A stretch of DNA of 64,000 nucleotides from Heterostelium album PN500. Taxonomy: Eukaryota > Evosea > Eumycetozoa > Acytosteliales > Acytosteliaceae. How positions within the stretch are numbered: the stretch's first letter is position 1; every line of letters begins with the position of its first letter. Location of the stretch: assembly GCF_000004825.1 (NCBI RefSeq), contig NW_008805071.1, forward strand, positions 558,001-622,000. Reading direction: 5' to 3'. Positions 1 through 64,000 of the stretch are shown here, piece by piece. The notes under the pieces were generated by a model. It was given only the letters and a program-made list of their open reading frames with translations, was not told the origin of the DNA and made no database searches. Position numbers and translations under genes: made by a program.

Positions 1-62
1 TAATTTCTTTTATATATATATATATTTAGTAATAACTATTTATTAAATTAACTAAAACTTAC

Positions 63-166
63 ACTATTTCACCATTATGATCAATGAATTGTACAATTTC
101 AGATACAATTTGTTCTGGTGGAATACCTGTAGATGTCGATTGCTCTGTTTCACCTGTTGACGACAT
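63..166 (-). CDS. First exon of an unknown gene (cut by window start)
   Basis: The minus strand opens with ATG at 166 and reads 34 codons, MSSTGETEQSTSTGIPPEQI and onward to a stretch ending in FIDHNGEI, before a good GTAAGT donor at 62. The exon ends after two bases of a codon. An AT-rich intron follows and runs off the window. The Ser/Thr-rich start followed by an amphipathic stretch suggests a small soluble protein. The family is not recognised. It is transcribed divergently from the ALG3-like gene. Confidence 0.6.
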
Positions 167-946
167 GTTTTTTTTTAAATAATTATTTCGAAATAATGTA
201 TGTATAGAGGTATGTTTATAAATAATAAAATAAAAAAATACTAAAAATGATAAAAATTAATTAATAAATGTTGTTGAATTATAATTGGATTTGGTTAATC
301 TAGCAAATAGAAAGAAAGATAGAATAGAATAGAATAGAATAGAATTTAAATAAATATAGTAAATGTAATGCAATCAAAAAACAAACTAATTATTCTTTTT
401 CTATTTTTTCTTTTTTTTTTTTTATTTGTTTTTCTTTTGTTGTTTTTGTTTTTGTTTTGTCAACAACAATGATACTAGTAAAATGAATCACCAACCTACA
501 ATAATAATAAAAAGGAAGAATAAAAAGAGACAGACTGACTCGTGTGTGTGTTTGTATAATGGATCGTGTTGTGTGTGTTAGGTGTGGGATTCCATACCAG
601 AGAGAGAAGTCAATAAAAAAGATTTTTTTTTTAATTTGACTTTTGGAAAGTTCAAAATTTTAATTTAATTTATTTAAATTTTTAATTCATTACACACGAT
701 TTTAGAGAGTTATTAAATTAAATAAGGTATAAATAATTATTTATATCTTATTTATTAATTGAACGTTATTGTTATTACAATCAATTCACCTTTTTGTATT
801 TAAAAGTGATTATTTTTAAAAATAATATTTTAAAATTTAAAAATAAAAAATGATTAATTATTGTTAATTCAGTTGTTGTTCAGATATCAAATTGATCAGT
901 CAATCAATTTGTATCTTTCAACCGATAATAAATAATAAAATAAATA
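167..946. other. Divergent intergenic region
   Basis: About 780 bp of AT-rich DNA separates two divergent genes and should hold both promoters. It contains a TAGAA pentamer tract (about 320-346), T-rich and GT-rich runs near 400-460 and 540-560, and no open frame with coding character. Confidence 0.6.
320..346. repeat. (TAGAA)n pentanucleotide microsatellite
   Basis: About five tandem copies of a TAGAA/AGAAT unit lie in the divergent promoter region. Confidence 0.8.
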
Positions 947-3900
947 ATGTATAAATATAGATTGAGTTTATTGTTCTTATTATTGGTGTTGTTGATGGTC
1001 AATATTGATTCATCATTATCCAAAAGTATTGAAAATGAGAGTCATCAATGGTCTACTCTATTATCACCACACGACTATAGTCCTACAATGAAATGGCGAC
1101 TACTTCGTAATCGTGCCATTGATTTAGGTTGGGAAACTCAAGATCATAAAAAGTATTATAATTATACAATCATTATATATATAAATATTTAAATGTTAAT
1201 ATTAATATTAAATATAGAGATATTCAATCAATATCTATATCGAATTCGACAGAGTATATAGTTAGTTGTTCAGATGATGGCTATGCCAAGTTTCATCGAG
1301 TGTTAATGTATCCGAATCTCTATCCCGATTGGAGTCATCTCTATTATGGCGAGCTGAAATTGAGGGACAACGTTCGACATCACCAATGTCAATTGACACC
1401 CGACCAGAAACAACTCATTACACTCTCAACCGATAGTCAATACACCTATATCGATATATATAATCACGAAGAGATTGACAAAACGAAATATAGAATAGAT
1501 AATAGATTGCCATTGACCTCTTTGAATAATAACAACACCGATATCAATCATCGTCTATCAAACATCACTCGATTCACAATAGTATTTCCACAGGATGATT
1601 ATAATGAAATTTGGTGGAATAACAGCATCAGCATAACTAATAAAAACAACAATAATAATAATAATAGTTTTAAATCTATAAAGTATAATAATAATGATAA
1701 TGATAATGATAAGGATAATAGTAAGAAGATAATTAAAAAGTTATTAATATCACCGGATGGAAATATTTTAATGGTTGTATTGGATAGTAGTAAGTTATTG
1801 ATACAGTATAAGGACGGTAGAGAAATGGATACGATTAAATTGGATTTCGAATTGCTGGATATTGTATTCTTGGCTGTCGATAAGCAGCATAGTGATTATA
1901 ATCAACAGTTTATGATTGTTCCAAAATATACAACTCATAATACATCGTCAGATAAACCATTCGTTGTACTCTATTCGTTGAGTGACGCAACCGAGCAGTG
2001 GGAGACAAAAAACATCATCACACCTTCATTATTCCCATTCCTAAAGATTAATACACATTCATCTAAACCTTGTCAAGCTTCAACATCATCCTCAACATCA
2101 TCATCATTCACAACAACTACTTCTCCTACCATTATTTCATTCATGGATGTAGAGAATACCGTACATATCACTCGGTTAGAGAGGAATAGATTAAAGCTGG
2201 TTAGATCATTTCCAAGTAGTAGTGGTAGTGGTGGTGGTAGTGGTGTCAATAGTAGTAGTAGTAGTTCAAACGCGATAATGAGATTCTCAAAAGATGCACA
2301 CTATCTAGTGGTAAAATATCCATCAACCAATGAGTTGGTTATCTATAGGAATCATGCTAATGACTATGCTCTCCATTCTGTTATTGACTTGGAGTCGTTG
2401 GAAACCAGCGAGTTTCAGTTGTTCAACTTGAGATATTACTATCTGGTGGTAGGTACAACTGGTGGACATTTGAATTACTTCCGTGAGACAGTACCAACGG
2501 TTGTTACGGCGTGCGACGGATTGGCACGCCAGCTCAGTTTCTATCTGGAACCACCACCCGCAACCTACCAACCGACTGTCGAACACGACGGTATCTTCAA
2601 TGCATCGGCCATCCAAACCACCCGACTCCTTCTAATCATCGTAGCCGTTCTTCACATTGGAATCGTACAATCATCTGTCAAATCGATCGAATCGTTTATC
2701 ATTAGTAAACTATCGATTTTCCGTATACTATTTTCACCGGTTGTCTTTTACATCGGTGTATTGGCGATCGCTGGACTGTCAGCCTATGAAATCATCTTTC
2801 AGAGTACATTTACCAACGATTGGCCAGCACATATTCATCATATCGAGCAATGGTTGAACACTCCGAAAACTCAACCACTTTGGACACCAAACTTTGACAG
2901 TGGACCACCAGCACCGTCAGATTCTCTTACTTCATCATCGTTTGATTTCGACTATTCACATTTCATGCATTATCACGGTCCTTGTACCTATCCAGCTGGA
3001 TTCCTTTACTTGTATGGAATACTCTATTACCTTACAGGTAGAGGTTCACTCCAAGCATTCCAAATCATCTGGGCACTGATGGAGATATGTAATTTCATTA
3101 CGATCAAGAAGATATGTGATCGATTGAAACTACCGATCATATTAGCTATACTTCCAATTATATCGAACCGACTACATCTCTACAATGTTAGAGTTGTTAT
3201 CAATGATTTTCCATCAACATTTATACTACATCTATCTATTTTGCTCTTATTAAACAAACAGTAAGTAACTATATTAGCAAATCAACAACAAACTAATCTA
3301 ATTCAATTAAAATTATAGATATAAAAGGTTCTCTGTTTTATTTTCATTCTTGGTATCATTGAAATTAAATTATATATTCTATTCACCAGCAATACTGTTT
3401 ATATTCGCCAATACACTCCCATTTAGTAGTATTTTAACAAATCTATTTATAATGGGTGCATTACAGGTAAAGTATATTCAAAAGTTAACTAAAATTATAT
3501 TTAACTTAACTTAAATATTCAATATACTTCTTTCTAGATTATTATTGGTATTCCATTCCTATTAACCAATCCTATTGCCTACATAACAATTGCATATGAT
3601 ATAAGTAGAACTCTTCTCTGGGAGAAAACTAGAAACTTTAAATTTGTTGGAAGAGTAATATATGATTCATCTTATTTCAATATAACTTTAGTATGTAGCT
3701 CTACATTAACTCGATAACTATTTATTAACACCTGTCTCGCTCTCTCTATCATTTTTTATTTTATTTTAAAGTTATTATTATTGATAACAACTATAATTAT
3801 ATTCTTAATTAGAATGTGGATAACATTAGACAATCTAAAGAGTGATCATAAATCATCAACATCAGCAAAGACTGCTAATTCAACAACATCTATTATCAAT

Positions 3901-4293
3901 AGCAACATAGCTAATGAAAACATCAAATTATATAGAGATAGAGCAATGTTGTTTGTTTTCTTATTTGTTAATTTCTTGGCGATTACATTTGCTCGAGGTC
4001 TTTATACACCATTCCTATGTTGGTATTTCTACACCTACCCGATAGTACTATACTTTGCTGGCTATCCATATAGTTTTATCATTGCATTCTTTGTGGCACA
4101 TGAATACCTATTCCGATTCTTCAAAGATCTACTCTTTGAGATGAACGCTACCTACATCTATTTCCTACTAAACATTTTCACAGTATTTAATGTATTGATA
4201 GCTGGTAGAGTAAACTTAAAAACACACACATCAAATAACAACAATAACAACAGCAACACAATAAATCTACAAAAAGAAAAGAAGAATAACTAA
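947..4293 (+). CDS. Propeller-like luminal domain fused to ALG3 mannosyltransferase
   Basis: Five exons are inferred: 947-1152, 1218-3260, 3319-3466, 3538-3690 and 3772-4293, giving about 1023 residues with phases that join cleanly. Residues 1-26 are a hydrophobic signal. Residues 65-525 contain WD/propeller-like blades (IVSCSDDGYAKFHRV, KKLLISPDGNILMVVLD) broken by N- and S-rich loops. A first TM lies near 533-553. The C-terminal 450 residues match ALG3, the ER enzyme that adds the first Dol-P-Man-dependent alpha-1,3-mannose to Man5GlcNAc2-PP-dolichol. Seen motifs are the luminal-loop NDW, YPAGFLYLYGILYYLTGRG, NDFPSTF, GIPFLLTNPIAY, FARGLYTPFLCWYFYTYP. The ALG3 call is firm. The propeller is called from pattern only. 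Exon 2 is open across the junction, so two merged genes are unlikely. Usual ALG3 proteins are about 430-460 residues. Confidence 0.85.
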
Positions 4294-4307
4294 ACGTTTA
4301 GTTATTC
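4284..4307. repeat. 24-bp perfect palindrome over a stop codon
   Basis: The sequence GAATAACTAAAC followed directly by its reverse complement spans the TAA stop of the ALG3-like gene (4291-4293). It could form a 12-bp stem or cruciform with no loop. Confidence 0.8.
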
Positions 4308-4498
4308 ATTTATTAAAATAATAATGTTCAAATAACACTAACAACCTCAAGATAATTTCAAAAAATTCTCGATATTTGGAAATCTTATAAGATTTTTTTG
4401 AAAACAACCCAGGTAATTGAGTATCATGCAAACAAACCAGTCACACAGTTTTAAGTACTTAAAATTGATTTCATTTATTTTTAAAAAAAGACATCTAA

Positions 4499-7400
4499 AT
4501 GTTATGTATATATTTATTTATTTATTTATTATTTTGTATTATTTCTTTTCATCAATCTATTGTAATTTCAATATGTACAGGTATGTTGTTTAAAAAGATA
4601 GCTCATTTTTAGTACTCAGTTATTGATTGATTGATTGATTCTTTTTGTGTTGTTTATATAAAAATTTTAAGAAACCGAAAAACCAATATTAGATGACTGG
4701 GGTTTTCAATCGATCGGTAGTGGTTTACCTTCACCGTGGACCGTTAATAGTCCACTTATTTCATTTTGTCGTGACCAGGAGTGTGGATACACCGGTATAT
4801 TGCTCGACGGCTACTACTATGCAAAGTACAATATGAACAGATCGTCACCTCTAGATATGCTGACGCTATCACAGCAATTCAGTGCGGTACCACTGACAGC
4901 ACAGCAACAGCTGACAGAATCGTACATTCTAAGCTTTTTCGTAACTTCCACCAATCTATTCCCGGTCGATGTTGAATATGACTTTAGTATCTACATCGAT
5001 CAAAACGGTGTTACAACTCGAATCAATTCTATCAACAATGAGGAGCACTCTGTCGACGTCACCAAGTACATCGTGGACAGCTCTTCTTACTTCCAACTGG
5101 ATCTTATAGTCATTTTTAGGAATTCTAATCCCAGCAATAAAATTAACAGGAATACCGATAATTTCGCATTGCTGCTGTCTGGTTTGGAGATTAAAAGAAT
5201 ACAGAAAACCAGACTGGCAAGAGATTTCTATGTGGATGCATCTGGTGGATCAGACCGAATAGGAAACGGGACAAAGGAGTCCCCGTTCTCCTCGATTGGA
5301 ATGGCATTGGCTTGGATTCAACCTTTGCATACTATTTATGTGTCGGACGGTGTCTACTGTGGATATAACATGAATAGTAAGATTGTCGATTCAGTGTCGA
5401 TCGTTGGTCAGTCTTCGGGTGGCACCGTGCTCAATGGTCTGGGAAAAATCTACCCTTTCAAGGTGACAGGAACCAATCTAATATTCAAAGTCTCGACACT
5501 CTCGATTGTCTATTGTTACACCAGCAACAGTACTTATGGTGGCGCTATCATTCTTTTGAACGGTGGAAACAACACTGGTGTCTTGGAGAATCTGCTGCTG
5601 TATAATAACGCTGACTTTTCCAATCGTGGTTCTATCACTCTGCGCGAGAATGCTTCACTCAACATCACCGGCTGTCAATTTAGAAACAATTCGAATTCCG
5701 ATTACAACCAGAATCCGACGATCGGTGTTGCCAGTCTTTCCAACAGCCATGTCGTCACCTATTTGAATATCTTTAACAGCGTTTTCAACAACGATAACAA
5801 TTATCTATATGTCGACTTTGCCAGTTCGATTGTGATCGATTCATCGGTGTTTATTGGTAATCACGATGATTTGAATTCGTGTTCCTGTTCCATTTTCAGA
5901 TCGAATCTGGTTATTAGGAACTGCAGTTTTTCGGAATCGTTGTCCGGTCAGATCTGTCTTACCAATTCAACGAGTTATGTTAGCAACTCTTATTTCAAAG
6001 ATAACTATTTCAACTTTTATGCCACTCAGAGTACGCTAGAGGTTCATAACTCTGAGATTCACTTTATGCACTCCAGCCAAGGTGGAGTCATGATGCTTTC
6101 GAAAAACTCGTATGCTCATCTCTACAATTGCAGTGTTTCTTCGACAAGTGTCTACACCTCGCCCAATCTAATGTTCTCAATGTCGCAGTCTACTTTGCTT
6201 GTCAACAGCTCGTTGCTAGTCGGTGGAAAGGGAACCATGTTCAGTACACTACAAGGTGACTTGCAGTTGGTTGATGCCATCATCAGGGATACTCAATGTC
6301 TATTGATATCGGCATCGCAAACCAAAATTAGGCTGTCAAACAGCCAGTTTTTAAATTCCACCTACTTTGACGAAGTTTTCAAATTCAATACTATTCTCGA
6401 GCAGTACAATGGTGCATATGTTTTAATCATCGATTGCCTATTCCAAGATATTTATGGTTACATCAAAGCCGTCAATTCACGATTGATTATTCACAACTCT
6501 AAACTTATCAATTCCGGAAAGTTCTTTGACATTGACAAGTCCACCAGCTTGAATCTGGAGGACTGCCAATTCATATCAAACTTTGGACCGATCTTTGTTT
6601 TGAATGGCCCGAGGGTTCATTTTTTCAATTGTACGTTCCAGTACAACTATGGATCGGAGGGTTCCATTATACAAGGCAGTAATAATTTATTCTTGGAAGC
6701 TGCCAACTGTACCTTTGAAAGCAATATTGCACTATCGCAGGGCGGTATTGCTGTCATCGGTGACCAATCCACTCTAAATTTCCTATTTTGTACATTCCGT
6801 AACAATACCTCTCTTTATAATGGTGGAATTATCTATGCTGGATCGCTCAACACCATCCTATTCTACTTTACCATACTCGATAGCAATACCGCAAAGAATG
6901 GAGGTGGCTCCATTGTTTATTTCATCGAGAAGCTACCGATATTCGGAAACTGTACACTTACCAATAATAATGCATATTTTGGTGGAATCATTGCATCGAA
7001 TCCGACACATCTGCAGCTTGCCAGCGGCGAATTTCCAAGTGTGATTGTTTCAAGGGAAACCATATTTTCCGGTATCATTAGAATTGGTAATAACTTGAAT
7101 CAAATCTATCCAAACCCAAGTTACAATCACCTAAGAGTATACCTCATGGTGAATGGAAATACAATTGCAACCGTACCTTTTGAAGATGGTTATGCCAATT
7201 TCACAAACATAGTTATCTATGGTCAGGTTGGAGGTTTTTCAACAGTCATTTTTTCATGTAACGAAAGTTCTTTGGAACCACTTACCATACCTTACAATGT
7301 AACTATTATGCCTTGTAACCCTGGATACTATCCCATTGATTCATCGACAAAGTGTGCGGAATGTCCACCTGGAAGCTATGGATACAATGGAAATATTTGC

Positions 7401-8768
7401 ATTTCATGTCCACAGAATGCATTATGTGAAGGTGGTGATCAAGTTTCAACGAGACCAGGATATTGGTTTGATGAAAATCAATTTCCAAGAGTGATTTATG
7501 ATTGTGATCAATCATCACATTGCTTGGCAAATAACACGTGTCTTGAACATACATTTGGTGTTCTTTGTTCATCGTGTAACAACACCGAACAATATTATTC
7601 ATGGTTTGGAGGTTGTATCGAATGTACTCAGACCAACAAACTGGTAATTGCTATTGTTATCATTGGAATGATTCTCCTCGTTCTTTGGTCACATAAATCA
7701 GATTCATCATCAGGTCTGATGAATATTGTTGTCTATTTCGCACAAACAATCATGGTACTTTCGAAAGGTGTTAATTTCAGTATTCTTTCACTCCTGAATC
7801 TCCAATTGGAAAGTGGAGGATCATCAATCATTGGATCGATATGTCCAGGACCATTCGATTATTATGAAAGGCATTATATGACATTCCTTGTTTTCCCAGC
7901 AGTAATTTTCATTCTCCTCATTTTCACATTAATCATCACGATTATCAGAAAGTTTAAACCGAATGACCAACCAATATTTCCAAGACAATTTGGATCGTTT
8001 GTCAAGTTATTGATGAATATTTATTCACCAATCAGCACTGCAACATTTACAATATTCTTTTGTCAACAAATTGGAATTGGTAACTCGGTTTTAGTCACAG
8101 ATTCATCGGTTCAATGCTCTGGAAATCAATATCGAACAGCACTCAAAATCAGTTATTCAATGTTGATTGTTGTTCTTGGAATTCCAATGATTATTTTCAT
8201 CTTATTATTCAAGAATCGAAAACACAATAACGATGCATCAATCATTCGAACATATGGAGCGTTCATCTTGAAATACAAAACATCATATTATTATTGGGAT
8301 GTAATATTATTATTCAGAAGATTGGTGATTGTATTGGTATCGATTATGGATCAAGACACACCAATCAGATCATTCCTTTTGATTGGAGTATCACTGATCA
8401 GTGTTCTTCTTCAATTGAAACATTCACCGTTCATCAGTGAAGGTGATAATCAACTTGAATTGGTATCACTGATATTGATATTCATTTCATGTATTTACCT
8501 TGGAAATGAAATTGAATCATATCTTGAAGATTGGATCATCATCGTTTGTTGTATTTCATTTGCCATTTATTTATTATATATTATTTATACACATTATCGA
8601 ATTCCAATTCTCAAAAGAATCAATCATTATCTTTCAATTCTCAGTCGTCGAAGGTTTGGATATGAACAACTGCACAATGAAATGGAAGAAGATCCACAAG
8701 ATGACCACAATCAATTTGAAATTCCAATTTTAAAAAATAAAGTCAATGAAAATGAAGAGATTGATTAA
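4499..8768 (+). CDS. Receptor A: beta-helix, Cys-rich, multi-TM membrane protein
   Basis: Exon 1 (4499-4580) encodes a signal peptide (MLCIYLFIYLLFCIISFHQS). Exon 2 (4672-8768) carries the rest, about 1392 residues. Order: a DDWGF-type N-terminal domain with a Cys pair (SFCRDQECG); a DFYVDASGGSDR...GTKESPFSSI motif near 210, typical of right-handed beta-helix proteins; beta-helix repeats with many NCTF/NNTS rungs to about 905; a Cys-rich module at about 908-1015 resembling GCC2/GCC3-EGF (CNPGYYPI, CPPGSYGY, RPGYWFDENQFP); about nine TM helices from 1018 to 1330; a short acidic cytosolic tail. It has two close paralogues in this window. It converges on the gene at 8846 with 77 bp between stops. 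The fold is inferred from repeats; ligand and function are unknown. A cell-surface sensor or channel-like protein is possible. Confidence 0.85.
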
Positions 8769-8845
8769 TATTAAAAAATAAAATTATAAAATATATTCAG
8801 AATTCGGAGTGGTTGTTCAAAGATTGTTAATTAAAATTATTTAAT

Positions 8846-10378
8846 TTAATGATAACTATGATATTTATGATGATTATGGTGTCTCTTCTTTATGATATAT
8901 ACAATTAATACGAGTAAAAGTATACCGGCTATAGAACCAACGATGATACCTGCGATTGCACCGGGACTAAGTCTACCTTCAGGGGGACAAGACATTTCAG
9001 TGATATCATAGTTACCAGTGAATTTACATCCAGCTCTACCACCGTTTGAACATGAAACCAAACTATCAGTATCGGAGGTGATGTTGTTGATTTCAATATC
9101 AGAGTCATCACAGAAGATAGGGTTGATAGAGTCGTTGATTAGATTATGTGAAAATGTTACTCCTTTAAACGAGTTGAACTCTACGTTGTCGATGTACAAT
9201 ACACTACCGGAACCGTCGGGACCGACAGAGTTACCTGTGAAAGTGGTATTGGTAAGTTTGAGAGTTTGTGCATCGAAGATGTAGATGGCACCACCCGATT
9301 GCAGTGCATAGTTCGATGCGAAAACACAATTGGTGACAAACAATTCACCTTGGTTAAGAGCGATCGCACCACCCAATGCCGATGCATTGTTATTGCTGAT
9401 GAGAGTATCGGCGATGACCAAGGTACTGATCGAGTTGAAAGAGATTGGTGCACTTCCAACGTTGTTGGAAATCACTGAGTTGAGGAGCTGAACAAAGTTT
9501 TGGAACAGCATCATTACACCGCCTCCCATTGGATCTACTACACGCTGGACAGAGTTGTTGGTTAGGGTCATGTTGTTGATAATCACATTTCCATTGTTAC
9601 TCAATTTCAAGATGGAACTTCCTCCGACGTTGGAATCGATGAGAACATTGTTCATTTTAAACGCTCCATTCACTACGTAAATGATACCGTTGTTTCCTTG
9701 ATTGCCAACAATGTTGCTATTGGAAATGTTCACTTGACAGAAGTTAGTGGTATAGAAAACCGATCCGAAAGTACCAGAGTTGTTGGTGAACGTCGAGTTG
9801 GAGAAGGTGATATAGGAATTCAGTGTTGTCTGGAGAGAAACGACACCACCATAGTATGCATTGCAATTGGAGATAACAACATTCTCCAGTAGCAATATGG
9901 TGTTGGAGTAGTTGGTAGTGATATAGATGACACCACCATAGACACCGTGGAATCCCGTACCGTTGACAATGTTTAGGTATTGGAGTGTCAAGACAACGTC
10001 ACCGTGCTTCTGCTGACTATCCATAATACTAAAGAGCAAACCATTCTCTGCCAGATCGATAGTGGCATATGCATTTGGATTACCCTGCACGGTGAGTGTT
10101 ATGTTTACCAAATTGATATTGGTGTTGTTTGGACCGGTGTATGTGTAGTTACCCAAATCCAGCACGATATTAGTTGAGTTGGTGGCACTGAGAGCAACAG
10201 CGATATTAGGACATGCATTATCTGTTGTGTTTCCACATGGCATAGTATATTGAGCGATATTTGGATTCAAAATTAGCAGTGTTTCGGCTTCTACTTGTGA
10301 AAGTACAAGTTGATCACCAAGAAAAACTCCAAATACTAAAAATAGTGAAAATATTAATGAATATTTTAATTTAAACAT
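8846..10378 (-). CDS. Companion protein 1: beta-helix with one C-terminal TM
   Basis: A single-exon gene of 510 residues. The frame opens five codons earlier, but the paralogue at 27237 starts at MFKLKYSLIF, so that Met is chosen. Residues 1-35 are a signal peptide. Residues 40-450 are Asn/Thr-rich beta-helix repeats (NCVFASNYALQSGGAIYI, LTNTTFTGNS and similar). A Cys cluster follows (CDDSD, SCSNGG, AGCKF, MSC). Then comes a GxxxG-rich TM (GAIAGIIVGSIAGILLLVLI) and a His-rich cytosolic tail (KKRHHNHHKYHSYH). It is a type I membrane protein with a beta-helix ectodomain. It converges on receptor A and is about 95% identical by eye to the copy at 27237. Function is unknown. The pairing suggests it works with, or is co-regulated with, the receptor. 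Confidence 0.85.
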   Translation of the reverse strand: MFKLKYSLIFSLFLVFGVFLGDQLVLSQVEAETLLILNPNIAQYTMPCGNTTDNACPNIAVALSATNSTNIVLDLGNYTYTGPNNTNINLVNITLTVQGNPNAYATIDLAENGLLFSIMDSQQKHGDVVLTLQYLNIVNGTGFHGVYGGVIYITTNYSNTILLLENVVISNCNAYYGGVVSLQTTLNSYITFSNSTFTNNSGTFGSVFYTTNFCQVNISNSNIVGNQGNNGIIYVVNGAFKMNNVLIDSNVGGSSILKLSNNGNVIINNMTLTNNSVQRVVDPMGGGVMMLFQNFVQLLNSVISNNVGSAPISFNSISTLVIADTLISNNNASALGGAIALNQGELFVTNCVFASNYALQSGGAIYIFDAQTLKLTNTTFTGNSVGPDGSGSVLYIDNVEFNSFKGVTFSHNLINDSINPIFCDDSDIEINNITSDTDSLVSCSNGGRAGCKFTGNYDITEMSCPPEGRLSPGAIAGIIVGSIAGILLLVLIVYIIKKRHHNHHKYHSYH

Positions 10379-10670
10379 TTTTTTTAAATACAAATAATAA
10401 TGTATGAGTTATTATTTAATATAAATAGATTAACCTTAGTTTAAAAAAAAGGAACTCATTTTTAATATTACAGTGTTGCAGGTGCAACAATGTTGTTGGT
10501 GCCACTTTTAAAAATCTTAAAAATTCTGATATTTCACTAAATATCTAGTGATAGTTTTTTGATTTTTAAAAATTTTAAATTTAGATTCTAACACGTCAGC
10601 ACCGATGATAGGAATCTTGACTTGATTAATAGAGATATGAGAAATTTCATATACTATCATCTTTTATTCA
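10379..10670 (-). promoter_or_regulatory. Companion gene promoter, duplicated
   Basis: This non-coding region corresponds in reverse to about 26917-27236. Shared blocks include GGTGCCACTTTTAAAAATCT-like, AGATATTTAG/CTAAATATCT-like and ATGATAGGAATCTTGACTTG. Conservation in both copies over some 290 bp suggests recent duplication and likely contains the promoter of the companion gene. Confidence 0.55.
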
Positions 10671-10673
10671 AAT

Positions 10674-11004
10674 TAATTTTCGAAAATTTAACAATAGTTT
10701 CATCATCATCACAATGTTCAGGTATGTCAAAATCTAATCATAATATGTGTATAAGTAATAGATATATAATAAAATTAAACTTTTAACTTTTAATTCACCA
10801 TGGGTGACAAAAGATAATAATATATCCAAGATTGAATTTTGTACGGATGATATATGTGGATCAACCGATTATCAACTCTATGGATTCTACTATGCGTTTT
10901 TCCCAATTACCAAAGGACATACCTATGGCTTTATGTAATTATCAAAACAGTTCGACTTGTTAGATTATACTATCGATAACGAAACCAATTACTATCTCGA
11001 TTTC
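10674..11004 (+). pseudogene. 5' scrap of receptor B (left arm copy)
   Basis: Plus-strand DNA matches the start of the receptor gene at 21984-26307: the end of its signal peptide (TIVSSSSQCS), the intron with its GTATGT donor, then the exon-2 stretch giving CTDDICGSTDYQLYGFYYAFF-like residues. It lacks the start codon, most of the signal peptide and the codons just after the intron, and carries an in-frame TAA near 10939. It stops abruptly at 11004, where kelch-gene sequence begins. It is a dead remnant that marks the edge of the duplicated block. Confidence 0.8.
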
Positions 11005-11106
11005 AATCAGATTGACAAGAGATGGTTTCGGCATGATCTATACCAAGATATCCGACAAAGAAAGTTATCTCTATGCAGTACGATGCCTTGAGGTTCGAAG
11101 AGATAC

Positions 11107-11814
11107 TGTTGTCCGTCTAAGGACAATAAGGTAGCCGCCAAGGCAATGCCGGTACCTATCAATCAACATCAATAATAATTACCAGCCAACATATAAGAAA
11201 CAGTCAATTATAATTAATTAAATTAATTAATCAACTAAATAAGTAATAGTTCAAAACAACAGATCAAAATAATAATTAAATTAGAATCTGTTGTTTCTAA
11301 ATTAAGTATTCAACACTCAGCCGCCAAGCTTCTCAATAAATGAATATATTGAGTTTAACGCGACGTTAAAGATTCATTCAATTGATTATTCAATATTCAA
11401 GATATAAAATTAAAGAAAATAAATAAATAATTCACGGTGAAGAAAAAGAATTAAAATAAAGTTAAAAATTAAATTATATAAAGATATTATTAAAAACATT
11501 ATTTTATATTATTATTAATTATCACTTGAATAAGAAATGTCAGATCCAACTGATCAAACAACAACAACCACAACAACCAATAATGCAACAGCACCGACTG
11601 ATACAACAACCACAACAAATGATCTTACAATGAACGATCTCGAAAGCAATAATGATAATGATTCAATCCCATCAACCTCTACTTTGTTTCCTGATATCGT
11701 CCCTCCCGTCACACGCCCAGACTCACTCCCGTCGGATGTATTCCAAGCAACCCTGATCGCATCCAAGACTCCGATCTCTTCCTCTATCGTACCTGGTCAA
11801 CAAGAGAACAAACA
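11107..11814 (+). mobile_element. Solo-LTR-like insertion (708 bp) in a kelch scrap
   Basis: The insert begins TGTTGTC and ends ACAAACA, so it has TG...CA ends with a short imperfect inverted repeat. It is flanked by GATAC on both sides (11102-11106 and 11815-11819), like a 5-bp target-site duplication. The flanking host sequence lines up with the intact kelch gene when the insert is left out. The last 280 bp contain an open frame starting at 11537 that runs to the element end. This recalls LTR elements whose gag frame begins in the LTR, such as Ty1. The family is not recognised and no second LTR or internal region is seen here. The age cannot be judged beyond the target duplication still being intact. 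Confidence 0.5.
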
Positions 11815-11845
11815 GATACATTCAAACACTTTAAATATTCATTAG
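11537..11845 (+). other. Thr-rich open frame inside the LTR-like insert
   Basis: A 102-codon frame starts MSDPTDQTTTTTT and contains LFPDIVPPVTRPDS. It lies almost wholly within the LTR-like insertion and ends in kelch-derived DNA just past it. It may be the beginning of an element-encoded protein or a chance frame. It should not be taken as a host gene. Confidence 0.35.
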
Positions 11846-11905
11846 AAAATGACTGTTGGGAAAATTTTATTGAAACCACTAACAATTATGGAAATATTTT
11901 ATTAT

Positions 11906-12171
11906 CTTGGTTTAACCAAAAAATTATAAGTTATTCAAGGTGAACGATATTAAGTTCGTGTTTTAAATATTGAGTATTCAACCATATACTGGTTGAAATG
12001 GTCGATTTTTTTGGGGTTTGTATCCTAGGTAGTTTAGGTAGAGCAGAAGAGTACCTTGTCATGAGAAAAATTTAATTCTGTTGATTTTTATAGGATTAGA
12101 AAAATATGCTTTTAATTCAAACTAGTCAGACAAATGAGTCCCAAATAAAGGGTTTGGGCGTTTTAGCTGTA
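11906..12171. other. Spacer without recognised features
   Basis: AT-rich DNA between the kelch scrap and the hairpin upstream of the intact kelch gene. It probably includes that gene's promoter. No gene is seen. Confidence 0.4.
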
Positions 12172-12254
12172 AATAGTCTATTTTCGAAAAAAAAAAATTG
12201 GTGATAAAGTTCTAGTAAATATTATTGGATTTTTTTTTTCGAAAATAGACTATT
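12172..12254. repeat. 25-bp perfect inverted repeat in the 5' leader
   Basis: Arms at 12172-12196 and 12230-12254 (AATAGTCTATTTTCG plus an A-tract, and its reverse complement) flank a 33-bp spacer. The right arm ends 23 bp before the ATG of the B-box/kelch gene. A transcript crossing it could form a long hairpin next to the start codon. Confidence 0.85.
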
Positions 12255-12277
12255 CTTTGACAACAAGTAACAAAGAT

Positions 12278-14185
12278 ATGGAGAACATATGCAAAGTTCA
12301 TAATGATTCATTTGAATTCATTTGTTATCCATGTCATAGATTAATGTGTAAACGATGTCTCAGGACTCATTTAAAGCAATTCAATGATCATATCGATTAT
12401 TGGGATAATATTCAAGATATTAGAGAATCATTCTATAAAATATTATATAATAACAGTAATACAAGTAGTAAAGAAGATATTAATGTAGATGATAACTATG
12501 ATCAGTCTGGAGTATACGAGATAGGAGAAGAGGAGGAGGTGCTATTAGAATACAATGATGGTGAAGCCGATAATGATCATGATCAAACAGAGTTTATTGA
12601 AGAGGAGGAAGAAGAAGTTGGGGATCAACAAGTTGTAGAAGAAGCTGAAGAAGAGAACCAAGACAATGAAGAATGTGCGGATTACGACATAAACTTATGT
12701 TTTATCGAAAGAACCATCAACTACCTATGGAACTCGATTAAGAAATCTACTTTTCTATTTAAATCAATGGATACATCAGAGAAACTAATAACCGAGCACT
12801 TTAAGATATTACATGATTTCTTAATCAATGAAGAACACAAATTGAAATCACCTATAACCAAAGATAAAAATATCACACTTGACGATATCGATCAAAAGAC
12901 TACAGAACTCAATCAAATAGTTAGAATAATCAAATTAAATAATAGCATATATAATAATCAAAAGAGTGGTGATGGAGAAGAAGAAAAAGAAGAGAGTAGT
13001 GATGGCGATGATGACGACCAAAAGTATTGTAATGATGATACAACTTTACCAACAGCTCTTGAAATCATCGATCAATCGGAAACATTCCAACAATATGCTC
13101 AATATTGTGTCAACAACGAGTATATATGTCCAGATATCGATATTGAACATCAAAATAAACAGTTTCATAACAATTCAGATTTCATCATTTTGGATACTAT
13201 TGCAAAGTACAATAATGAATTCAATACAGCTACATACGCTGTTCAACAAACAGTCGATGAATACTTTATCACTGTTGAACCAACAGAACTTGAAACTCTT
13301 CAACAAGCTCTCAAAAATACAATCTCTATTAGTACATCTCAGCAACCAATAGCCAATCCATCACCAATCTATTATTATTTATCTACACACAAAGAATCAA
13401 TTTCATTATATAATCATTCAGTTGGTACATTAGAATCGATAAAGGATACTAAAAACTATAGATTTGAAGGAACATCGAGATCTACAGTGGCAGTTGGTAA
13501 CCATATATACATATTTGGTGGAGTCGATGGTCAAAAGTATTGTAGATTCTCACTCGATAGTATATCAATTGATTTAATCGAAGACATCGATCCCGCTGTC
13601 ATTTGTGGAAAGGATAGACTGGCAGTTTACGATGGTGGATATTATATCTATATACTCGGTGGTGTGAAGCGTATCATTCGGTTTAATTTAAAAAAACTAA
13701 AGTTTGAGAATTTCATGGATACTCATACCGTCGATATCTGTCAAGCATTCTTTGTAAAGGAAAAGCTAATCATCTTTGGTTCACCAAATGACCGTCAGAA
13801 TCGTCTTAATCGATATGGTATCGATGTCACAACTGGTAGTCATTTTCGTCTGGATTGGGATTTGGGTGTGAACATTACATCTGTGTGTTACGATGGCTAT
13901 AAATCACTGTATTTCGTTAGTGGTCACAGATTCTATCGATACAATACAGAAACAAACCAAAAACAACAACTCAAAGAGTTTGCTTCATTCAGACTGACCA
14001 AAGATGGTTTCGGCATGATCTATAGCAAGATATCTGACAAAGAAAGCTATGTCTATGCAGTACGATGCCTTGAAATAAGAAGCAATATATTCAGACATTA
14101 TAGATATTCAATAGAAAATGACTGCTGGGAGATTTTTATTGACACTACAAACCACGGTGCGTCAGCAGTAATAATAATAAAATAA
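12278..14185 (+). CDS. B-box zinc finger and kelch-like protein
   Basis: A single exon of 635 residues from the first ATG in frame. The N-terminus is a B-box zinc finger, with Cys/His at spaced positions in CKVHNDSFEFICYPCHRL and MCKRCLRTHLKQFNDH (residues 5-38). A long acidic, low-complexity and probably coiled middle follows (residues about 85-260, with EEE and DDD runs). The C-terminal 250 residues carry kelch-like blades (GNHIYIFGGVDGQK, GYYIYILGGVKR). Proteins of this layout are expanded in dictyostelids; they are presumed adaptor or ubiquitin-ligase-related scaffolds, but a RING finger is absent. Truncated copies of its 3' end lie just upstream, so the gene has been locally duplicated. 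Confidence 0.8.
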   Translation: MENICKVHNDSFEFICYPCHRLMCKRCLRTHLKQFNDHIDYWDNIQDIRESFYKILYNNSNTSSKEDINVDDNYDQSGVYEIGEEEEVLLEYNDGEADNDHDQTEFIEEEEEEVGDQQVVEEAEEENQDNEECADYDINLCFIERTINYLWNSIKKSTFLFKSMDTSEKLITEHFKILHDFLINEEHKLKSPITKDKNITLDDIDQKTTELNQIVRIIKLNNSIYNNQKSGDGEEEKEESSDGDDDDQKYCNDDTTLPTALEIIDQSETFQQYAQYCVNNEYICPDIDIEHQNKQFHNNSDFIILDTIAKYNNEFNTATYAVQQTVDEYFITVEPTELETLQQALKNTISISTSQQPIANPSPIYYYLSTHKESISLYNHSVGTLESIKDTKNYRFEGTSRSTVAVGNHIYIFGGVDGQKYCRFSLDSISIDLIEDIDPAVICGKDRLAVYDGGYYIYILGGVKRIIRFNLKKLKFENFMDTHTVDICQAFFVKEKLIIFGSPNDRQNRLNRYGIDVTTGSHFRLDWDLGVNITSVCYDGYKSLYFVSGHRFYRYNTETNQKQQLKEFASFRLTKDGFGMIYSKISDKESYVYAVRCLEIRSNIFRHYRYSIENDCWEIFIDTTNHGASAVIIIK

Positions 14186-14382
14186 TAAATAGGGTAACTT
14201 ACATTTCGAAAGCCAAAACTCAAAATAATCATTTGTTTAAAATAAAACCATAATTTTTAAATTTTACAAAATATCTGTGTTGTTTACAATCATTAAATGG
14301 TTTTGTATTCTTTTTCTTTATGTTTTTAATTATTTTAATAAGCTTTGTTAATAATAATAATAATTTAAATTATCTCAATCCA

Positions 14383-14699
14383 ATGTCTCAAGATCATCTA
14401 GCGGAACAAGGATATACTAAACATACAGATGACAATGGAAAAGATCTTTATCTTTTGAGTCAAGAAGATTATTAAGTAAAGAAATCATCTACCTTAAAGA
14501 ACTTTACCGACTGGCCAGAAGGTGAAAAAGAAATTGATAGTTGGTTAGGATCACTTCTGTAAAAGCTGTTTATATTCGTACAAAAAATGTAGGAACCAAA
14601 GTATTCCAATGTGATGAAGCTGAAAAGATTGCTAAACAAATCAATCATCAAATTCAACTCGCCCCAAACAACAACAACCAAAAAAGTATATTAATTTAA
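14383..14699 (+). pseudogene. Decayed copy of the gene at 16067
   Basis: It starts MSQDHLAEQGYTKHTDDNGK, parallel to MSQKQVPTQGYNKYTDDTGK of the intact gene. It is interrupted by an early stop (about 14473), lacks the middle third, and resumes with AVYIRTKNVGTKVF-like and AEKIAKQINHQIQL-like stretches. It is a host-gene pseudogene from tandem duplication. Confidence 0.85.
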
Positions 14700-16066
14700 T
14701 AGGAAAAAAGTTCACTTTCTATTTTAAAACTGTGGAAATGAATAAAATATTAAAATCCATATTTGATCTCATGTACCTTAGCTCATTTCATTCTATTTTG
14801 AAATTTTTTCTTCATCTTATACACCATCAATCATTAAATAATTTATATTTTTTACAAAAAAGTTATAATTAGTTTTAATTTATTTTTAAGATCTCTTAAT
14901 TAAAATAATTTTTAATATCTCAAGAAATACACCCAAAGATATTATAAAATACATATTATGTTGGAAAAGGTGTATATTTTAAGAAATAACGAGTAAAAAA
15001 ATCTACCAAAGTGAAAGAGAGATAATCACACAGATTCAGTGAAAACAAGACTTTGTGATCAGGCGAACTGGTAAAGAACTAAGCAATTAGTCTGTTATTT
15101 TCCAGCTTGAATTGGTTCCATCCAAACATTACACTGGACAGCTGGCTATAACGAATGTATGATAGCAGCAGTAAGGTGGGTGAAGTCGACTGTAGTTCGA
15201 ATAGGACCATCTAATTTGATGCACGAGTGCCTCCAATTAAAAGTCTGTAGCTATAGTACTTGTGGTATTTATGTTTGATAAGAGAAACTCGCGAAACAAC
15301 ATACTTGTAAGAAACTAACGTGAAACATTCAGAATTATTTTTTTTTTTTTTTTTTATAATAACTAAAGTGGTATACATGTTTTATTAAAAGTTGTATTAA
15401 AAGGATGGATTTACCATCAAGTTTTTTTCGTAGTCTATTTTTTTTTCTTTTTAGTTGTTGGTTGATTTAATTAATTAGTTGGCAGGTTGGGAAGAGAGTT
15501 AATTTCATTTACTTGATTAGTTGGCTGGTGTTGGAGTGAACATTCAGAATTATTACAATTAATTTTCCGCAAGCGGTGTAATTTTTGAATTCAAAAATAA
15601 ATAAATGGACAGATCCTGAGGTTTCATTGACAGTAGAAGTTTTAATTGCGGAAGAGGACCTTGTTAGGGTGAAAAAAAAAACAGTTTTTTTAAAAATAGT
15701 GAATATTAAAATATTGATTTTTATGGGATGTGTAAATAAACATCTATTTTTGGTTGTTGTTTTTACATTTGCTTTATAAAAAATATAATATTTTATTTGA
15801 AAAAAGTAAACTAATAATGATGATATATTATAATCCTATTTTAATTAAAAATATAAAAGAAGTTTTTGGCATTCACAGTTTTGTTTTGATCACCAAGATA
15901 TTAAAAAATGGATCAAGATTGTTTATCAAATTTTTAATTTTCCAAAATATCTGATGTTAAAAGTTGGAATGGATAATCAAAAATCCTTTTTATCTTTTCA
16001 TTTTGATTATTGTAATATCCTATTGGTTTAATAGTTATTAATTTAAATAAAAAACAATAAGTTTAA
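14700..16066. other. Gene-poor spacer with a GC-richer island
   Basis: No convincing gene. Positions 15000-15330 have a markedly higher GC content than their surroundings but no long frame, and could be a relic of an unidentified element. The phrase GTGAAACATTCAGAATTATT at 15321 recurs nearly unchanged at about 15537. Positions 15830-15960 resemble 16807-16910. Confidence 0.45.
15830..15960 (+). repeat. Fragment duplicated at 16807-16910
   Basis: The blocks share GCATTCACAGTTTTG, CCAAGATATTAAAAAATGGA and TTGTTTAT in the same order. One frame gives FDHQDIKKWIKIV here and VDDQDIKKWIRLF in the second copy, suggesting pieces of a lost gene. The intact gene at 16067 sits between them. Confidence 0.6.
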
Positions 16067-16561
16067 ATGTCTCAAAAGCAAGTACCCACTCAAGGATATA
16101 ATAAATATACAGACGACACTGGAAAAGATGTTTATGTTAAGACAAATAATTCAACGAATCATGAATTTACATCTTACATAAAAAACTTTAAAGAATGGTC
16201 GGAAGGTGAAAAGGAAATAGATAGATGGATAGGAACACTTGGGTTTGATCAAAGCATCATGAGATTAACCAATGTTCATATCAGGTTTGACAGATTAGAT
16301 ATTCATAATGTAAAGTTCATAAACAACACCGAGTCTACTCTTACAAATACCTATAGCAATACAACCAAACAAATACCATTGTCGGAAATCATTGAAGTTA
16401 AGGCAGAACGTGTTCTTTTCATTTTTACAAAAGCTGTTTATATTCGTACAAAGAACGTAGGAACCAAAGTATTCAAAATCAATTCACTATCACATAGTGC
16501 TGAAAAGATTGCTGAACAAATCAATCATCAAATTCAACTCTCGCGGAACAACAATCAATAA
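16067..16561 (+). CDS. Unknown small soluble protein, possibly PH-like
   Basis: A single exon of 164 residues with no signal peptide or TM. The C-terminal half has a run of predicted beta strands (KQIPLSEIIEVKAERVLFIF, KAVYIRTKNVGTKVFKI) followed by an amphipathic helix (AEKIAEQINHQIQL). This order resembles a PH or GRAM-type fold, but only weakly. The N-terminal part is charged (EWSEGEKEIDRWIGTLGF). No family is recognised. It is the intact member of a local duplication whose decayed sister lies at 14383. Confidence 0.7.
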   Translation: MSQKQVPTQGYNKYTDDTGKDVYVKTNNSTNHEFTSYIKNFKEWSEGEKEIDRWIGTLGFDQSIMRLTNVHIRFDRLDIHNVKFINNTESTLTNTYSNTTKQIPLSEIIEVKAERVLFIFTKAVYIRTKNVGTKVFKINSLSHSAEKIAEQINHQIQLSRNNNQ

Positions 16562-17027
16562 AGCACATCAATTCTATAGGAAAGAGTGCACTTCTATAAC
16601 TATCGAAAATGGTGAATAAAATCCTTATTTTATCACATTTATCTAATCTCATTCCATTCTCTTTATCAATCATTAAAAACTCAATACACTTACACAATCA
16701 AGCTATTCTATATTATAATAACAAATACATAATGATTACTATTATCAGAAAGTATAAACCAATCAACACAAATACTTTAATTTAAGGTGGATAAAACAGA
16801 TTTTAAAGATGCTATTATAATTAAAAATAAAAAGAATGTTTTTGCATTCACAGTTTTGTGTTGATGACCAAGATATTAAAAAATGGATCAGATTGTTTAT
16901 AAGTGATTTGCTTAATTTCAGTTGTTGTGCAATCCAATTGATTGATATTTCAAAATGAAAAACGTCTGAATTACTCCTTTTTATGATGTGACTTATTTTT
17001 ATTGAAGAGATTTGAATAAATATTATA
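16562..17027. other. Convergent spacer
   Basis: The region separates the 16067 gene from the 3' end of the isovaleryl-CoA dehydrogenase gene. It holds the second copy of the duplicated fragment (16807-16910) and otherwise AT-rich 3' flanks. Confidence 0.5.
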
Positions 17028-18620
17028 TTAATCAGTTTCAGCAAAGATTTCTCTACCGATCAACATTCTTCTGATTTCGCTGGTACCTGCACCGATTTCG
17101 TATAGCTTGGCGTCTCTCAATAAACGACCGGTTGGGAACTCGTTGATATAACCGTTACCACCGAGTGTCTGAATGGCTTGTAGTGCACATTGAGTGGCAT
17201 TCTCAGCGGTGTAGAGAATGACGGCGGCACAATCCTTTCTCGAGGTGTAACCATTGTCGGCCGACTTGGCAACCGAATAGACGTAGGAACGACTTGCATT
17301 CATAATTGTATACATATCTGCAACCTTTCCTTGCATCAACTGGAACTCACCAATCTTCTTTCCAAATTGTTCACGTTGATGTAAATATGGAACAACATTA
17401 TCCATACATGCTTGCATAATACTAATCACATGTGAAGAATTAATAAAGATTCTGTTAATTTATCAAAGTTTGTTAAACATAAAATATTATAGTAACTATT
17501 TATAATTACCCTAATGGACCAGCAGATAATACTAAACGTTCATAATCGAGTCCACTCATTAAAACCTTTACACCCTTTCCGACGTCTTGTAATACATTTT
17601 CATCTGGAACGAAGCAGTCTTCAAAGATCAATTCGCAAGTGTTTGAACCTCTCATACCGAGCTTATCCAATTTCTGTCCAGTGGAGAAACCTTTCATTCC
17701 CTTCTCGATCAGGAAGGCAGTGATACCCTTCGATCCTGCATTGATATCTGTCTTGGCGTAGACAACTAAAACATCGGCATCTGGACCGTTGGTAATCCAC
17801 ATCTTTGTACCATTTAAAACCCATCCTCCACCTATAAATTGATATAGTATTACAGTGTAGAAGGAAGTAAAGAAGGAAGTTTCATCATCGTTATTACTAT
17901 AAAGTTAAAAACTAATTATATATAGAGATATTGTGATACTTTACTTGTCTTGGTGGCTCTGGTCTTCATTGAAACGACATCGGAACCGGCGTTTGGTTCG
18001 GACATGGCCAAAGCACCAACGAAATCACCAGAGATCAACTTTGGCAGGTACTTTTCCTTTTGCTTCTGATTACCATTTCTTGTGATTTGATTGACACAGA
18101 GATTGCTGTGTGCACCATAGCTGAGAGCAACCGATGCCGATGCTCTGCTCAACTCCTCCATGGCAATGCAATGTGCAGTGTATCCCATATCCAATCCACC
18201 ATATTCAGCTAAAATTAATTTGACAAAATTGAAAATTGGTAATTACTGATATTAATATTATCGTCCTTTTTTGTTTGTTTTGTTTTGTTTTGTTTTGTTT
18301 CTCTAAATAACTAGCTAGCTATATAGTTATGTTATTAACATTTGTTGAAACCTACATGGAGCAGTGATACCAAGAAGACCTAAATCACCCATTTTCTTCC
18401 ACATGTGCATTGGGAATGCGTTGTTCTTATCGACGTCGGCGGCGATCGGTGCAAGTTCGTTTTGGGCAAATTGACGAATGGTCTCTTGGAGTTGCATTTG
18501 TTCTTCGCTGAATCCCATCAACTCACGATTGCTATAGAAGTTACGCACCAACTTCACTTGACGACTGACAACTCCATTCAAAAAGGTTGCTTTTGAACCA
18601 CTGATAATCGATCTAAACAT
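17028..18620 (-). CDS. ivdA: Isovaleryl-CoA dehydrogenase, mitochondrial
   Basis: Four exons on the minus strand: 18620-18356, 18208-17945, 17831-17510, 17421-17028, giving 414 residues (human about 423). It is an FAD-dependent acyl-CoA dehydrogenase that oxidises isovaleryl-CoA to 3-methylcrotonyl-CoA in leucine breakdown in the mitochondrial matrix. The N-terminus is a basic, Ser-rich targeting peptide ([16 protein letters not shown]). Family motifs are [53 protein letters not shown], and [16 protein letters not shown], which holds the Glu that serves as catalytic base in this subfamily. [20 protein letters not shown] and [12 protein letters not shown] close the enzyme. All splice phases fit. 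The gene symbol is a label by orthology only. Confidence 0.95.
18272..18300. repeat. TTTTG tract in the first intron
   Basis: Tandem TTTTG units lie in the first intron of the isovaleryl-CoA dehydrogenase gene. A similar tract lies in the intron of the gene at 36095 (about 36627-36650). Confidence 0.75.
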
Positions 18621-18752
18621 ATTTAAATAATATATCTATATATAAAATTAAACAAACTATAGTTAATAGCAACAACCACAACAACAAAAATCAAAAATAA
18701 ATATGAAAATTATTATTGTTTTTTTATGATCCCAACAAAACTATCAATTTTC

Positions 18753-18793
<41 letters not shown>

Positions 18794-19222
18794 TTCACAC
18801 AACATGTTAAAATGAAATTTCATCAACATTTTTTTTTTGCAAACAGAAATCCGATGAAAGTGGGGCAGTCATTCAATTAGTGACTTGTTCCCACCCCTTA
18901 ATTGGCGTGTTACCAATACCGAACGAATCAAATATTTTGGTATGGTGTAATGATAGATAAATTTAGATTCATTTGTTTGTTTTTTTTCAAAAAAAAAAAA
19001 TAAATAAAGTTATTTTATTTTGTATTATTATTTTTGTGTTTTTTTTTTATTTAAAAAAGTGTGTAATGATATTTATTGATTGATTGGTTGGTTGATTAGT
19101 TGTAATTAATTATCTCTCAATAAATCTGATTTTTAATTGTTAGTGTCGTCGTCGTCATCATTATTATTATTAATATCATTATTGTTATTGTTGTCTGTTG
19201 TTTATTATCATTATTATTATTA
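18621..19222. other. Spacer with a long T tract
   Basis: Contains the promoter side of the dehydrogenase gene and the 3' flank of NOB1. A T run of about 31 bases lies near 18759-18789. No gene is seen. Confidence 0.5.
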
Positions 19223-21236
19223 TTAATGATTGGAAATCGATTTATTTTTCTTACCAATCTTACGACGAGCGATATTTGGATTACGTCCACCGAAACCAAT
19301 GGTGATGTCAGCACCGGGTTTGGCAAACGAGAAACCAGATTCAAATGATTCGTCACCGATGGCGTTGTCGGTCGACGACTTCTTCTTCTGGTAGTACTTG
19401 CCGGTGACCTTGAGACGATGGATGTACTGCTCTTCGGTGAACACCATATCGGTGTGGTACTTGCCACCCTTGGCCTTGGGCATCGAGAACTTCTTGCCAC
19501 GATTGTTAAATTGCTTGCCGGAACCCTTGCCGACACGAACATTTCCGAAGCGATCGACCCAAGTCATAGCTTTGACCATGGTTTGATTACCACAGGCACC
19601 GCACCAAACCTTACTGAAATCCAAGGTGGTTGTATTACACGAATAGCACTTCAAAACGAATTGTTTCACCTGTTTAACAACTAAACCATCTACACTTAAT
19701 AAATTTAATCCCATTTGTAACATAACATTCTATAAAATTATAATAAACGAAAAAAGTTAATAAATATACAAATGTTGAAGATCATTACTATTAAGTTATT
19801 ATTATTATTATTATTATATGTTTATGTTTACTTACTTGCATTGAAAAATCACTTGTAATACATGCAACTTTTACATGTTTAATCTCTTCACCTGTAACAA
19901 ATTGTGATTTCTCTAATTTAGCTTTAATGTTGTCTGGGGTGATCCATTCACCTTCATCCTCTTTATCCTTTCTCTTCTTTCTGCGTTCCTCTTCCTCTGC
20001 TTCACGTTGCTTTTTCATCTTTTCGAGTATTTCTCTTGGATCTACAAATTTAGATGGGTCTTCCTCTGGCAGCTCATCCATATTAACAATTAAACTATTC
20101 TTTTTGTTATTCTTTTTACCTTTCTTTTGTTGTGATTGATTATTATTATTATTATTATTATCTTCTGTTATTTCTTTTGTTGATTCTGTAGTAGTAGCAG
20201 TTGTAGTTGGTTCTGTTGTAGTTGTAGTTGTAGCTGGTTCTGTTGAAGTCGTAGTGGATGCTGGTGAACAACATGTATCTACAACTTGGTGTGTATGTGG
20301 AGTAGTGGTAGCTGGTGAGCAACATGTATCTACTACTACTTTACTACTATTATCTTTCTTCTCTTCTACCTTTCCATGATCGTGTGAACAACATGTATCC
20401 TTTTGTACTACCGCGGCAGCAGCCTTCTTCTTCTTATTGTTATTTTTCTTTTTCTTCTTTTGTTCTGGATTGTTATTATTATTATTTCTATTATTATTGT
20501 TATTATTAGTTGGTCTTGGTGCTGGTTTAGTTGGTTCTGGTGATGTCTTTAATGTATCTAATCCATCGTGTTCGGCATGAAGTGTGTGTGCCAATGCCAG
20601 TACCTTGAGATCGACGGTCGACAACGAAGCGAAATCACCAGTCTTGTGTGAGAAGTCAACGACCGCTTGATAAGACTCTGGTGTAGGCTGTCTTGTTTTG
20701 ATCTCAAATGGGAATGTCTCGAGATACAACTGTGTCTTCTTGTCTCTGACCTCATCGAGAACCTCTTCGATAGTGTAGAGCACCTTTCCAAGGGTGTCAA
20801 GACGTGTCGACGAGTGCAAAATAGCGTTGGTATCGATTACCAAATGAGTGGCTGTCTGTTTGGCATGCGAGATAGTCAGTGTCTTGAGTGATTCACTCAA
20901 CTCACCGTTCTCACCGATAGTACCAATGATTTCACCTTCATCGTCATCACTACCATCTTCAGCTTCTTCTCCCTCTACTTCTTCAGTTGTTGATTGTTGT
21001 TGTTGTGTTATTGTTGTTGTTGATGATGATGATGAGGATGTTGGTGACTGTAAGAATGAAGATAGATTTCCCCAAACACCAACGGGTGTAGCATTCTTTG
21101 CTGGTGCAACACCGAGTGCTACACGGAAAGGATCGTTTCTATTCGATGACAACGCATTCAATTCATTGAGTTGCTCGTCAGTTAACTCTTCATAGTTATC
21201 TTGTTCATCTTCACTTCCACTATGATCTTTATCCAT
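19223..21236 (-). CDS. nob1: NOB1, PIN-domain endonuclease of 18S rRNA maturation
   Basis: Two exons, 21236-19836 and 19729-19223, 635 residues (usual NOB1 about 410-460). NOB1 cuts the 3' end of 18S rRNA in late cytoplasmic pre-40S particles. Seen here: a PIN domain beginning near residue 130 (THLVIDTNAIL with the first catalytic Asp; TIEEVLDEVRDKKTQ; STVDLKVLALAHTL with a later acidic residue), GEWITPDNI before the exon junction, FSMQNVMLQMGLNL across it, and a zinc ribbon (CYSCNTTT...WCGACGNQT). The PIN domain is displaced by an acidic Ser-rich N-terminal extension. A low-complexity insert splits PIN from the ribbon. That insert contains three DTCCS repeats (KDTCCSHDHG, VDTCCSPATT, VDTCCSPAST) next to Asn- and Lys-rich runs. 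The function call is firm; the repeat's role is unknown. Confidence 0.93.
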
Positions 21237-21983
21237 CTTTCTAGTTCTTTCTATATTATCTCTAAACTTTTATTAATATTATTTATTATTAATAAAATAA
21301 AATAAATTGATTAAAATTAAGAAAAAAATAATAAAAAAAATATTTTTTTTCGTTTCGTTTTTTTTTTATTTTATTTTTTTTTATTTTTTTAATTTTTTTT
21401 TTCTATGAATTTGTTTTTTTAATAATCACGTTTTGTGATTTATAAATCAGAAAAAATAATAGTTCTTTCTAATATAATAAACAAGAAAGAACTAGAAAGA
21501 TATATCCTATCTAGTTAGTTTATATAAAATTTAATTCAAGCAACTTGATTTAAAATTTCAACTTTAAAACTAATCTTTATAAAGATGAGTGTTTTCATTT
21601 TCAATATGTTTTAATTTAACACTTATTTTTCATGTTTCAATCGTACACTCTAGTTTTAGAGTTCAACTATCTTCAACTTTTCGAAAATATTAGTAATATA
21701 TGTTATATTCTACAAAATTCAGTGAACAATTTTTAAAGATTTAATTTACAAAAAAACAAATTATATTGCTTTGTTTTTGTTGAAATATTTAATTATTGAA
21801 ATTTGTTTCACACAGAATTCTTTATATATATAAACTTCTTCTTTGTCAATTATCTCCATATAAAAACATCCTATTTTAATAGTAACTATTAAAATAAAGA
21901 TTTATTAAAAGATAAGATCCTTTTATTTCTCTTTGTAGACGATCTGAATATATATTTGTATTGGCATATGTTAAATTTCTTTA
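21237..21983. other. NOB1 upstream region with small palindromes
   Basis: About 750 bp with no gene. It holds T-rich runs (21340-21420), an 11-bp inverted repeat (TAGTTCTTTCT at 21460-21470 and its complement at 21484-21494) and an almost perfect palindrome at 21873-21895 (ATTTTAATAGT, one base, ACTATTAAAAT). Confidence 0.55.
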
Positions 21984-24900
21984 TTAAATTTCAGTATCAT
22001 TTTCAATCTCTTCATCCACCACATGCGGTGATGAGTTATACTTGATTTCTTTTGAAAGTAAATCGATTGAATAATCATCTTCATTCGGTAGTTGTTGATA
22101 TCCAAACCTTCCACGACTGAGAATTGAAAGATAATGATTGATTCGTTTGAGAATTGAAATTCGATAATGTGTATAAATAATATATAATAAATAAATGGCA
22201 AATGAAATACAACAAATGATGATGATCCAATCTTCAAGATATGATTCAATTTCATTTCCAAGGTAAATACATGAAATGAATATCAATATCAGTGATACCA
22301 ATTCAAGTTGATTATCACCTTCACTGATGAACGGTGAATGTTTCAACTGAAGAAGGACACTGATCAGTGATACTCCAATCAAAAGGAATGATCTGATTGG
22401 TGTGTCTTGATCCATAATCGACACCAATACAATCACCAATCTTCTGAATAATAATATTACATCCCAATAATAATATGATGTTTTGTATTTCAAGATGAAT
22501 GCTCCATATGTTCGAATGATTGATGCATCGTTATTGTGTTTTCGATTCTTGAATAATAAGATGAAAATAATCATTGGAATTCCAAGAACAACAACCAACA
22601 TTGAATAACTGACTTTGAGTGCTGTTCGATATTGATTTCCAGAGCATTGAACTGATGAATCTGTGACTAAAACCGAGTTACCAATTCCAATTTGTTGACA
22701 AAAGAATATTGTAAATGTTGCAGTGCTGATTGGTGAATACATATTCATCAATAACTTGACAAACGATCCAAATTGTCTTGGGAATATTGGTTGGTCATTC
22801 GGTTTAAACTTTCTGATAATTGTGATGATTAATGTGAAAATGAGGAGAATGAAAATAATTGCTGGGAAAGCAAGGAACGTCGTATAATGTCTCTGGTAAT
22901 AATCGAATGGTCCTGGACATATCGATCCAATGATTGATGATCCTCCACTTTCCAATTGGAGATTGAGAAGTGAAAGAATACTGAAATTAACATCTTTCGA
23001 AAGTACCATGATTGTTTGTGCGAAATAGACAACAATATTCATCAGACCTGATGATGAATCTGATTTATGTGACCAAAGAACGAGGAGAATCATTCCAATG
23101 ATAACAATAGCAATAACAAGTTTGTTGGTATGAGTACATTCGATACAACCTCCAAACCATGAATAATATTGTTCGGTGTTGTTACACGATGAACAAAGAA
23201 CACCAAATGTATGTTCAAGACAAGTGCTATTTGCCAAGCAATGTGATGATTGTTCACAATCGTAAATCACTCTTGGATATTGATTTTCATCAAACCAATA
23301 CCCAGGTCTCGTCGAAACCTGTTGACCGCCTTCACAGAATGCATTTTGTGGACATGAAATACATTTGTTTCCATCATATCCATAACTTCCAGGTGGACAA
23401 ACTGAGCAAAGTGTTGATGATTCTATAGGATAGTATCCAGGATTGCATGGTAAAATAGTCACCTTATATGGTAGTGTCAATGGTTTAAGTGATCTGTAGC
23501 TACTAACAAATGATATTGTAGAGGAACTTCCAACTTGTCCAACGATTTCCACCGATTCAAAATTGACACTTCCATTGATAAAAGGCAAAGAAGCAATGGT
23601 ATTACCACCAACCTGCAGATAAACCAAGACACTCGATGGTTGTGATGGATAGGTTTGATTTAGTATATCACATGATTTAATGGTACCAGTGAATTGGGTG
23701 CGATTGGAAGTGACAATCTCTGGGAATACTCCATCGCTAAGTATCAGACGATTCACAAGAGATGCACTGACATTACCAAATACTGCACCATTATTCTCTA
23801 TTGTACAATTAATAAATATCGGTTGAATGTAGAAGAAATAAGAAATTCCACCTTGCAACGCAGTGTTATTTGTTAGAGTACAATCTTTAAATACCACGTT
23901 GTTCTGACCGGTGGTATAAACGACTCCTCCTGGACCAAATGAAGTGTTATTTTTGAAAGTACAATTAAAGAAAGAGATATCGCTGATGTGACTATCTAAA
24001 TTACCAATGGTTCCGTCAAGACCCTGGTTGTTTAAAAACACCGTGTCCGATACTACTGTGTTTACTTGAGCGTTCGAAAAATACAACAATGAATAAACAT
24101 CGTTGTTACGAAACTTTGAACCAGTAATATTGAGAGATCCAACTGATGTAAAGTAAAAAACTATTTGATTGTTAAAGTTCAAAAACGATGAGTTGTGAAT
24201 CTCGACATTGGAGTAGCCTTGGAAAAAGAGGTTGGAGTTTCGCATATTCCTTAGAGTGGTGTTTATCAACCTGAGATTAGAGTTTTCGAATTTCAGCTTA
24301 GCGGCGATATCCTCAAAGATACAGTCTTTGAATATAATATACTTTGGTGGTATGTTTTGCATTTGGAACATAAATATATACGATTGAGTTTTGATGTTTC
24401 TAAAGAGTGTGTTCTCGAATTGTACGTTGGAACTGAATGCATAGGTAATTACCATATCATTTTCTGCGAATAGAGACCACCTAACTGAGAGATCTCCATT
24501 GACTATATTGAATACCGTTGATCCAGTGGTAGCAGATATCTGAGAGTTATCAACAACCATTGTTGAACTAACCACTTGAATAAGAGTCACCACTGAATTT
24601 CCATAGGATTTATACACCAAACAGTTCCGCAAAAAAAAGTTTGAATGTTCATTCAAGCTGATAATGGAAGGAAAGTTTGGTGTGACATAACCGATTGTAC
24701 AATTACTAACGGTAGCATTGCTTTTGAAAACATCGATATGTATGAATTCATTTTCATTGAACTGACTGTCCTCTATCTCCACACTCGATTTTACCATACA
24801 AAAGATAGTTCGTTTATGGTTATTGAATTCACAGTCTTTAAAGAGTGATTCCGTAAGGTAGAATGAAAAGAGACACAGCGTTGCGCTAAATCTCGGGGCA

Positions 24901-26307
24901 TTCGGATTGAATATAGACGATGAAACATAAACTTGCGCGAAATTCGATGTAATAGCAGAGAGTTCATTCATTTCGGTATTGGCGATCGATAGCGTAGCAT
25001 CTACTGAAGTGATATCGATGGTTGGACAGGCATCTCTCGAATTGTTTAGAAAATATGAATTGTTGATCGAAACTGACGATCCTTCAGTAACTACTATCGC
25101 TCCATTCTCCAGAGAATTATAGGAGTTTGTGATGCTCATATTCTCCATCTCTATAGTCCAGCTATCTTTAACGTGTATGACAGATCCACCGTGTACCATT
25201 AGACTCGAAAATGAATTGGTTATCGCAAAGTTGGAGAATGTCAATCTTGAATATGGTCCTGCATTCAAATGTAATAGTTTGATTCGATTCTGGCCATTTA
25301 GAATGGTTTGAGCGGACTGACCAACAATTGAGAGTGGCATGTTAATCATACAAGATGCATAGTATCCACAGTAGCTTCCATCTGCCACATGGATAGTATA
25401 GAGCGGACTGATCCACTCGATTGCCATCCCAACCGATGAGAATGGTGCCTCTTTAGATCCATCTCCTGTTCTATCCGATCCATTCAAGATATCTACATAC
25501 AAATCCATTGATTTCCTGCTTATTGGTGTTTTCTTTATTATAGTATTCGACAAAAGAATACCATCTGGTACATCATCAAAACCAATATTATTATTATTAT
25601 TATTGCTACTACTATTACTACTACCACTTATACTTCCATAGTATAATTGAAAAGTAATTGTATGTATTGTATTATTATTATTATCTCTTATTAAGTCGGT
25701 TATATCTACTCGATGACTTTGTGAATATATAGAGTTGCTTATTAGTACAACCTTTATATGGTCTATAGTTACTGTGAATTCGAATTTTGTGGTTTGAGGT
25801 ATGAAGGTTCGTGATGATACAAAGAAATCGAGATAGTATTTGGTTTCGTTATCGACAGTATAATCTAACAAGTCGAATTGTTGTGATAATGACATATAGT
25901 CATAGGTATGTCCTTTGGTAATTGGGAAAAACGCATAGTAGAATCCATAGAGTTGATAATCGGGTGATCCACATATATCATCCGTACAAAATTCAATCTT
26001 GGATATATTATTATCTTTTGTCACCCAAGGTGAATCAAGATTACCACTACCAATCATCTCGAAACCCCAATCATCTAAAATTGGTCTATCAATTGTTTCT
26101 AATTAAAATCAAACAATTGATTAAATTAAAAGTTAAAAGTTTAATTTTAATATATCTATTACTTATACACATATTATGATTAGATTTTGACATACCTGAA
26201 CATTGTGATGATGATGAAACTATTGTTAAATTTTCGAAAAATAATATTATTAAATAAAAAAATAGAAATAGACTATATACATATTGATTTGATATATTCA
26301 TTATCAT
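21984..26307 (-). CDS. Receptor B: beta-helix, Cys-rich, multi-TM membrane protein
   Basis: Exon 1 (26307-26196) encodes the signal peptide (YSLFLFFYLIILFFENLTIV); exon 2 (26098-21984) the rest; about 1408 residues. The phase-1 intron after ...SQCS matches both paralogues. Parts are as in receptor A: DDWGFEMIGSG, FCTDDICGSPDYQLYGFYYA, an Asn run near 170, DLYVDILNGSDRTGDGSKEA near 236, beta-helix rungs, a Cys-rich module from about 925 (CNPGYYPIESSTLC), then about nine TMs nearly identical to those of A and C. The cytosolic tail differs from A and C after FGYQQLPNE, ending VVDEEIENDTEI. It lies next to, and divergent from, the companion gene at 27237, and a 5' scrap of it survives in the left arm. 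Function is unknown. Confidence 0.85.
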
Positions 26308-26916
26308 TGTATTACATTATGCCTAGATAGCAGCAGAACTAATAATAGATTAAAATAACTAAATTGTAAATATTAGATCAGTTTTTACACTTTTTTTTTT
26401 CAGATTTTTATTGATTTTTTATTTGAAAAAAATGGTCTCTTTTTTTTCTCTTTGCTTTTTTGTCTTCTTGTTAATTGATCACCATTGGGTAGTGTAATAG
26501 TTTGTTTTTTGTTCAAAAGAGATAATCCGATCTTTATACAACCTATCACATTCGAATGTACCTAGGTTTTTGGTTGGATCACACTCATTAGCTTTCGAAT
26601 TGAAAACCTCACGAAATTAAACAAAGATATTATGATAGATAATCACTAGACGAGTCTATTGATACCAAATTTATCCTATAAACATTAATGATTTTTAAAG
26701 TTGTGACTTGAAAAAAATTTTAATCTTTAAGACATGGTTTTTCATATTTTTTTTTATATAAGAATTAATTTATTTTATTCTCTACCAGGTCATTTCAAAT
26801 ATTTATACAAATCAATCTTATCTTTTCCTACAATTTAATGATTCTCGCAAATTAAAGTCTAATCAAACAATATCTAAATTCAAATATCACTCTTTATTTT
26901 TGAAAGAGAAATCAAT
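26308..26916. other. Divergent spacer, right arm only
   Basis: Upstream of receptor B, with no counterpart in the left arm. No gene is seen. It probably contains the receptor B promoter. Confidence 0.5.
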
Positions 26917-27236
26917 AAATAAAAGATGATAGGATATGAAATTTCTCATTTCTCTATTAATCAAGTCAAGATTCCTATCATCGGTGCTGGCGTGTTACTA
27001 ATTCCAAAAGATTTTAACACACACCCACTTTGAAAATAAATGGGACCATAATCTAGTAAGTAAAAATCAAAAAAACTATCACCTAGATATTTATTGAAAT
27101 ATCCAAATTTTTAAGATTTTTAAAGGTGGCACCAACAACATTGTTAAATTAAAAATGAGTTACTTTTTTTAAACTAAGGTTAATCTATTTATATTAAATA
27201 ATAACTCATACATTATTATTTGTATTTAAAAAAAAA

Positions 27237-28769
27237 ATGTTTAAATTAAAATATTCATTAATATTTTCACTATTTTTAGTATTTGGAGTTTTTCTTGGTG
27301 ATCAACTTGTACTTTCACAAGTAGAAGCCGAAACACTGCTAATTTTGAATCCAAATATCGTTCAATATACTATGCCATGTGGAAACACAACAGATAATGC
27401 ATGTCCTAATATCGCTGTTGCTCTCAGTGCCACCAACTCAACTAATATCGTGCTGGATTTGGGTAACTACACATACACCGGTCCAAACAACACCAATATC
27501 AATTTGGTAAACATAACACTCACCGTGCAGGGTAATCCAAATGCATATGCCACTGTCGATCTGGCAGAGAATGGTTTGCTCTTTAGTATTATGGATAGTC
27601 AGCAGAAGCACGGTGACGTTGTCTTGACACTCCAATACCTAAACATTGTCAACGGTACGGGATTCCACGGTGTCTACGGTGGTGTCATCTATATCACTAC
27701 CAACTACTCCAACACCATATTGCTACTGGAGAATGTTGTTGTCTCCAATTGCAATGCATACTATGGTGGTGTCGTTTCTCTCCAGACAACACTGAACTCC
27801 TATATCACCTTCTCCAACTCGACGTTCACCAACAACTCTGGTACTTTCGGATCGGTTTTCTATACCACCAACTTCTGTCAAGTGAACATTTCCAATAGCA
27901 ACATCGTTGGCAATCAAGGAAACAACGGTATCATTTACTTAGTGAATGGAACGATTACAATGAGCAATGTTCTCATCGATTCCAACGTCGGAGGAAGTTC
28001 CATCTTGAAATTTAGTAACAATGGAAATGTGATTATCAACAACATGACCCTAACCAACAACTCTGTCCAGCGTGTAGTAGATCCAATGGGAGGCGGTGTA
28101 ATGATGCTGTTCCAAAACTTTGTTCAGCTCTACAACTCAGTGATTTCCAACAACGTTGGAAGTGCACCAATCTCTTTCAACTCGATCGGTACCTTTATTA
28201 TCGCCGGTACTCTCATCAACAATAACAATGCATCGGCATTTGGTGGTGCGATCGCTCTTAACCACGGTGCATTGTTTGTCACCAACTGTGTTTTCGCATC
28301 GAACTATGCACTGCAATCGGGTGGTGCCATCTACATCTTCGATGCACAAACTCTCAAACTTACCAATACCACTTTCACAGGTAACTCTGTTGGTCCCGAC
28401 GGTTCCGGTAGTGTACTGTACATCGACAACGTAGCGTCCAACTCGTTCAACGGAGTAACATTTTCACATAATCTAATCAAAGACTCTATCAACCCTATCT
28501 TCTGTGATGACTCTGATATTGTAATCAACAACATCACCTCCGATACTGATAGTTTGGTTTCATGTTCAAACGGTGGTAGAGCTGGATGTAAATTCACTGG
28601 TAACTACGATATCACTGAAATGTCTTGTCCCTCCGAAGGTAGACTTAGTCCCGGTGCAATCGCAGGTATCATCGTTGGTTCTATAGCCGGTATACTTTTA
28701 CTCGTATTAGTTGTATATATCATAAAGAAGAGACACCATAATCATCATAAATATCATAGTTATCATTAA
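27237..28769 (+). CDS. Companion protein 2: beta-helix with one C-terminal TM
   Basis: A 510-residue single-exon paralogue of the gene at 8846, with the same signal peptide, Cys cluster, GAIAGIIVGSIAGILLLVLV membrane segment and His-rich tail. By eye only some 25 residues differ. They are unevenly spread: most fall in the middle beta-helix (for example GAFKMNN against GTITMSN, and ISTLVIADTLISNNNASALG against IGTFIIAGTLINNNNASAFG). It converges on receptor C with 80 bp between stop codons and diverges from receptor B, so here it sits between two receptors. Likely a cell-surface protein; function unknown. Confidence 0.85.
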   Translation: MFKLKYSLIFSLFLVFGVFLGDQLVLSQVEAETLLILNPNIVQYTMPCGNTTDNACPNIAVALSATNSTNIVLDLGNYTYTGPNNTNINLVNITLTVQGNPNAYATVDLAENGLLFSIMDSQQKHGDVVLTLQYLNIVNGTGFHGVYGGVIYITTNYSNTILLLENVVVSNCNAYYGGVVSLQTTLNSYITFSNSTFTNNSGTFGSVFYTTNFCQVNISNSNIVGNQGNNGIIYLVNGTITMSNVLIDSNVGGSSILKFSNNGNVIINNMTLTNNSVQRVVDPMGGGVMMLFQNFVQLYNSVISNNVGSAPISFNSIGTFIIAGTLINNNNASAFGGAIALNHGALFVTNCVFASNYALQSGGAIYIFDAQTLKLTNTTFTGNSVGPDGSGSVLYIDNVASNSFNGVTFSHNLIKDSINPIFCDDSDIVINNITSDTDSLVSCSNGGRAGCKFTGNYDITEMSCPSEGRLSPGAIAGIIVGSIAGILLLVLVVYIIKKRHHNHHKYHSYH

Positions 28770-28849
28770 ATTAAATAATTTTAATTAACAATCTTTGAAC
28801 AACCACTCCGAATTCTGAAAATATTTTATAGTTTTATTTTTAATATTAA

Positions 28850-31800
28850 TCAATCAATCTCTTCATTTTCATTGACTTTATTTTTTAAAATTGGAATTTC
28901 AAATTGATTGTGGTCATCTTGTGGATCTTCTTCCATTTCATTGTGTAGTTGTTCATATCCAAACCTTCCACGACTGAGAATTGAAAGATAATGATTGATT
29001 CGTTTGAGAATTGAAATTCGATAATGTGTATAAATAATATATAATAAATAAATGGCAAATGAAATACAACAAACGATGATGATCCAATCTTCAAGATATG
29101 ATTCAATTTCATTTCCAAGGTAAATACATGAAATGAATATCAATATCAGTGATACCAATTCAAGTTGATTATCACCTTCACTGATGAACGGTGAATGTTT
29201 CAATTGAAGAAGGACACTGATCAGAGATACTCCAATCAAAAGGAATGATCTGATTGGTGTGTCTTGATCCATAATCGACACCAATACAATCACCAATCTT
29301 CTGAATAATAATATTACATCCCAATAATAATATGATGTTTTGTATTTCAAGATGAATGCTCCATATGTTCGAATGATTGATGCATCGTTATTGTGTTTTC
29401 GATTCTTGAATAATAAGATGAAAATAATCATTGGAATTCCAAGAACAACAACCAACATTGAATAACTGACTTTGAGTGCTGTTCGATATTGATTTCCAGA
29501 GCATTGAACTGATGAATCTGTGACTAAAACCGAGTTACCAATTCCAATTTGTTGACAAAAGAATATTGTAAATGTTGCAGTGCTGATTGGTGAATAAATA
29601 TTCATCAATAACTTGACAAATGATCCAAATTGTCTTGGAAATATTGGTTGGTCATTCGGTTTAAACTTTCTGATAATCGTGATGATTATTGTGAAAATGA
29701 GGAGAATGAAAATAATTGCTGGGAAAACAAGGAACGTCGTATAATGTCTCTGGTAATAATCGAATGGTCCTGGACATATCGATCCAATGATTGATGATCC
29801 TCCACTTTCCAATTGGAGATTCAGGAGTGAAAGAATACTGAAATTAACACCTTTCGAAAGTACCATGATTGTTTGTGCGAAATAGACAACAATATTCATC
29901 AGACCTGATGATGAATCTGATTTATGTGACCAAAGAACGAGGAGAATCATTCCAATGATAACAATAGCAATTACCAGTTTGTTGGTCTGAGTACATTCGA
30001 TACAACTTCCAAACCATGAATAATATTGTTCGGTGTTGTTACACGATGAACAAAGAACACCAAATGTATGTTCAAGACACGTGTTATTCTCCAAGCAATG
30101 TGATGATTGATCACAATCATAAATCACTCTTGGAAATTGATTTTCATCAAACCAATATCCAGGTCTCGTTGAAACTTGATCACCACCTTGACAAAGTGCA
30201 TTCTGTGGACATGAAATACATTTGTTTCCGTCATACCCATAACTTCCAGATGGACATATCGAACATTGCGTAGAGGAGTCAATTGGATAGTAACCTGAAT
30301 TACATGGTAGCACAGATACATTATATGGTAACTTCATTGGTAGTATAAGATTTGAGCTACTGGTAAAGACAACCGTAGAATTAGTACCAACCACTCCTAT
30401 GATATCGATTGAATCAAAGTAGGCACTACCATTTATAAAGGGAGAAGAAGCAATCGTGGTACCACCAACCTGTAGATAAACAGTGTGTTTAATATGTTGA
30501 TAGGTACTAATCTGATTCAGAATATCTCCAATCTGAATGGACCCAGTGAATTGTGTAACATTGGAAAGAACTACTTCTGGGAAGCTACCGTTTGTCAGAA
30601 TAAGCTGGTTTGGTGTAGATGCCATGATATCACCGAGATTTGCATGATTCCCACTGAATTCACATGCATTGAAAATTGGTGGTTCCTTTATGAAAAATGC
30701 GATTCCACCTTGGTTGGCGCTGTTATTGTAGAACTTACAGTTGTTGAATGTAATATCGACTTTTCCAACCGAGTAAACGATACCACCATTTACATTAACG
30801 GAATTGTTTGTGAAAATACAATTATAAAACTCTACTCTATTGTCTGTACCACCGACATTGACCACTCCACCGGTATAACCAAAGTTATTTAAAAACAAGG
30901 TGTTGCTAGCCACCAAAAATAGCTTGGTGCGAACCGATATGATAGAATTGGAAATTAGGTTTAGGAATTTCGATTCGCCAATCTTTATGAATCCAGAAGA
31001 TCGAAATACAAATATTTTACCGGTGGAAATTCGATCGAACGTAGAGCTTTGTATTAACACTTCAGAGTAGCCGTCAAAGTAGAATCCGGTGAACGCCATA
31101 TCCTGCATCGTCGTGTTGGCAATGTAGAGATTCGAGTTTACGAATCGAAACACTCCATACACCATATGGAATGTACAATCTAGGAATTTAACCATTCTCG
31201 TCCGTTTGTTCATCATGTTGAATGAAAATAAATCCGATACATCCAAATCGGTAAAATTGCGCGTGGTCACCTGGTGAAACACTACATTGGAGCCGGATGC
31301 ATAGATTATCTTTGTACTGATATTGTACATGGTTGAATCTACGACCAGTAGATCGCCATCTATTATCTGGTAGAGTAGTGATTCTCTGCTGGCTGAAAGC
31401 AGAGTGTTGTTGATCACCAGCCACGAACCTATCGCTTGAAACAAAATGATCGGAGTGTTTTGTGTTGCAGCTGGATATACTATTGACCGTTGGAATTTAA
31501 CTGTCGAATATTCATTTAAATAGACAAGTGAATCGTTGATATTGCTCCAGAACTGAATGGAACAATTGTCGAAAGTAACACTACTGTTGAGCGCGTTGAG
31601 CATCTGGTATCCAACCTCTAGCATCTCAGTGTTGACAATGTTGGCACTGGAGTGAATCAAACAGAGCAAACCATTTGCCGATTTGTTGAAATGACTGTTA
31701 CTGATAACGAGATCGGTTAGCGATGTGGAAATGGCGCACCTATTAACCAGTAGATTCCTCTCGTAGAAGCGAGAGTAGTCTACCACGATTCGCTTGGCAA

Positions 31801-33207
31801 TGGCAGAGTTTATATAGTATTGTTCGCGGAATTCGCTGTCGTAAACATAGAGTTTAACTTCTTTCGAGTTGATGTTGATCGCAGGATTATTGGTGGAAAC
31901 GATCGATTGAGAATAGCGGAATCGACAACCGGTGATGTTTACTGATGCACTATCGGTCACCGCTATCGTTCCTCTATTGGAAAAGTCGGTATTGTTATAC
32001 ATATATACATTGTGGAGAGTTGCGTTGTTGGCGTTGTTCACGTTTAGAACGGCGCCACCGTCGGACATACTACTGGAGTAGGCATTGATAAATGTTAGAT
32101 TCAACAAAAGCAGTTCACTCGCTTCCGACGTCAGGAAATGCAGTGGTTGTATACTCTGTTGACCGTTTATAACTGTGTTGTCCGCCGATTGACCGATGAT
32201 CGATATCGATGAATCCACAACGCCAGCGGCATGATATCCACAGTAGTTTCCATCGGCCAAGTAGATAGTAAAGGTAGTCTGTATCCATGCCAGTGCCATT
32301 GCAATCGATGAGAATGGCAATTGCTTAGTTCCGTAGCCCGTCCTATCAGAACCCCTAACCACATCCACATATAAATCCAATGGTTGTTTTACTTTTGGTT
32401 CTCTTCTCAAGATAATGTTTGACAGTAGAATACCGTTTCTTGAGAACCTATTATTACTGCCAATGTCACTAATATCTCCACTACTTTGATTGTTTTCAAC
32501 GTTGTTACTACCAGATGAACTGTAGGTAAGTATGAATGAAAGTCTGTGGATTAACGGTGGCATGTTAACATAGTCGGTGACGTCGATCTTGTGTTGCTGT
32601 TGGTAAATGGTGTTGCTGAGAACCGCCACTGTATTCTCGTCGATATACACCTCAAGTTGGAATTTGATCGATCCCGTAATGAAACTAGTCGACGAAGCAA
32701 AGAAATAGAGTATATACGATAGTTGTTCATCGTTTTTGATGGGAGGTGCTGTGAAATTCTGTTGAATCGATGTTGTCGATGGTGGTGATGCACCACTCGC
32801 TATCGATTCATTCATGCTGAAAAAGGCATAGTAGAAACCATCGAGTCGGTAGTCTGGCGATCCACATTGATCATCCAAACAGAATTTGATTGGCGATTGA
32901 TCAGTGTCGTTCACCACCCATCTCGACAACAGACTAGCATTACCACCAGCTCCGATCAATTCGAAACCCCAATCATCTATAATAGGTTTTTCTGCAGAAT
33001 CTATAGACACAACATAACAATTTGAATTACTAGTAATTAGTAATTAAATTACTTAAATAAACTTTCGATCTCATATTGAATTGAAAACATACCTGTACAT
33101 TGTGCATATACTATTGAATGATTCGATAGTAAGACTCTACAAATTAAATATTGAATAATAATACAATAGATGATTACATTAATGATTCTATAGGTATTGG
33201 TGATCAT
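28850..33207 (-). CDS. Receptor C: beta-helix, Cys-rich, multi-TM membrane protein
   Basis: Exon 1 (33207-33093) encodes a hydrophobic leader (IINVIIYCIIIQYLICRVLL); exon 2 (33000-28850) the remainder; about 1421 residues. Layout: DDWGFELIGAG domain with the Cys pair FCLDDQCGSPDYRLDGFYYA, DLYVDVVRGSDRTGYGTKQL near 250, beta-helix, Cys-rich module from about 938 (CNSGYYPIDSSTQC), about nine TMs, and a tail ending LKNKVNENEEID identical to receptor A. From the Cys-rich module onward A and C differ at few positions, while the first 900 residues share only the framework. It is the right-arm equivalent of receptor A by position and 3' flank. Confidence 0.85.
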
Positions 33208-33480
33208 TGGTATAATAGTACAAGGTTTTGTTTTATCTGATCATAAATATATTTGTGAAAATTTAGAGAATTATTCAAACCATAAAATGTGGAATCAGCA
33301 AAAATCTCAATTTTTAAAAAACTATTTTATTATTTTATGAACAAGGTCTCTCGCAGCAATCAACTTATCAAGTACTTTTGTTTAAATAATGAAATTCTCA
33401 ATAATAGGGATCTGTCCTACATCTTTTTGTTCAAACAGAAGTCGAAACTAGGATATATGGCAAAATCCCTGGTTAGTATT
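33208..33480. other. Receptor C upstream region
   Basis: AT-rich promoter-side DNA leading into LINE-derived sequence. No gene is seen. Confidence 0.4.
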
Positions 33481-33802
33481 CATGTTGGTACACCAATACA
33501 TCTCGCTGAACTTATCATGAACATGATCTCTGGCTCTACCAGGGAATCATCGGCGAATTGGTTGATTTTGAGCGTGTGTCCGTGGTCGTTTATTGGTAGT
33601 CCAACGGCAGGGCACAACCTGATGCAACGAGATAAACATTCAATGACTAGAACGAACAGAGTGGCCGAAAGCGGATCGCCTTGCTTGGTACCACGGTTCA
33701 GCGCGATTGGTCAGTGAGATAACCATTGACCAGAACTTGAGCGGTAGAGCCAGAGATCATGTTCATGATAAGTTCAGCGAGATGTATTGGTGTACCAACA
33801 TG
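33481..33802. repeat. 60-bp perfect inverted repeat in LINE sequence
   Basis: The 60 bases at 33481-33540 are the exact reverse complement of 33743-33802. Both arms are part of a reverse transcriptase coding region (VGTPIHLAELIMNMISGST), so a piece of the LINE has been copied in the opposite orientation. Confidence 0.9.
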
Positions 33803-34381
33803 AAGTAGAGTACGGCGGATGGACCCATGCGATATGTAGTCGAATGCTTTGTTGAAGTCGAACAGAGTGATCAAACCTTTAATACCTCATTGTTTACCGT
33901 AATCAATGATTTCTTTCATGGTAATTATAATGTCCATGATGTAACGATTTTTGACAAAACCAGTTTGATAGACGCTAACGACTTTCTCAACCTCAGGTTT
34001 CAGACGTTCATTTATAGATTTAGACAATATTTTATAATCACAATTAAGCAATGTAATAGGTCTTCTATTAGCTGGATCAGATATCGCCCTTCTTAAAGAT
34101 AGTGGTGATCACACCAACTTTGAAGTCTTGTGGGATATATTGTTCACCGGTGAGCAATCTTGGTACGTAAAGTGACACCAACGGACCAGGTGTCCTTTAA
34201 TAGAGTTGATCAGAGAATCAAACGAATGATGCAATCCGTCGGACGTGAAGTACAGACCCAGGTATCTTTCAGCGGATGTAGATATTGGTATCTTCTGGTT
34301 GTTAATGATCGGTGGGTCCGTTTTCTCGTCTGGGTGATATTGCCAATGCATCGAGCATCTGTATTTAGGCAGAAGGAGCAT
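33541..34381 (-). mobile_element. Non-LTR retrotransposon reverse transcriptase remnant
   Basis: Minus-strand sequence gives RT landmarks of a LINE: ITTIFKKGD, NRRPITLLNCDYKILSKSIN, LITLFDFNKAFDYISH (motif A), GTKQGDPLSATLF (motif B) and INQFADDSL (motif C). It carries a TGA in place of a codon near 33890 and a frameshift near 33712. A thumb-region piece (ERYLGLYFTSDGLHHSFDSL, 34381-34190) lies before the fingers region rather than after motif C, so at least two fragments have been joined out of order. Neighbouring tRNA-Glu and endonuclease fragments fit the tRNA-targeting TRE-type LINEs of social amoebae; that family assignment is inference. Confidence 0.85.
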
Positions 34382-34489
34382 GTCGTGGTTGGAGTTGTCT
34401 TTGATTGGAGGAAATGATCTATTATAGATTCTTTTTACAGTGTTAGTAAATAAATAAAAATTTTAAATTTTAGATCAAAATCATCCAAA

Positions 34490-34560
34490 TCCTCTTTGGT
34501 GTAGTGGTAACACATTAGTCTCTCACACTGATACCCCGGGTTCGATTCCCGGAAGGGGAG
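34490..34560 (+). tRNA. tRNA-Glu (CTC)
   Basis: A full cloverleaf can be drawn. The acceptor stem TCCTCTT pairs with AAGGGGA with one G-T pair. The D arm holds GTAGTGGTAA. The anticodon stem TTAGT/ACTGA encloses loop CTCTCAC with anticodon CTC. The T arm is CCGGG-TTCGATT-CCCGG. No intron is present. Box A and box B consensus are good, and a T6 run about 10 bp downstream is a likely pol III stop. CCA is not encoded, as expected in a eukaryote. Confidence 0.95.
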
Positions 34561-34569
34561 TAACTTTAA

Positions 34570-34576
34570 TTTTTTC
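34570..34576 (+). terminator. Pol III T-run after tRNA-Glu
   Basis: A run of six T residues shortly after the tRNA 3' end is the usual pol III termination signal. Confidence 0.6.
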
Positions 34577-34784
34577 ATCACTAGATGCGCGCATACTGGA
34601 ATAGCAAAATCACACTCCACCCCTCTTAGGCCAAGTTGGTATAAAATCATCAGACATGTATCTCCCAAGGAGTCACTGTCGATTGCTCTGAAAAATGCTT
34701 AAAAGTTCTCTTCTCCAGCGGTATGGGTACAGGTGCTACAATCATCAAACTCAAAGGCGGCGACCTGGATCTGAATAGATTACT

Positions 34785-34985
34785 TTGTTTTCTAGGTCGA
34801 TCCCTAACTCACACTACTCTTTCAATGTCGCAAAGTTATATATTCTCTTTGTTACTATCAATAACTCACACTACTCTTTCAATGTTCTTGGAATCTATGC
34901 TCCTGCAGACCGTAAGCGGAGAAATGGATTCTCTAGACAACTCTCTCTTCTATCTCAGCTCGAAACCAACACCATCGATCTGATT
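34785..34985 (+). mobile_element. LINE endonuclease fragment
   Basis: A plus-strand frame gives FNVLGIYAPADRKRRNGF, which matches the conserved core of APE-type endonucleases in LINE ORF2. It lies 225 bp downstream of tRNA-Glu and in the opposite orientation to the RT fragment on the other side. A 24-bp direct repeat (34805-34828 and 34862-34885, TAACTCACACTACTCTTTCA and on) duplicates the preceding strand with a 57-bp period, so the frame is kept. It is a short relic. Confidence 0.7.
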
Positions 34986-36094
34986 TGTTTATTTATCAAA
35001 TTTAGTTAAGGGATTTAATTGTTTTTTAAAAACTATTTAAAATTTTATATTAAATATAATTATAATCTTTTAAATAAACTCTTTTTATATAAATATTATT
35101 TGTGTTCTGTGCTTAGTTTGTTTTTGTTTAGTTTTTCTTTAGTCTTGAAACCGTTGAAAATTAGAATTGTATTTTAAACGAATAACTTCTTATGCCATTC
35201 AGTATTCCAAATCAAGTATTCCAAAAATCTTTAATCTTTCTATTAACATTTTACTTGGTATCATTCTTATATATTTTAATTAAATATTTCAAAATAAATT
35301 TAAAAGTACTATAATTAAAAATATTTTATTACTTCAGAAATATTGCACAAATTAATTTTATCTTATTTTTTTTAATTTTTAAAATGATATACGAATTATT
35401 AATCATTTACAAAGATCTATCTTAGAATATATTTCTTACTTTCTATAACAAATAAATGTATATCAGTCTTATACAATTGATACCTCTGTCCTGTTTCTCA
35501 GATTTTTGATGTATCTTGGACCCCATGAAGTTTACACCGACAGTAACTAGCAGGTTTATCATAGGTGAACACCGAGTGGTTTACACGTACCCGCTTAGAA
35601 TTCTAAGTGGCTTAAATACTCCGTCTGCCAAACCATCAAAGGGAACATCATCCCTTACTCAAAATGATGGCCGTCTCAGTCGGCATGTGCTGAACTGCTC
35701 CAACAATAAATAAACACGTATTGTAGAGTAATACCAAGCTCTACACCTTGACTATCAGGAATGGTACAATTATAATAAAAAAAAAAAAAATAAAAAAGGC
35801 AATTTTTTGACTATTATTAGCTATATCCTAATCATTTTTATTTATTTCATTATTTCTAGAAACTATTTAGAAATGAGAGAATATCTATCTCTAACCATTT
35901 CTTCTCTTTTCTTTTCCCTCATCTAAAAAAAAAAATCAAAATATTATAATCAAAATACAAGAAGACTGGTCGTTGGTTGTTGCGTAGTTTGCAATTGGTT
36001 CATCAATTCAAAGAAATCAGTTTGTTTTTTTTTCCAAATTGGTATTAGCCGAAAATATAAAAAAAAAAACATGTTAGTTTTGATGATGATATAT
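34986..36094. other. Gene-free spacer
   Basis: Apart from the possible retroposed 3' end at 35470-35800 the region is AT-rich and shows no gene. It ends at the 3' side of the mitochondrial gene at 36095. Confidence 0.5.
35470..35800 (+). mobile_element. Possible 3' end of a retroposed element
   Basis: A GC-richer island with no long frame ends in a 7-bp hairpin (TGTAGAG at 35722-35728, CTCTACA at 35739-35745) followed 30 bp later by an A14 tract and further A-rich DNA. This is the shape of a retroposed 3' end. No family can be named. Confidence 0.35.
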
Positions 36095-37065
36095 TTATTT
36101 CGATTGTTGTTTTGTTTGAGGTTCAACCTTGATATCAGGTTCGATCAAAACCTTTACTTTTCCATTGGGATGAATTACTTTGGCGCTCAATACACGCCAT
36201 CTATCGTCGTTGGCATAGATTACGGCGTGAATAATCGATACCGAGTTTCTGTTCTTTGATCCTCTGATTGGAATGGTTACCTCTGAGGTTGTCTCTACGT
36301 AGGGGAATGCCAGCCATGAGTTTGGTTGTGGTGCCAAAACAGGTTTATCTTGATTGTCTTTGGTGGTGGTGGTTGCTGTTGATTGGTTGGCAGTCGATGA
36401 TTTCAATCCTTCGACCGGTTTCAAATACCATGTATCGATATCCTTTGGTGATTTCGGTAGATTCAACCCGATGAACAGTTCTCTCGATAGCTCGGTTATC
36501 GGTGAAGTCGATCCTTGTGGTGGTGCACCCATCGATACCGGTCCACCCAATTCATTGATTACCTCTTTATTATTGACTGCCTTTAAGTAAGTAATATTAC
36601 TAAAATGTAAGTCTATTTTCTGTACTGTTTTGTTTTGTTTTGTTTTGTTTAACATTAACTTACCATTGTATAAACATTTTGTAATACTTCATTCCATGCA
36701 TCTGTTAGGAATTCCTCTATCTCTTTTGAACCTTTCTTGTATGCCATGATCGATGTGACAGTATCCCAACTGATCTTACCGACAATCACCAAACCAAGGA
36801 ATCTAAGTAGCAATGATTTTGCCGATGACTTTTTTGGTGGATATTTAATCTCTACTTTTACTTGTTGATCAGAAATCGAATGTTGTGAATAATATCTATT
36901 TCCATTGAAACTATTACTGTTGTTATTATTACTATTAAAATCTGATTTAGCTTGTTGTTGTTGTAGTAAGTTCGATCTTAATGTCAATGAACTTGCCAAT
37001 GACAAAGTCGATGGTCTAACAATAAAACTAGAAGATTTTAATGATTTATTTAAAATGCTTAACAT
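36095..37065 (-). CDS. COA1/TIM21-like mitochondrial inner-membrane protein
   Basis: Two exons, 37065-36664 and 36580-36095, 295 residues. The N-terminus is basic and Ser/Leu-rich with no acidic residues for the first 40, like a mitochondrial presequence. One TM lies near residues 85-102 (LLLRFLGLVIVGKISWDTV). The downstream region has the order seen in COA1/TIM21 proteins: AVNNKEVINELGGPVSMGAP (the usual N-x-x-V-x-x-x-L-G-x-P-x-x-x-G motif), then IPIRGSKNRNSVSIIHAVIY and a final strand pair (VLSAKVIHPNGKVKVLIEPD). COA1 helps early cytochrome c oxidase assembly and TIM21 bridges TIM23 to respiratory complexes; the sequence does not decide between them. It is divergent from the transporter at 37355. 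Confidence 0.6.
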
Positions 37066-37354
37066 ATCTATCTTTATGTTTGATATTAATATTTACACAA
37101 GACAAGATTAATGAATCTGTAATATGTGTGTTTGATATGTATAAAAAAAGGAAAATAAAAATTAAAAATAAAAAAAAAAACTATTTTTCATATGATCATC
37201 AGGATCGTCCAACAACACAAAATTTGCTGGATATGCTGCTGATGAACAATCTATTTTTAAATGTTGTAGAAGCCGACGAATTTGATTTGTTTAATGTATT
37301 ATATAATCATTTAGTGACATCACATCATCATCATCATCATCGTTATCAGTAAAT
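37066..37354. promoter_or_regulatory. Bidirectional promoter region
   Basis: The 289 bp between two divergent start codons must hold both promoters. It is AT-rich with A-tracts at 37140-37185 and an ATC-repeat run before 37350. No discrete site can be assigned. Confidence 0.45.
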
Positions 37355-38736
37355 ATGTTTGATTTCGCACTCATTCCGATCACCATGATCATGGTTGGTT
37401 GCTGTTCAAATGTGATTTCACTTGAAATGATCATTAGGTAAATACTAAATTCATTTTAGAAATAACAATAACCATAGTCGATATTAATACATAATTATAT
37501 ATATATATATATTTATATTTATATTTAAAAAAATAAAAGACAAGATTCATCACAGAGTCAATTGATTACATTTCTTCAGTTTACATTTGTAGTTTTTATA
37601 TCGTTCCTCACTAATATCCATTGGAAACGAGTGTTTCTGTGTTTCTACGTACCGAATGGATTCTTAAAGCGAAAGATACCGATGCGTACCTATGCATTGA
37701 TGGTATCGATATTCTTTATTGTTTCGATATTGAATAACTGGGCGTTGTCATTCAACATCGCTCTGCCATTTCACATGATCTTTAGATCGAGTTCATTATT
37801 ATCAACCGTTGTTATTAGCATGTTATACTTTAAAAAAGAGTAAGTTCAAATCTATCAATGAAATAATGAAATGAATGAACAGATGAACTAACTACTAACT
37901 AATTTAAAAATCAATCATATTTTAGATTCACTATGAAACAGATTATTTCATTACTTATGGTTACCATTGGTATTACAATGGCTACACTTAGTTCTGTACC
38001 AGAACATGTACGTGATTACAATATTACAATATAAATATACATATACAATATGATTTAGTTTAGTTTATTAACTTTTAACTTTACTTTTAAAACATCAATC
38101 AGAAAAAGAAGATTACATTTGAAGAAACAGATACTGCATCGATCATTACTTTTATTATTGGTATCACAATGTTGACGATTGCAATGTTTTTATCATCGGT
38201 TCTTGGTCTCATTCAAGAGAATACCTACAAAGATCATGGAAAAGATTGTCACAGAGAAACTATCTTTTATTCTGTAGGTATTTCTTTTCCAACAAAACAG
38301 TATAGATACGTTTGAACTTTAAAATTAACATAATGTAACTTTATAGCATTTATTATCATTACCACTGTTTTTATTCTTTATAAAAGATCTAACTGCAAGT
38401 GTTGTAGCGAACAATCAATCTGCACCTCTTGGACTTGACATTGCGTATCTACCGATACTTCAAACGATGCCAAGTCAGTGGTTCTACTTGCTGATCAATG
38501 TGGTTACACAGTACATTTGTATTCAAGGAGTGTTCATTCTCACCGGTAAAACGAGCACTCTCACATGCACACTTGTCATCAGTATCAGAAAGTTCCTCAG
38601 TATCATCATATCGGTGCTCTACTTCAAGAATCCATTCACACCGACTCTCTGGATATCCACTACACTAGTACTACTTGGAACATTCATATATAGCGATCCA
38701 TTTAATAAGGAAAAGAATAAAGTTAAAACAAAATAA
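37355..38736 (+). CDS. SLC35B4-type nucleotide-sugar transporter
   Basis: Five exons (37355-37437, 37540-37839, 37926-38007, 38103-38273, 38347-38736), 341 residues (human SLC35B4 331). This family exchanges UDP-xylose and UDP-GlcNAc across Golgi or ER membranes for use by luminal glycosyltransferases. Seen: GCCSNVISLEMIIR in TM1, QLITFLQFTFV, VSILNNWALSFNIALPFHMIFRS, a loop with ETDTASIITFIIG, and QWFYLLINVVTQYICIQGVF with TCTLVISIRKFLSIIISVLY. About ten hydrophobic segments are present. The C-terminus is Lys-rich (KEKNKVKTK), as in ER-retrieval signals. Substrate is by family only. Confidence 0.92.
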
Positions 38737-39333
38737 AATAAATAAACATTTTCATATATTTTGTAAAAATTATAAATAAACTATAATCTTTTAAAATTTT
38801 AAAATACAACATAAAGTTTTATTAATTTTTTATAATTTTAAAATCTAATTATAAAAAAATATGTAAAAATCAAATGAAAAATAAGATATTAGAAATCGAC
38901 ATCATACTCAATGCGCATTCTTAAAATGAAAAGCAAAAAAAAAACAAAAGTGTTGTGGGTACCCTATAAATTAAGGGCAATTCCTTAGAAAATGTAGAGA
39001 TTGTGCTTGCCCATACAAAAATTGTAGAAAAACCTTTAGAATTCAAAAAAATCAGATATTTTTTTTTGAAATTCATCCGAAAGAAGAAATTGGAATTGAA
39101 AAAAAAAAAAAAAATAGAGGTCGGGTCTATGTTTTCAAAAAAAAAAAAAAAAATTAATTAAAAATATTTGATCAATATCCGAATTGAGTGGGGAGCAAGT
39201 TTTTGTGATTGAATAGAATTGAAATGAAGGTAATTAAAAAAATAAAATAACCACCACCACTTTCATTTCACTATTCATTTTATTCATTTTTATATATATA
39301 AATATTATACAACAGATAGAAATAAATTTAAAA
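38737..39333. other. Intergenic spacer
   Basis: AT-rich with A-tracts at 39099-39114 and 39139-39153. It holds the promoter of the thioesterase gene. No gene is seen. Confidence 0.5.
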
Positions 39334-40349
39334 ATGAAGTTATATTTTGTATTATTAGCAACATGTTTCTTTGCTTTATCAATGGCAGCTGAAACCCCAC
39401 GTCCAACTGTAATTTGGCATGGTATGGGTGACACCTGTTGTTATTCATTCTCGTAAGTATCACACTATCATTATTGAAATTTACAACTTATATATATAAT
39501 TCAGAAATTAACGACAACAACAATCAACAATCAACATAATAATAATTTATAATTTTTAGTATGGGTGCAATCAAGAAATTGATTGAAGCACAAATCCCAA
39601 ATATCTATGTAAAATCGATTGAGATTGGAGATTCTTTGGAAGCCGACGAGTTCAATTCATTCTTCAAGCCAGTCAATGAACAGATCGATATGGTCTGCTC
39701 GATGTTGAAATCCGATCCACAATTGGCCAACGGTTTCAACGCCATCGGTTTCTCGCAGGGTGGACAATTCCTTCGTGGTTACGTCGAGCGTTGCAACGAC
39801 CCACCCGTCTACAACTTGATCTCCGTTGGTGGTCAACACCAGGGTGTCTACGGTATGCCACGTTGCGAGCCAAACAGCACCTTCTGCAATTTGGCCCGTG
39901 AGATGGCCGAGCTCGGAGTCTACACCGACGAGGTCCAGTCACACTTGGTGCAGGCCCAATACTGGCAGGATCCAGTCGACTACCAGACCTACTTGGACAA
40001 ATCGCAGTTCCTTGCCGACATCAACAATGCTCGTCCCGCCAAGAACGACACCTACAAGAAGAACTTTATCTCGTTGAACGAGTTTGTCATGGTGCAATTC
40101 ACCGAGGACACAATGGTCATTCCACGTGAGTCCGAGTGGTTCGGTTACTACGTCACCGGTCAAGCCACCAAGTTGATCCCAATGGAACAGACCGATCTCT
40201 ACATCCAAGATTGGATCGGACTCCAGTATCTCGACAAAGAAGGTCGTGTCACCAAGATCCCATGTGCTGGTAACCATTTGCAATTCACCGATGCCTGGTT
40301 CGAGCAATACATGATCCCATACATGAACAACACTATCTCTGCTATTTAA
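39334..40349 (+). CDS. ppt1: Palmitoyl-protein thioesterase 1
   Basis: Two exons (39334-39452, 39560-40349), 302 residues (human 306). It is a lysosomal alpha/beta hydrolase that removes fatty acyl groups from S-acylated proteins during turnover. A signal peptide is clear (MKLYFVLLATCFFALSMAAE). Catalytic residues are visible: Ser in GFSQGGQFLR (about residue 105), Asp in FTEDTMV (about 223) and His in AGNHLQF (about 279). Other family blocks are WHGMGDTCC, LISVGGQHQGVYGMPRC, ADINNARPAKNDTYKKNF and SEWFGYY. Codon use is richer in C-ending codons than its neighbours, suggesting high expression. Confidence 0.96.
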
Positions 40350-40499
40350 ACTATTTATAAATAAAATAACAAAACAAAACAAAACTAAATCAAATCAATT
40401 TACCGAATAAACAAATTGTTAATTTGATATCAAATTTAAATCAACCATTCCATTTTTATTTATTTTAATTTGCAATATTTTATTTTTCAAGTTGTTTGT

Positions 40500-41100
40500 C
40501 TTCCAAGATATCGCATTGCTCTAACAATTCTATTATTAATTGGTGATATAAACCTAGTTGTAGTCAACATTAATCATCTTTAAATCGTTTTCCTTGATTA
40601 GAGATTCAACAAGTGTATGGTTGTTTGATCCATTGTCACTGTCCTGGTGGTGCAGAGAATCCTATCATTAATTTAAAATTTGGTGACCACCTCAAGAAAA
40701 AGTTTCGAGAGTGCGTATCCTCTATAAATAAAATAATATTAATTATTTAAATACAGAAATATTGATAATTCACAGTTCAAAAATAACAGATTCATATATA
40801 CCTTTCTTATTTCCGTCCACGTCTTCTAACCCTAAGAGACAATGGTGATATTCGAAGTCATTGGTCAACCAGTGGCCAGTCACTCCAAGGAAAGACATGT
40901 CCTTTGTCGACCGATTGCAGAGGGTGGATATGGTTTTAATTGTAGATTTACAGTTGAATACGATATCTTGAAAGACTAACAAATTGACATTGAGTATTTT
41001 CAAAAACTGTTAACCAAGTTTGAGGAGAGATCTCTCTTTTTTAATCCTCAAAGTCAAAGTCAAACCATTCTTTGCATGTTATTGCAAAATAGTAAAAAAA
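40500..41100 (-). mobile_element. hAT-family transposase relic
   Basis: Minus-strand frames give FLGVTGHWLTNDFEYHHCLL followed by GLEDVDGNKKG, matching the FxGxTaHWi block of hAT transposases, preceded by NCKSTIKTISTLCN-like sequence. A second frame further on gives DSDNGSNNHTLVESLIKEND, matching the tDNAsnN block. The reading frame is interrupted between the blocks and no termini or zinc finger can be found. It is a dead DNA-transposon fragment. Confidence 0.7.
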
Positions 41101-41211
41101 ATAAAAATTTAAATTATTCATTTTCAATGTTCATTTTTTTTAATTAAACATCTATTTTCTTTTTTTTTTTTTTTTTTTGTAAATCGAATAAGATAAATAT
41201 GATGAATAGAA

Positions 41212-44200
41212 ATGGATCAATATAAAAGTGAACAACAACAACAACAACAACAAGTTATAGATAAACTAGAGAATCTAACATTGAATAATGTTGATATTAC
41301 ACCATCATTCACAGTGAGCAATCCAAATGTATCAGCTGCTGCTTCATCATACATCAATAATGATGATCATGTCAGTGGTTTGAGTGCAAGTTTAGAGATA
41401 TCTATGGATGGTGTTGATGTTACCGGTGCTGGAAGTGGCAGTGGTGTTACATCGGAGAATTGGTTCGACACCATTGCAAAGTACAGAGATAATTCGCATG
41501 ACTTGTTGATGGCTGCACTTCATCCACAGTATGATCTGGCACAATACTACGATACGAACAACATGCTCGCCAACAAAGTTGCTGCACCTCATACACTCGA
41601 TCAATCGGTGTTGTTTGCATCGTACGCACTGCCGAATCGCATGGAGATGCTGAACAACTCGCAGCTACCGATGGGCTTATTGCTATCGCCATTCGATCGG
41701 CCAGTGCTCACACCGAAATCCACTGATTTCTACCCACCGTCATGCTCGAAATGTCATGCCTATATCAACATCTATTGTAAGCTTGAGAAGAAACAATCGC
41801 AATCATCACAATCTGCATCTTCATCATCATCGTCAATTTCATTACATGGTAATCCTTATTGGATTTGTGCAGTTTGTAGACATAGCAATCCGATTGACTC
41901 TGGTACGAAAGGTGTTCGTTCTATATGGGAAGTCAAACAAGGATTGGGATGGTGGGCAACCGACCACTTTCAAACAGTATTGCAATCGGATCACTACGAT
42001 ATCAAGAAGAGAAAGAAGTTCAATACGACAATAACAACTACTGTTCCAACCGATCCAATCTCTTCACCACAACACAATGAATCGGATTCGATTTCAACCG
42101 TGATTGATAATGGTAGTGGTAGTGTTGTCACGGATGTAAATACAGCAACAACTACAGCGTCAACTGTTGCACCAAACAGTCCACAAAGTTTTGCAAAACA
42201 CCCAAATGTATATATGTTTGTTATCGATGAGAATCTACCGTTGGAGGAACTGGAGATAATAGATCGATCGGCACAACAGCTACTGAGTAAACTTCCACAG
42301 GAATCGATGGTGGCGTTGATCTCGTTCTCAAAGATTGTATCACTCTACGAGATGTCGTCGTCGTCCAACTTGTTCTCCGCTGCCAAGGTGATCTACGGTG
42401 GTCAGTCCATCAACAACTCCACGTCGTTCTCACTGAAGCTCAAGAAAAAGATGTTTCTCGAATCGATTCAAGCGGGTGGCTTGCAAAAGTTTCAACAGAA
42501 CTTCCAATCGCTCATGGAGACGGCCGCTCAGTTTGCATCGTCGTCGGTTCACTCGGTGTCGTCGCTTGGCGTCGCAATAGAGTGTGCTCTGACACTGGTG
42601 AACGCATCCACTGCAAACAGTGGACGTATCTTTGTGTTCCTACATCAGGCACCAAACTTTGGACCGGGTTCGATCCAGGTTGGAGCGAGCGGATCCATCG
42701 CTTCCTCTTCGTCCTCGTCCACCTCTGACAGCCAAACAACGAATCAACTCGCCAGTGAATACTACAAACTTCTGGGTGAGCGAGCCTATCGCAAGTCGAT
42801 TGCAATCGATCTACACATGATTGGATTCAACGACTTCTCAGCGAAAGTTCTCTCGCCATTGGCTTTTCCCACTGGACAACTGTTTATCTCTCACGACCAT
42901 CTTGGTGATACCGACAGATCCGATATGTTATATCAGAACATGTATAATTCAATTATTAAAAGTATGTACATTGTATAAACTAGTTTATAGTTATGCTATA
43001 TATGTTATAGATGTTAACTAACTTACTATCATCATCATCATTATTAGATAGTGGAATATATAGTAGATTGGATATTCATTGTCCTGAACAAGTTAATCTT
43101 ACACATTTGATTGGACCAACTACAAAGGTGAATGAACAGCAATTGTTTATCAGTGATATAGAGAATAAGAGTACGAGTGGATTCTGTAGTGTTTCCGTGG
43201 AGCTGACCAATATGCAACAGGATGTGGCACTGTCGATCTTCTTTGAACTCCAAGAGGATATTCCACAGGACTATCTCTACTTTCAATTCGTGGTGCACCT
43301 ACTCGACCACTCAGAGAATAGAATACTCAGAGTGATTACAAAGAGAATCAAAACCACTGGTAACTTTAACAGATTCATCGATTCATTGGATCTCAATGTT
43401 TGTTCAGTTCTATTCTCAAAGAAATTGATTTTAGATTCCATCAAATCATCATCATCAAACTCTGACCAAGATGAATATTTCAATTTTTATGATAGATTGT
43501 ATGTCTCTACCTAAATACCTACCTAGTATAAGTACTTTTAAATGTTAACTAACTTTCATCATTCTATTTTACTTTATTTTAGTGATAAGCAATTAAAGTC
43601 AATTAGTCAGAAATGTTCAAATATAGAGAAAGGATGGTTTAGAAATACTGTTACTATTCCAGATACAATTAAACAATTTATTAAAAAGTAAGAAATTATA
43701 TTCATATTTTTAGCGAATATTATTACTAAACCTATTTGAAATAATACTAATCAAATCAAATTAATAATAATCAAATCATAGGATGTATTTAGTTAGAGAA
43801 GGTGTATTATTTGGATCAATCATTCAGAATAACGATGATTTCGAAGTTTTGTCATCGTTGTTTATCAATACCAATTTTACTGACTCCATGAGAATAATGT
43901 TACCAAAGTTAATTCAATCAGACCAGTCAGAACAACTAATAGAGGTATGTTGGAAATTCAATTCAAATAACTACAAGAGATATTAATTAATATGTTTTTA
44001 ATCAATTCATCACTTCACTACCATCAGATTTCACCAAAGATTGATAGTTTAACAAATGATAGAGTTTTAATATATGATGCACAAACACATATCTATTTGT
44101 TTATTGGTTCATCTATTTCACATGACAGCTCAGCGGTAATGAATGCTCGTAGTTTTATTGAGAATCAAATCATTCATAGAGTTCCACTTCCATATATTAT

Positions 44201-44391
44201 AACATTTAATGTAATGTACAATACAATACAATTTGAAATCAAATATTAATTGATTTATCTTTATTTCAAATATTAATTATTCTTGTTTATTATTATTTTA
44301 GGAAAATGAACATGATATAAGATGGTTAAAGGCAAGACTACAAGACGGTAACATGGAAGATGAAAAATATTATCAAACAATTACAAAATAA
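41212..44391 (+). CDS. Divergent Sec23-like protein
   Basis: Six exons (41212-42961, 43048-43498, 43583-43687, 43782-43944, 44028-44210, 44302-44391), 913 residues. Domains in order: a Gln/Ser-rich N-terminus; a Sec23/24 zinc finger at about 178-225 (CSKCHAYINIYC with WICAVCRHSNP); a long S-rich insert; a trunk (vWA-like) region from about 330 (NVYMFVIDENLPLEELEI, MVALISFSKIVSLYEM); helical region; and a C-terminal gelsolin-like domain (RVLIYDAQTHIYLFIGSSIS). Canonical Sec23 is the GAP for Sar1 in the COPII inner coat and is about 750-770 residues. This protein has long inserts, so it is probably the separate Sec23-related family rather than the core coat subunit. GAP activity cannot be judged. 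Confidence 0.82.
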
Positions 44392-44700
44392 GTAATAAAA
44401 AGCAGGACAAACAAAACAAAAAGAAAGAAAAGAAAAGGAAGTTATTTTATACTATGTAATTATTAATATTAACTAATTAGTTAATCTGAAATATATTTAT
44501 TATAACCTTTTAAAATAATAGTTATATACATTTGGGATATCAATATCGAAACAATTAAAATTGATAAAACCATATGTATATAATTGTTTTTTTTTTTAAA
44601 ATTGATATATATATAATAATTTTGAAATTCATCATAATTATTTAAAATTATTATTATTATTGTATAAAAATACAATGTTATTTACAATATTGATTATTTA

Positions 44701-45039
44701 CTATGCATTTCCAACGATACAATTTGTTTTATCAGCTGAAATCGTATTGATTTTGATTTTGGTTGGAATGGTTATTGAAGAAGATGAGGTGGAAAGCGAG
44801 GTAGTTGAAATATTTTCAGTGTTTCTAATAGATTTCAACTCCTCTTTGCCAATACCAAGAATGTCACAAACTTTTTTATCGGATTCCTCTTTCTTTCTCA
44901 TCTCATCTCTAAGGTTAAGTTCACTATTCTTATTGAAAAGTCGAATTCTAGAAATGGAATGTTTTAAATGTTGCATTCTATATTTGATATATCTAATTGA
45001 AATTTTAAAATTCAACCTTGAAGTGAACATTAATATCAA
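44701..45039 (-). CDS. Hypothetical small protein, possibly a last exon
   Basis: A minus-strand frame of up to 112 codons. The best part is charged and helical (LNLRDEMRKKEESDKKVCDI) followed by a Ser/Thr-rich stretch. A possible acceptor (TATAG) precedes the inner Met near 44976, so it could be the 3' exon of a longer gene. No family is recognised. Confidence 0.3.
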   Translation of the reverse strand: MILMFTSRLNFKISIRYIKYRMQHLKHSISRIRLFNKNSELNLRDEMRKKEESDKKVCDILGIGKEELKSIRNTENISTTSLSTSSSSITIPTKIKINTISADKTNCIVGNA

Positions 45040-45067
45040 ATCAATTTTTTTAAAAAGATATATATGA

Positions 45068-46336
45068 TCAGTTTATATTTACTTTTTTTACTATACAATT
45101 TAATAATTTCTTATTCCTTATCACTTTAATAATTAATAAAAATAAATTTATTAATTTAGGAAAACTATTGTGTAAGTTCGAAAAAAAATAAATGTATGGA
45201 ATAAATGTTACTTGATTTTTTGAAAGAATGTATGTATGAATGAATGAATGGATGAGTTATTGAATGAACTGGAGAAAATGGTATTCTGAACAATAGTCAA
45301 CTTGTACTTTTTAAAGTGTTTATATACTTACACACAAACACACTCACTCATACATCAAACAATCAAAAACCAATCATTACTCAATTTTATTGTTTGTTTG
45401 GTTTGTACTTAAATATTTAAGGATGTTTTGTGGGTTTTTGTGTATGTCCTTTCATTCATTTAAACCACTTAATTTCTATTTTATTCTATTTATAAAATAT
45501 TGTAACTCTCACCTAGAAGTGTACAATGTGTTTGTTCTTGATGGTTTTATGTACTTATTTTATTTTTGTTATTGCTTCGCACTTTTAACACTCACCACAT
45601 ATTCCTTTGGACACGCACTTTCTTTGTGATTATAATTTTTTATTCACACACTCACCCACACTCTCTGATGATGGATGACAATTCTATTCATTTTCTTCCC
45701 TCCTATACAATCTAATGTTAAATGCAAATGAGGAAGTTGTTTGCTAAGTGCTATGTGTCTTCTTTATAAATTTCCATTTTAATCAAAATTTAAATAACAT
45801 ACACACAATTTTATGATTAAAAATCATCAGATTTGCAGTATTGGTATTGGATTCTTGCAACACAATTTACTAACCACTGTAATTTTTCCTCATTGCCAGC
45901 TTTTAAATAAATATATATTTTTTCTTCGCAGTGATGTTTATTTTGTCAATAATTTCAAAAAAGTATAGTATATTATATTATTTTTTATTTATTTAAATTT
46001 CTTTAACTATCAACCACCACTCCCACCCTTTTTTAAGGAAACGAGTTTGAGTTCCTCTATCTCCCTCAAGTTAAGTTTAATTCTATTTTTTAAAAGAAAA
46101 TTGTGTGAGGTTCAACCATTTTAGTTTTGAACCTCACATATTTTAACAATTAAGAAAAGTTAGCTTATTTATTTTTGCATTTGTATATGCTGTGTGGGTG
46201 ATTTAATCATCTAAATTAAGAGTATTTGTTTCTTTTACAACTATTTGTTGAATTTTTTTATTATATATTTACTATTTACAGATATGTTTATTATTTTTTC
46301 ATAATGCTTTATGAAAATTAAATTGGTGATATGATA
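45068..46336. other. Gene-free region with a strong hairpin
   Basis: About 1.27 kb without a credible gene. It has short ATGA/GAAT repeats at 45230-45265 and the hairpin listed at 46104-46138. Confidence 0.5.
46104..46138. repeat. 12-bp perfect inverted repeat, possible ncRNA or terminator hairpin
   Basis: Arms TGTGAGGTTCAA (46104-46115) and TTGAACCTCACA (46127-46138) enclose an 11-base loop. Outer AATTGT and ACAATT could extend the stem past a bulge. The stem is GC-richer than anything around it in a region with no genes. Confidence 0.6.
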
Positions 46337-46790
46337 TTAGTCATCAACACTATCTATTGTAAGATTGTTGGTTGTTGATGATGAGCTACTAAAGAATCCA
46401 GGATGTGAATGATATGGATTATTATTGTTGTTGTTATTGAAGTAGTTTTGGTTGTTTTCTTCAGATTCAGAGATAAAATTAATATTGTTGTCGTTGTCGT
46501 TGTTGCTATTGTTATAAATATTTGTTTGATTCATCTCAATACTAGAGTGATTTGACGATGTTGTTGTGGTACAGTAGCATAGTTTAATGTCTGATCATAG
46601 TCATGGATGATGATGGTGATCTCTTGGTGGTTTGTAAAGAATCCTGATTTCACGCAGATAAACGATATTCCTCTGAATCCATATTTCTTATTAAAATCCG
46701 TACAAATCTCTTCTAGACCTCTTGAACTATTAAATAATAATAAAGGTAAGACATGATTAGTATACAAACAAACATTCAATGTTTTAAAAA
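46337..46790 (-). pseudogene. Truncated copy of the two-TM gene at 47150
   Basis: It parallels the second exon of the neighbouring gene: LEEICTDFNKKYGFRGISFI against LEEICKHYNKKYGFRGISFS, and NPYHSHPGFFSSSSSTTNN against NPYQSYPGFFSSSSSTTKN. It has intron-like sequence upstream but no exon 1, lacks about 45 residues in the middle, and the two halves are in different frames with a stop at the end of the first. Confidence 0.8.
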
Positions 46791-47149
46791 AATTATATCA
46801 AAAGAATTCTTACTCTTGTTATTTTTATTGTTTGTTGTGTTATTGATGGACAAAAAAGTAAAAAATCATTTACAAATAAGGTTAATTGATTTTTCTTATG
46901 AGAAAAATATGTCGAAGGACGTAGTTAGTAGACCTGTAAATGAAAATGGCCAACTTTATTAAAACCTTGCTTTAAACTATCCTGGATCTTTACCTTTCTA
47001 TTAATAACTTAATTTAGAAAAAACAGAGATTACAGGATGGATAGAAAAGATGATTTTTTATTTATTTACTATTTACAGATATGTTTATATATATTTATCA
47101 TAATATCTTTAGGAAAATATATATAGATTAAATTGATGATATTACAAAT
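46791..47149. other. Spacer between duplicated copies
   Basis: AT-rich DNA. Short phrases such as CAAACATTCAATGTTTTAAA near 46780 match the intron of the intact copy. No gene is seen. Confidence 0.4.
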
Positions 47150-48084
47150 TTAATTATCAACACTGTCTAAAGTTTGATTTTTGGTTGTTGATGATGAGCT
47201 ACTAAAGAATCCAGGATATGATTGATATGGATTATTGCTATTGTTGTTATTGTAGTTGTTTTGGTCGTTTGATATTAAATTATTATTGTAACTGCTATAA
47301 TTATAATAGTTGTTGTTGTTGTTGTTGTTGGTTTCTTCAGATTCATAGATAATATTACTGTTGTTATTGTTATTAATATTTGATTGATACATCTCAATAC
47401 TAGAGTGACTTGTGTAGTTTGAATAGGAAGTTTGTGGTGAAGGTAAGATTGGTGTTTTTAAGTATTCAGGAATGGGTGTATTAAGTATTCTATCGATTTG
47501 CTCCGAGTGGAAACCTCCGACACTCGACGATTGTGGTGATACAGTAGTATTGTTAAACACTGCCTGAGCATAGCTTTGAATTGTGATGGTGATCTCTTGG
47601 TAGGTTGTAAAGAATCCTGATTTCTGACAGCTAAAAGATATGCCTCTGAATCCATATTTCTTATTATAATGTTTACAAATCTCTTCTAATCTAGTGTGTA
47701 ACTATACAGAACACTTTGGTAAGTATACAAACAAACCAACATTCAATGTTTTAAAATAATAATATCTATCATATTATTATATTATATTATACTTACTCTG
47801 CTTACTCTTAATGATCTAAATAAAAGTAATACTAACAGATTCAAAAAGAACAATGGAGCTATCACCCATACACTTCTTAGCCATACACTTACAATGATAT
47901 CTATACCAATCAGGAACAATACAATTAAAATATGTATTTTAACAGGATTTTTATTCAGGGTAGCTAGATCTAATGATTTTATAAGTTGTTCATGAATATC
48001 TTTTGCTTCATTTGGTGGTAACACCAAACAAAGTTCGTTATAACAACTATTCTGTCTTGTTAATTTTAAGAGTTTTGTCCTCAT
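47150..48084 (-). CDS. Unknown two-TM protein with Asn/Ser-rich tail
   Basis: Two exons (48084-47797, 47701-47150), 279 residues. Residues 1-45 are soluble (CYNELCLVLPPNEAKDIHEQ). Two adjacent TMs span about 50-94 (ILIVLFLIGIDIIVSV and VIAPLFFLNLLVLLLF). They are followed by a short conserved domain (LEEICKHYNKKYGFRGISFS through TTYQEITITIQ). A disordered Asn/Tyr-rich tail ends PGFFSSSSSTTKNQTLDSVD. The order of segments recalls the Erf4/GOLGA7 family loosely, but this is not strong enough to assign. A truncated copy lies immediately downstream. Confidence 0.7.
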
Positions 48085-48358
48085 ATTTTAAATATTATTT
48101 ATCTAAATATATATTGTTTTACAAAAATGATCATTTGCTATTTATATTGCAAAAATAGTAGAGCGATTTTCAATACGCATCAAAATTTTCCATCCTGGTA
48201 ACTTCCCAGACTTAATTCAATTAAGTTTTGATCTTTTTTTTTTTCTGCGAGATTTTTATTTTTTCGAGATGGAATGGAACACACGCGAAAATTAAATGTA
48301 AATCCTTGCGGATTGAGAAGATCAGGAATTATTTATTGTAATGTAATAATAATTTAGT

Positions 48359-51300
48359 TTATTGATTAAAGACAGCTTTAAGTTTATCGGATGCCTTTGG
48401 TGAGGATATGCTACTGTCGTCTTTGAGTTCTCTACTCTCACGTTTTGACTTACGATCTTCTCGCACTGAGAGGAATCCAGACTTCTTTTTATCTTTGATG
48501 AGATTCGGTATGAACAGTAATGAGGGTGTCATATTTTCCAGGATGGATCCCGACTCCTTGATTGAGATATCGTCGTACGATTCTTCGGTCATGGTCAACT
48601 GTGAGTCGTCGTCGTCGTCGTGTGCCGAACTGGCAGTGGATTGTTGTCTATCAATGTCGGCTTCATCCGACTCGTTGATTTCACCTTTGATATACTTGTC
48701 CATCTTGAATTGTAGCTTACGATAACCGATTTCCAATTCATGGTGGAATCCAATTTGATCCATTTGAATCAATCGTTTGTTGATCAACAGTGCATTCTTG
48801 CATTGCTCCAAGAACTCGGTGCAACCGTCGGCCAGTTGGTTGACCTTCTCAGTTGGCCAGCTAGCACGCTGTGATTTGGCGAGGAATCCTCTGCAGATTT
48901 CAATGGCACCTGCATTCACCTGCAGCAGCACCGAACCCTGTAGAACACCCTGAAGTGTCTTGATGTTGGGTGGCGACTGGTTGATCTCCATCGCCAACAA
49001 ACGAGTACGTTGAGTGATCGCTTCGATACTGTTTTCTATTGGTGAGATCTCAATCTCTTTGTAATCAACAACCGGATATCTCTTCAACATATTCGGAGCG
49101 ACACATTCAATAGTCAAGATTGTCTTTCTGTGGAATTGCTCGGTGATCGATCCCTGTGATTTTCCAGAGAGTGTGAATGGAGTAATGAATACAAACTGAT
49201 TCAACAGTGTCTTTCTATCAAAGTAGTTGGTCCTGGAATCCTTAAAGTATGGCTTCAAAGAGGTGATCTGAATGTAGAGTTTATCCGGCTCCAAGTTGCT
49301 CTTTGTGACACGACTGCTGTCAGGGAAGATAAAGATTTGCTCACCTAGTTTCTCGCGATAGAACGACTTGAGACGCTCGGTCAGCGCAAACAAATGGGTG
49401 AGTTTCGGCTCCTTATATACAAATTCCATTCCGTTCAACTCGTCGAATCGCTTGCCATAGAAACCGACACGGTAGTAACGACCCAGCATTCTAGATTTGT
49501 TCTCGTTGGAACGAATGATTTCGTCGTACAACTTGTGAGATTGCTTGTAGTACTCCGAGAGACGAATGTAGTCTCGATCGTTTTCGTGTAGCGGGATGAT
49601 CACCTTGTACAAAAGAATAGAGAATTCAAAGCATTCTGCCATTCTCATTTGGTTGATAGCTAGGAGAATCGAAGATCTCATACCCTCGACAGAGAAGAGT
49701 GGCGATGTGCATACACCCTCGTCTTCCTCCACTACAATCTCCTTGAGATTAGGATTGATTCTGTCGATTAGCGATAGATCCAACGGGCAAGGAAGTAGTT
49801 TATGTTGTTCCAAGTAGGTGTGAATCAAAAGCGCAATTCTAATCTGACAGATCGCCGCCTCAAAGTAATTCTCCTGTTCGACGTGCAGCGAAGACAGTGC
49901 GCTGAGCCAGTCCAGCCGGATAATAGGAGTATCAGAGTAACCAGATGCAATCTTTGAGTACAACTCATGCACTGTCTCTGGGTCAGAGTGTGCCTTGAGT
50001 TTGTTCACTCGCATGGTATCACGGATGATCTTTATGAGTTTGGAACTCATCGTTTGAATCTGAGTGTGGAATCGCTCACGAACCACCTTGATCTCGTCGG
50101 GTGACAACGTATCGATTTGCTCCTTTGAGAGAATAGCGGAATCACTGCAAGTCGACGATTCATGTGAGGAGTAGAGTGAGAGTGTTGCCAGTGAACTCTC
50201 CAACATTCTGGCGCCACCACGAATGAACTTACTGTCGCTCGCCAGCTTGGAGAGAGCGATAGTCGATTGAATCTTGACACGACCAAAGTTTCCGATCTCC
50301 TGGTGATTATGCTTGAACAGACTGTAAAAGAATGCAGTCGATTGAATTCTGATGTTCTTGGTGATGGAGTTGCAATAGTTGAGAATGTGTTGACAGAGAA
50401 TACCACAGTATTGATTGTTGACACGGAACAAGTGCAGACGGAACTTGGCAATGAAGGTATGGAGCGATGCAAACAGCGAGTGGATAACACGATGTGATTG
50501 CTTACGACGAAGCAATCCCATCAACAAGTTGAAAACACTCTCCATCACTGGAGAAGTAGGATCGGCGAGATTCACTTGATAGGCATCGATAAACTCCTCA
50601 ACGAAATCCAATACGATTAGATTGGATTCAGCGCAGAGTGTTGGTTCGTTGCTGGAGAGTGGACGAACTCTACTTATCGATGGCGCGCGTGTGAGTGGTT
50701 GTCGTGGCGATGACAACAAGCCTGGCGAACCTTCGACCGGTGTCGAGAATGACAAGCTCGACATCGAGTGTTGAATTGTCAGATGATGTGAATCACGTGC
50801 ACTAGTCAAAGGACTGGTGTTTCCACTGCTGTTGTTGCTGCTGTTGTTACTTCCGGGACCGGCTCCCAGACTTCCACGATCGCCAGCCGTCAAGCTGCTG
50901 AGTGTCATCGCATTGAAAGACTGCATCGATTGCAAACCTTCGGATCCTGTGACTTGTAACGAACCCCCTTTCTGATGATTGTTGTGATTCTTCTTGAGAA
51001 GCTTGGAGATTGAACTCATCGGAATGTCAGAACCTCCACTACCACCACCGATTCCACCGCCCGGACTGGACATTGAGGGTGATGGCGACAACATCGAGTT
51101 GGAATGCATAGGGATTGGAAGTGACTGAAGCAGTGGATTGGGCATTGCGCGCATTGGAACATGATACTCAAACGCTGTCAAACAGTTATCGAGCAACTCA
51201 AACAACACTGTAATTCTCTGAGGAACTTCCTTGGCAAACCACTGTTTCAGCAGCGACGCCGACAGATTCTTTAGGATGAACAAGATGCAACCGATCAACA

Positions 51301-54300
51301 ATCGCTTCTCCTCGGTGCTGGACATGCGGAACCACTGAGTGAAACGGTCGTACTCCTCGATGAGCTTGAGAATCAGTGGGAGGTGGACAGCAGCGATACG
51401 AGCACGCTTCTCTTGCGACTGGTAACGCGAGTCGTATTCATGCTTGATGAGCAACGTGCTCAGCGTGTTGAGCGCGACCGAACGAACCTCGTTGATGGGC
51501 GACGTCAGAACCTGCAGAACCTCCGATATGAGCAGACCAGCCAGCGGATGAACATCTATCAGACGCTGTGAGAGATGCTGAATGTTTCCTATGGTCGGAA
51601 CGGTCGGAATGTTGAGATTCAAGTAGTGTTCGTAGTCGATCAACAACTTTAAAAAGTCAAACTTGAAGAAGAGCAGTGTCGTCGTGTCAGAGTCGTTGGT
51701 TGCAGCGAGCGTAGCCTGCTTGATCTCATGACAGTAGGTAAACACCAGATCCAAAGTGATACCACGATCAAACACAGCAAACAAGTCACGAACAAACAGT
51801 GCCAAACTGTTGTTGGCTTCACCCTCCAAATGACTTTCCTGTTGCACTGACAAACTAGCATGGAAATGATGAATAACAAATGAAACCATCTTTGGTACAT
51901 ACTTTATGAAATCACCATCGAATTTACCTTCTCTATTTCCTTTTACTATAAAAGATATCATTATTATTATTATTATTATTTAGTTTGTTTAGTTAGTTAG
52001 TTAGTTTATATATATAAGTATATCTTATTTTAACTAATTAATACATACACATTTCAGGTGATTCTAAAGCAGTTAATGATAATGATTTAATAATTAAATC
52101 AAAGATAAACCAACAATATGAAAACAAAGTTGCATTTGATATCTCTGATTCGCTGTTATTGCTGCTGTTGTTGTTGCTGTTGTTGCTGTTGTTATTTTGC
52201 TGACTATACTTCTTTACCATTAGGAAATATACAAATCTAGAGCAGAGTGCAGAATATACAGGTATTTTAGTATCCTTTGGATTATCAAAAACATGTGAGA
52301 TATAAGAAACTAATAATGGTACACGATAAGATGGTTCACCTAAATGTTGTTGTATTCTAAATAATAAAAGATTATATTAATATCAAGTTTAATTAAACAA
52401 TAAACATATATATATTTTACATACTTTGAAATTGTAATAAACATTGCTTTAATTGCATTACAACCAACAGTTGCATCTCTATTACACATAACCAATATCA
52501 ATTGTCTAATAATAACTGGTAGATATCTAATTGCTTCTGCTGCATCAATATGATTGAAATCATTTAATAACTAAACAATAAAATTGTACAATTGATTATT
52601 ATTAGTATAACTAGCTATAACTTTAAGAAATGTATATAAAATATAGTTACTTGATTCATATCATTATCAGAAATAGATGAATTATTTGATTGTAAGAAGA
52701 ATCTGTTTAAATAGGTGTTCTGTGGATATATGCTAGATTTCAAGTTGATGTTCACTTTGAATAGACTCTTTCCTGACTCCAAGAGAGTGTAGTCGTTCTC
52801 GTCGGCTTTGAGATAACCGTCTTTTGGTGAGCCGATTGCGAGTGGCAGTTGGTGTAGTCCGTTGTCACAGATCTTTCGCTCGCGATACAGCGGCAGTATA
52901 GAGAATCCAATCAGTTGTTCGGCGTCTTCCTCTTTCTTTTTGTTGTTGCAAATGACGTGGTAGAATGTGAATAGCAAATGATAGCGAGAGGTCAGTGTAG
53001 GTGGTAGTTTCAGCTTGATCTCATCGACGAATGTCGGTGTCTTGTTGTGATAGTGTGTCTCGGTGATGAAGTGACTGGCCAGAGTCTGAGCGGAGCTCTT
53101 TCCGTAGATGATCTTTAGCGATGGGTGCGAGAGGTTGTCAGAGTCACGCACCTCCACTTTAATACAAACGTTACGACCGTGTGCTTTCGAGAGATTGACA
53201 GTGTCGGGATAGATATAGAGGTTGTTGATAAACTCGCTGTTTGGAATCGGTTCTTCCTTGGCCAAACACTGAACTTCACGAATCACCGGAACAATACTCA
53301 ATAGAGTTGCTCCTCTTATCATTGTTTGTTGACGTTGCAACACTGGCGATGATGTCGCCGGTGAAGAGTTGTTGGAGGAAGTCGAGGAGGACGAAGAAGT
53401 CGGTGATACATCGCCATTGCTTGTCTGCGCTAATATATTGGTGTTGCTGTTCGCGTTGTTGTTGTTGTTGATATTGCTATTTACTAAGATGGAGTTGGAA
53501 GATGGAAGTCTGGTGTTGAAAGGCTGTCCTGAGACGACGAGATCGAGCGATGGATCCAGTCGCATTGTGTGTGGCGGAAGATCGTTGGCCGGCTTGAAAA
53601 TGTTGAGAGATAGTGTTCCTGGAATTAACCGCAGCTTCTTTTGACGAGCGGGATCTTTGTAGTCGGCGATTAGATCGTCGATATCGGCGTTGTCTTTTGG
53701 CACGACTTTGAAGAGTGCGTCGGTATCGATCGCGCCGTACTTGACGTCGCCATTCTCTGTGAGACGAACCACAGAGCAACAGAAGGGTTGTGTGTACTGT
53801 CCGAGTCGTTCACAGAACTTCGAGACGATATCCGATACTTTTGCCTTGTTCTTCTTGATCGCTTTGACATCTTTCTCCTCCAGCTTCATGTATGGCTCTT
53901 TGACGAGGTCGGGATCGCCCTGCATCACCTTGTTGATGCGCACCACTATCCAGATGTCCGACATCTGCTTGACGGGCAGCGAAACAACGAGATGCTTAGC
54001 TTGTGTGACTGGATCGGCAGGCTCTGAATGTTTGGCGAGCAACTGACGCATCTGCTCCGAGTTGAAATCGAAATGAAAAGTCTCTGAGAGTTTGCTCTTG
54101 CTGGCGGCATCGTAGATGAACAGCGAGCAAAAGAATGGTTCCAACTCACCCAGCATAAACACCAGTCCTTTCAGCTCGATCAGGACATTCATATAGTTTG
54201 GTTTCGTCCAGATATCGTGTGGCAACCGATTGCAAATCGATACTTCCATGCCGGATCCCCAGTTGTAGTCGGGACGGAAGTAACGGAAGAATCCGACGCG

Positions 54301-55140
54301 ACCCTTGCTTCGCAGGTCAGTGTTGGCGCGCTCGGTTTCGCCCGGCTGGTATTCAGCGAGCAACTCGGTGTTTATATCTTTGGAGTCGGGTTGGTTCGAG
54401 ATTGCAAACGATCCGAGCGCACTCTTCTCTGTTTCGCGCTCAATGTCGCAGTCGTACTTGTCGTTGTCGAAATGCACGAGTCGCTCCGCCTCCTTGCGGT
54501 AGCGCTGGTACTGGCGCACCACTGTTTTGCGCGGAGCACTGAACGACTCGATTGCACATTGTATATAGGATGGCAGTGTCTCGACGGTGATGGTCGATTC
54601 CTTGGTGCGATGCTGCTGCTGCGTCATCGACAGCTGAATGTTGTCGTCGGGGAAGTTGGTGAGTTCGCGCGACAGCCCGTCGTCACGCACCGACGAACTA
54701 TTGATTTTGTTCTCGAGGTAGTGACGATAGCGATGTGTGTGATCGGTCTTGCCACTCGATGATGTAGGTTGACTCGAAAGTACCGGTGAAGCGACTTGCT
54801 TTATAGAATCCGCTAGCTCCAAAGTCGTCGAACTTGCTCCATCCGCCACAACAATAGTAGTTGTGTTTGTGATATTTAAATGAAGATTACCATTACTATT
54901 ACTATTACTATTTCCAATTGAATTGTTATTTGCAGTGGCAGTGTCACCACCACTATTATTTCCTGTTTCATTTATATTATTTCCATTATTTTTAATTTCA
55001 GAATTATTCTGTGGTGCTTGTATATTATTGTCATTATTTTGGATATTCGATGATGATGTGTTTTTATTTTCACCACTTTGATGATCATCTGTAGCAATGA
55101 TGACCACTTCAGGAATGGTCTCCAAAACTATATCCATCAT
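48359..55140 (-). CDS. DOCK-family guanine nucleotide exchange factor
   Basis: Four exons (55140-52651, 52570-52425, 52356-52049, 51945-48359), about 2176 residues. DOCK proteins activate Rho-family GTPases through their DHR2 domain and bind membranes through DHR1. Seen: a low-complexity N-terminus; DHR1 at about 640-800 (NNLYIYPDTVNL, SLKIIYGKSSAQTL, YHNKTPTFVDEIKLKLPP, LLFTFYHVI); a large helical middle with Ser/Gly/Asn inserts (residues about 1290-1410); DHR2 at about 1640-2060 (MLGRYYRVGFYGKRFDEL, EFVYKEPKLTHLFALTERL, FVFITPFTL). The DHR1 motifs look most like the DOCK-C/zizimin side. No PH domain is recognised. Joins 2 and 3 are supported by phase and by the helical sequence they restore (LLNDFNHIDAAEAIRYLPVI). 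Confidence 0.9.
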
Positions 55141-57250
55141 AACTAAACTTTACTTTTTCAATCTAAAAAATTCAATTTTCTAAATATATAATATAGTATA
55201 TTTTTTTCCTAATGTTATTATATATAATAAATAAATAAATAAAATGATTTTAAAAGAATATTAGTAAGATATTGCTTTTTTTAAATTTAAAAAAAGAATT
55301 ATAATAAAAAAAAGAACAAAAAAAAAAACTGTTTTGATAAAGATTTTTGTGATGAATCGAATCAAAATTAATGAATTTAAGAAAAACAAAAGGTGGGTTG
55401 GTACTGTGGTGTGTAATAAAAGCTCTTGAGCAATTTTTTTTCAAATAGGTGATGCTCCGGTTTTCAAACAAAAAACAATGAAAATTGTTTGTGTGTGGTT
55501 TGATGATTGTTGAGAAAAAGTTTTTTTTTTGAATTTTTTTTTGTTTTTATGATTTCTGGGCACCCTCTGATTTGTTAACAAAAAGTCATATTTAGATTCG
55601 AAAATCACGATCTAGATTAACTTTTTTGAATTGCTCATGATCCACAAAAAATTGATTCGTTGTAATATTTAGCTGTTAACTTTTTTGTAGATTCAAATTT
55701 TTAACGAAAGTTCTAGGTGTGATGAACTGTATGATTTGATTTTTATCCAAACTTAGAAAGAATAAGATAAATAGTAGTAGACTTCTAATATTTTAATTTT
55801 ATCCCTGTTGGATTTATTTATTTATAAACAACAATAATCTAAATAACTAACCTAATCTAACCTTAACTTAACTTTACTAAACTATATTTATTAATATTAT
55901 TATCTATCTATTTATAAATTAATATGAAAAAAAAGTAAATATATGTAATAAGTAAAATTGTTATGTTTGTTTGTTATATTCTTGTGAAATTAGATTATCT
56001 ATCTGATATTATTTGAGAGAGTAAGAGAGTAAGAGAGTAAGAGAGAGTTTAATTGTTTATTACTGCTGCAGTTGAAATCAATTGTATAATTGTGGCATAT
56101 ATGAGAGAAGAGTGTGTTGTGTGTCAGTGTGAGTTTGGTTTGATGATGAATGAATGAATGAATAGTTGTGTTCAGATTAGAGTTGTCAATTTCCTTATTA
56201 CAAAAAAATACTGATTTAAAAGCATTGATTGTATTCTATTTCCATTTTAGAAAGGTTTCGACCAAGTATGGTAGGTGTTAAAATAAAATAACAACAACAC
56301 AAAACACCCAGACCATAATAATATCTGTCATTCTTAATTTTATTATGATATTTTAAAAAAAAACTCTTTTGTGTTTGTTTGTCAGTAAAAGAAGTGTTTG
56401 TTGTTTCACATGATCAATCATTATTTATGTACCACACGCGATTATTAACATCAACATGTCAATTCTATCTAAAACATCAAATAAGTCATCAATTTTTGAT
56501 GATCCCGATTTAACACACTAATTCAATATTATTATTTTATTTTTATTTATTTGCATTTGTTCACACATCAAAAACACCACTAACCAACACATCATCATTT
56601 AATTTATTATTATCTACCTTTTTACCACAACAACAGCAGCACAGTTAATAAAATAAAATAAAAATAAAGTACAATATTTATTGTTATGTGTTAATATTAA
56701 TTATTTGATGATTGAACAACAAACAAAACAATTCACATATTAAAATATCATTGAGAAATTTGTAATTTTAAGATCTACAAAAAAATAATACAAACAAATA
56801 CTGATATAAAAACAAATGTACTATTTTTTTTTTAATAGATAAAGCAAATTTACATCTCCATGTTTGAAATAATTACCTTTTCCAAAGATGGTATTTTTAA
56901 ACTATAATTTATTTGAATTGGATAGTTTTTTTTTTGATGCCAACTACTTTCAAACAATTCTTTTGTTTTCAAATTGATATTTATTTAATTAATCAACAAG
57001 AACAAATTACATAATGAGAATATTATTTTATATTTGGAAGAATGTTAACAAAAAAGTTTTTTATTTATTTCATCGTACCTCGATGTGAGTGAATTGATTT
57101 AATTGAAATCTATTGACACTCTTGAAATATTAGTTTAAGTTTAAAAGATGTTTTTGGAAATTATTTGGTTTGGTTTTCACTCCAATTGGAATGAATATAA
57201 ATATATATGTTTAAATATTCGAGTTGTTATTATTATAAGATATTATTATT
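55141..57250. other. 2.1-kb gene-free upstream region
   Basis: Lies upstream of the DOCK gene and downstream of the transporter gene. It contains a GAGAGTAA repeat tract (56014-56048), T-rich runs and no frame with coding character. It presumably includes the DOCK promoter and leader. Confidence 0.55.
56014..56048. repeat. GAGAGTAA short tandem repeat
   Basis: About four units of GAGAGTAA or close variants lie in tandem. Confidence 0.8.
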
Positions 57251-59005
57251 TTAATTTTCTAAGATTACAGTTTCACCTTCACGTTTTCTTTTCAGGAGTT
57301 CTCTTGTTTTGTTGTGAGACTCCTTGGTTATCGGATAGAAAAATACTGCTACGAAACTAAATAATACAATGACTGCTGGCACTACACTGACAAGCATACG
57401 CAATGCGAAAATAACAGTGTCGTTCTCTTTGTTGTTGTCGATGATCTCATCGCTGCTGCCATCGATAGAGTCTGGTGAAGTGTAGCCGGCTGCGCTAAGC
57501 ACGAAATTCGATACGGCAAGACCGACGGACAATCCGAGCTTCTGGAAGAACAAAAACAAACTGTAGAAAATACCTTCACGACGCTCGCCTGTCTTGAGCT
57601 CGTCCAACTCGACGACGTCGGGCAACATTGACATTGGCACCAGGAATGCAACAGCCACACCGATTCCACCGAATGCAGCGACACCCCAAACCAGCGGCAT
57701 GTTTCCACGTGGGATAAAGTACAAACTGATAAAAGTAGCCAACAGGAATATTCCACCGATGTAATAGACGGTTTTCTTTCCGATGAGGACAGACAGCTTG
57801 CCCCACACCACAATGAAGACCGACACGGAAATCTGGAGCGTTGCCAAAATATATGGGAATTGTGACTCTGCGTCTGCAACGTAGGTGCAGTACATCAGCA
57901 GATTGTTTTGCACAAATTGCACGGCAATCTGACAGAAGAAATACAACAGTGTTACAGTGATGAAAGCACGATTCGAAAACATCACAGCGAGACCCTTGAA
58001 AAATGGTACGTGTGATTCCGAAGTGTTGTTGACATTCTTGATGTTTCTCGTGCCATAGAAAGTGATACCCAGAGGAATCATCATAGCGAAACCCCAAACA
58101 CCACCACTCAGCAAATAACCTTTTTCGTAGTTGGTGACTTCAACGCCATCCTCTTCCTTTGTAAACACAGTAATCAACATTGAGTGTACAAACGATGAAA
58201 CTACACCACCCAACATCATAGAAATCATACGTAGCTAGAGAAAAATAGTAATATTAATATCTGAAAATGAGGGTTTGCAATTCTATTTGAAAAGGGGTTA
58301 TGGTTACTTACACCAGCCAAATTTGTACGTTCATCATAATCATCAGTAATTTCTGCATTCATAGCCGAATATGGAATAGCTACACAAGTATAGGCAATAC
58401 TCAAAAGAATTACAACTATTTGATAATATGCTACTTTTGCTATCTGTCCAAATGGTGGAACAAACCTTTTTTAAATAAGTTTGAATATATTATAATAAAG
58501 ATAATTAGGTTGATTAATAAATATCTAGATAGGTATGTTGTTTTTGTTTTGTAGTAACTTACCAAAGTGCACAATAAAGACATGCTAATGGTAATGCTCC
58601 GAAGAGAATCCAAACACGACGTCTACCCCAACGTGATTTGGTACGGTCGGAGAGTGATCCAACGAAAATATCTGAAAATGCATCGACTGCTTTTGTTGTG
58701 AAAAGAATGAGTGCTGAATAGAGTGGATCCATTTTAGCGACCGACAGCAAGAATGTATTCAAGAAGAAACCTTTGATGACCTGATAGATTGAAAGACCAC
58801 CTTCACCAAGACCATACGATATCTTTTCTCCCAATGTAAGTTTACGCATCGCTACATACTTGGTGGGTGTCGATCCGTATGTTGGCTGTGACGTTTCATG
58901 GTCACCCTCTTCACCGCTGCCACCACTTCTTCTTAAGAGTGGTACATTATCTGAATATTTCTTACTATTATTAAATGTATCTAAACCAATATCGTCCGAT
59001 AACAT
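57251..59005 (-). CDS. GPH-type MFS transporter
   Basis: Three exons (59005-58563, 58465-58312, 58234-57251), 526 residues, about 12 hydrophobic segments. A cytosolic N-terminus of 55 residues has a possible dileucine-like PLLRR. The glycoside-pentoside-hexuronide symporter signature is clear: KISYGLGEGGLSIYQVIKGF, TKAVDAFSDIFVGSLSDRTK with SRWGRRRVWILFGALP, then AIPYSAMNAEITDDYDERTN with the conserved acidic pair. A mirrored cytosolic motif appears later (SMLPDVVELDELKTGERREG). These carriers couple Na+ or H+ to sugars; animal MFSD2 relatives carry lysolipids. Substrate cannot be inferred. Confidence 0.88.
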
Positions 59006-61000
59006 TTGTTATATAATAATATTAATATAAATAAACAATATATAAATAAATAATAAAAAACTACTACTACTACTACTCAATCAATCTTTAACAACTATTT
59101 TTAGATAAGAAAGTTATATATTAGTTAAATATAATCGAATTAATATGAATAGATTAATATAAAGATGATTTTCAGTTTAAATGAACTTGAAAGTGATCGT
59201 TTTCGATGTTATAGCTGTGATGTGATTAGAAGTGTTTGTTTGTTTGTTGTTTTAAAAAACAAGTGTAAAAGAAAGTAAGAGTGTGGTGAGTGTGTGGTGA
59301 GTGTGTGTGTAGATATTAGATATATAGAATATAATCAAAGTTTTCAAACACTTTTGATTGATTGCTTGCTTTATGTACAAATAAAATATTACTTTTCTAC
59401 TAACTAATTATCTATCTATCTATCTGTCTATTGCTAAAATTGTAAAAAAAAATGTAAATGAAATGATCCGGATTCCTCTTGTTTTTGGTAATCTGAAAAT
59501 CTATGAATATCTTGTTTGCTTTTTCCAAACACCACCACACATTGTGATCAATAATTTTTTTCTAAAAACAAAGAACTCATTATGACCCTATAGACACTTT
59601 TTTGTGTCTTTTTTTTTTTTTGCATTTATGTAAAAAAGGTGATCGTTTAAAAAAAAAATGATAAAGCAATGAAAACAATTGTTCTTTAACTTTTCAAACT
59701 AAATTGTGTGTTTAAACTCTTCCCTGGATATGAAAGAATTAAAAATCAAATAACAAATTATTTTAAAACAATTATAACCTTTTAAAGGACTAATCAACCA
59801 ATTAATCAAAGTTATAAAACAAGTTCACAAAAACAATTTTGATTTCTTTTATTCTTACCTAATATATTTGAAATATCACCTCAATGTTGAATGGTTTCGG
59901 ATTCCTTATTTATCTAGTTAAATTAAAAGATAAAATTATTTATTCTATTCTATTTATATTTATTGTTAATTAAAGTAGATAAATAGATAAATATAGAGGT
60001 TCAAAAATATTTGAATTGATTTTAATCAAAGTTTGATTTCTTTTCTTTCTTTTCATTTTTTTTTGGTCAAACCCAATAGTTTAATGAAATTTACGTATAC
60101 TCTTTTTATTTATTTAAATATTAAAGTTTTTTTTGAATAAGTGTTTCGAAACCAAAACATCGGAATTAAGGATTTTTTTTTTTTATGACTGATGATCACA
60201 ACAACAATGATGATTGTCCTTTTTGAGAAAACTAATCGCCATCAATAAATGTCAATTGAACTTTATTTTTTTGTTTTTTACTATTAAAATTATATTTTTT
60301 TTTAAATATATATAGCATAGATTTAATTTTATATTAATAATGTATTATTTTGAAATTTCATAAAAATTAAAAAAAAGACAAGTGTGAATGTGTGTGGGTT
60401 ATATACAATTCTGTATATTAATTATAAATGTAATATTCATTACAAAATCACATTATAGAATCGTATTTAGTAATATTTTGGGGTTGTGACAATAAAATAT
60501 CTATATTAATAGACCACACCATTATAATATAGTTGATATGCACTACCTATAGAGATTAGATTATTTTATATTATAATAGTTGCATTTGATTGATTAGACT
60601 ATATATATTAGCACATTACCACTACTCTTACCCATTTCATATGTTTAATTCCATTCAATGACAGATGGAAAAAATTAAAATTTGGGGGTGGAATTAAACA
60701 TATTATGATTCAAATAACTAGTAAACCACCAATCAAAATAGTTTTGTAAAAACAGATTTATATTTTTCGATTTCTATACATTCAATTTGTAAAATTTAAT
60801 AATTAATATATAGATTGATAGATGTATACAATCTTAGTTCAGGATGGCATGGGATTGGATGAGAAGACTAGGAAAATAATGAATAAAAGGAATGGCTGAA
60901 GTTGACAAGCTATAAATACAAAACTATTATTATATACATATAATATTCTAATATTAATTATATTTATATTTCACAATCAATTAATTATTATTATATAAAA
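59006..61000. other. 2-kb gene-free divergent region
   Basis: Separates the transporter from the small secreted peptide gene. It has GTGTGGTGAGT-like repeats (59280-59312), a TCTA tract (59410-59430), and a 15-bp perfect inverted repeat (60639-60653 and 60689-60703, ATATGTTTAATTCCA and its complement). No credible gene. Confidence 0.5.
60909..60918 (+). promoter_or_regulatory. TATA-like box for the secreted peptide gene
   Basis: CTATAAATAC lies about 85 bp before the ATG at 61001 in otherwise low-complexity AT DNA. This is a suitable distance for a TATA element with a short leader. Confidence 0.4.
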
Positions 61001-61368
61001 ATGAATAAATTATTTATTTGTATGGTTTTGGTATTTTGTGTAGCCCATGTATCTCTTGCTTGTGATACCGCTTGCAGTGCCGTCAGTGATAGAGGTGGAA
61101 GGTGCTACTACCTATGTTCAAACGCCTGCCATTTCAGTCCAACACACAACAGAGATATGTTCTTAAATGGACTTTCTCAAGGTGGTCATAATTGTAAATA
61201 TATCTATTCATTTTTTATTTGATTCTTTCATTTTTCTTTTTTATTTTCTAATTAATAATTTAAAAATTAAAAGGTCAACCAAATGGAGTGGATTCAGTTT
61301 CATGTGAAAAGACTGTAAATTTCGGAGGTTGTTGGAGTCATCGTTGGACTTGCGGAAGAGGTTGTTAA
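61001..61368 (+). CDS. Small secreted cysteine-rich peptide
   Basis: Two exons (61001-61193, 61274-61368), 95 residues. A cleavable signal peptide (MNKLFICMVLVFCVAHVSLA) precedes a mature part of about 75 residues with ten cysteines (CDTACSAVSDRGGRCYYLC, CHFSPTHNRDMFLNG, CQPNGVDSVSCEKTV, CWSHRWTCGRGC), enough for five disulfides. The intron splits a Cys codon (TGT), and the second exon holds five of the ten cysteines. No family is recognised. The size, signal and Cys density are those of secreted defence, signalling or enzyme-inhibitor peptides; the choice is open. Confidence 0.8.
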
Positions 61369-61488
61369 ATATATGGATGCAGTCCACCAAAACATTATGA
61401 CGCCCTAGATTTTAAATTAACTAAATAAAATAGGTATTCTTATAACTATAAAATTTCGAACCCTTTTTCTAGTTTTAATTAAAACAAT

Positions 61489-61557
61489 AAAGATTCTTTG
61501 TTTAACACTCTAATATTATTGAGAATAGATAGAGTGTTAGACAAAGAATAAATCTTT
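61489..61557. terminator. Hairpin between convergent genes
   Basis: An imperfect inverted repeat (about 61496-61512, TCTTTGTTTAACACTCTA, with its near complement at 61529-61549) lies midway between two convergent stop codons. The outer parts (AAAGATT and AATCTTTT) also pair past a two-base bulge. It may act as a 3'-end element for either gene. Confidence 0.5.
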
Positions 61558-61659
61558 TTTATTTATTTAGCAATTTAACTTTATACATTGAAATGAGATT
61601 TCTTTTAAAAAAAAAAGGAATTAAAAGAATATAGAAATCTTCATTTGTTGATACTTTTT

Positions 61660-62805
61660 TCACTTTTTTAATAATTTTATATCTTGATCTGAAACTGTGA
61701 TACACCAATTAAGCTGTGGAACCAGTGTTTGGTTGCTATCGAAAACTTTGACTGTGTAATGACCACCGTAGAGCTTTGATTTATATTCAGTTCCGTTGTC
61801 ATCGATAATCACATCCAACTCGACGAATCCACATGCCATATCTTGAGTATCAATAAAACACCACTCGAAACTAGTTAAATGTGTGGCATCGTTCATTGAA
61901 AAGATTTTCTTTTTGTCACCAAGCCACACGCCCTCCGGAGAGAAGACAGTGAATGCTGTGATCCATCCCGACAGCCAAGTCGGTCCAGATCCACCACCAA
62001 CATAATTGGCAATTCTATTCCACCAGCTAATATCTGGTTTTCCATTAACCGATTGAATGAATTGATCGAGAATCGGTAGTAACATCGCCGACCATTTACT
62101 CATCAGCTTCTGCTCGCCGACATCAAACTCCACCAGACGCTGAGCTTTATCTTTCAGTGATTTCCAATCTTCTACCGAACCGAGCAGGGTTACCGATGGC
62201 AATCCACAACAGAGTTGATATTTAAATTGAAAGAAATTCTTCATTGTCGCCATGAGACAGACCGCTCCAACAATTCTATCGTTATAGGTTGTCGTTGAGA
62301 ATGATGGCATTGACCAATCTCTTATCGACGGATCCTTAATGTTCTTGGCGATTAAATCGGTCATTGCCAGAGTCATATCGTCGTACGGTGCACTGAACAG
62401 TGATGCATTGGCAGAGACAGTCAGTTCTTTCTTGCCTTGGAAATCGACGAGTTTCTCTCGGAGCTGTTCAGAGTTTGCATTCAAATAGAATGAGAATTGT
62501 GTCATTATCGAAATCCATATATCATCGGGTCTCAGTACGATTCTATGATGGTCAGAGTATGCAAGTATACATGATTTCACAAATGAATTCGGACCAATAT
62601 ATAGATGATTCTTCTTGTCGCTACTATCGATACTACTCATAAGCGGTACTTGATTAGGTTTCTCCATTTTCGTTTTGAATTGTTCCTTTCTGAAATCTTC
62701 ACCATAATCAAATTCATTTGTCGGTTTGAAACTATCATGCTTACCAGTAACATCAAAACTAATTGATTTTACATCACTACTCATATTTTTAAAATATTGT
62801 GACAT
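61660..62805 (-). CDS. DUF4419-family protein 1
   Basis: A single exon of 381 residues from the first ATG. It contains the DUF4419 core: RPDDIWISIMTQFSFYLNAN, SEQLREKLVDFQGKKELTV, DWSMPSFSTTTYNDRIVGAV, GLPSVTLLGSVEDWKSLKDK, and WLSGWITAFTVFSPEGVW. No signal peptide or TM. DUF4419 proteins are expanded in slime moulds and fungi and have no assigned activity. The alternative Met at residue 8 (MSSDVKS) is possible. It is divergent from a second member at 63261 with an almost identical core. Confidence 0.85.
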   Translation of the reverse strand: MSQYFKNMSSDVKSISFDVTGKHDSFKPTNEFDYGEDFRKEQFKTKMEKPNQVPLMSSIDSSDKKNHLYIGPNSFVKSCILAYSDHHRIVLRPDDIWISIMTQFSFYLNANSEQLREKLVDFQGKKELTVSANASLFSAPYDDMTLAMTDLIAKNIKDPSIRDWSMPSFSTTTYNDRIVGAVCLMATMKNFFQFKYQLCCGLPSVTLLGSVEDWKSLKDKAQRLVEFDVGEQKLMSKWSAMLLPILDQFIQSVNGKPDISWWNRIANYVGGGSGPTWLSGWITAFTVFSPEGVWLGDKKKIFSMNDATHLTSFEWCFIDTQDMACGFVELDVIIDDNGTEYKSKLYGGHYTVKVFDSNQTLVPQLNWCITVSDQDIKLLKK

Positions 62806-63260
62806 TCCTTTTTGTTTTTTTTTTGTTAAATCTTTTTTTTTAAGATTTTAAATATTAATAGATTGAAGTAATTAAAAGTAGTTTGTTATAATAATATTTT
62901 ATTTATGTTTTCTTTTGTTTCTATATTTTTTTTTGTTAAATTTATTTATTTTATTTTATTATATTATTTGTATTATTTAGTTATTTGTTAATATATATAT
63001 ATTTCTATATATTATTAGAAAACAATTAAAAATATAAAATAAAAAAGATATTAAATGTCTTTATGTAATTTAATTTATTTGAAAATAATTTTAAACAGAA
63101 AGTTCAAAAAAATTTAATCTAATTTTGGTTGAAAAAGCCTTATTTGTAAAGTAGAATTTTTAAAGAAAGAATGCTGATAGATAGATTTTTGTTTTTTTAT
63201 AAATAATCATTTTTTTATTTTTGATAGTTAAAAAGAAAAAGACAATAGATAGTTAAAAAT
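62806..63260. promoter_or_regulatory. Divergent promoter between two DUF4419 genes
   Basis: The 455 bp between head-to-head paralogues is nearly all A and T. Matching short phrases flank both starts (TTAAAAAT before ATGTCACA and before ATGTCACAATA), suggesting the leader was duplicated with the gene. Confidence 0.45.
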
Positions 63261-64000
63261 ATGTCACATTATTATAAAAATTTAAGTTCAGATGTAAAAT
63301 CAACTTCATTTGAAATTATAGAGCATCGTGAGAAGGTTTCAAAGCTCAGTGAGTTCAACCACACCGAACATCTAAAAAAACCAACATCCAAATATGAAGT
63401 TGAGAAAGTACCGGAACCATTGTATGTTCCATTGAAATCGAGTATCGAAGTAGATGATGCGAAGAATCACTTTTTCATTGGAAGAAATTCATTTGTACAA
63501 TCAGCTTTCTACGCGTATTCCCAACATCATAAACTTGTCATTAGACCAGACGACGTTTGGATAGCGATAATGACACAATTCTCATTCTATTTGAATGCAA
63601 ACTCTGAACAGCTCCGAGAGAAACTCGTCGATTTCCAAGGCAAGAAAGATCTGGAGGTTGTTGCCAATGCGACGCTATTCAATGCTCCCTACGACGAAAT
63701 GACTCTGGCAATGACCGATTTGATTTCCCGCAACATTAAAGATCCGTCGATAAGAGATTGGTCAATGCCATCATTCTCAACGACAACCTACAACGATAGA
63801 ATTGTTGGAGCGGTCTGTCTCATGGCGACAATGAAGAAATACTATAATTTCAAATACTCACTACGCTGTGGATTGTCAGCAGTAACCATGCTTGGATCGG
63901 TAGAAGATTGGAAATCACTGAAAGATAAAGCTCAGCGGCTGGTGGAGTTTGATGTCGGCGAGCAGAAGCTGATGAGTAAATGGTCGGCGATGTTACTACC
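63261..64000 (+). CDS. DUF4419-family protein 2 (cut by window end)
   Basis: Starts MSHYYKNLSSDVKSTSFEII, parallel to MSQYFKNMSSDVKSISFDVT of its neighbour, and stays open for 246 codons to the window edge. It shows RPDDVWIAIMTQFSFYLNAN, SEQLREKLVDFQGKKDLEVV, and the DWSMPSFSTTTYNDRIVGAV block. From about residue 165 the DNA is almost identical to the minus-strand copy even at synonymous sites, while residues 15-60 differ widely. Function unknown. Confidence 0.85.
   Translation, partial: MSHYYKNLSSDVKSTSFEIIEHREKVSKLSEFNHTEHLKKPTSKYEVEKVPEPLYVPLKSSIEVDDAKNHFFIGRNSFVQSAFYAYSQHHKLVIRPDDVWIAIMTQFSFYLNANSEQLREKLVDFQGKKDLEVVANATLFNAPYDEMTLAMTDLISRNIKDPSIRDWSMPSFSTTTYNDRIVGAVCLMATMKKYYNFKYSLRCGLSAVTMLGSVEDWKSLKDKAQRLVEFDVGEQKLMSKWSAMLL

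Follow-up and report, generated by a model that had tools for sequence, protein, structure and literature searches.

The closest described counterparts of the locus reported here are, by analogy, the cysteine repeat modular proteins (CRMPs) for architecture and the Dictyostelium tgrB/tgrC (tgrBC) genes for locus dynamics only. In the portions of the sources available, CRMPs are apicomplexan and ciliate proteins, and Dictyostelium discoideum homologues including Q86I19 are mentioned (PMC9815656). They have nine transmembrane (TM) segments in Toxoplasma and Plasmodium, a Cys-rich core and single-TM partners, are proposed to be contact sensors, and include parallel beta-helix repeats among their listed domains (PMC9815656, PMC9670195); for Tetrahymena CRMPs, five TM segments are given in the same portions. 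PbH1 (parallel beta-helix) is among the domains in the abbreviation list of a survey of amoebozoan GPCRs (PMC10445921), and, to judge from that list, some polytopic protein of amoebozoans has probably been recorded with a beta-helix before. For tgrB/tgrC, the available portion of one report describes linked surface-protein pairs, inversions, partial copies and recombination inside genes (PMC12324515).

The window (the whole stretch of Heterostelium album PN500 DNA that was analysed, 64,000 nucleotides) carries five intact genes at this locus, namely receptors A, B and C, each with two exons, and companions c1 and c2. The locus is interpreted, tentatively and at somewhat less than even confidence, as a small family of polytopic, probably nine-TM receptors in a rearranging region, with the copying history and the contact-signalling function proposed below. 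Splice sites of the three receptors were positioned by eye, and the features, in window coordinates, are as follows.

4499-4580 and 4672-8768, plus strand: receptor A, exons 1 and 2 (1392 aa; spliced translation open to the stop)
from about 7287, plus strand: membrane half of receptor A
7288-10668, plus strand: left repeat arm (Cys-rich/TM half of A, companion 1 and companion upstream region)
8846-10378, minus strand: companion 1, c1 (510 aa; Pfam Beta_helix 33.9 bits, cut-off 25.9; hydropathy)
10663-11004, plus strand: truncated, decayed 5' stump of receptor B (parts of exon 1, intron and early exon 2, without the B start codon)
11002-11883, plus strand: two fragments similar to the neighbouring B-box/kelch gene (the B stump is joined to the first of them)
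26307-26196 and 26098-21984, minus strand: receptor B, exons 1 and 2 (1408 aa; Beta_helix 49.6 bits)
26918-30330, minus strand: right repeat arm (DNA match to the left arm)
27237-28769, plus strand: companion 2, c2 (510 aa; Beta_helix 30.0 bits)
33207-33093 and 33000-28850, minus strand: receptor C, exons 1 and 2 (1421 aa; Beta_helix 23.0 and 25.2 bits)

A and c1, and likewise c2 and C, are convergent pairs separated by 77 and 80 bp, and B stands head to head with c2. The first-pass annotation had placed a third receptor beside companion 2; its description of linked surface proteins, a polytopic receptor with a single-TM companion, also holds. The GC content was 33.7%, introns were about 90-100 bp long, and Asn/Gln-rich stretches were present, all in keeping with a dictyostelid.

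The likeness to CRMPs is one of architecture, not of sequence, and is drawn from the portions of the CRMP papers available. It comprises a large, poorly conserved ectodomain, a Cys-rich stretch adjoining the polytopic core (ephrin-receptor/EGF-like in CRMPs, with linker Pfam matches below cut-off here), and single-TM partners, to which the single-TM companion would correspond by gene linkage. According to the same portions, CRMPs differ in having Kringle/MAR domains where beta-sandwich and beta-helix are found here, and thrombospondin-type partners in place of a beta-helix companion; moreover, the paralogues here, with their homogenised core, share one rearranging locus. Features expected of CRMPs also include an N-terminus on the outside, complexes with the single-TM partners and a role in triggered exocytosis. 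Compared with the available text on tgrB/tgrC, the Tgr proteins have IPT/TIG repeats, whereas none were found in the receptors or companions: Pfam gave no TIG match up to E 1 in A, B, C, c1 or c2, nor up to E 0.1 in the three ectodomains, and Tgr membership was rejected on this absence. That text describes no polytopic Tgr receptor, and its 'diverging gene pairs' (PMC12324515) are taken to be divergently transcribed, whereas here both companions converge with a receptor; c2 converges with C and diverges from B. The reshuffling seen here is of a kind known from recognition loci.

The predicted layout of the receptors is a signal peptide, a beta-sandwich, a right-handed beta-helix, a Cys-rich linker and 7-10 TM segments. 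Beta-helix ectodomains had been proposed for all members, and this stands for B, c1 and c2, which exceed the Pfam Beta_helix cut-off of 25.9 bits; C falls just under it, and A gives no match up to E 1 but aligns with B and C. Residues 411-720 of the modelled B ectodomain had mean pLDDT values of 70-94 in each of their 31 ten-residue blocks, and blocks of the N-terminal sandwich (residues 31-160) had values of 47-75; the beta-helix fold of the ectodomain is thus given both by Pfam (B, c1 and c2) and by the B model. Comparison of the ectodomain with PDB sequences yielded one weak match, to an asparagine-tRNA ligase fragment (E 0.0068). The top PDB matches listed by Foldseek for the B model, whose output comes without the model residue ranges matched, were right-handed beta-helix proteins, enzymes that act on polysaccharides, with low TM-scores; tailspikes, adhesins, cellulose-synthase BcsB chains, carbohydrate-binding modules, MAM domains and Eph ligand-binding domains were also among the matches listed. 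Bacteria are the food of amoebae, and these matches would suit prey or substrate receptors, with glycans of bacteria or matrix as ligands of the modelled beta-helix and lectin-like ectodomains and a small repertoire widening the range. Such a role is nonetheless considered less likely than not, as the beta-helix matches are generic and the fold does not give the type of ligand.

Counting TM segments by hydropathy depended on the threshold (7 at 1.5, 9 at 1.2 and 10 at 1.0), with nine at 1.2 in each of A, B and C. In A and C, the best ectodomain stretches score at least as high as the two segments that separate nine from seven. With nine segments, the two weaker ones being placed by hand, inside loops and tail carry 18-19 Lys and Arg per 124 residues and outside loops 5 per 107; the seven-segment reading of C gives 15 per 155 inside and 8 per 105 outside. 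Because this bias is clearer with nine, nine segments are favoured over seven on sequence grounds, without the count being settled. The structure model of the membrane half had a pLDDT of 36. The C-terminal tail of B is unlike that of A and C.

Best Pfam matches of the Cys-rich linker were TNFR_ELAPOR1 (E 0.0003), DUF7631 (0.003) and DUF7630 (0.006), all below cut-off, and its PDB matches were squash trypsin inhibitors (E 0.018), ELAPOR1 (E 0.046) and Ephrin type-B receptor 2 (E 0.18). In the three membrane halves, no Pfam family exceeded its own cut-off, and no GPCR family or CRMP-named match appeared at E up to 10. Pattern searches for relatives of the membrane half, in collections that do not hold amoeba genomes, gave 70 matches in viral contigs and 49 in prokaryotic genomes, with no relatives among either, and a family name for the receptors was absent from the titles among the matches listed in a literature search. 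The first-pass annotation had called the family unnamed; this is upheld by Pfam over the membrane domain and qualified, as far as the available portions of the sources go, by the CRMP-like architecture and by PbH1 in the GPCR survey (PMC9815656, PMC10445921).

In joining a large adhesive ectodomain to a polytopic part, the receptors recall adhesion GPCRs, from which they differ in having no Pfam match to a GPCR family or to the GAIN domain and in the preference for nine TM segments over seven, which is not settled. Membership of a named GPCR family was rejected on the Pfam result; the TM count alone does not exclude seven. Alternatively, the membrane half might belong to a fungal TRP-like type of channel or transporter (PF06011; Flc/Pkd2), with a mechanosensory ectodomain. 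PF06011 matches all three members (best E 0.17), collinearly over 237 residues in the first (residues 199-435, E 0.21), but the score of that member, 10.8 bits, lies far under the curated cut-off of 28.5, and the three near-identical members are not independent, which leaves this reading rather improbable.

Companion 1 comprises a signal peptide, a beta-helix, one TM helix and a short His-rich tail. Profile comparison of the companion with the receptor ectodomain gave a probability of 7.6% (E 0.0046, 68 columns), and 33 pattern matches to the companion in viral contigs, a collection without amoeba genomes, included no relatives. The two companion proteins are 95% identical, and 20 of the 25 differences in 510 residues fall inside residues 235-429. 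This clustering, together with surface genes linked as a pair, an inverted duplication, fragments of genes and within-gene recombination, the last four all reported at tgrBC in the available portion of the source (PMC12324515), could be accommodated by a second allorecognition system in which receptor and companion would serve as matched, polymorphic markers of self, TgrB1/TgrC1-like but of another family. The companions, however, change no faster than neutral: in four Fisher tests, companion rates gave P values of 0.32 (nonsynonymous rate against neutral) and 0.39, TM rates 0.0003, and companion against TM 0.048 (uncorrected). With the IPT/TIG domain also absent from Pfam results, this explanation is improbable.

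The inverted repeat aligns 7288-10668 with 30330-26918 at 94.7% DNA identity over 3432 columns, and a 3.4-kb repeat at this identity is far beyond chance. Its edges fall inside A (7288) and inside C (30330), at the Cys-rich linker, so that it contains the receptor membrane half, the companion and the companion upstream region, and the ectodomains lie outside it. Across 2.8 kb, with an E cut-off of 1e-8, the ectodomain DNA of A matched that of C in a single stretch (148 columns, 69.6%). The proposal that 4499-10378 reappears inverted as 27237-33207 was not confirmed, and of the duplicated two-gene module, duplication and divergence are retained and the receptor-companion pair as the copied unit is not. 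The match of the convergent gaps and of the companion upstream regions (the putative promoters) was confirmed (72 of 77 and 245 of 262 aligned positions identical, respectively). Such repeats are difficult to assemble, and collapsed or mis-joined copies were considered; the arms differ by 2-7% in each part compared, encode separate intact frames, and the left arm has gaps of its own, all of which make an assembly artefact very improbable.

Receptor ectodomains are old and diverged, and the Cys-rich/TM half is young and homogenised. Between A, B and C, the ectodomains are 24-31% identical in the helix core with saturated synonymous sites, that of A being about equally distant from those of C and B (all saturated), whereas the TM domains are 97-98% identical with synonymous differences of 0.055-0.088; that the membrane half is common to B as well had been missed in the first-pass annotation. 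In all three pairs the switch is sharp and lies in the early part of the Cys-rich linker: the best change point is at codon column 990 for A/B, 1003 for A/C and 990 for B/C, with differences of 0.47-0.51 before it and 0.02-0.04 after. At shared amino acids, four-fold sites differed at 90/138 in the ectodomain and 8/156 in the membrane half for A/C, 74/126 and 15/155 for A/B, and 95/147 and 11/159 for B/C. Such a step in synonymous divergence is beyond the reach of protein selection, and copying between genes must be its cause. Recent duplication of the whole receptor-companion unit followed by strong diversifying selection on the ectodomains would account for the like gene order and orientation of the arms, but is ruled out, with hardly any probability left to it, by four-fold sites that are saturated in the ectodomains and unsaturated in the membrane halves and by an A-C ectodomain distance about equal to that of either to B.

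The left arm continues beyond the companion upstream region to 11004 as the B stump, which is 95% identical in DNA to 26254-26124 and 26038-25824 of B; this extension had previously gone unnoticed. Relative to the right arm, the left lacks 669 bp (B upstream region and start) and 91 bp (intron end and first bases of exon 2), differences that could be right-arm gains instead of left-arm losses. The two kelch-like fragments correspond to the neighbouring B-box/kelch gene (12278-14185, with a Pfam Kelch_6 match): 11002-11091 to 13984-14073 at 91%, and 11816-11883 to 14085-14152 at 82%. The join of B stump and kelch fragment is present on the left side only. A second, inverted copy of a block made up of C's membrane half, the companion and an early piece of B forms the 3' half of A and its downstream flank.

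Since membrane half, companion and B stump were copied and the ectodomain of A is far from that of C, the preferred reading is that C's membrane half and the companion most likely reached an old receptor A through copying whose end point lay inside B; the receptor-companion pair was not copied as a unit, and A most likely gained its companion in this way. A clear sister relation of the A and C membrane halves was not supported (pS 0.055 for A/C and 0.062 for B/C), and more than one event is therefore needed. When the 73 one-against-two sites were tested for clustering, P was 0.27 by longest run and 0.014 by run number; little weight was given to this, as with three sequences such sites count only changes unique to one gene.

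In the mechanism proposed, gene conversion would hold the receptor membrane halves alike. A break inside the membrane half of A may have been repaired by copying from that of C; the copying would have passed across the companion and into B, with its end joined to the kelch-gene fragment, and would have left A with a companion of its own and a dead stump of B. The variable beta-sandwich and beta-helix would bind a putative surface ligand, perhaps partnered by the single-pass beta-helix companion, as linkage of the genes would suggest. As has been put forward for CRMPs, the conserved membrane core would relay the signal of contact to the inside, and the YxxL tail may serve in cycling of the receptor. 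Modular change could in this way alter the ligand while the output stays. For the putative receptors, contact sensing or adhesion is likely, and a role in recognition or sensing is plausible. A bolder version, which seems improbable, is a non-Tgr recognition locus of an amoeba in which nine-TM contact sensors swap ectodomains over a gene-converted common transducer and whole partner genes are passed between receptors by break-induced copying, creating new pairs in one step.

The locus offers a readable snapshot of change in a paired surface-receptor system, in which an old, diverse outer half goes with a transducer half that recombination keeps uniform, and capture of the partner was probably a single event. 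Should the receptors be relatives of CRMPs, a contact-sensing family of parasites would be open to study in a free-living amoeba, and its ancestral role could be put to the test there; should they prove variable among isolates, tgrBC would be joined by a second recognition locus.

Three receptor genes (A, B and C, paralogues coding for polytopic surface proteins) and two companion genes (coding for single-TM beta-helix proteins) were found in the window with every frame intact, and the convergent receptor/companion pairs described in the first-pass annotation, receptor A with companion 1 and companion 2 with receptor C, were borne out. Receptor B and companion 2 were divergent, with an upstream region in common. 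In A, B and C alike, exon 1 was short and stopped just past the signal peptide, and exon 2 was long.

Receptor and companion genes, all with intact frames
4499-8768, + strand: receptor A, two exons
10378-8846, - strand: companion 1
26307-21984, - strand: receptor B, two exons
27237-28769, + strand: companion 2
33207-28850, - strand: receptor C, two exons

Ten other ORFs of the window were scanned against Pfam; eight matched commonplace families (ALG3, acyl-CoA dehydrogenase, PIN ribonuclease, palmitoyl thioesterase, Sec23/24, two DOCK-type, and sugar transporter) and two had no Pfam match.

In each receptor, the signal peptide is predicted to be followed by an all-beta region at the N-terminus, a right-handed beta-helix, a linker rich in Cys, a polytopic domain, and a tail containing YEQL (A and C) or YQQL (B), which fits an AP-binding YxxPhi motif. 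The number of hydropathy segments per receptor rose from 7 (threshold 1.5) to 9 (1.2) and 10 (1.0) as the threshold was relaxed, and the two extra TM segments scored 1.31-1.46, which is not above the best ectodomain stretches of A (1.44) and C (1.47; B, 1.29). With nine segments, two of them placed by hand, basic residues numbered 18-19/124 inside and 5/107 outside, compared with 15/155 and 8/105 for seven segments in receptor C. This stronger charge bias tips the predicted count, which varies with the threshold, towards nine TM helices.

The outer and membrane halves of the receptors differed in their histories. Identical columns in the TM domain (n = 321) numbered 312 (A/B), 315 (A/C), and 316 (B/C), whereas the ectodomain helix core gave 98/400, 122/408, and 126/412, respectively. 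When linker and tail were included, the entire membrane half of A was 91% identical to that of B and 96% identical to that of C; the C-terminal tail was common to A and C (53/55) and much less alike in B (27 and 29 of 46). Synonymous differences per site reached saturation between ectodomains (0.74-0.75) and stayed at 0.055-0.088 between membrane halves, and the contrast was kept at four-fold sites of shared amino acids in all three pairs (chi-square P < 1e-17). The best change points were at columns 990, 1003, and 990 for the three pairs, early in the Cys-rich linker. Since selection on the protein could not achieve such a step at synonymous sites, the sequences indicate that the membrane halves were copied from gene to gene. 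By their synonymous differences (A/C 0.055, B/C 0.062, A/B 0.088), A and C are not clear sisters in this half, so that of B would have been homogenised too, in at least one further event. Third-position GC was 0.27-0.29 in the membrane halves (7287-8768, 21984-23474, and 28850-30331), 0.34-0.46 in the ectodomains, 0.43-0.44 in the companions, and 0.28-0.64 in eight other window ORFs; the receptor halves are thus unlike in base composition too.

Self-comparison of the window gave a long inverted match between 7288-10668 and 30330-26918 (94.7% over 3432 columns), which was extended at approximately 95% by 10663-10795 with 26254-26124 and further by 10790-11004 with 26038-25824.

Identical positions, left arm (A 3' half and companion 1) versus right arm (companion 2 and C)
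Receptor 3' half: 1420/1482
Convergent gap: 72/77
Companion: 1496/1533
Companion upstream: 245/262
B stump: 328/340

Past 11004, identity between the arms dropped to 36/87, and the left copy continued as a 90-bp fragment resembling the neighbouring B-box/kelch gene (91%). Missing from the left copy were 669 bp of the right copy (the companion/B upstream region and the start of B) and 91 bp (the end of the B intron and the first bases of its exon 2); close by, the left copy had a lesser gap of 48 bp and the right copy one of 17 bp. By these boundaries and identities, the copied block comprised the receptor membrane half, the companion, and an early part of B. The earlier description, in which 4499-10378 reappears inverted as 27237-33207, was not confirmed as it stands: the ectodomain of A falls outside the repeat.

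In the history that the sequences make most likely, three receptors with already old ectodomains would have had their membrane halves homogenised by gene conversion; a later break in the membrane half of A would have been repaired with that of C as template, with copying continued across the companion into B, and the copied end would then have been end-joined beside the kelch-gene fragment. Such copy-repair would explain why the repeat starts in frame where two receptors are homologous, and why it ends inside B with debris on one side only. The left arm would then be the derived copy.

Companions 1 and 2 differed by 0.031 synonymous and 0.022 nonsynonymous differences per site, a ratio of 0.70 that was no different from neutral (P 0.32), which argues for weak constraint and not positive selection; the A/C TM-domain ratio was 0.19 (companion versus TM domain, P 0.048, uncorrected). 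Their Beta_helix scores were 33.9 and 30.0 bits (cut-off 25.9). The single TM helix carried three overlapping GxxxG motifs and resembled the TM segment of syndecan-2 (E 0.0032), and the tail was short and His-rich. GGxx-type motifs, which may resemble chlamydial Pmp repeats, were counted 5 times per companion, where shuffled sequences would give approximately 0.3; the counts in A, B, and C were 4, 1, and 3 (0.2-0.3 expected).

The ectodomain of B was modelled with a mean pLDDT of 62; residues 411-720 scored 70-94 in every one of their 31 ten-residue blocks, whereas blocks of residues 31-160 were at 47-75 and the Cys-rich end was below 50. Foldseek returned 1121 PDB matches at E <= 10 and 13 at E <= 0.001. 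Among the 50 PDB matches listed were GH87 glucanases, PL6 alginate lyases, lacto-N-biosidases, pertactin, phage tailspikes, adhesin PfbA, and a group of cellulose-synthase BcsB chains, as well as a chondroitin-binding module, CBM51, MAM domains, and the EphA3 ligand-binding domain. Judging from size, this last group may belong to the N-terminal region. TM-scores of the matches listed were low throughout (<= 0.41 by target length). Many of the 50 viral matches listed were nameless, and the named ones included right-handed beta-helix, tailspike, and pectin-lyase-like proteins.

Other repeats and remnants were observed in the window. A broken reverse-transcriptase remnant in several frames (33483-34108, - strand; of four pieces searched, three matched RVT_1, one of these above cut-off) lay near a perfect 62-bp inverted repeat (33479-33540/33804-33743). 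The one tRNA gene detected, tRNA-Glu (34490-34560, + strand), was approximately 400 bp away, an arrangement reminiscent of tRNA-targeted retroelements. An inverted repeat (62075-62634 with 63441-64000; 563 columns, 85%) reached the window's end and overlapped a DUF4419-domain gene (61660-62805). Diverged direct repeats (70-90%) occupied 14252-16900 (14252-14556/15929-16240, 14561-14798/16429-16664, and 15833-15926/16809-16900), where an overlapping 164-aa ORF had no Pfam match at E <= 0.001, and a direct-repeat cluster (72-82% identity) lay at 46257-47766.

A Tgr identity of the receptors or companions was rejected, as Pfam gave no TIG repeats in them; IPT/TIG-domain proteins abound in the dictyostelids of PMC4931340, which tables 55, 76, and 110 of them in three species and gives tgrB1 as confined to group 4 and tgrC1 as confined to D. 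discoideum. What is alike is the behaviour of the locus: for tgrBC, PMC12324515 reports inversions, partial copies, and within-gene recombination. PbH1 is among the domain abbreviations of an amoebozoan GPCR survey (PMC10445921), and relatives may therefore be catalogued there already. The predicted architecture is like that of CRMPs, with a variable ectodomain of adhesive type, a linker rich in Cys, and a core that is polytopic, plus a single-TM partner. Passages of PMC9815656 and PMC9670195 credit the CRMPs of Toxoplasma and Plasmodium with nine predicted TM helices and those of Tetrahymena with five, mention D. discoideum homologues with a similar 9-TM part, and describe action with single-TM partners and a proposed role in contact sensing ahead of exocytosis. 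The recognition or sensing function proposed in the first-pass annotation would follow from architecture, and the main explanation, a polytopic receptor family at a rearranging locus in which a membrane half and its companion were copied, is offered tentatively, at slightly less than an even chance.
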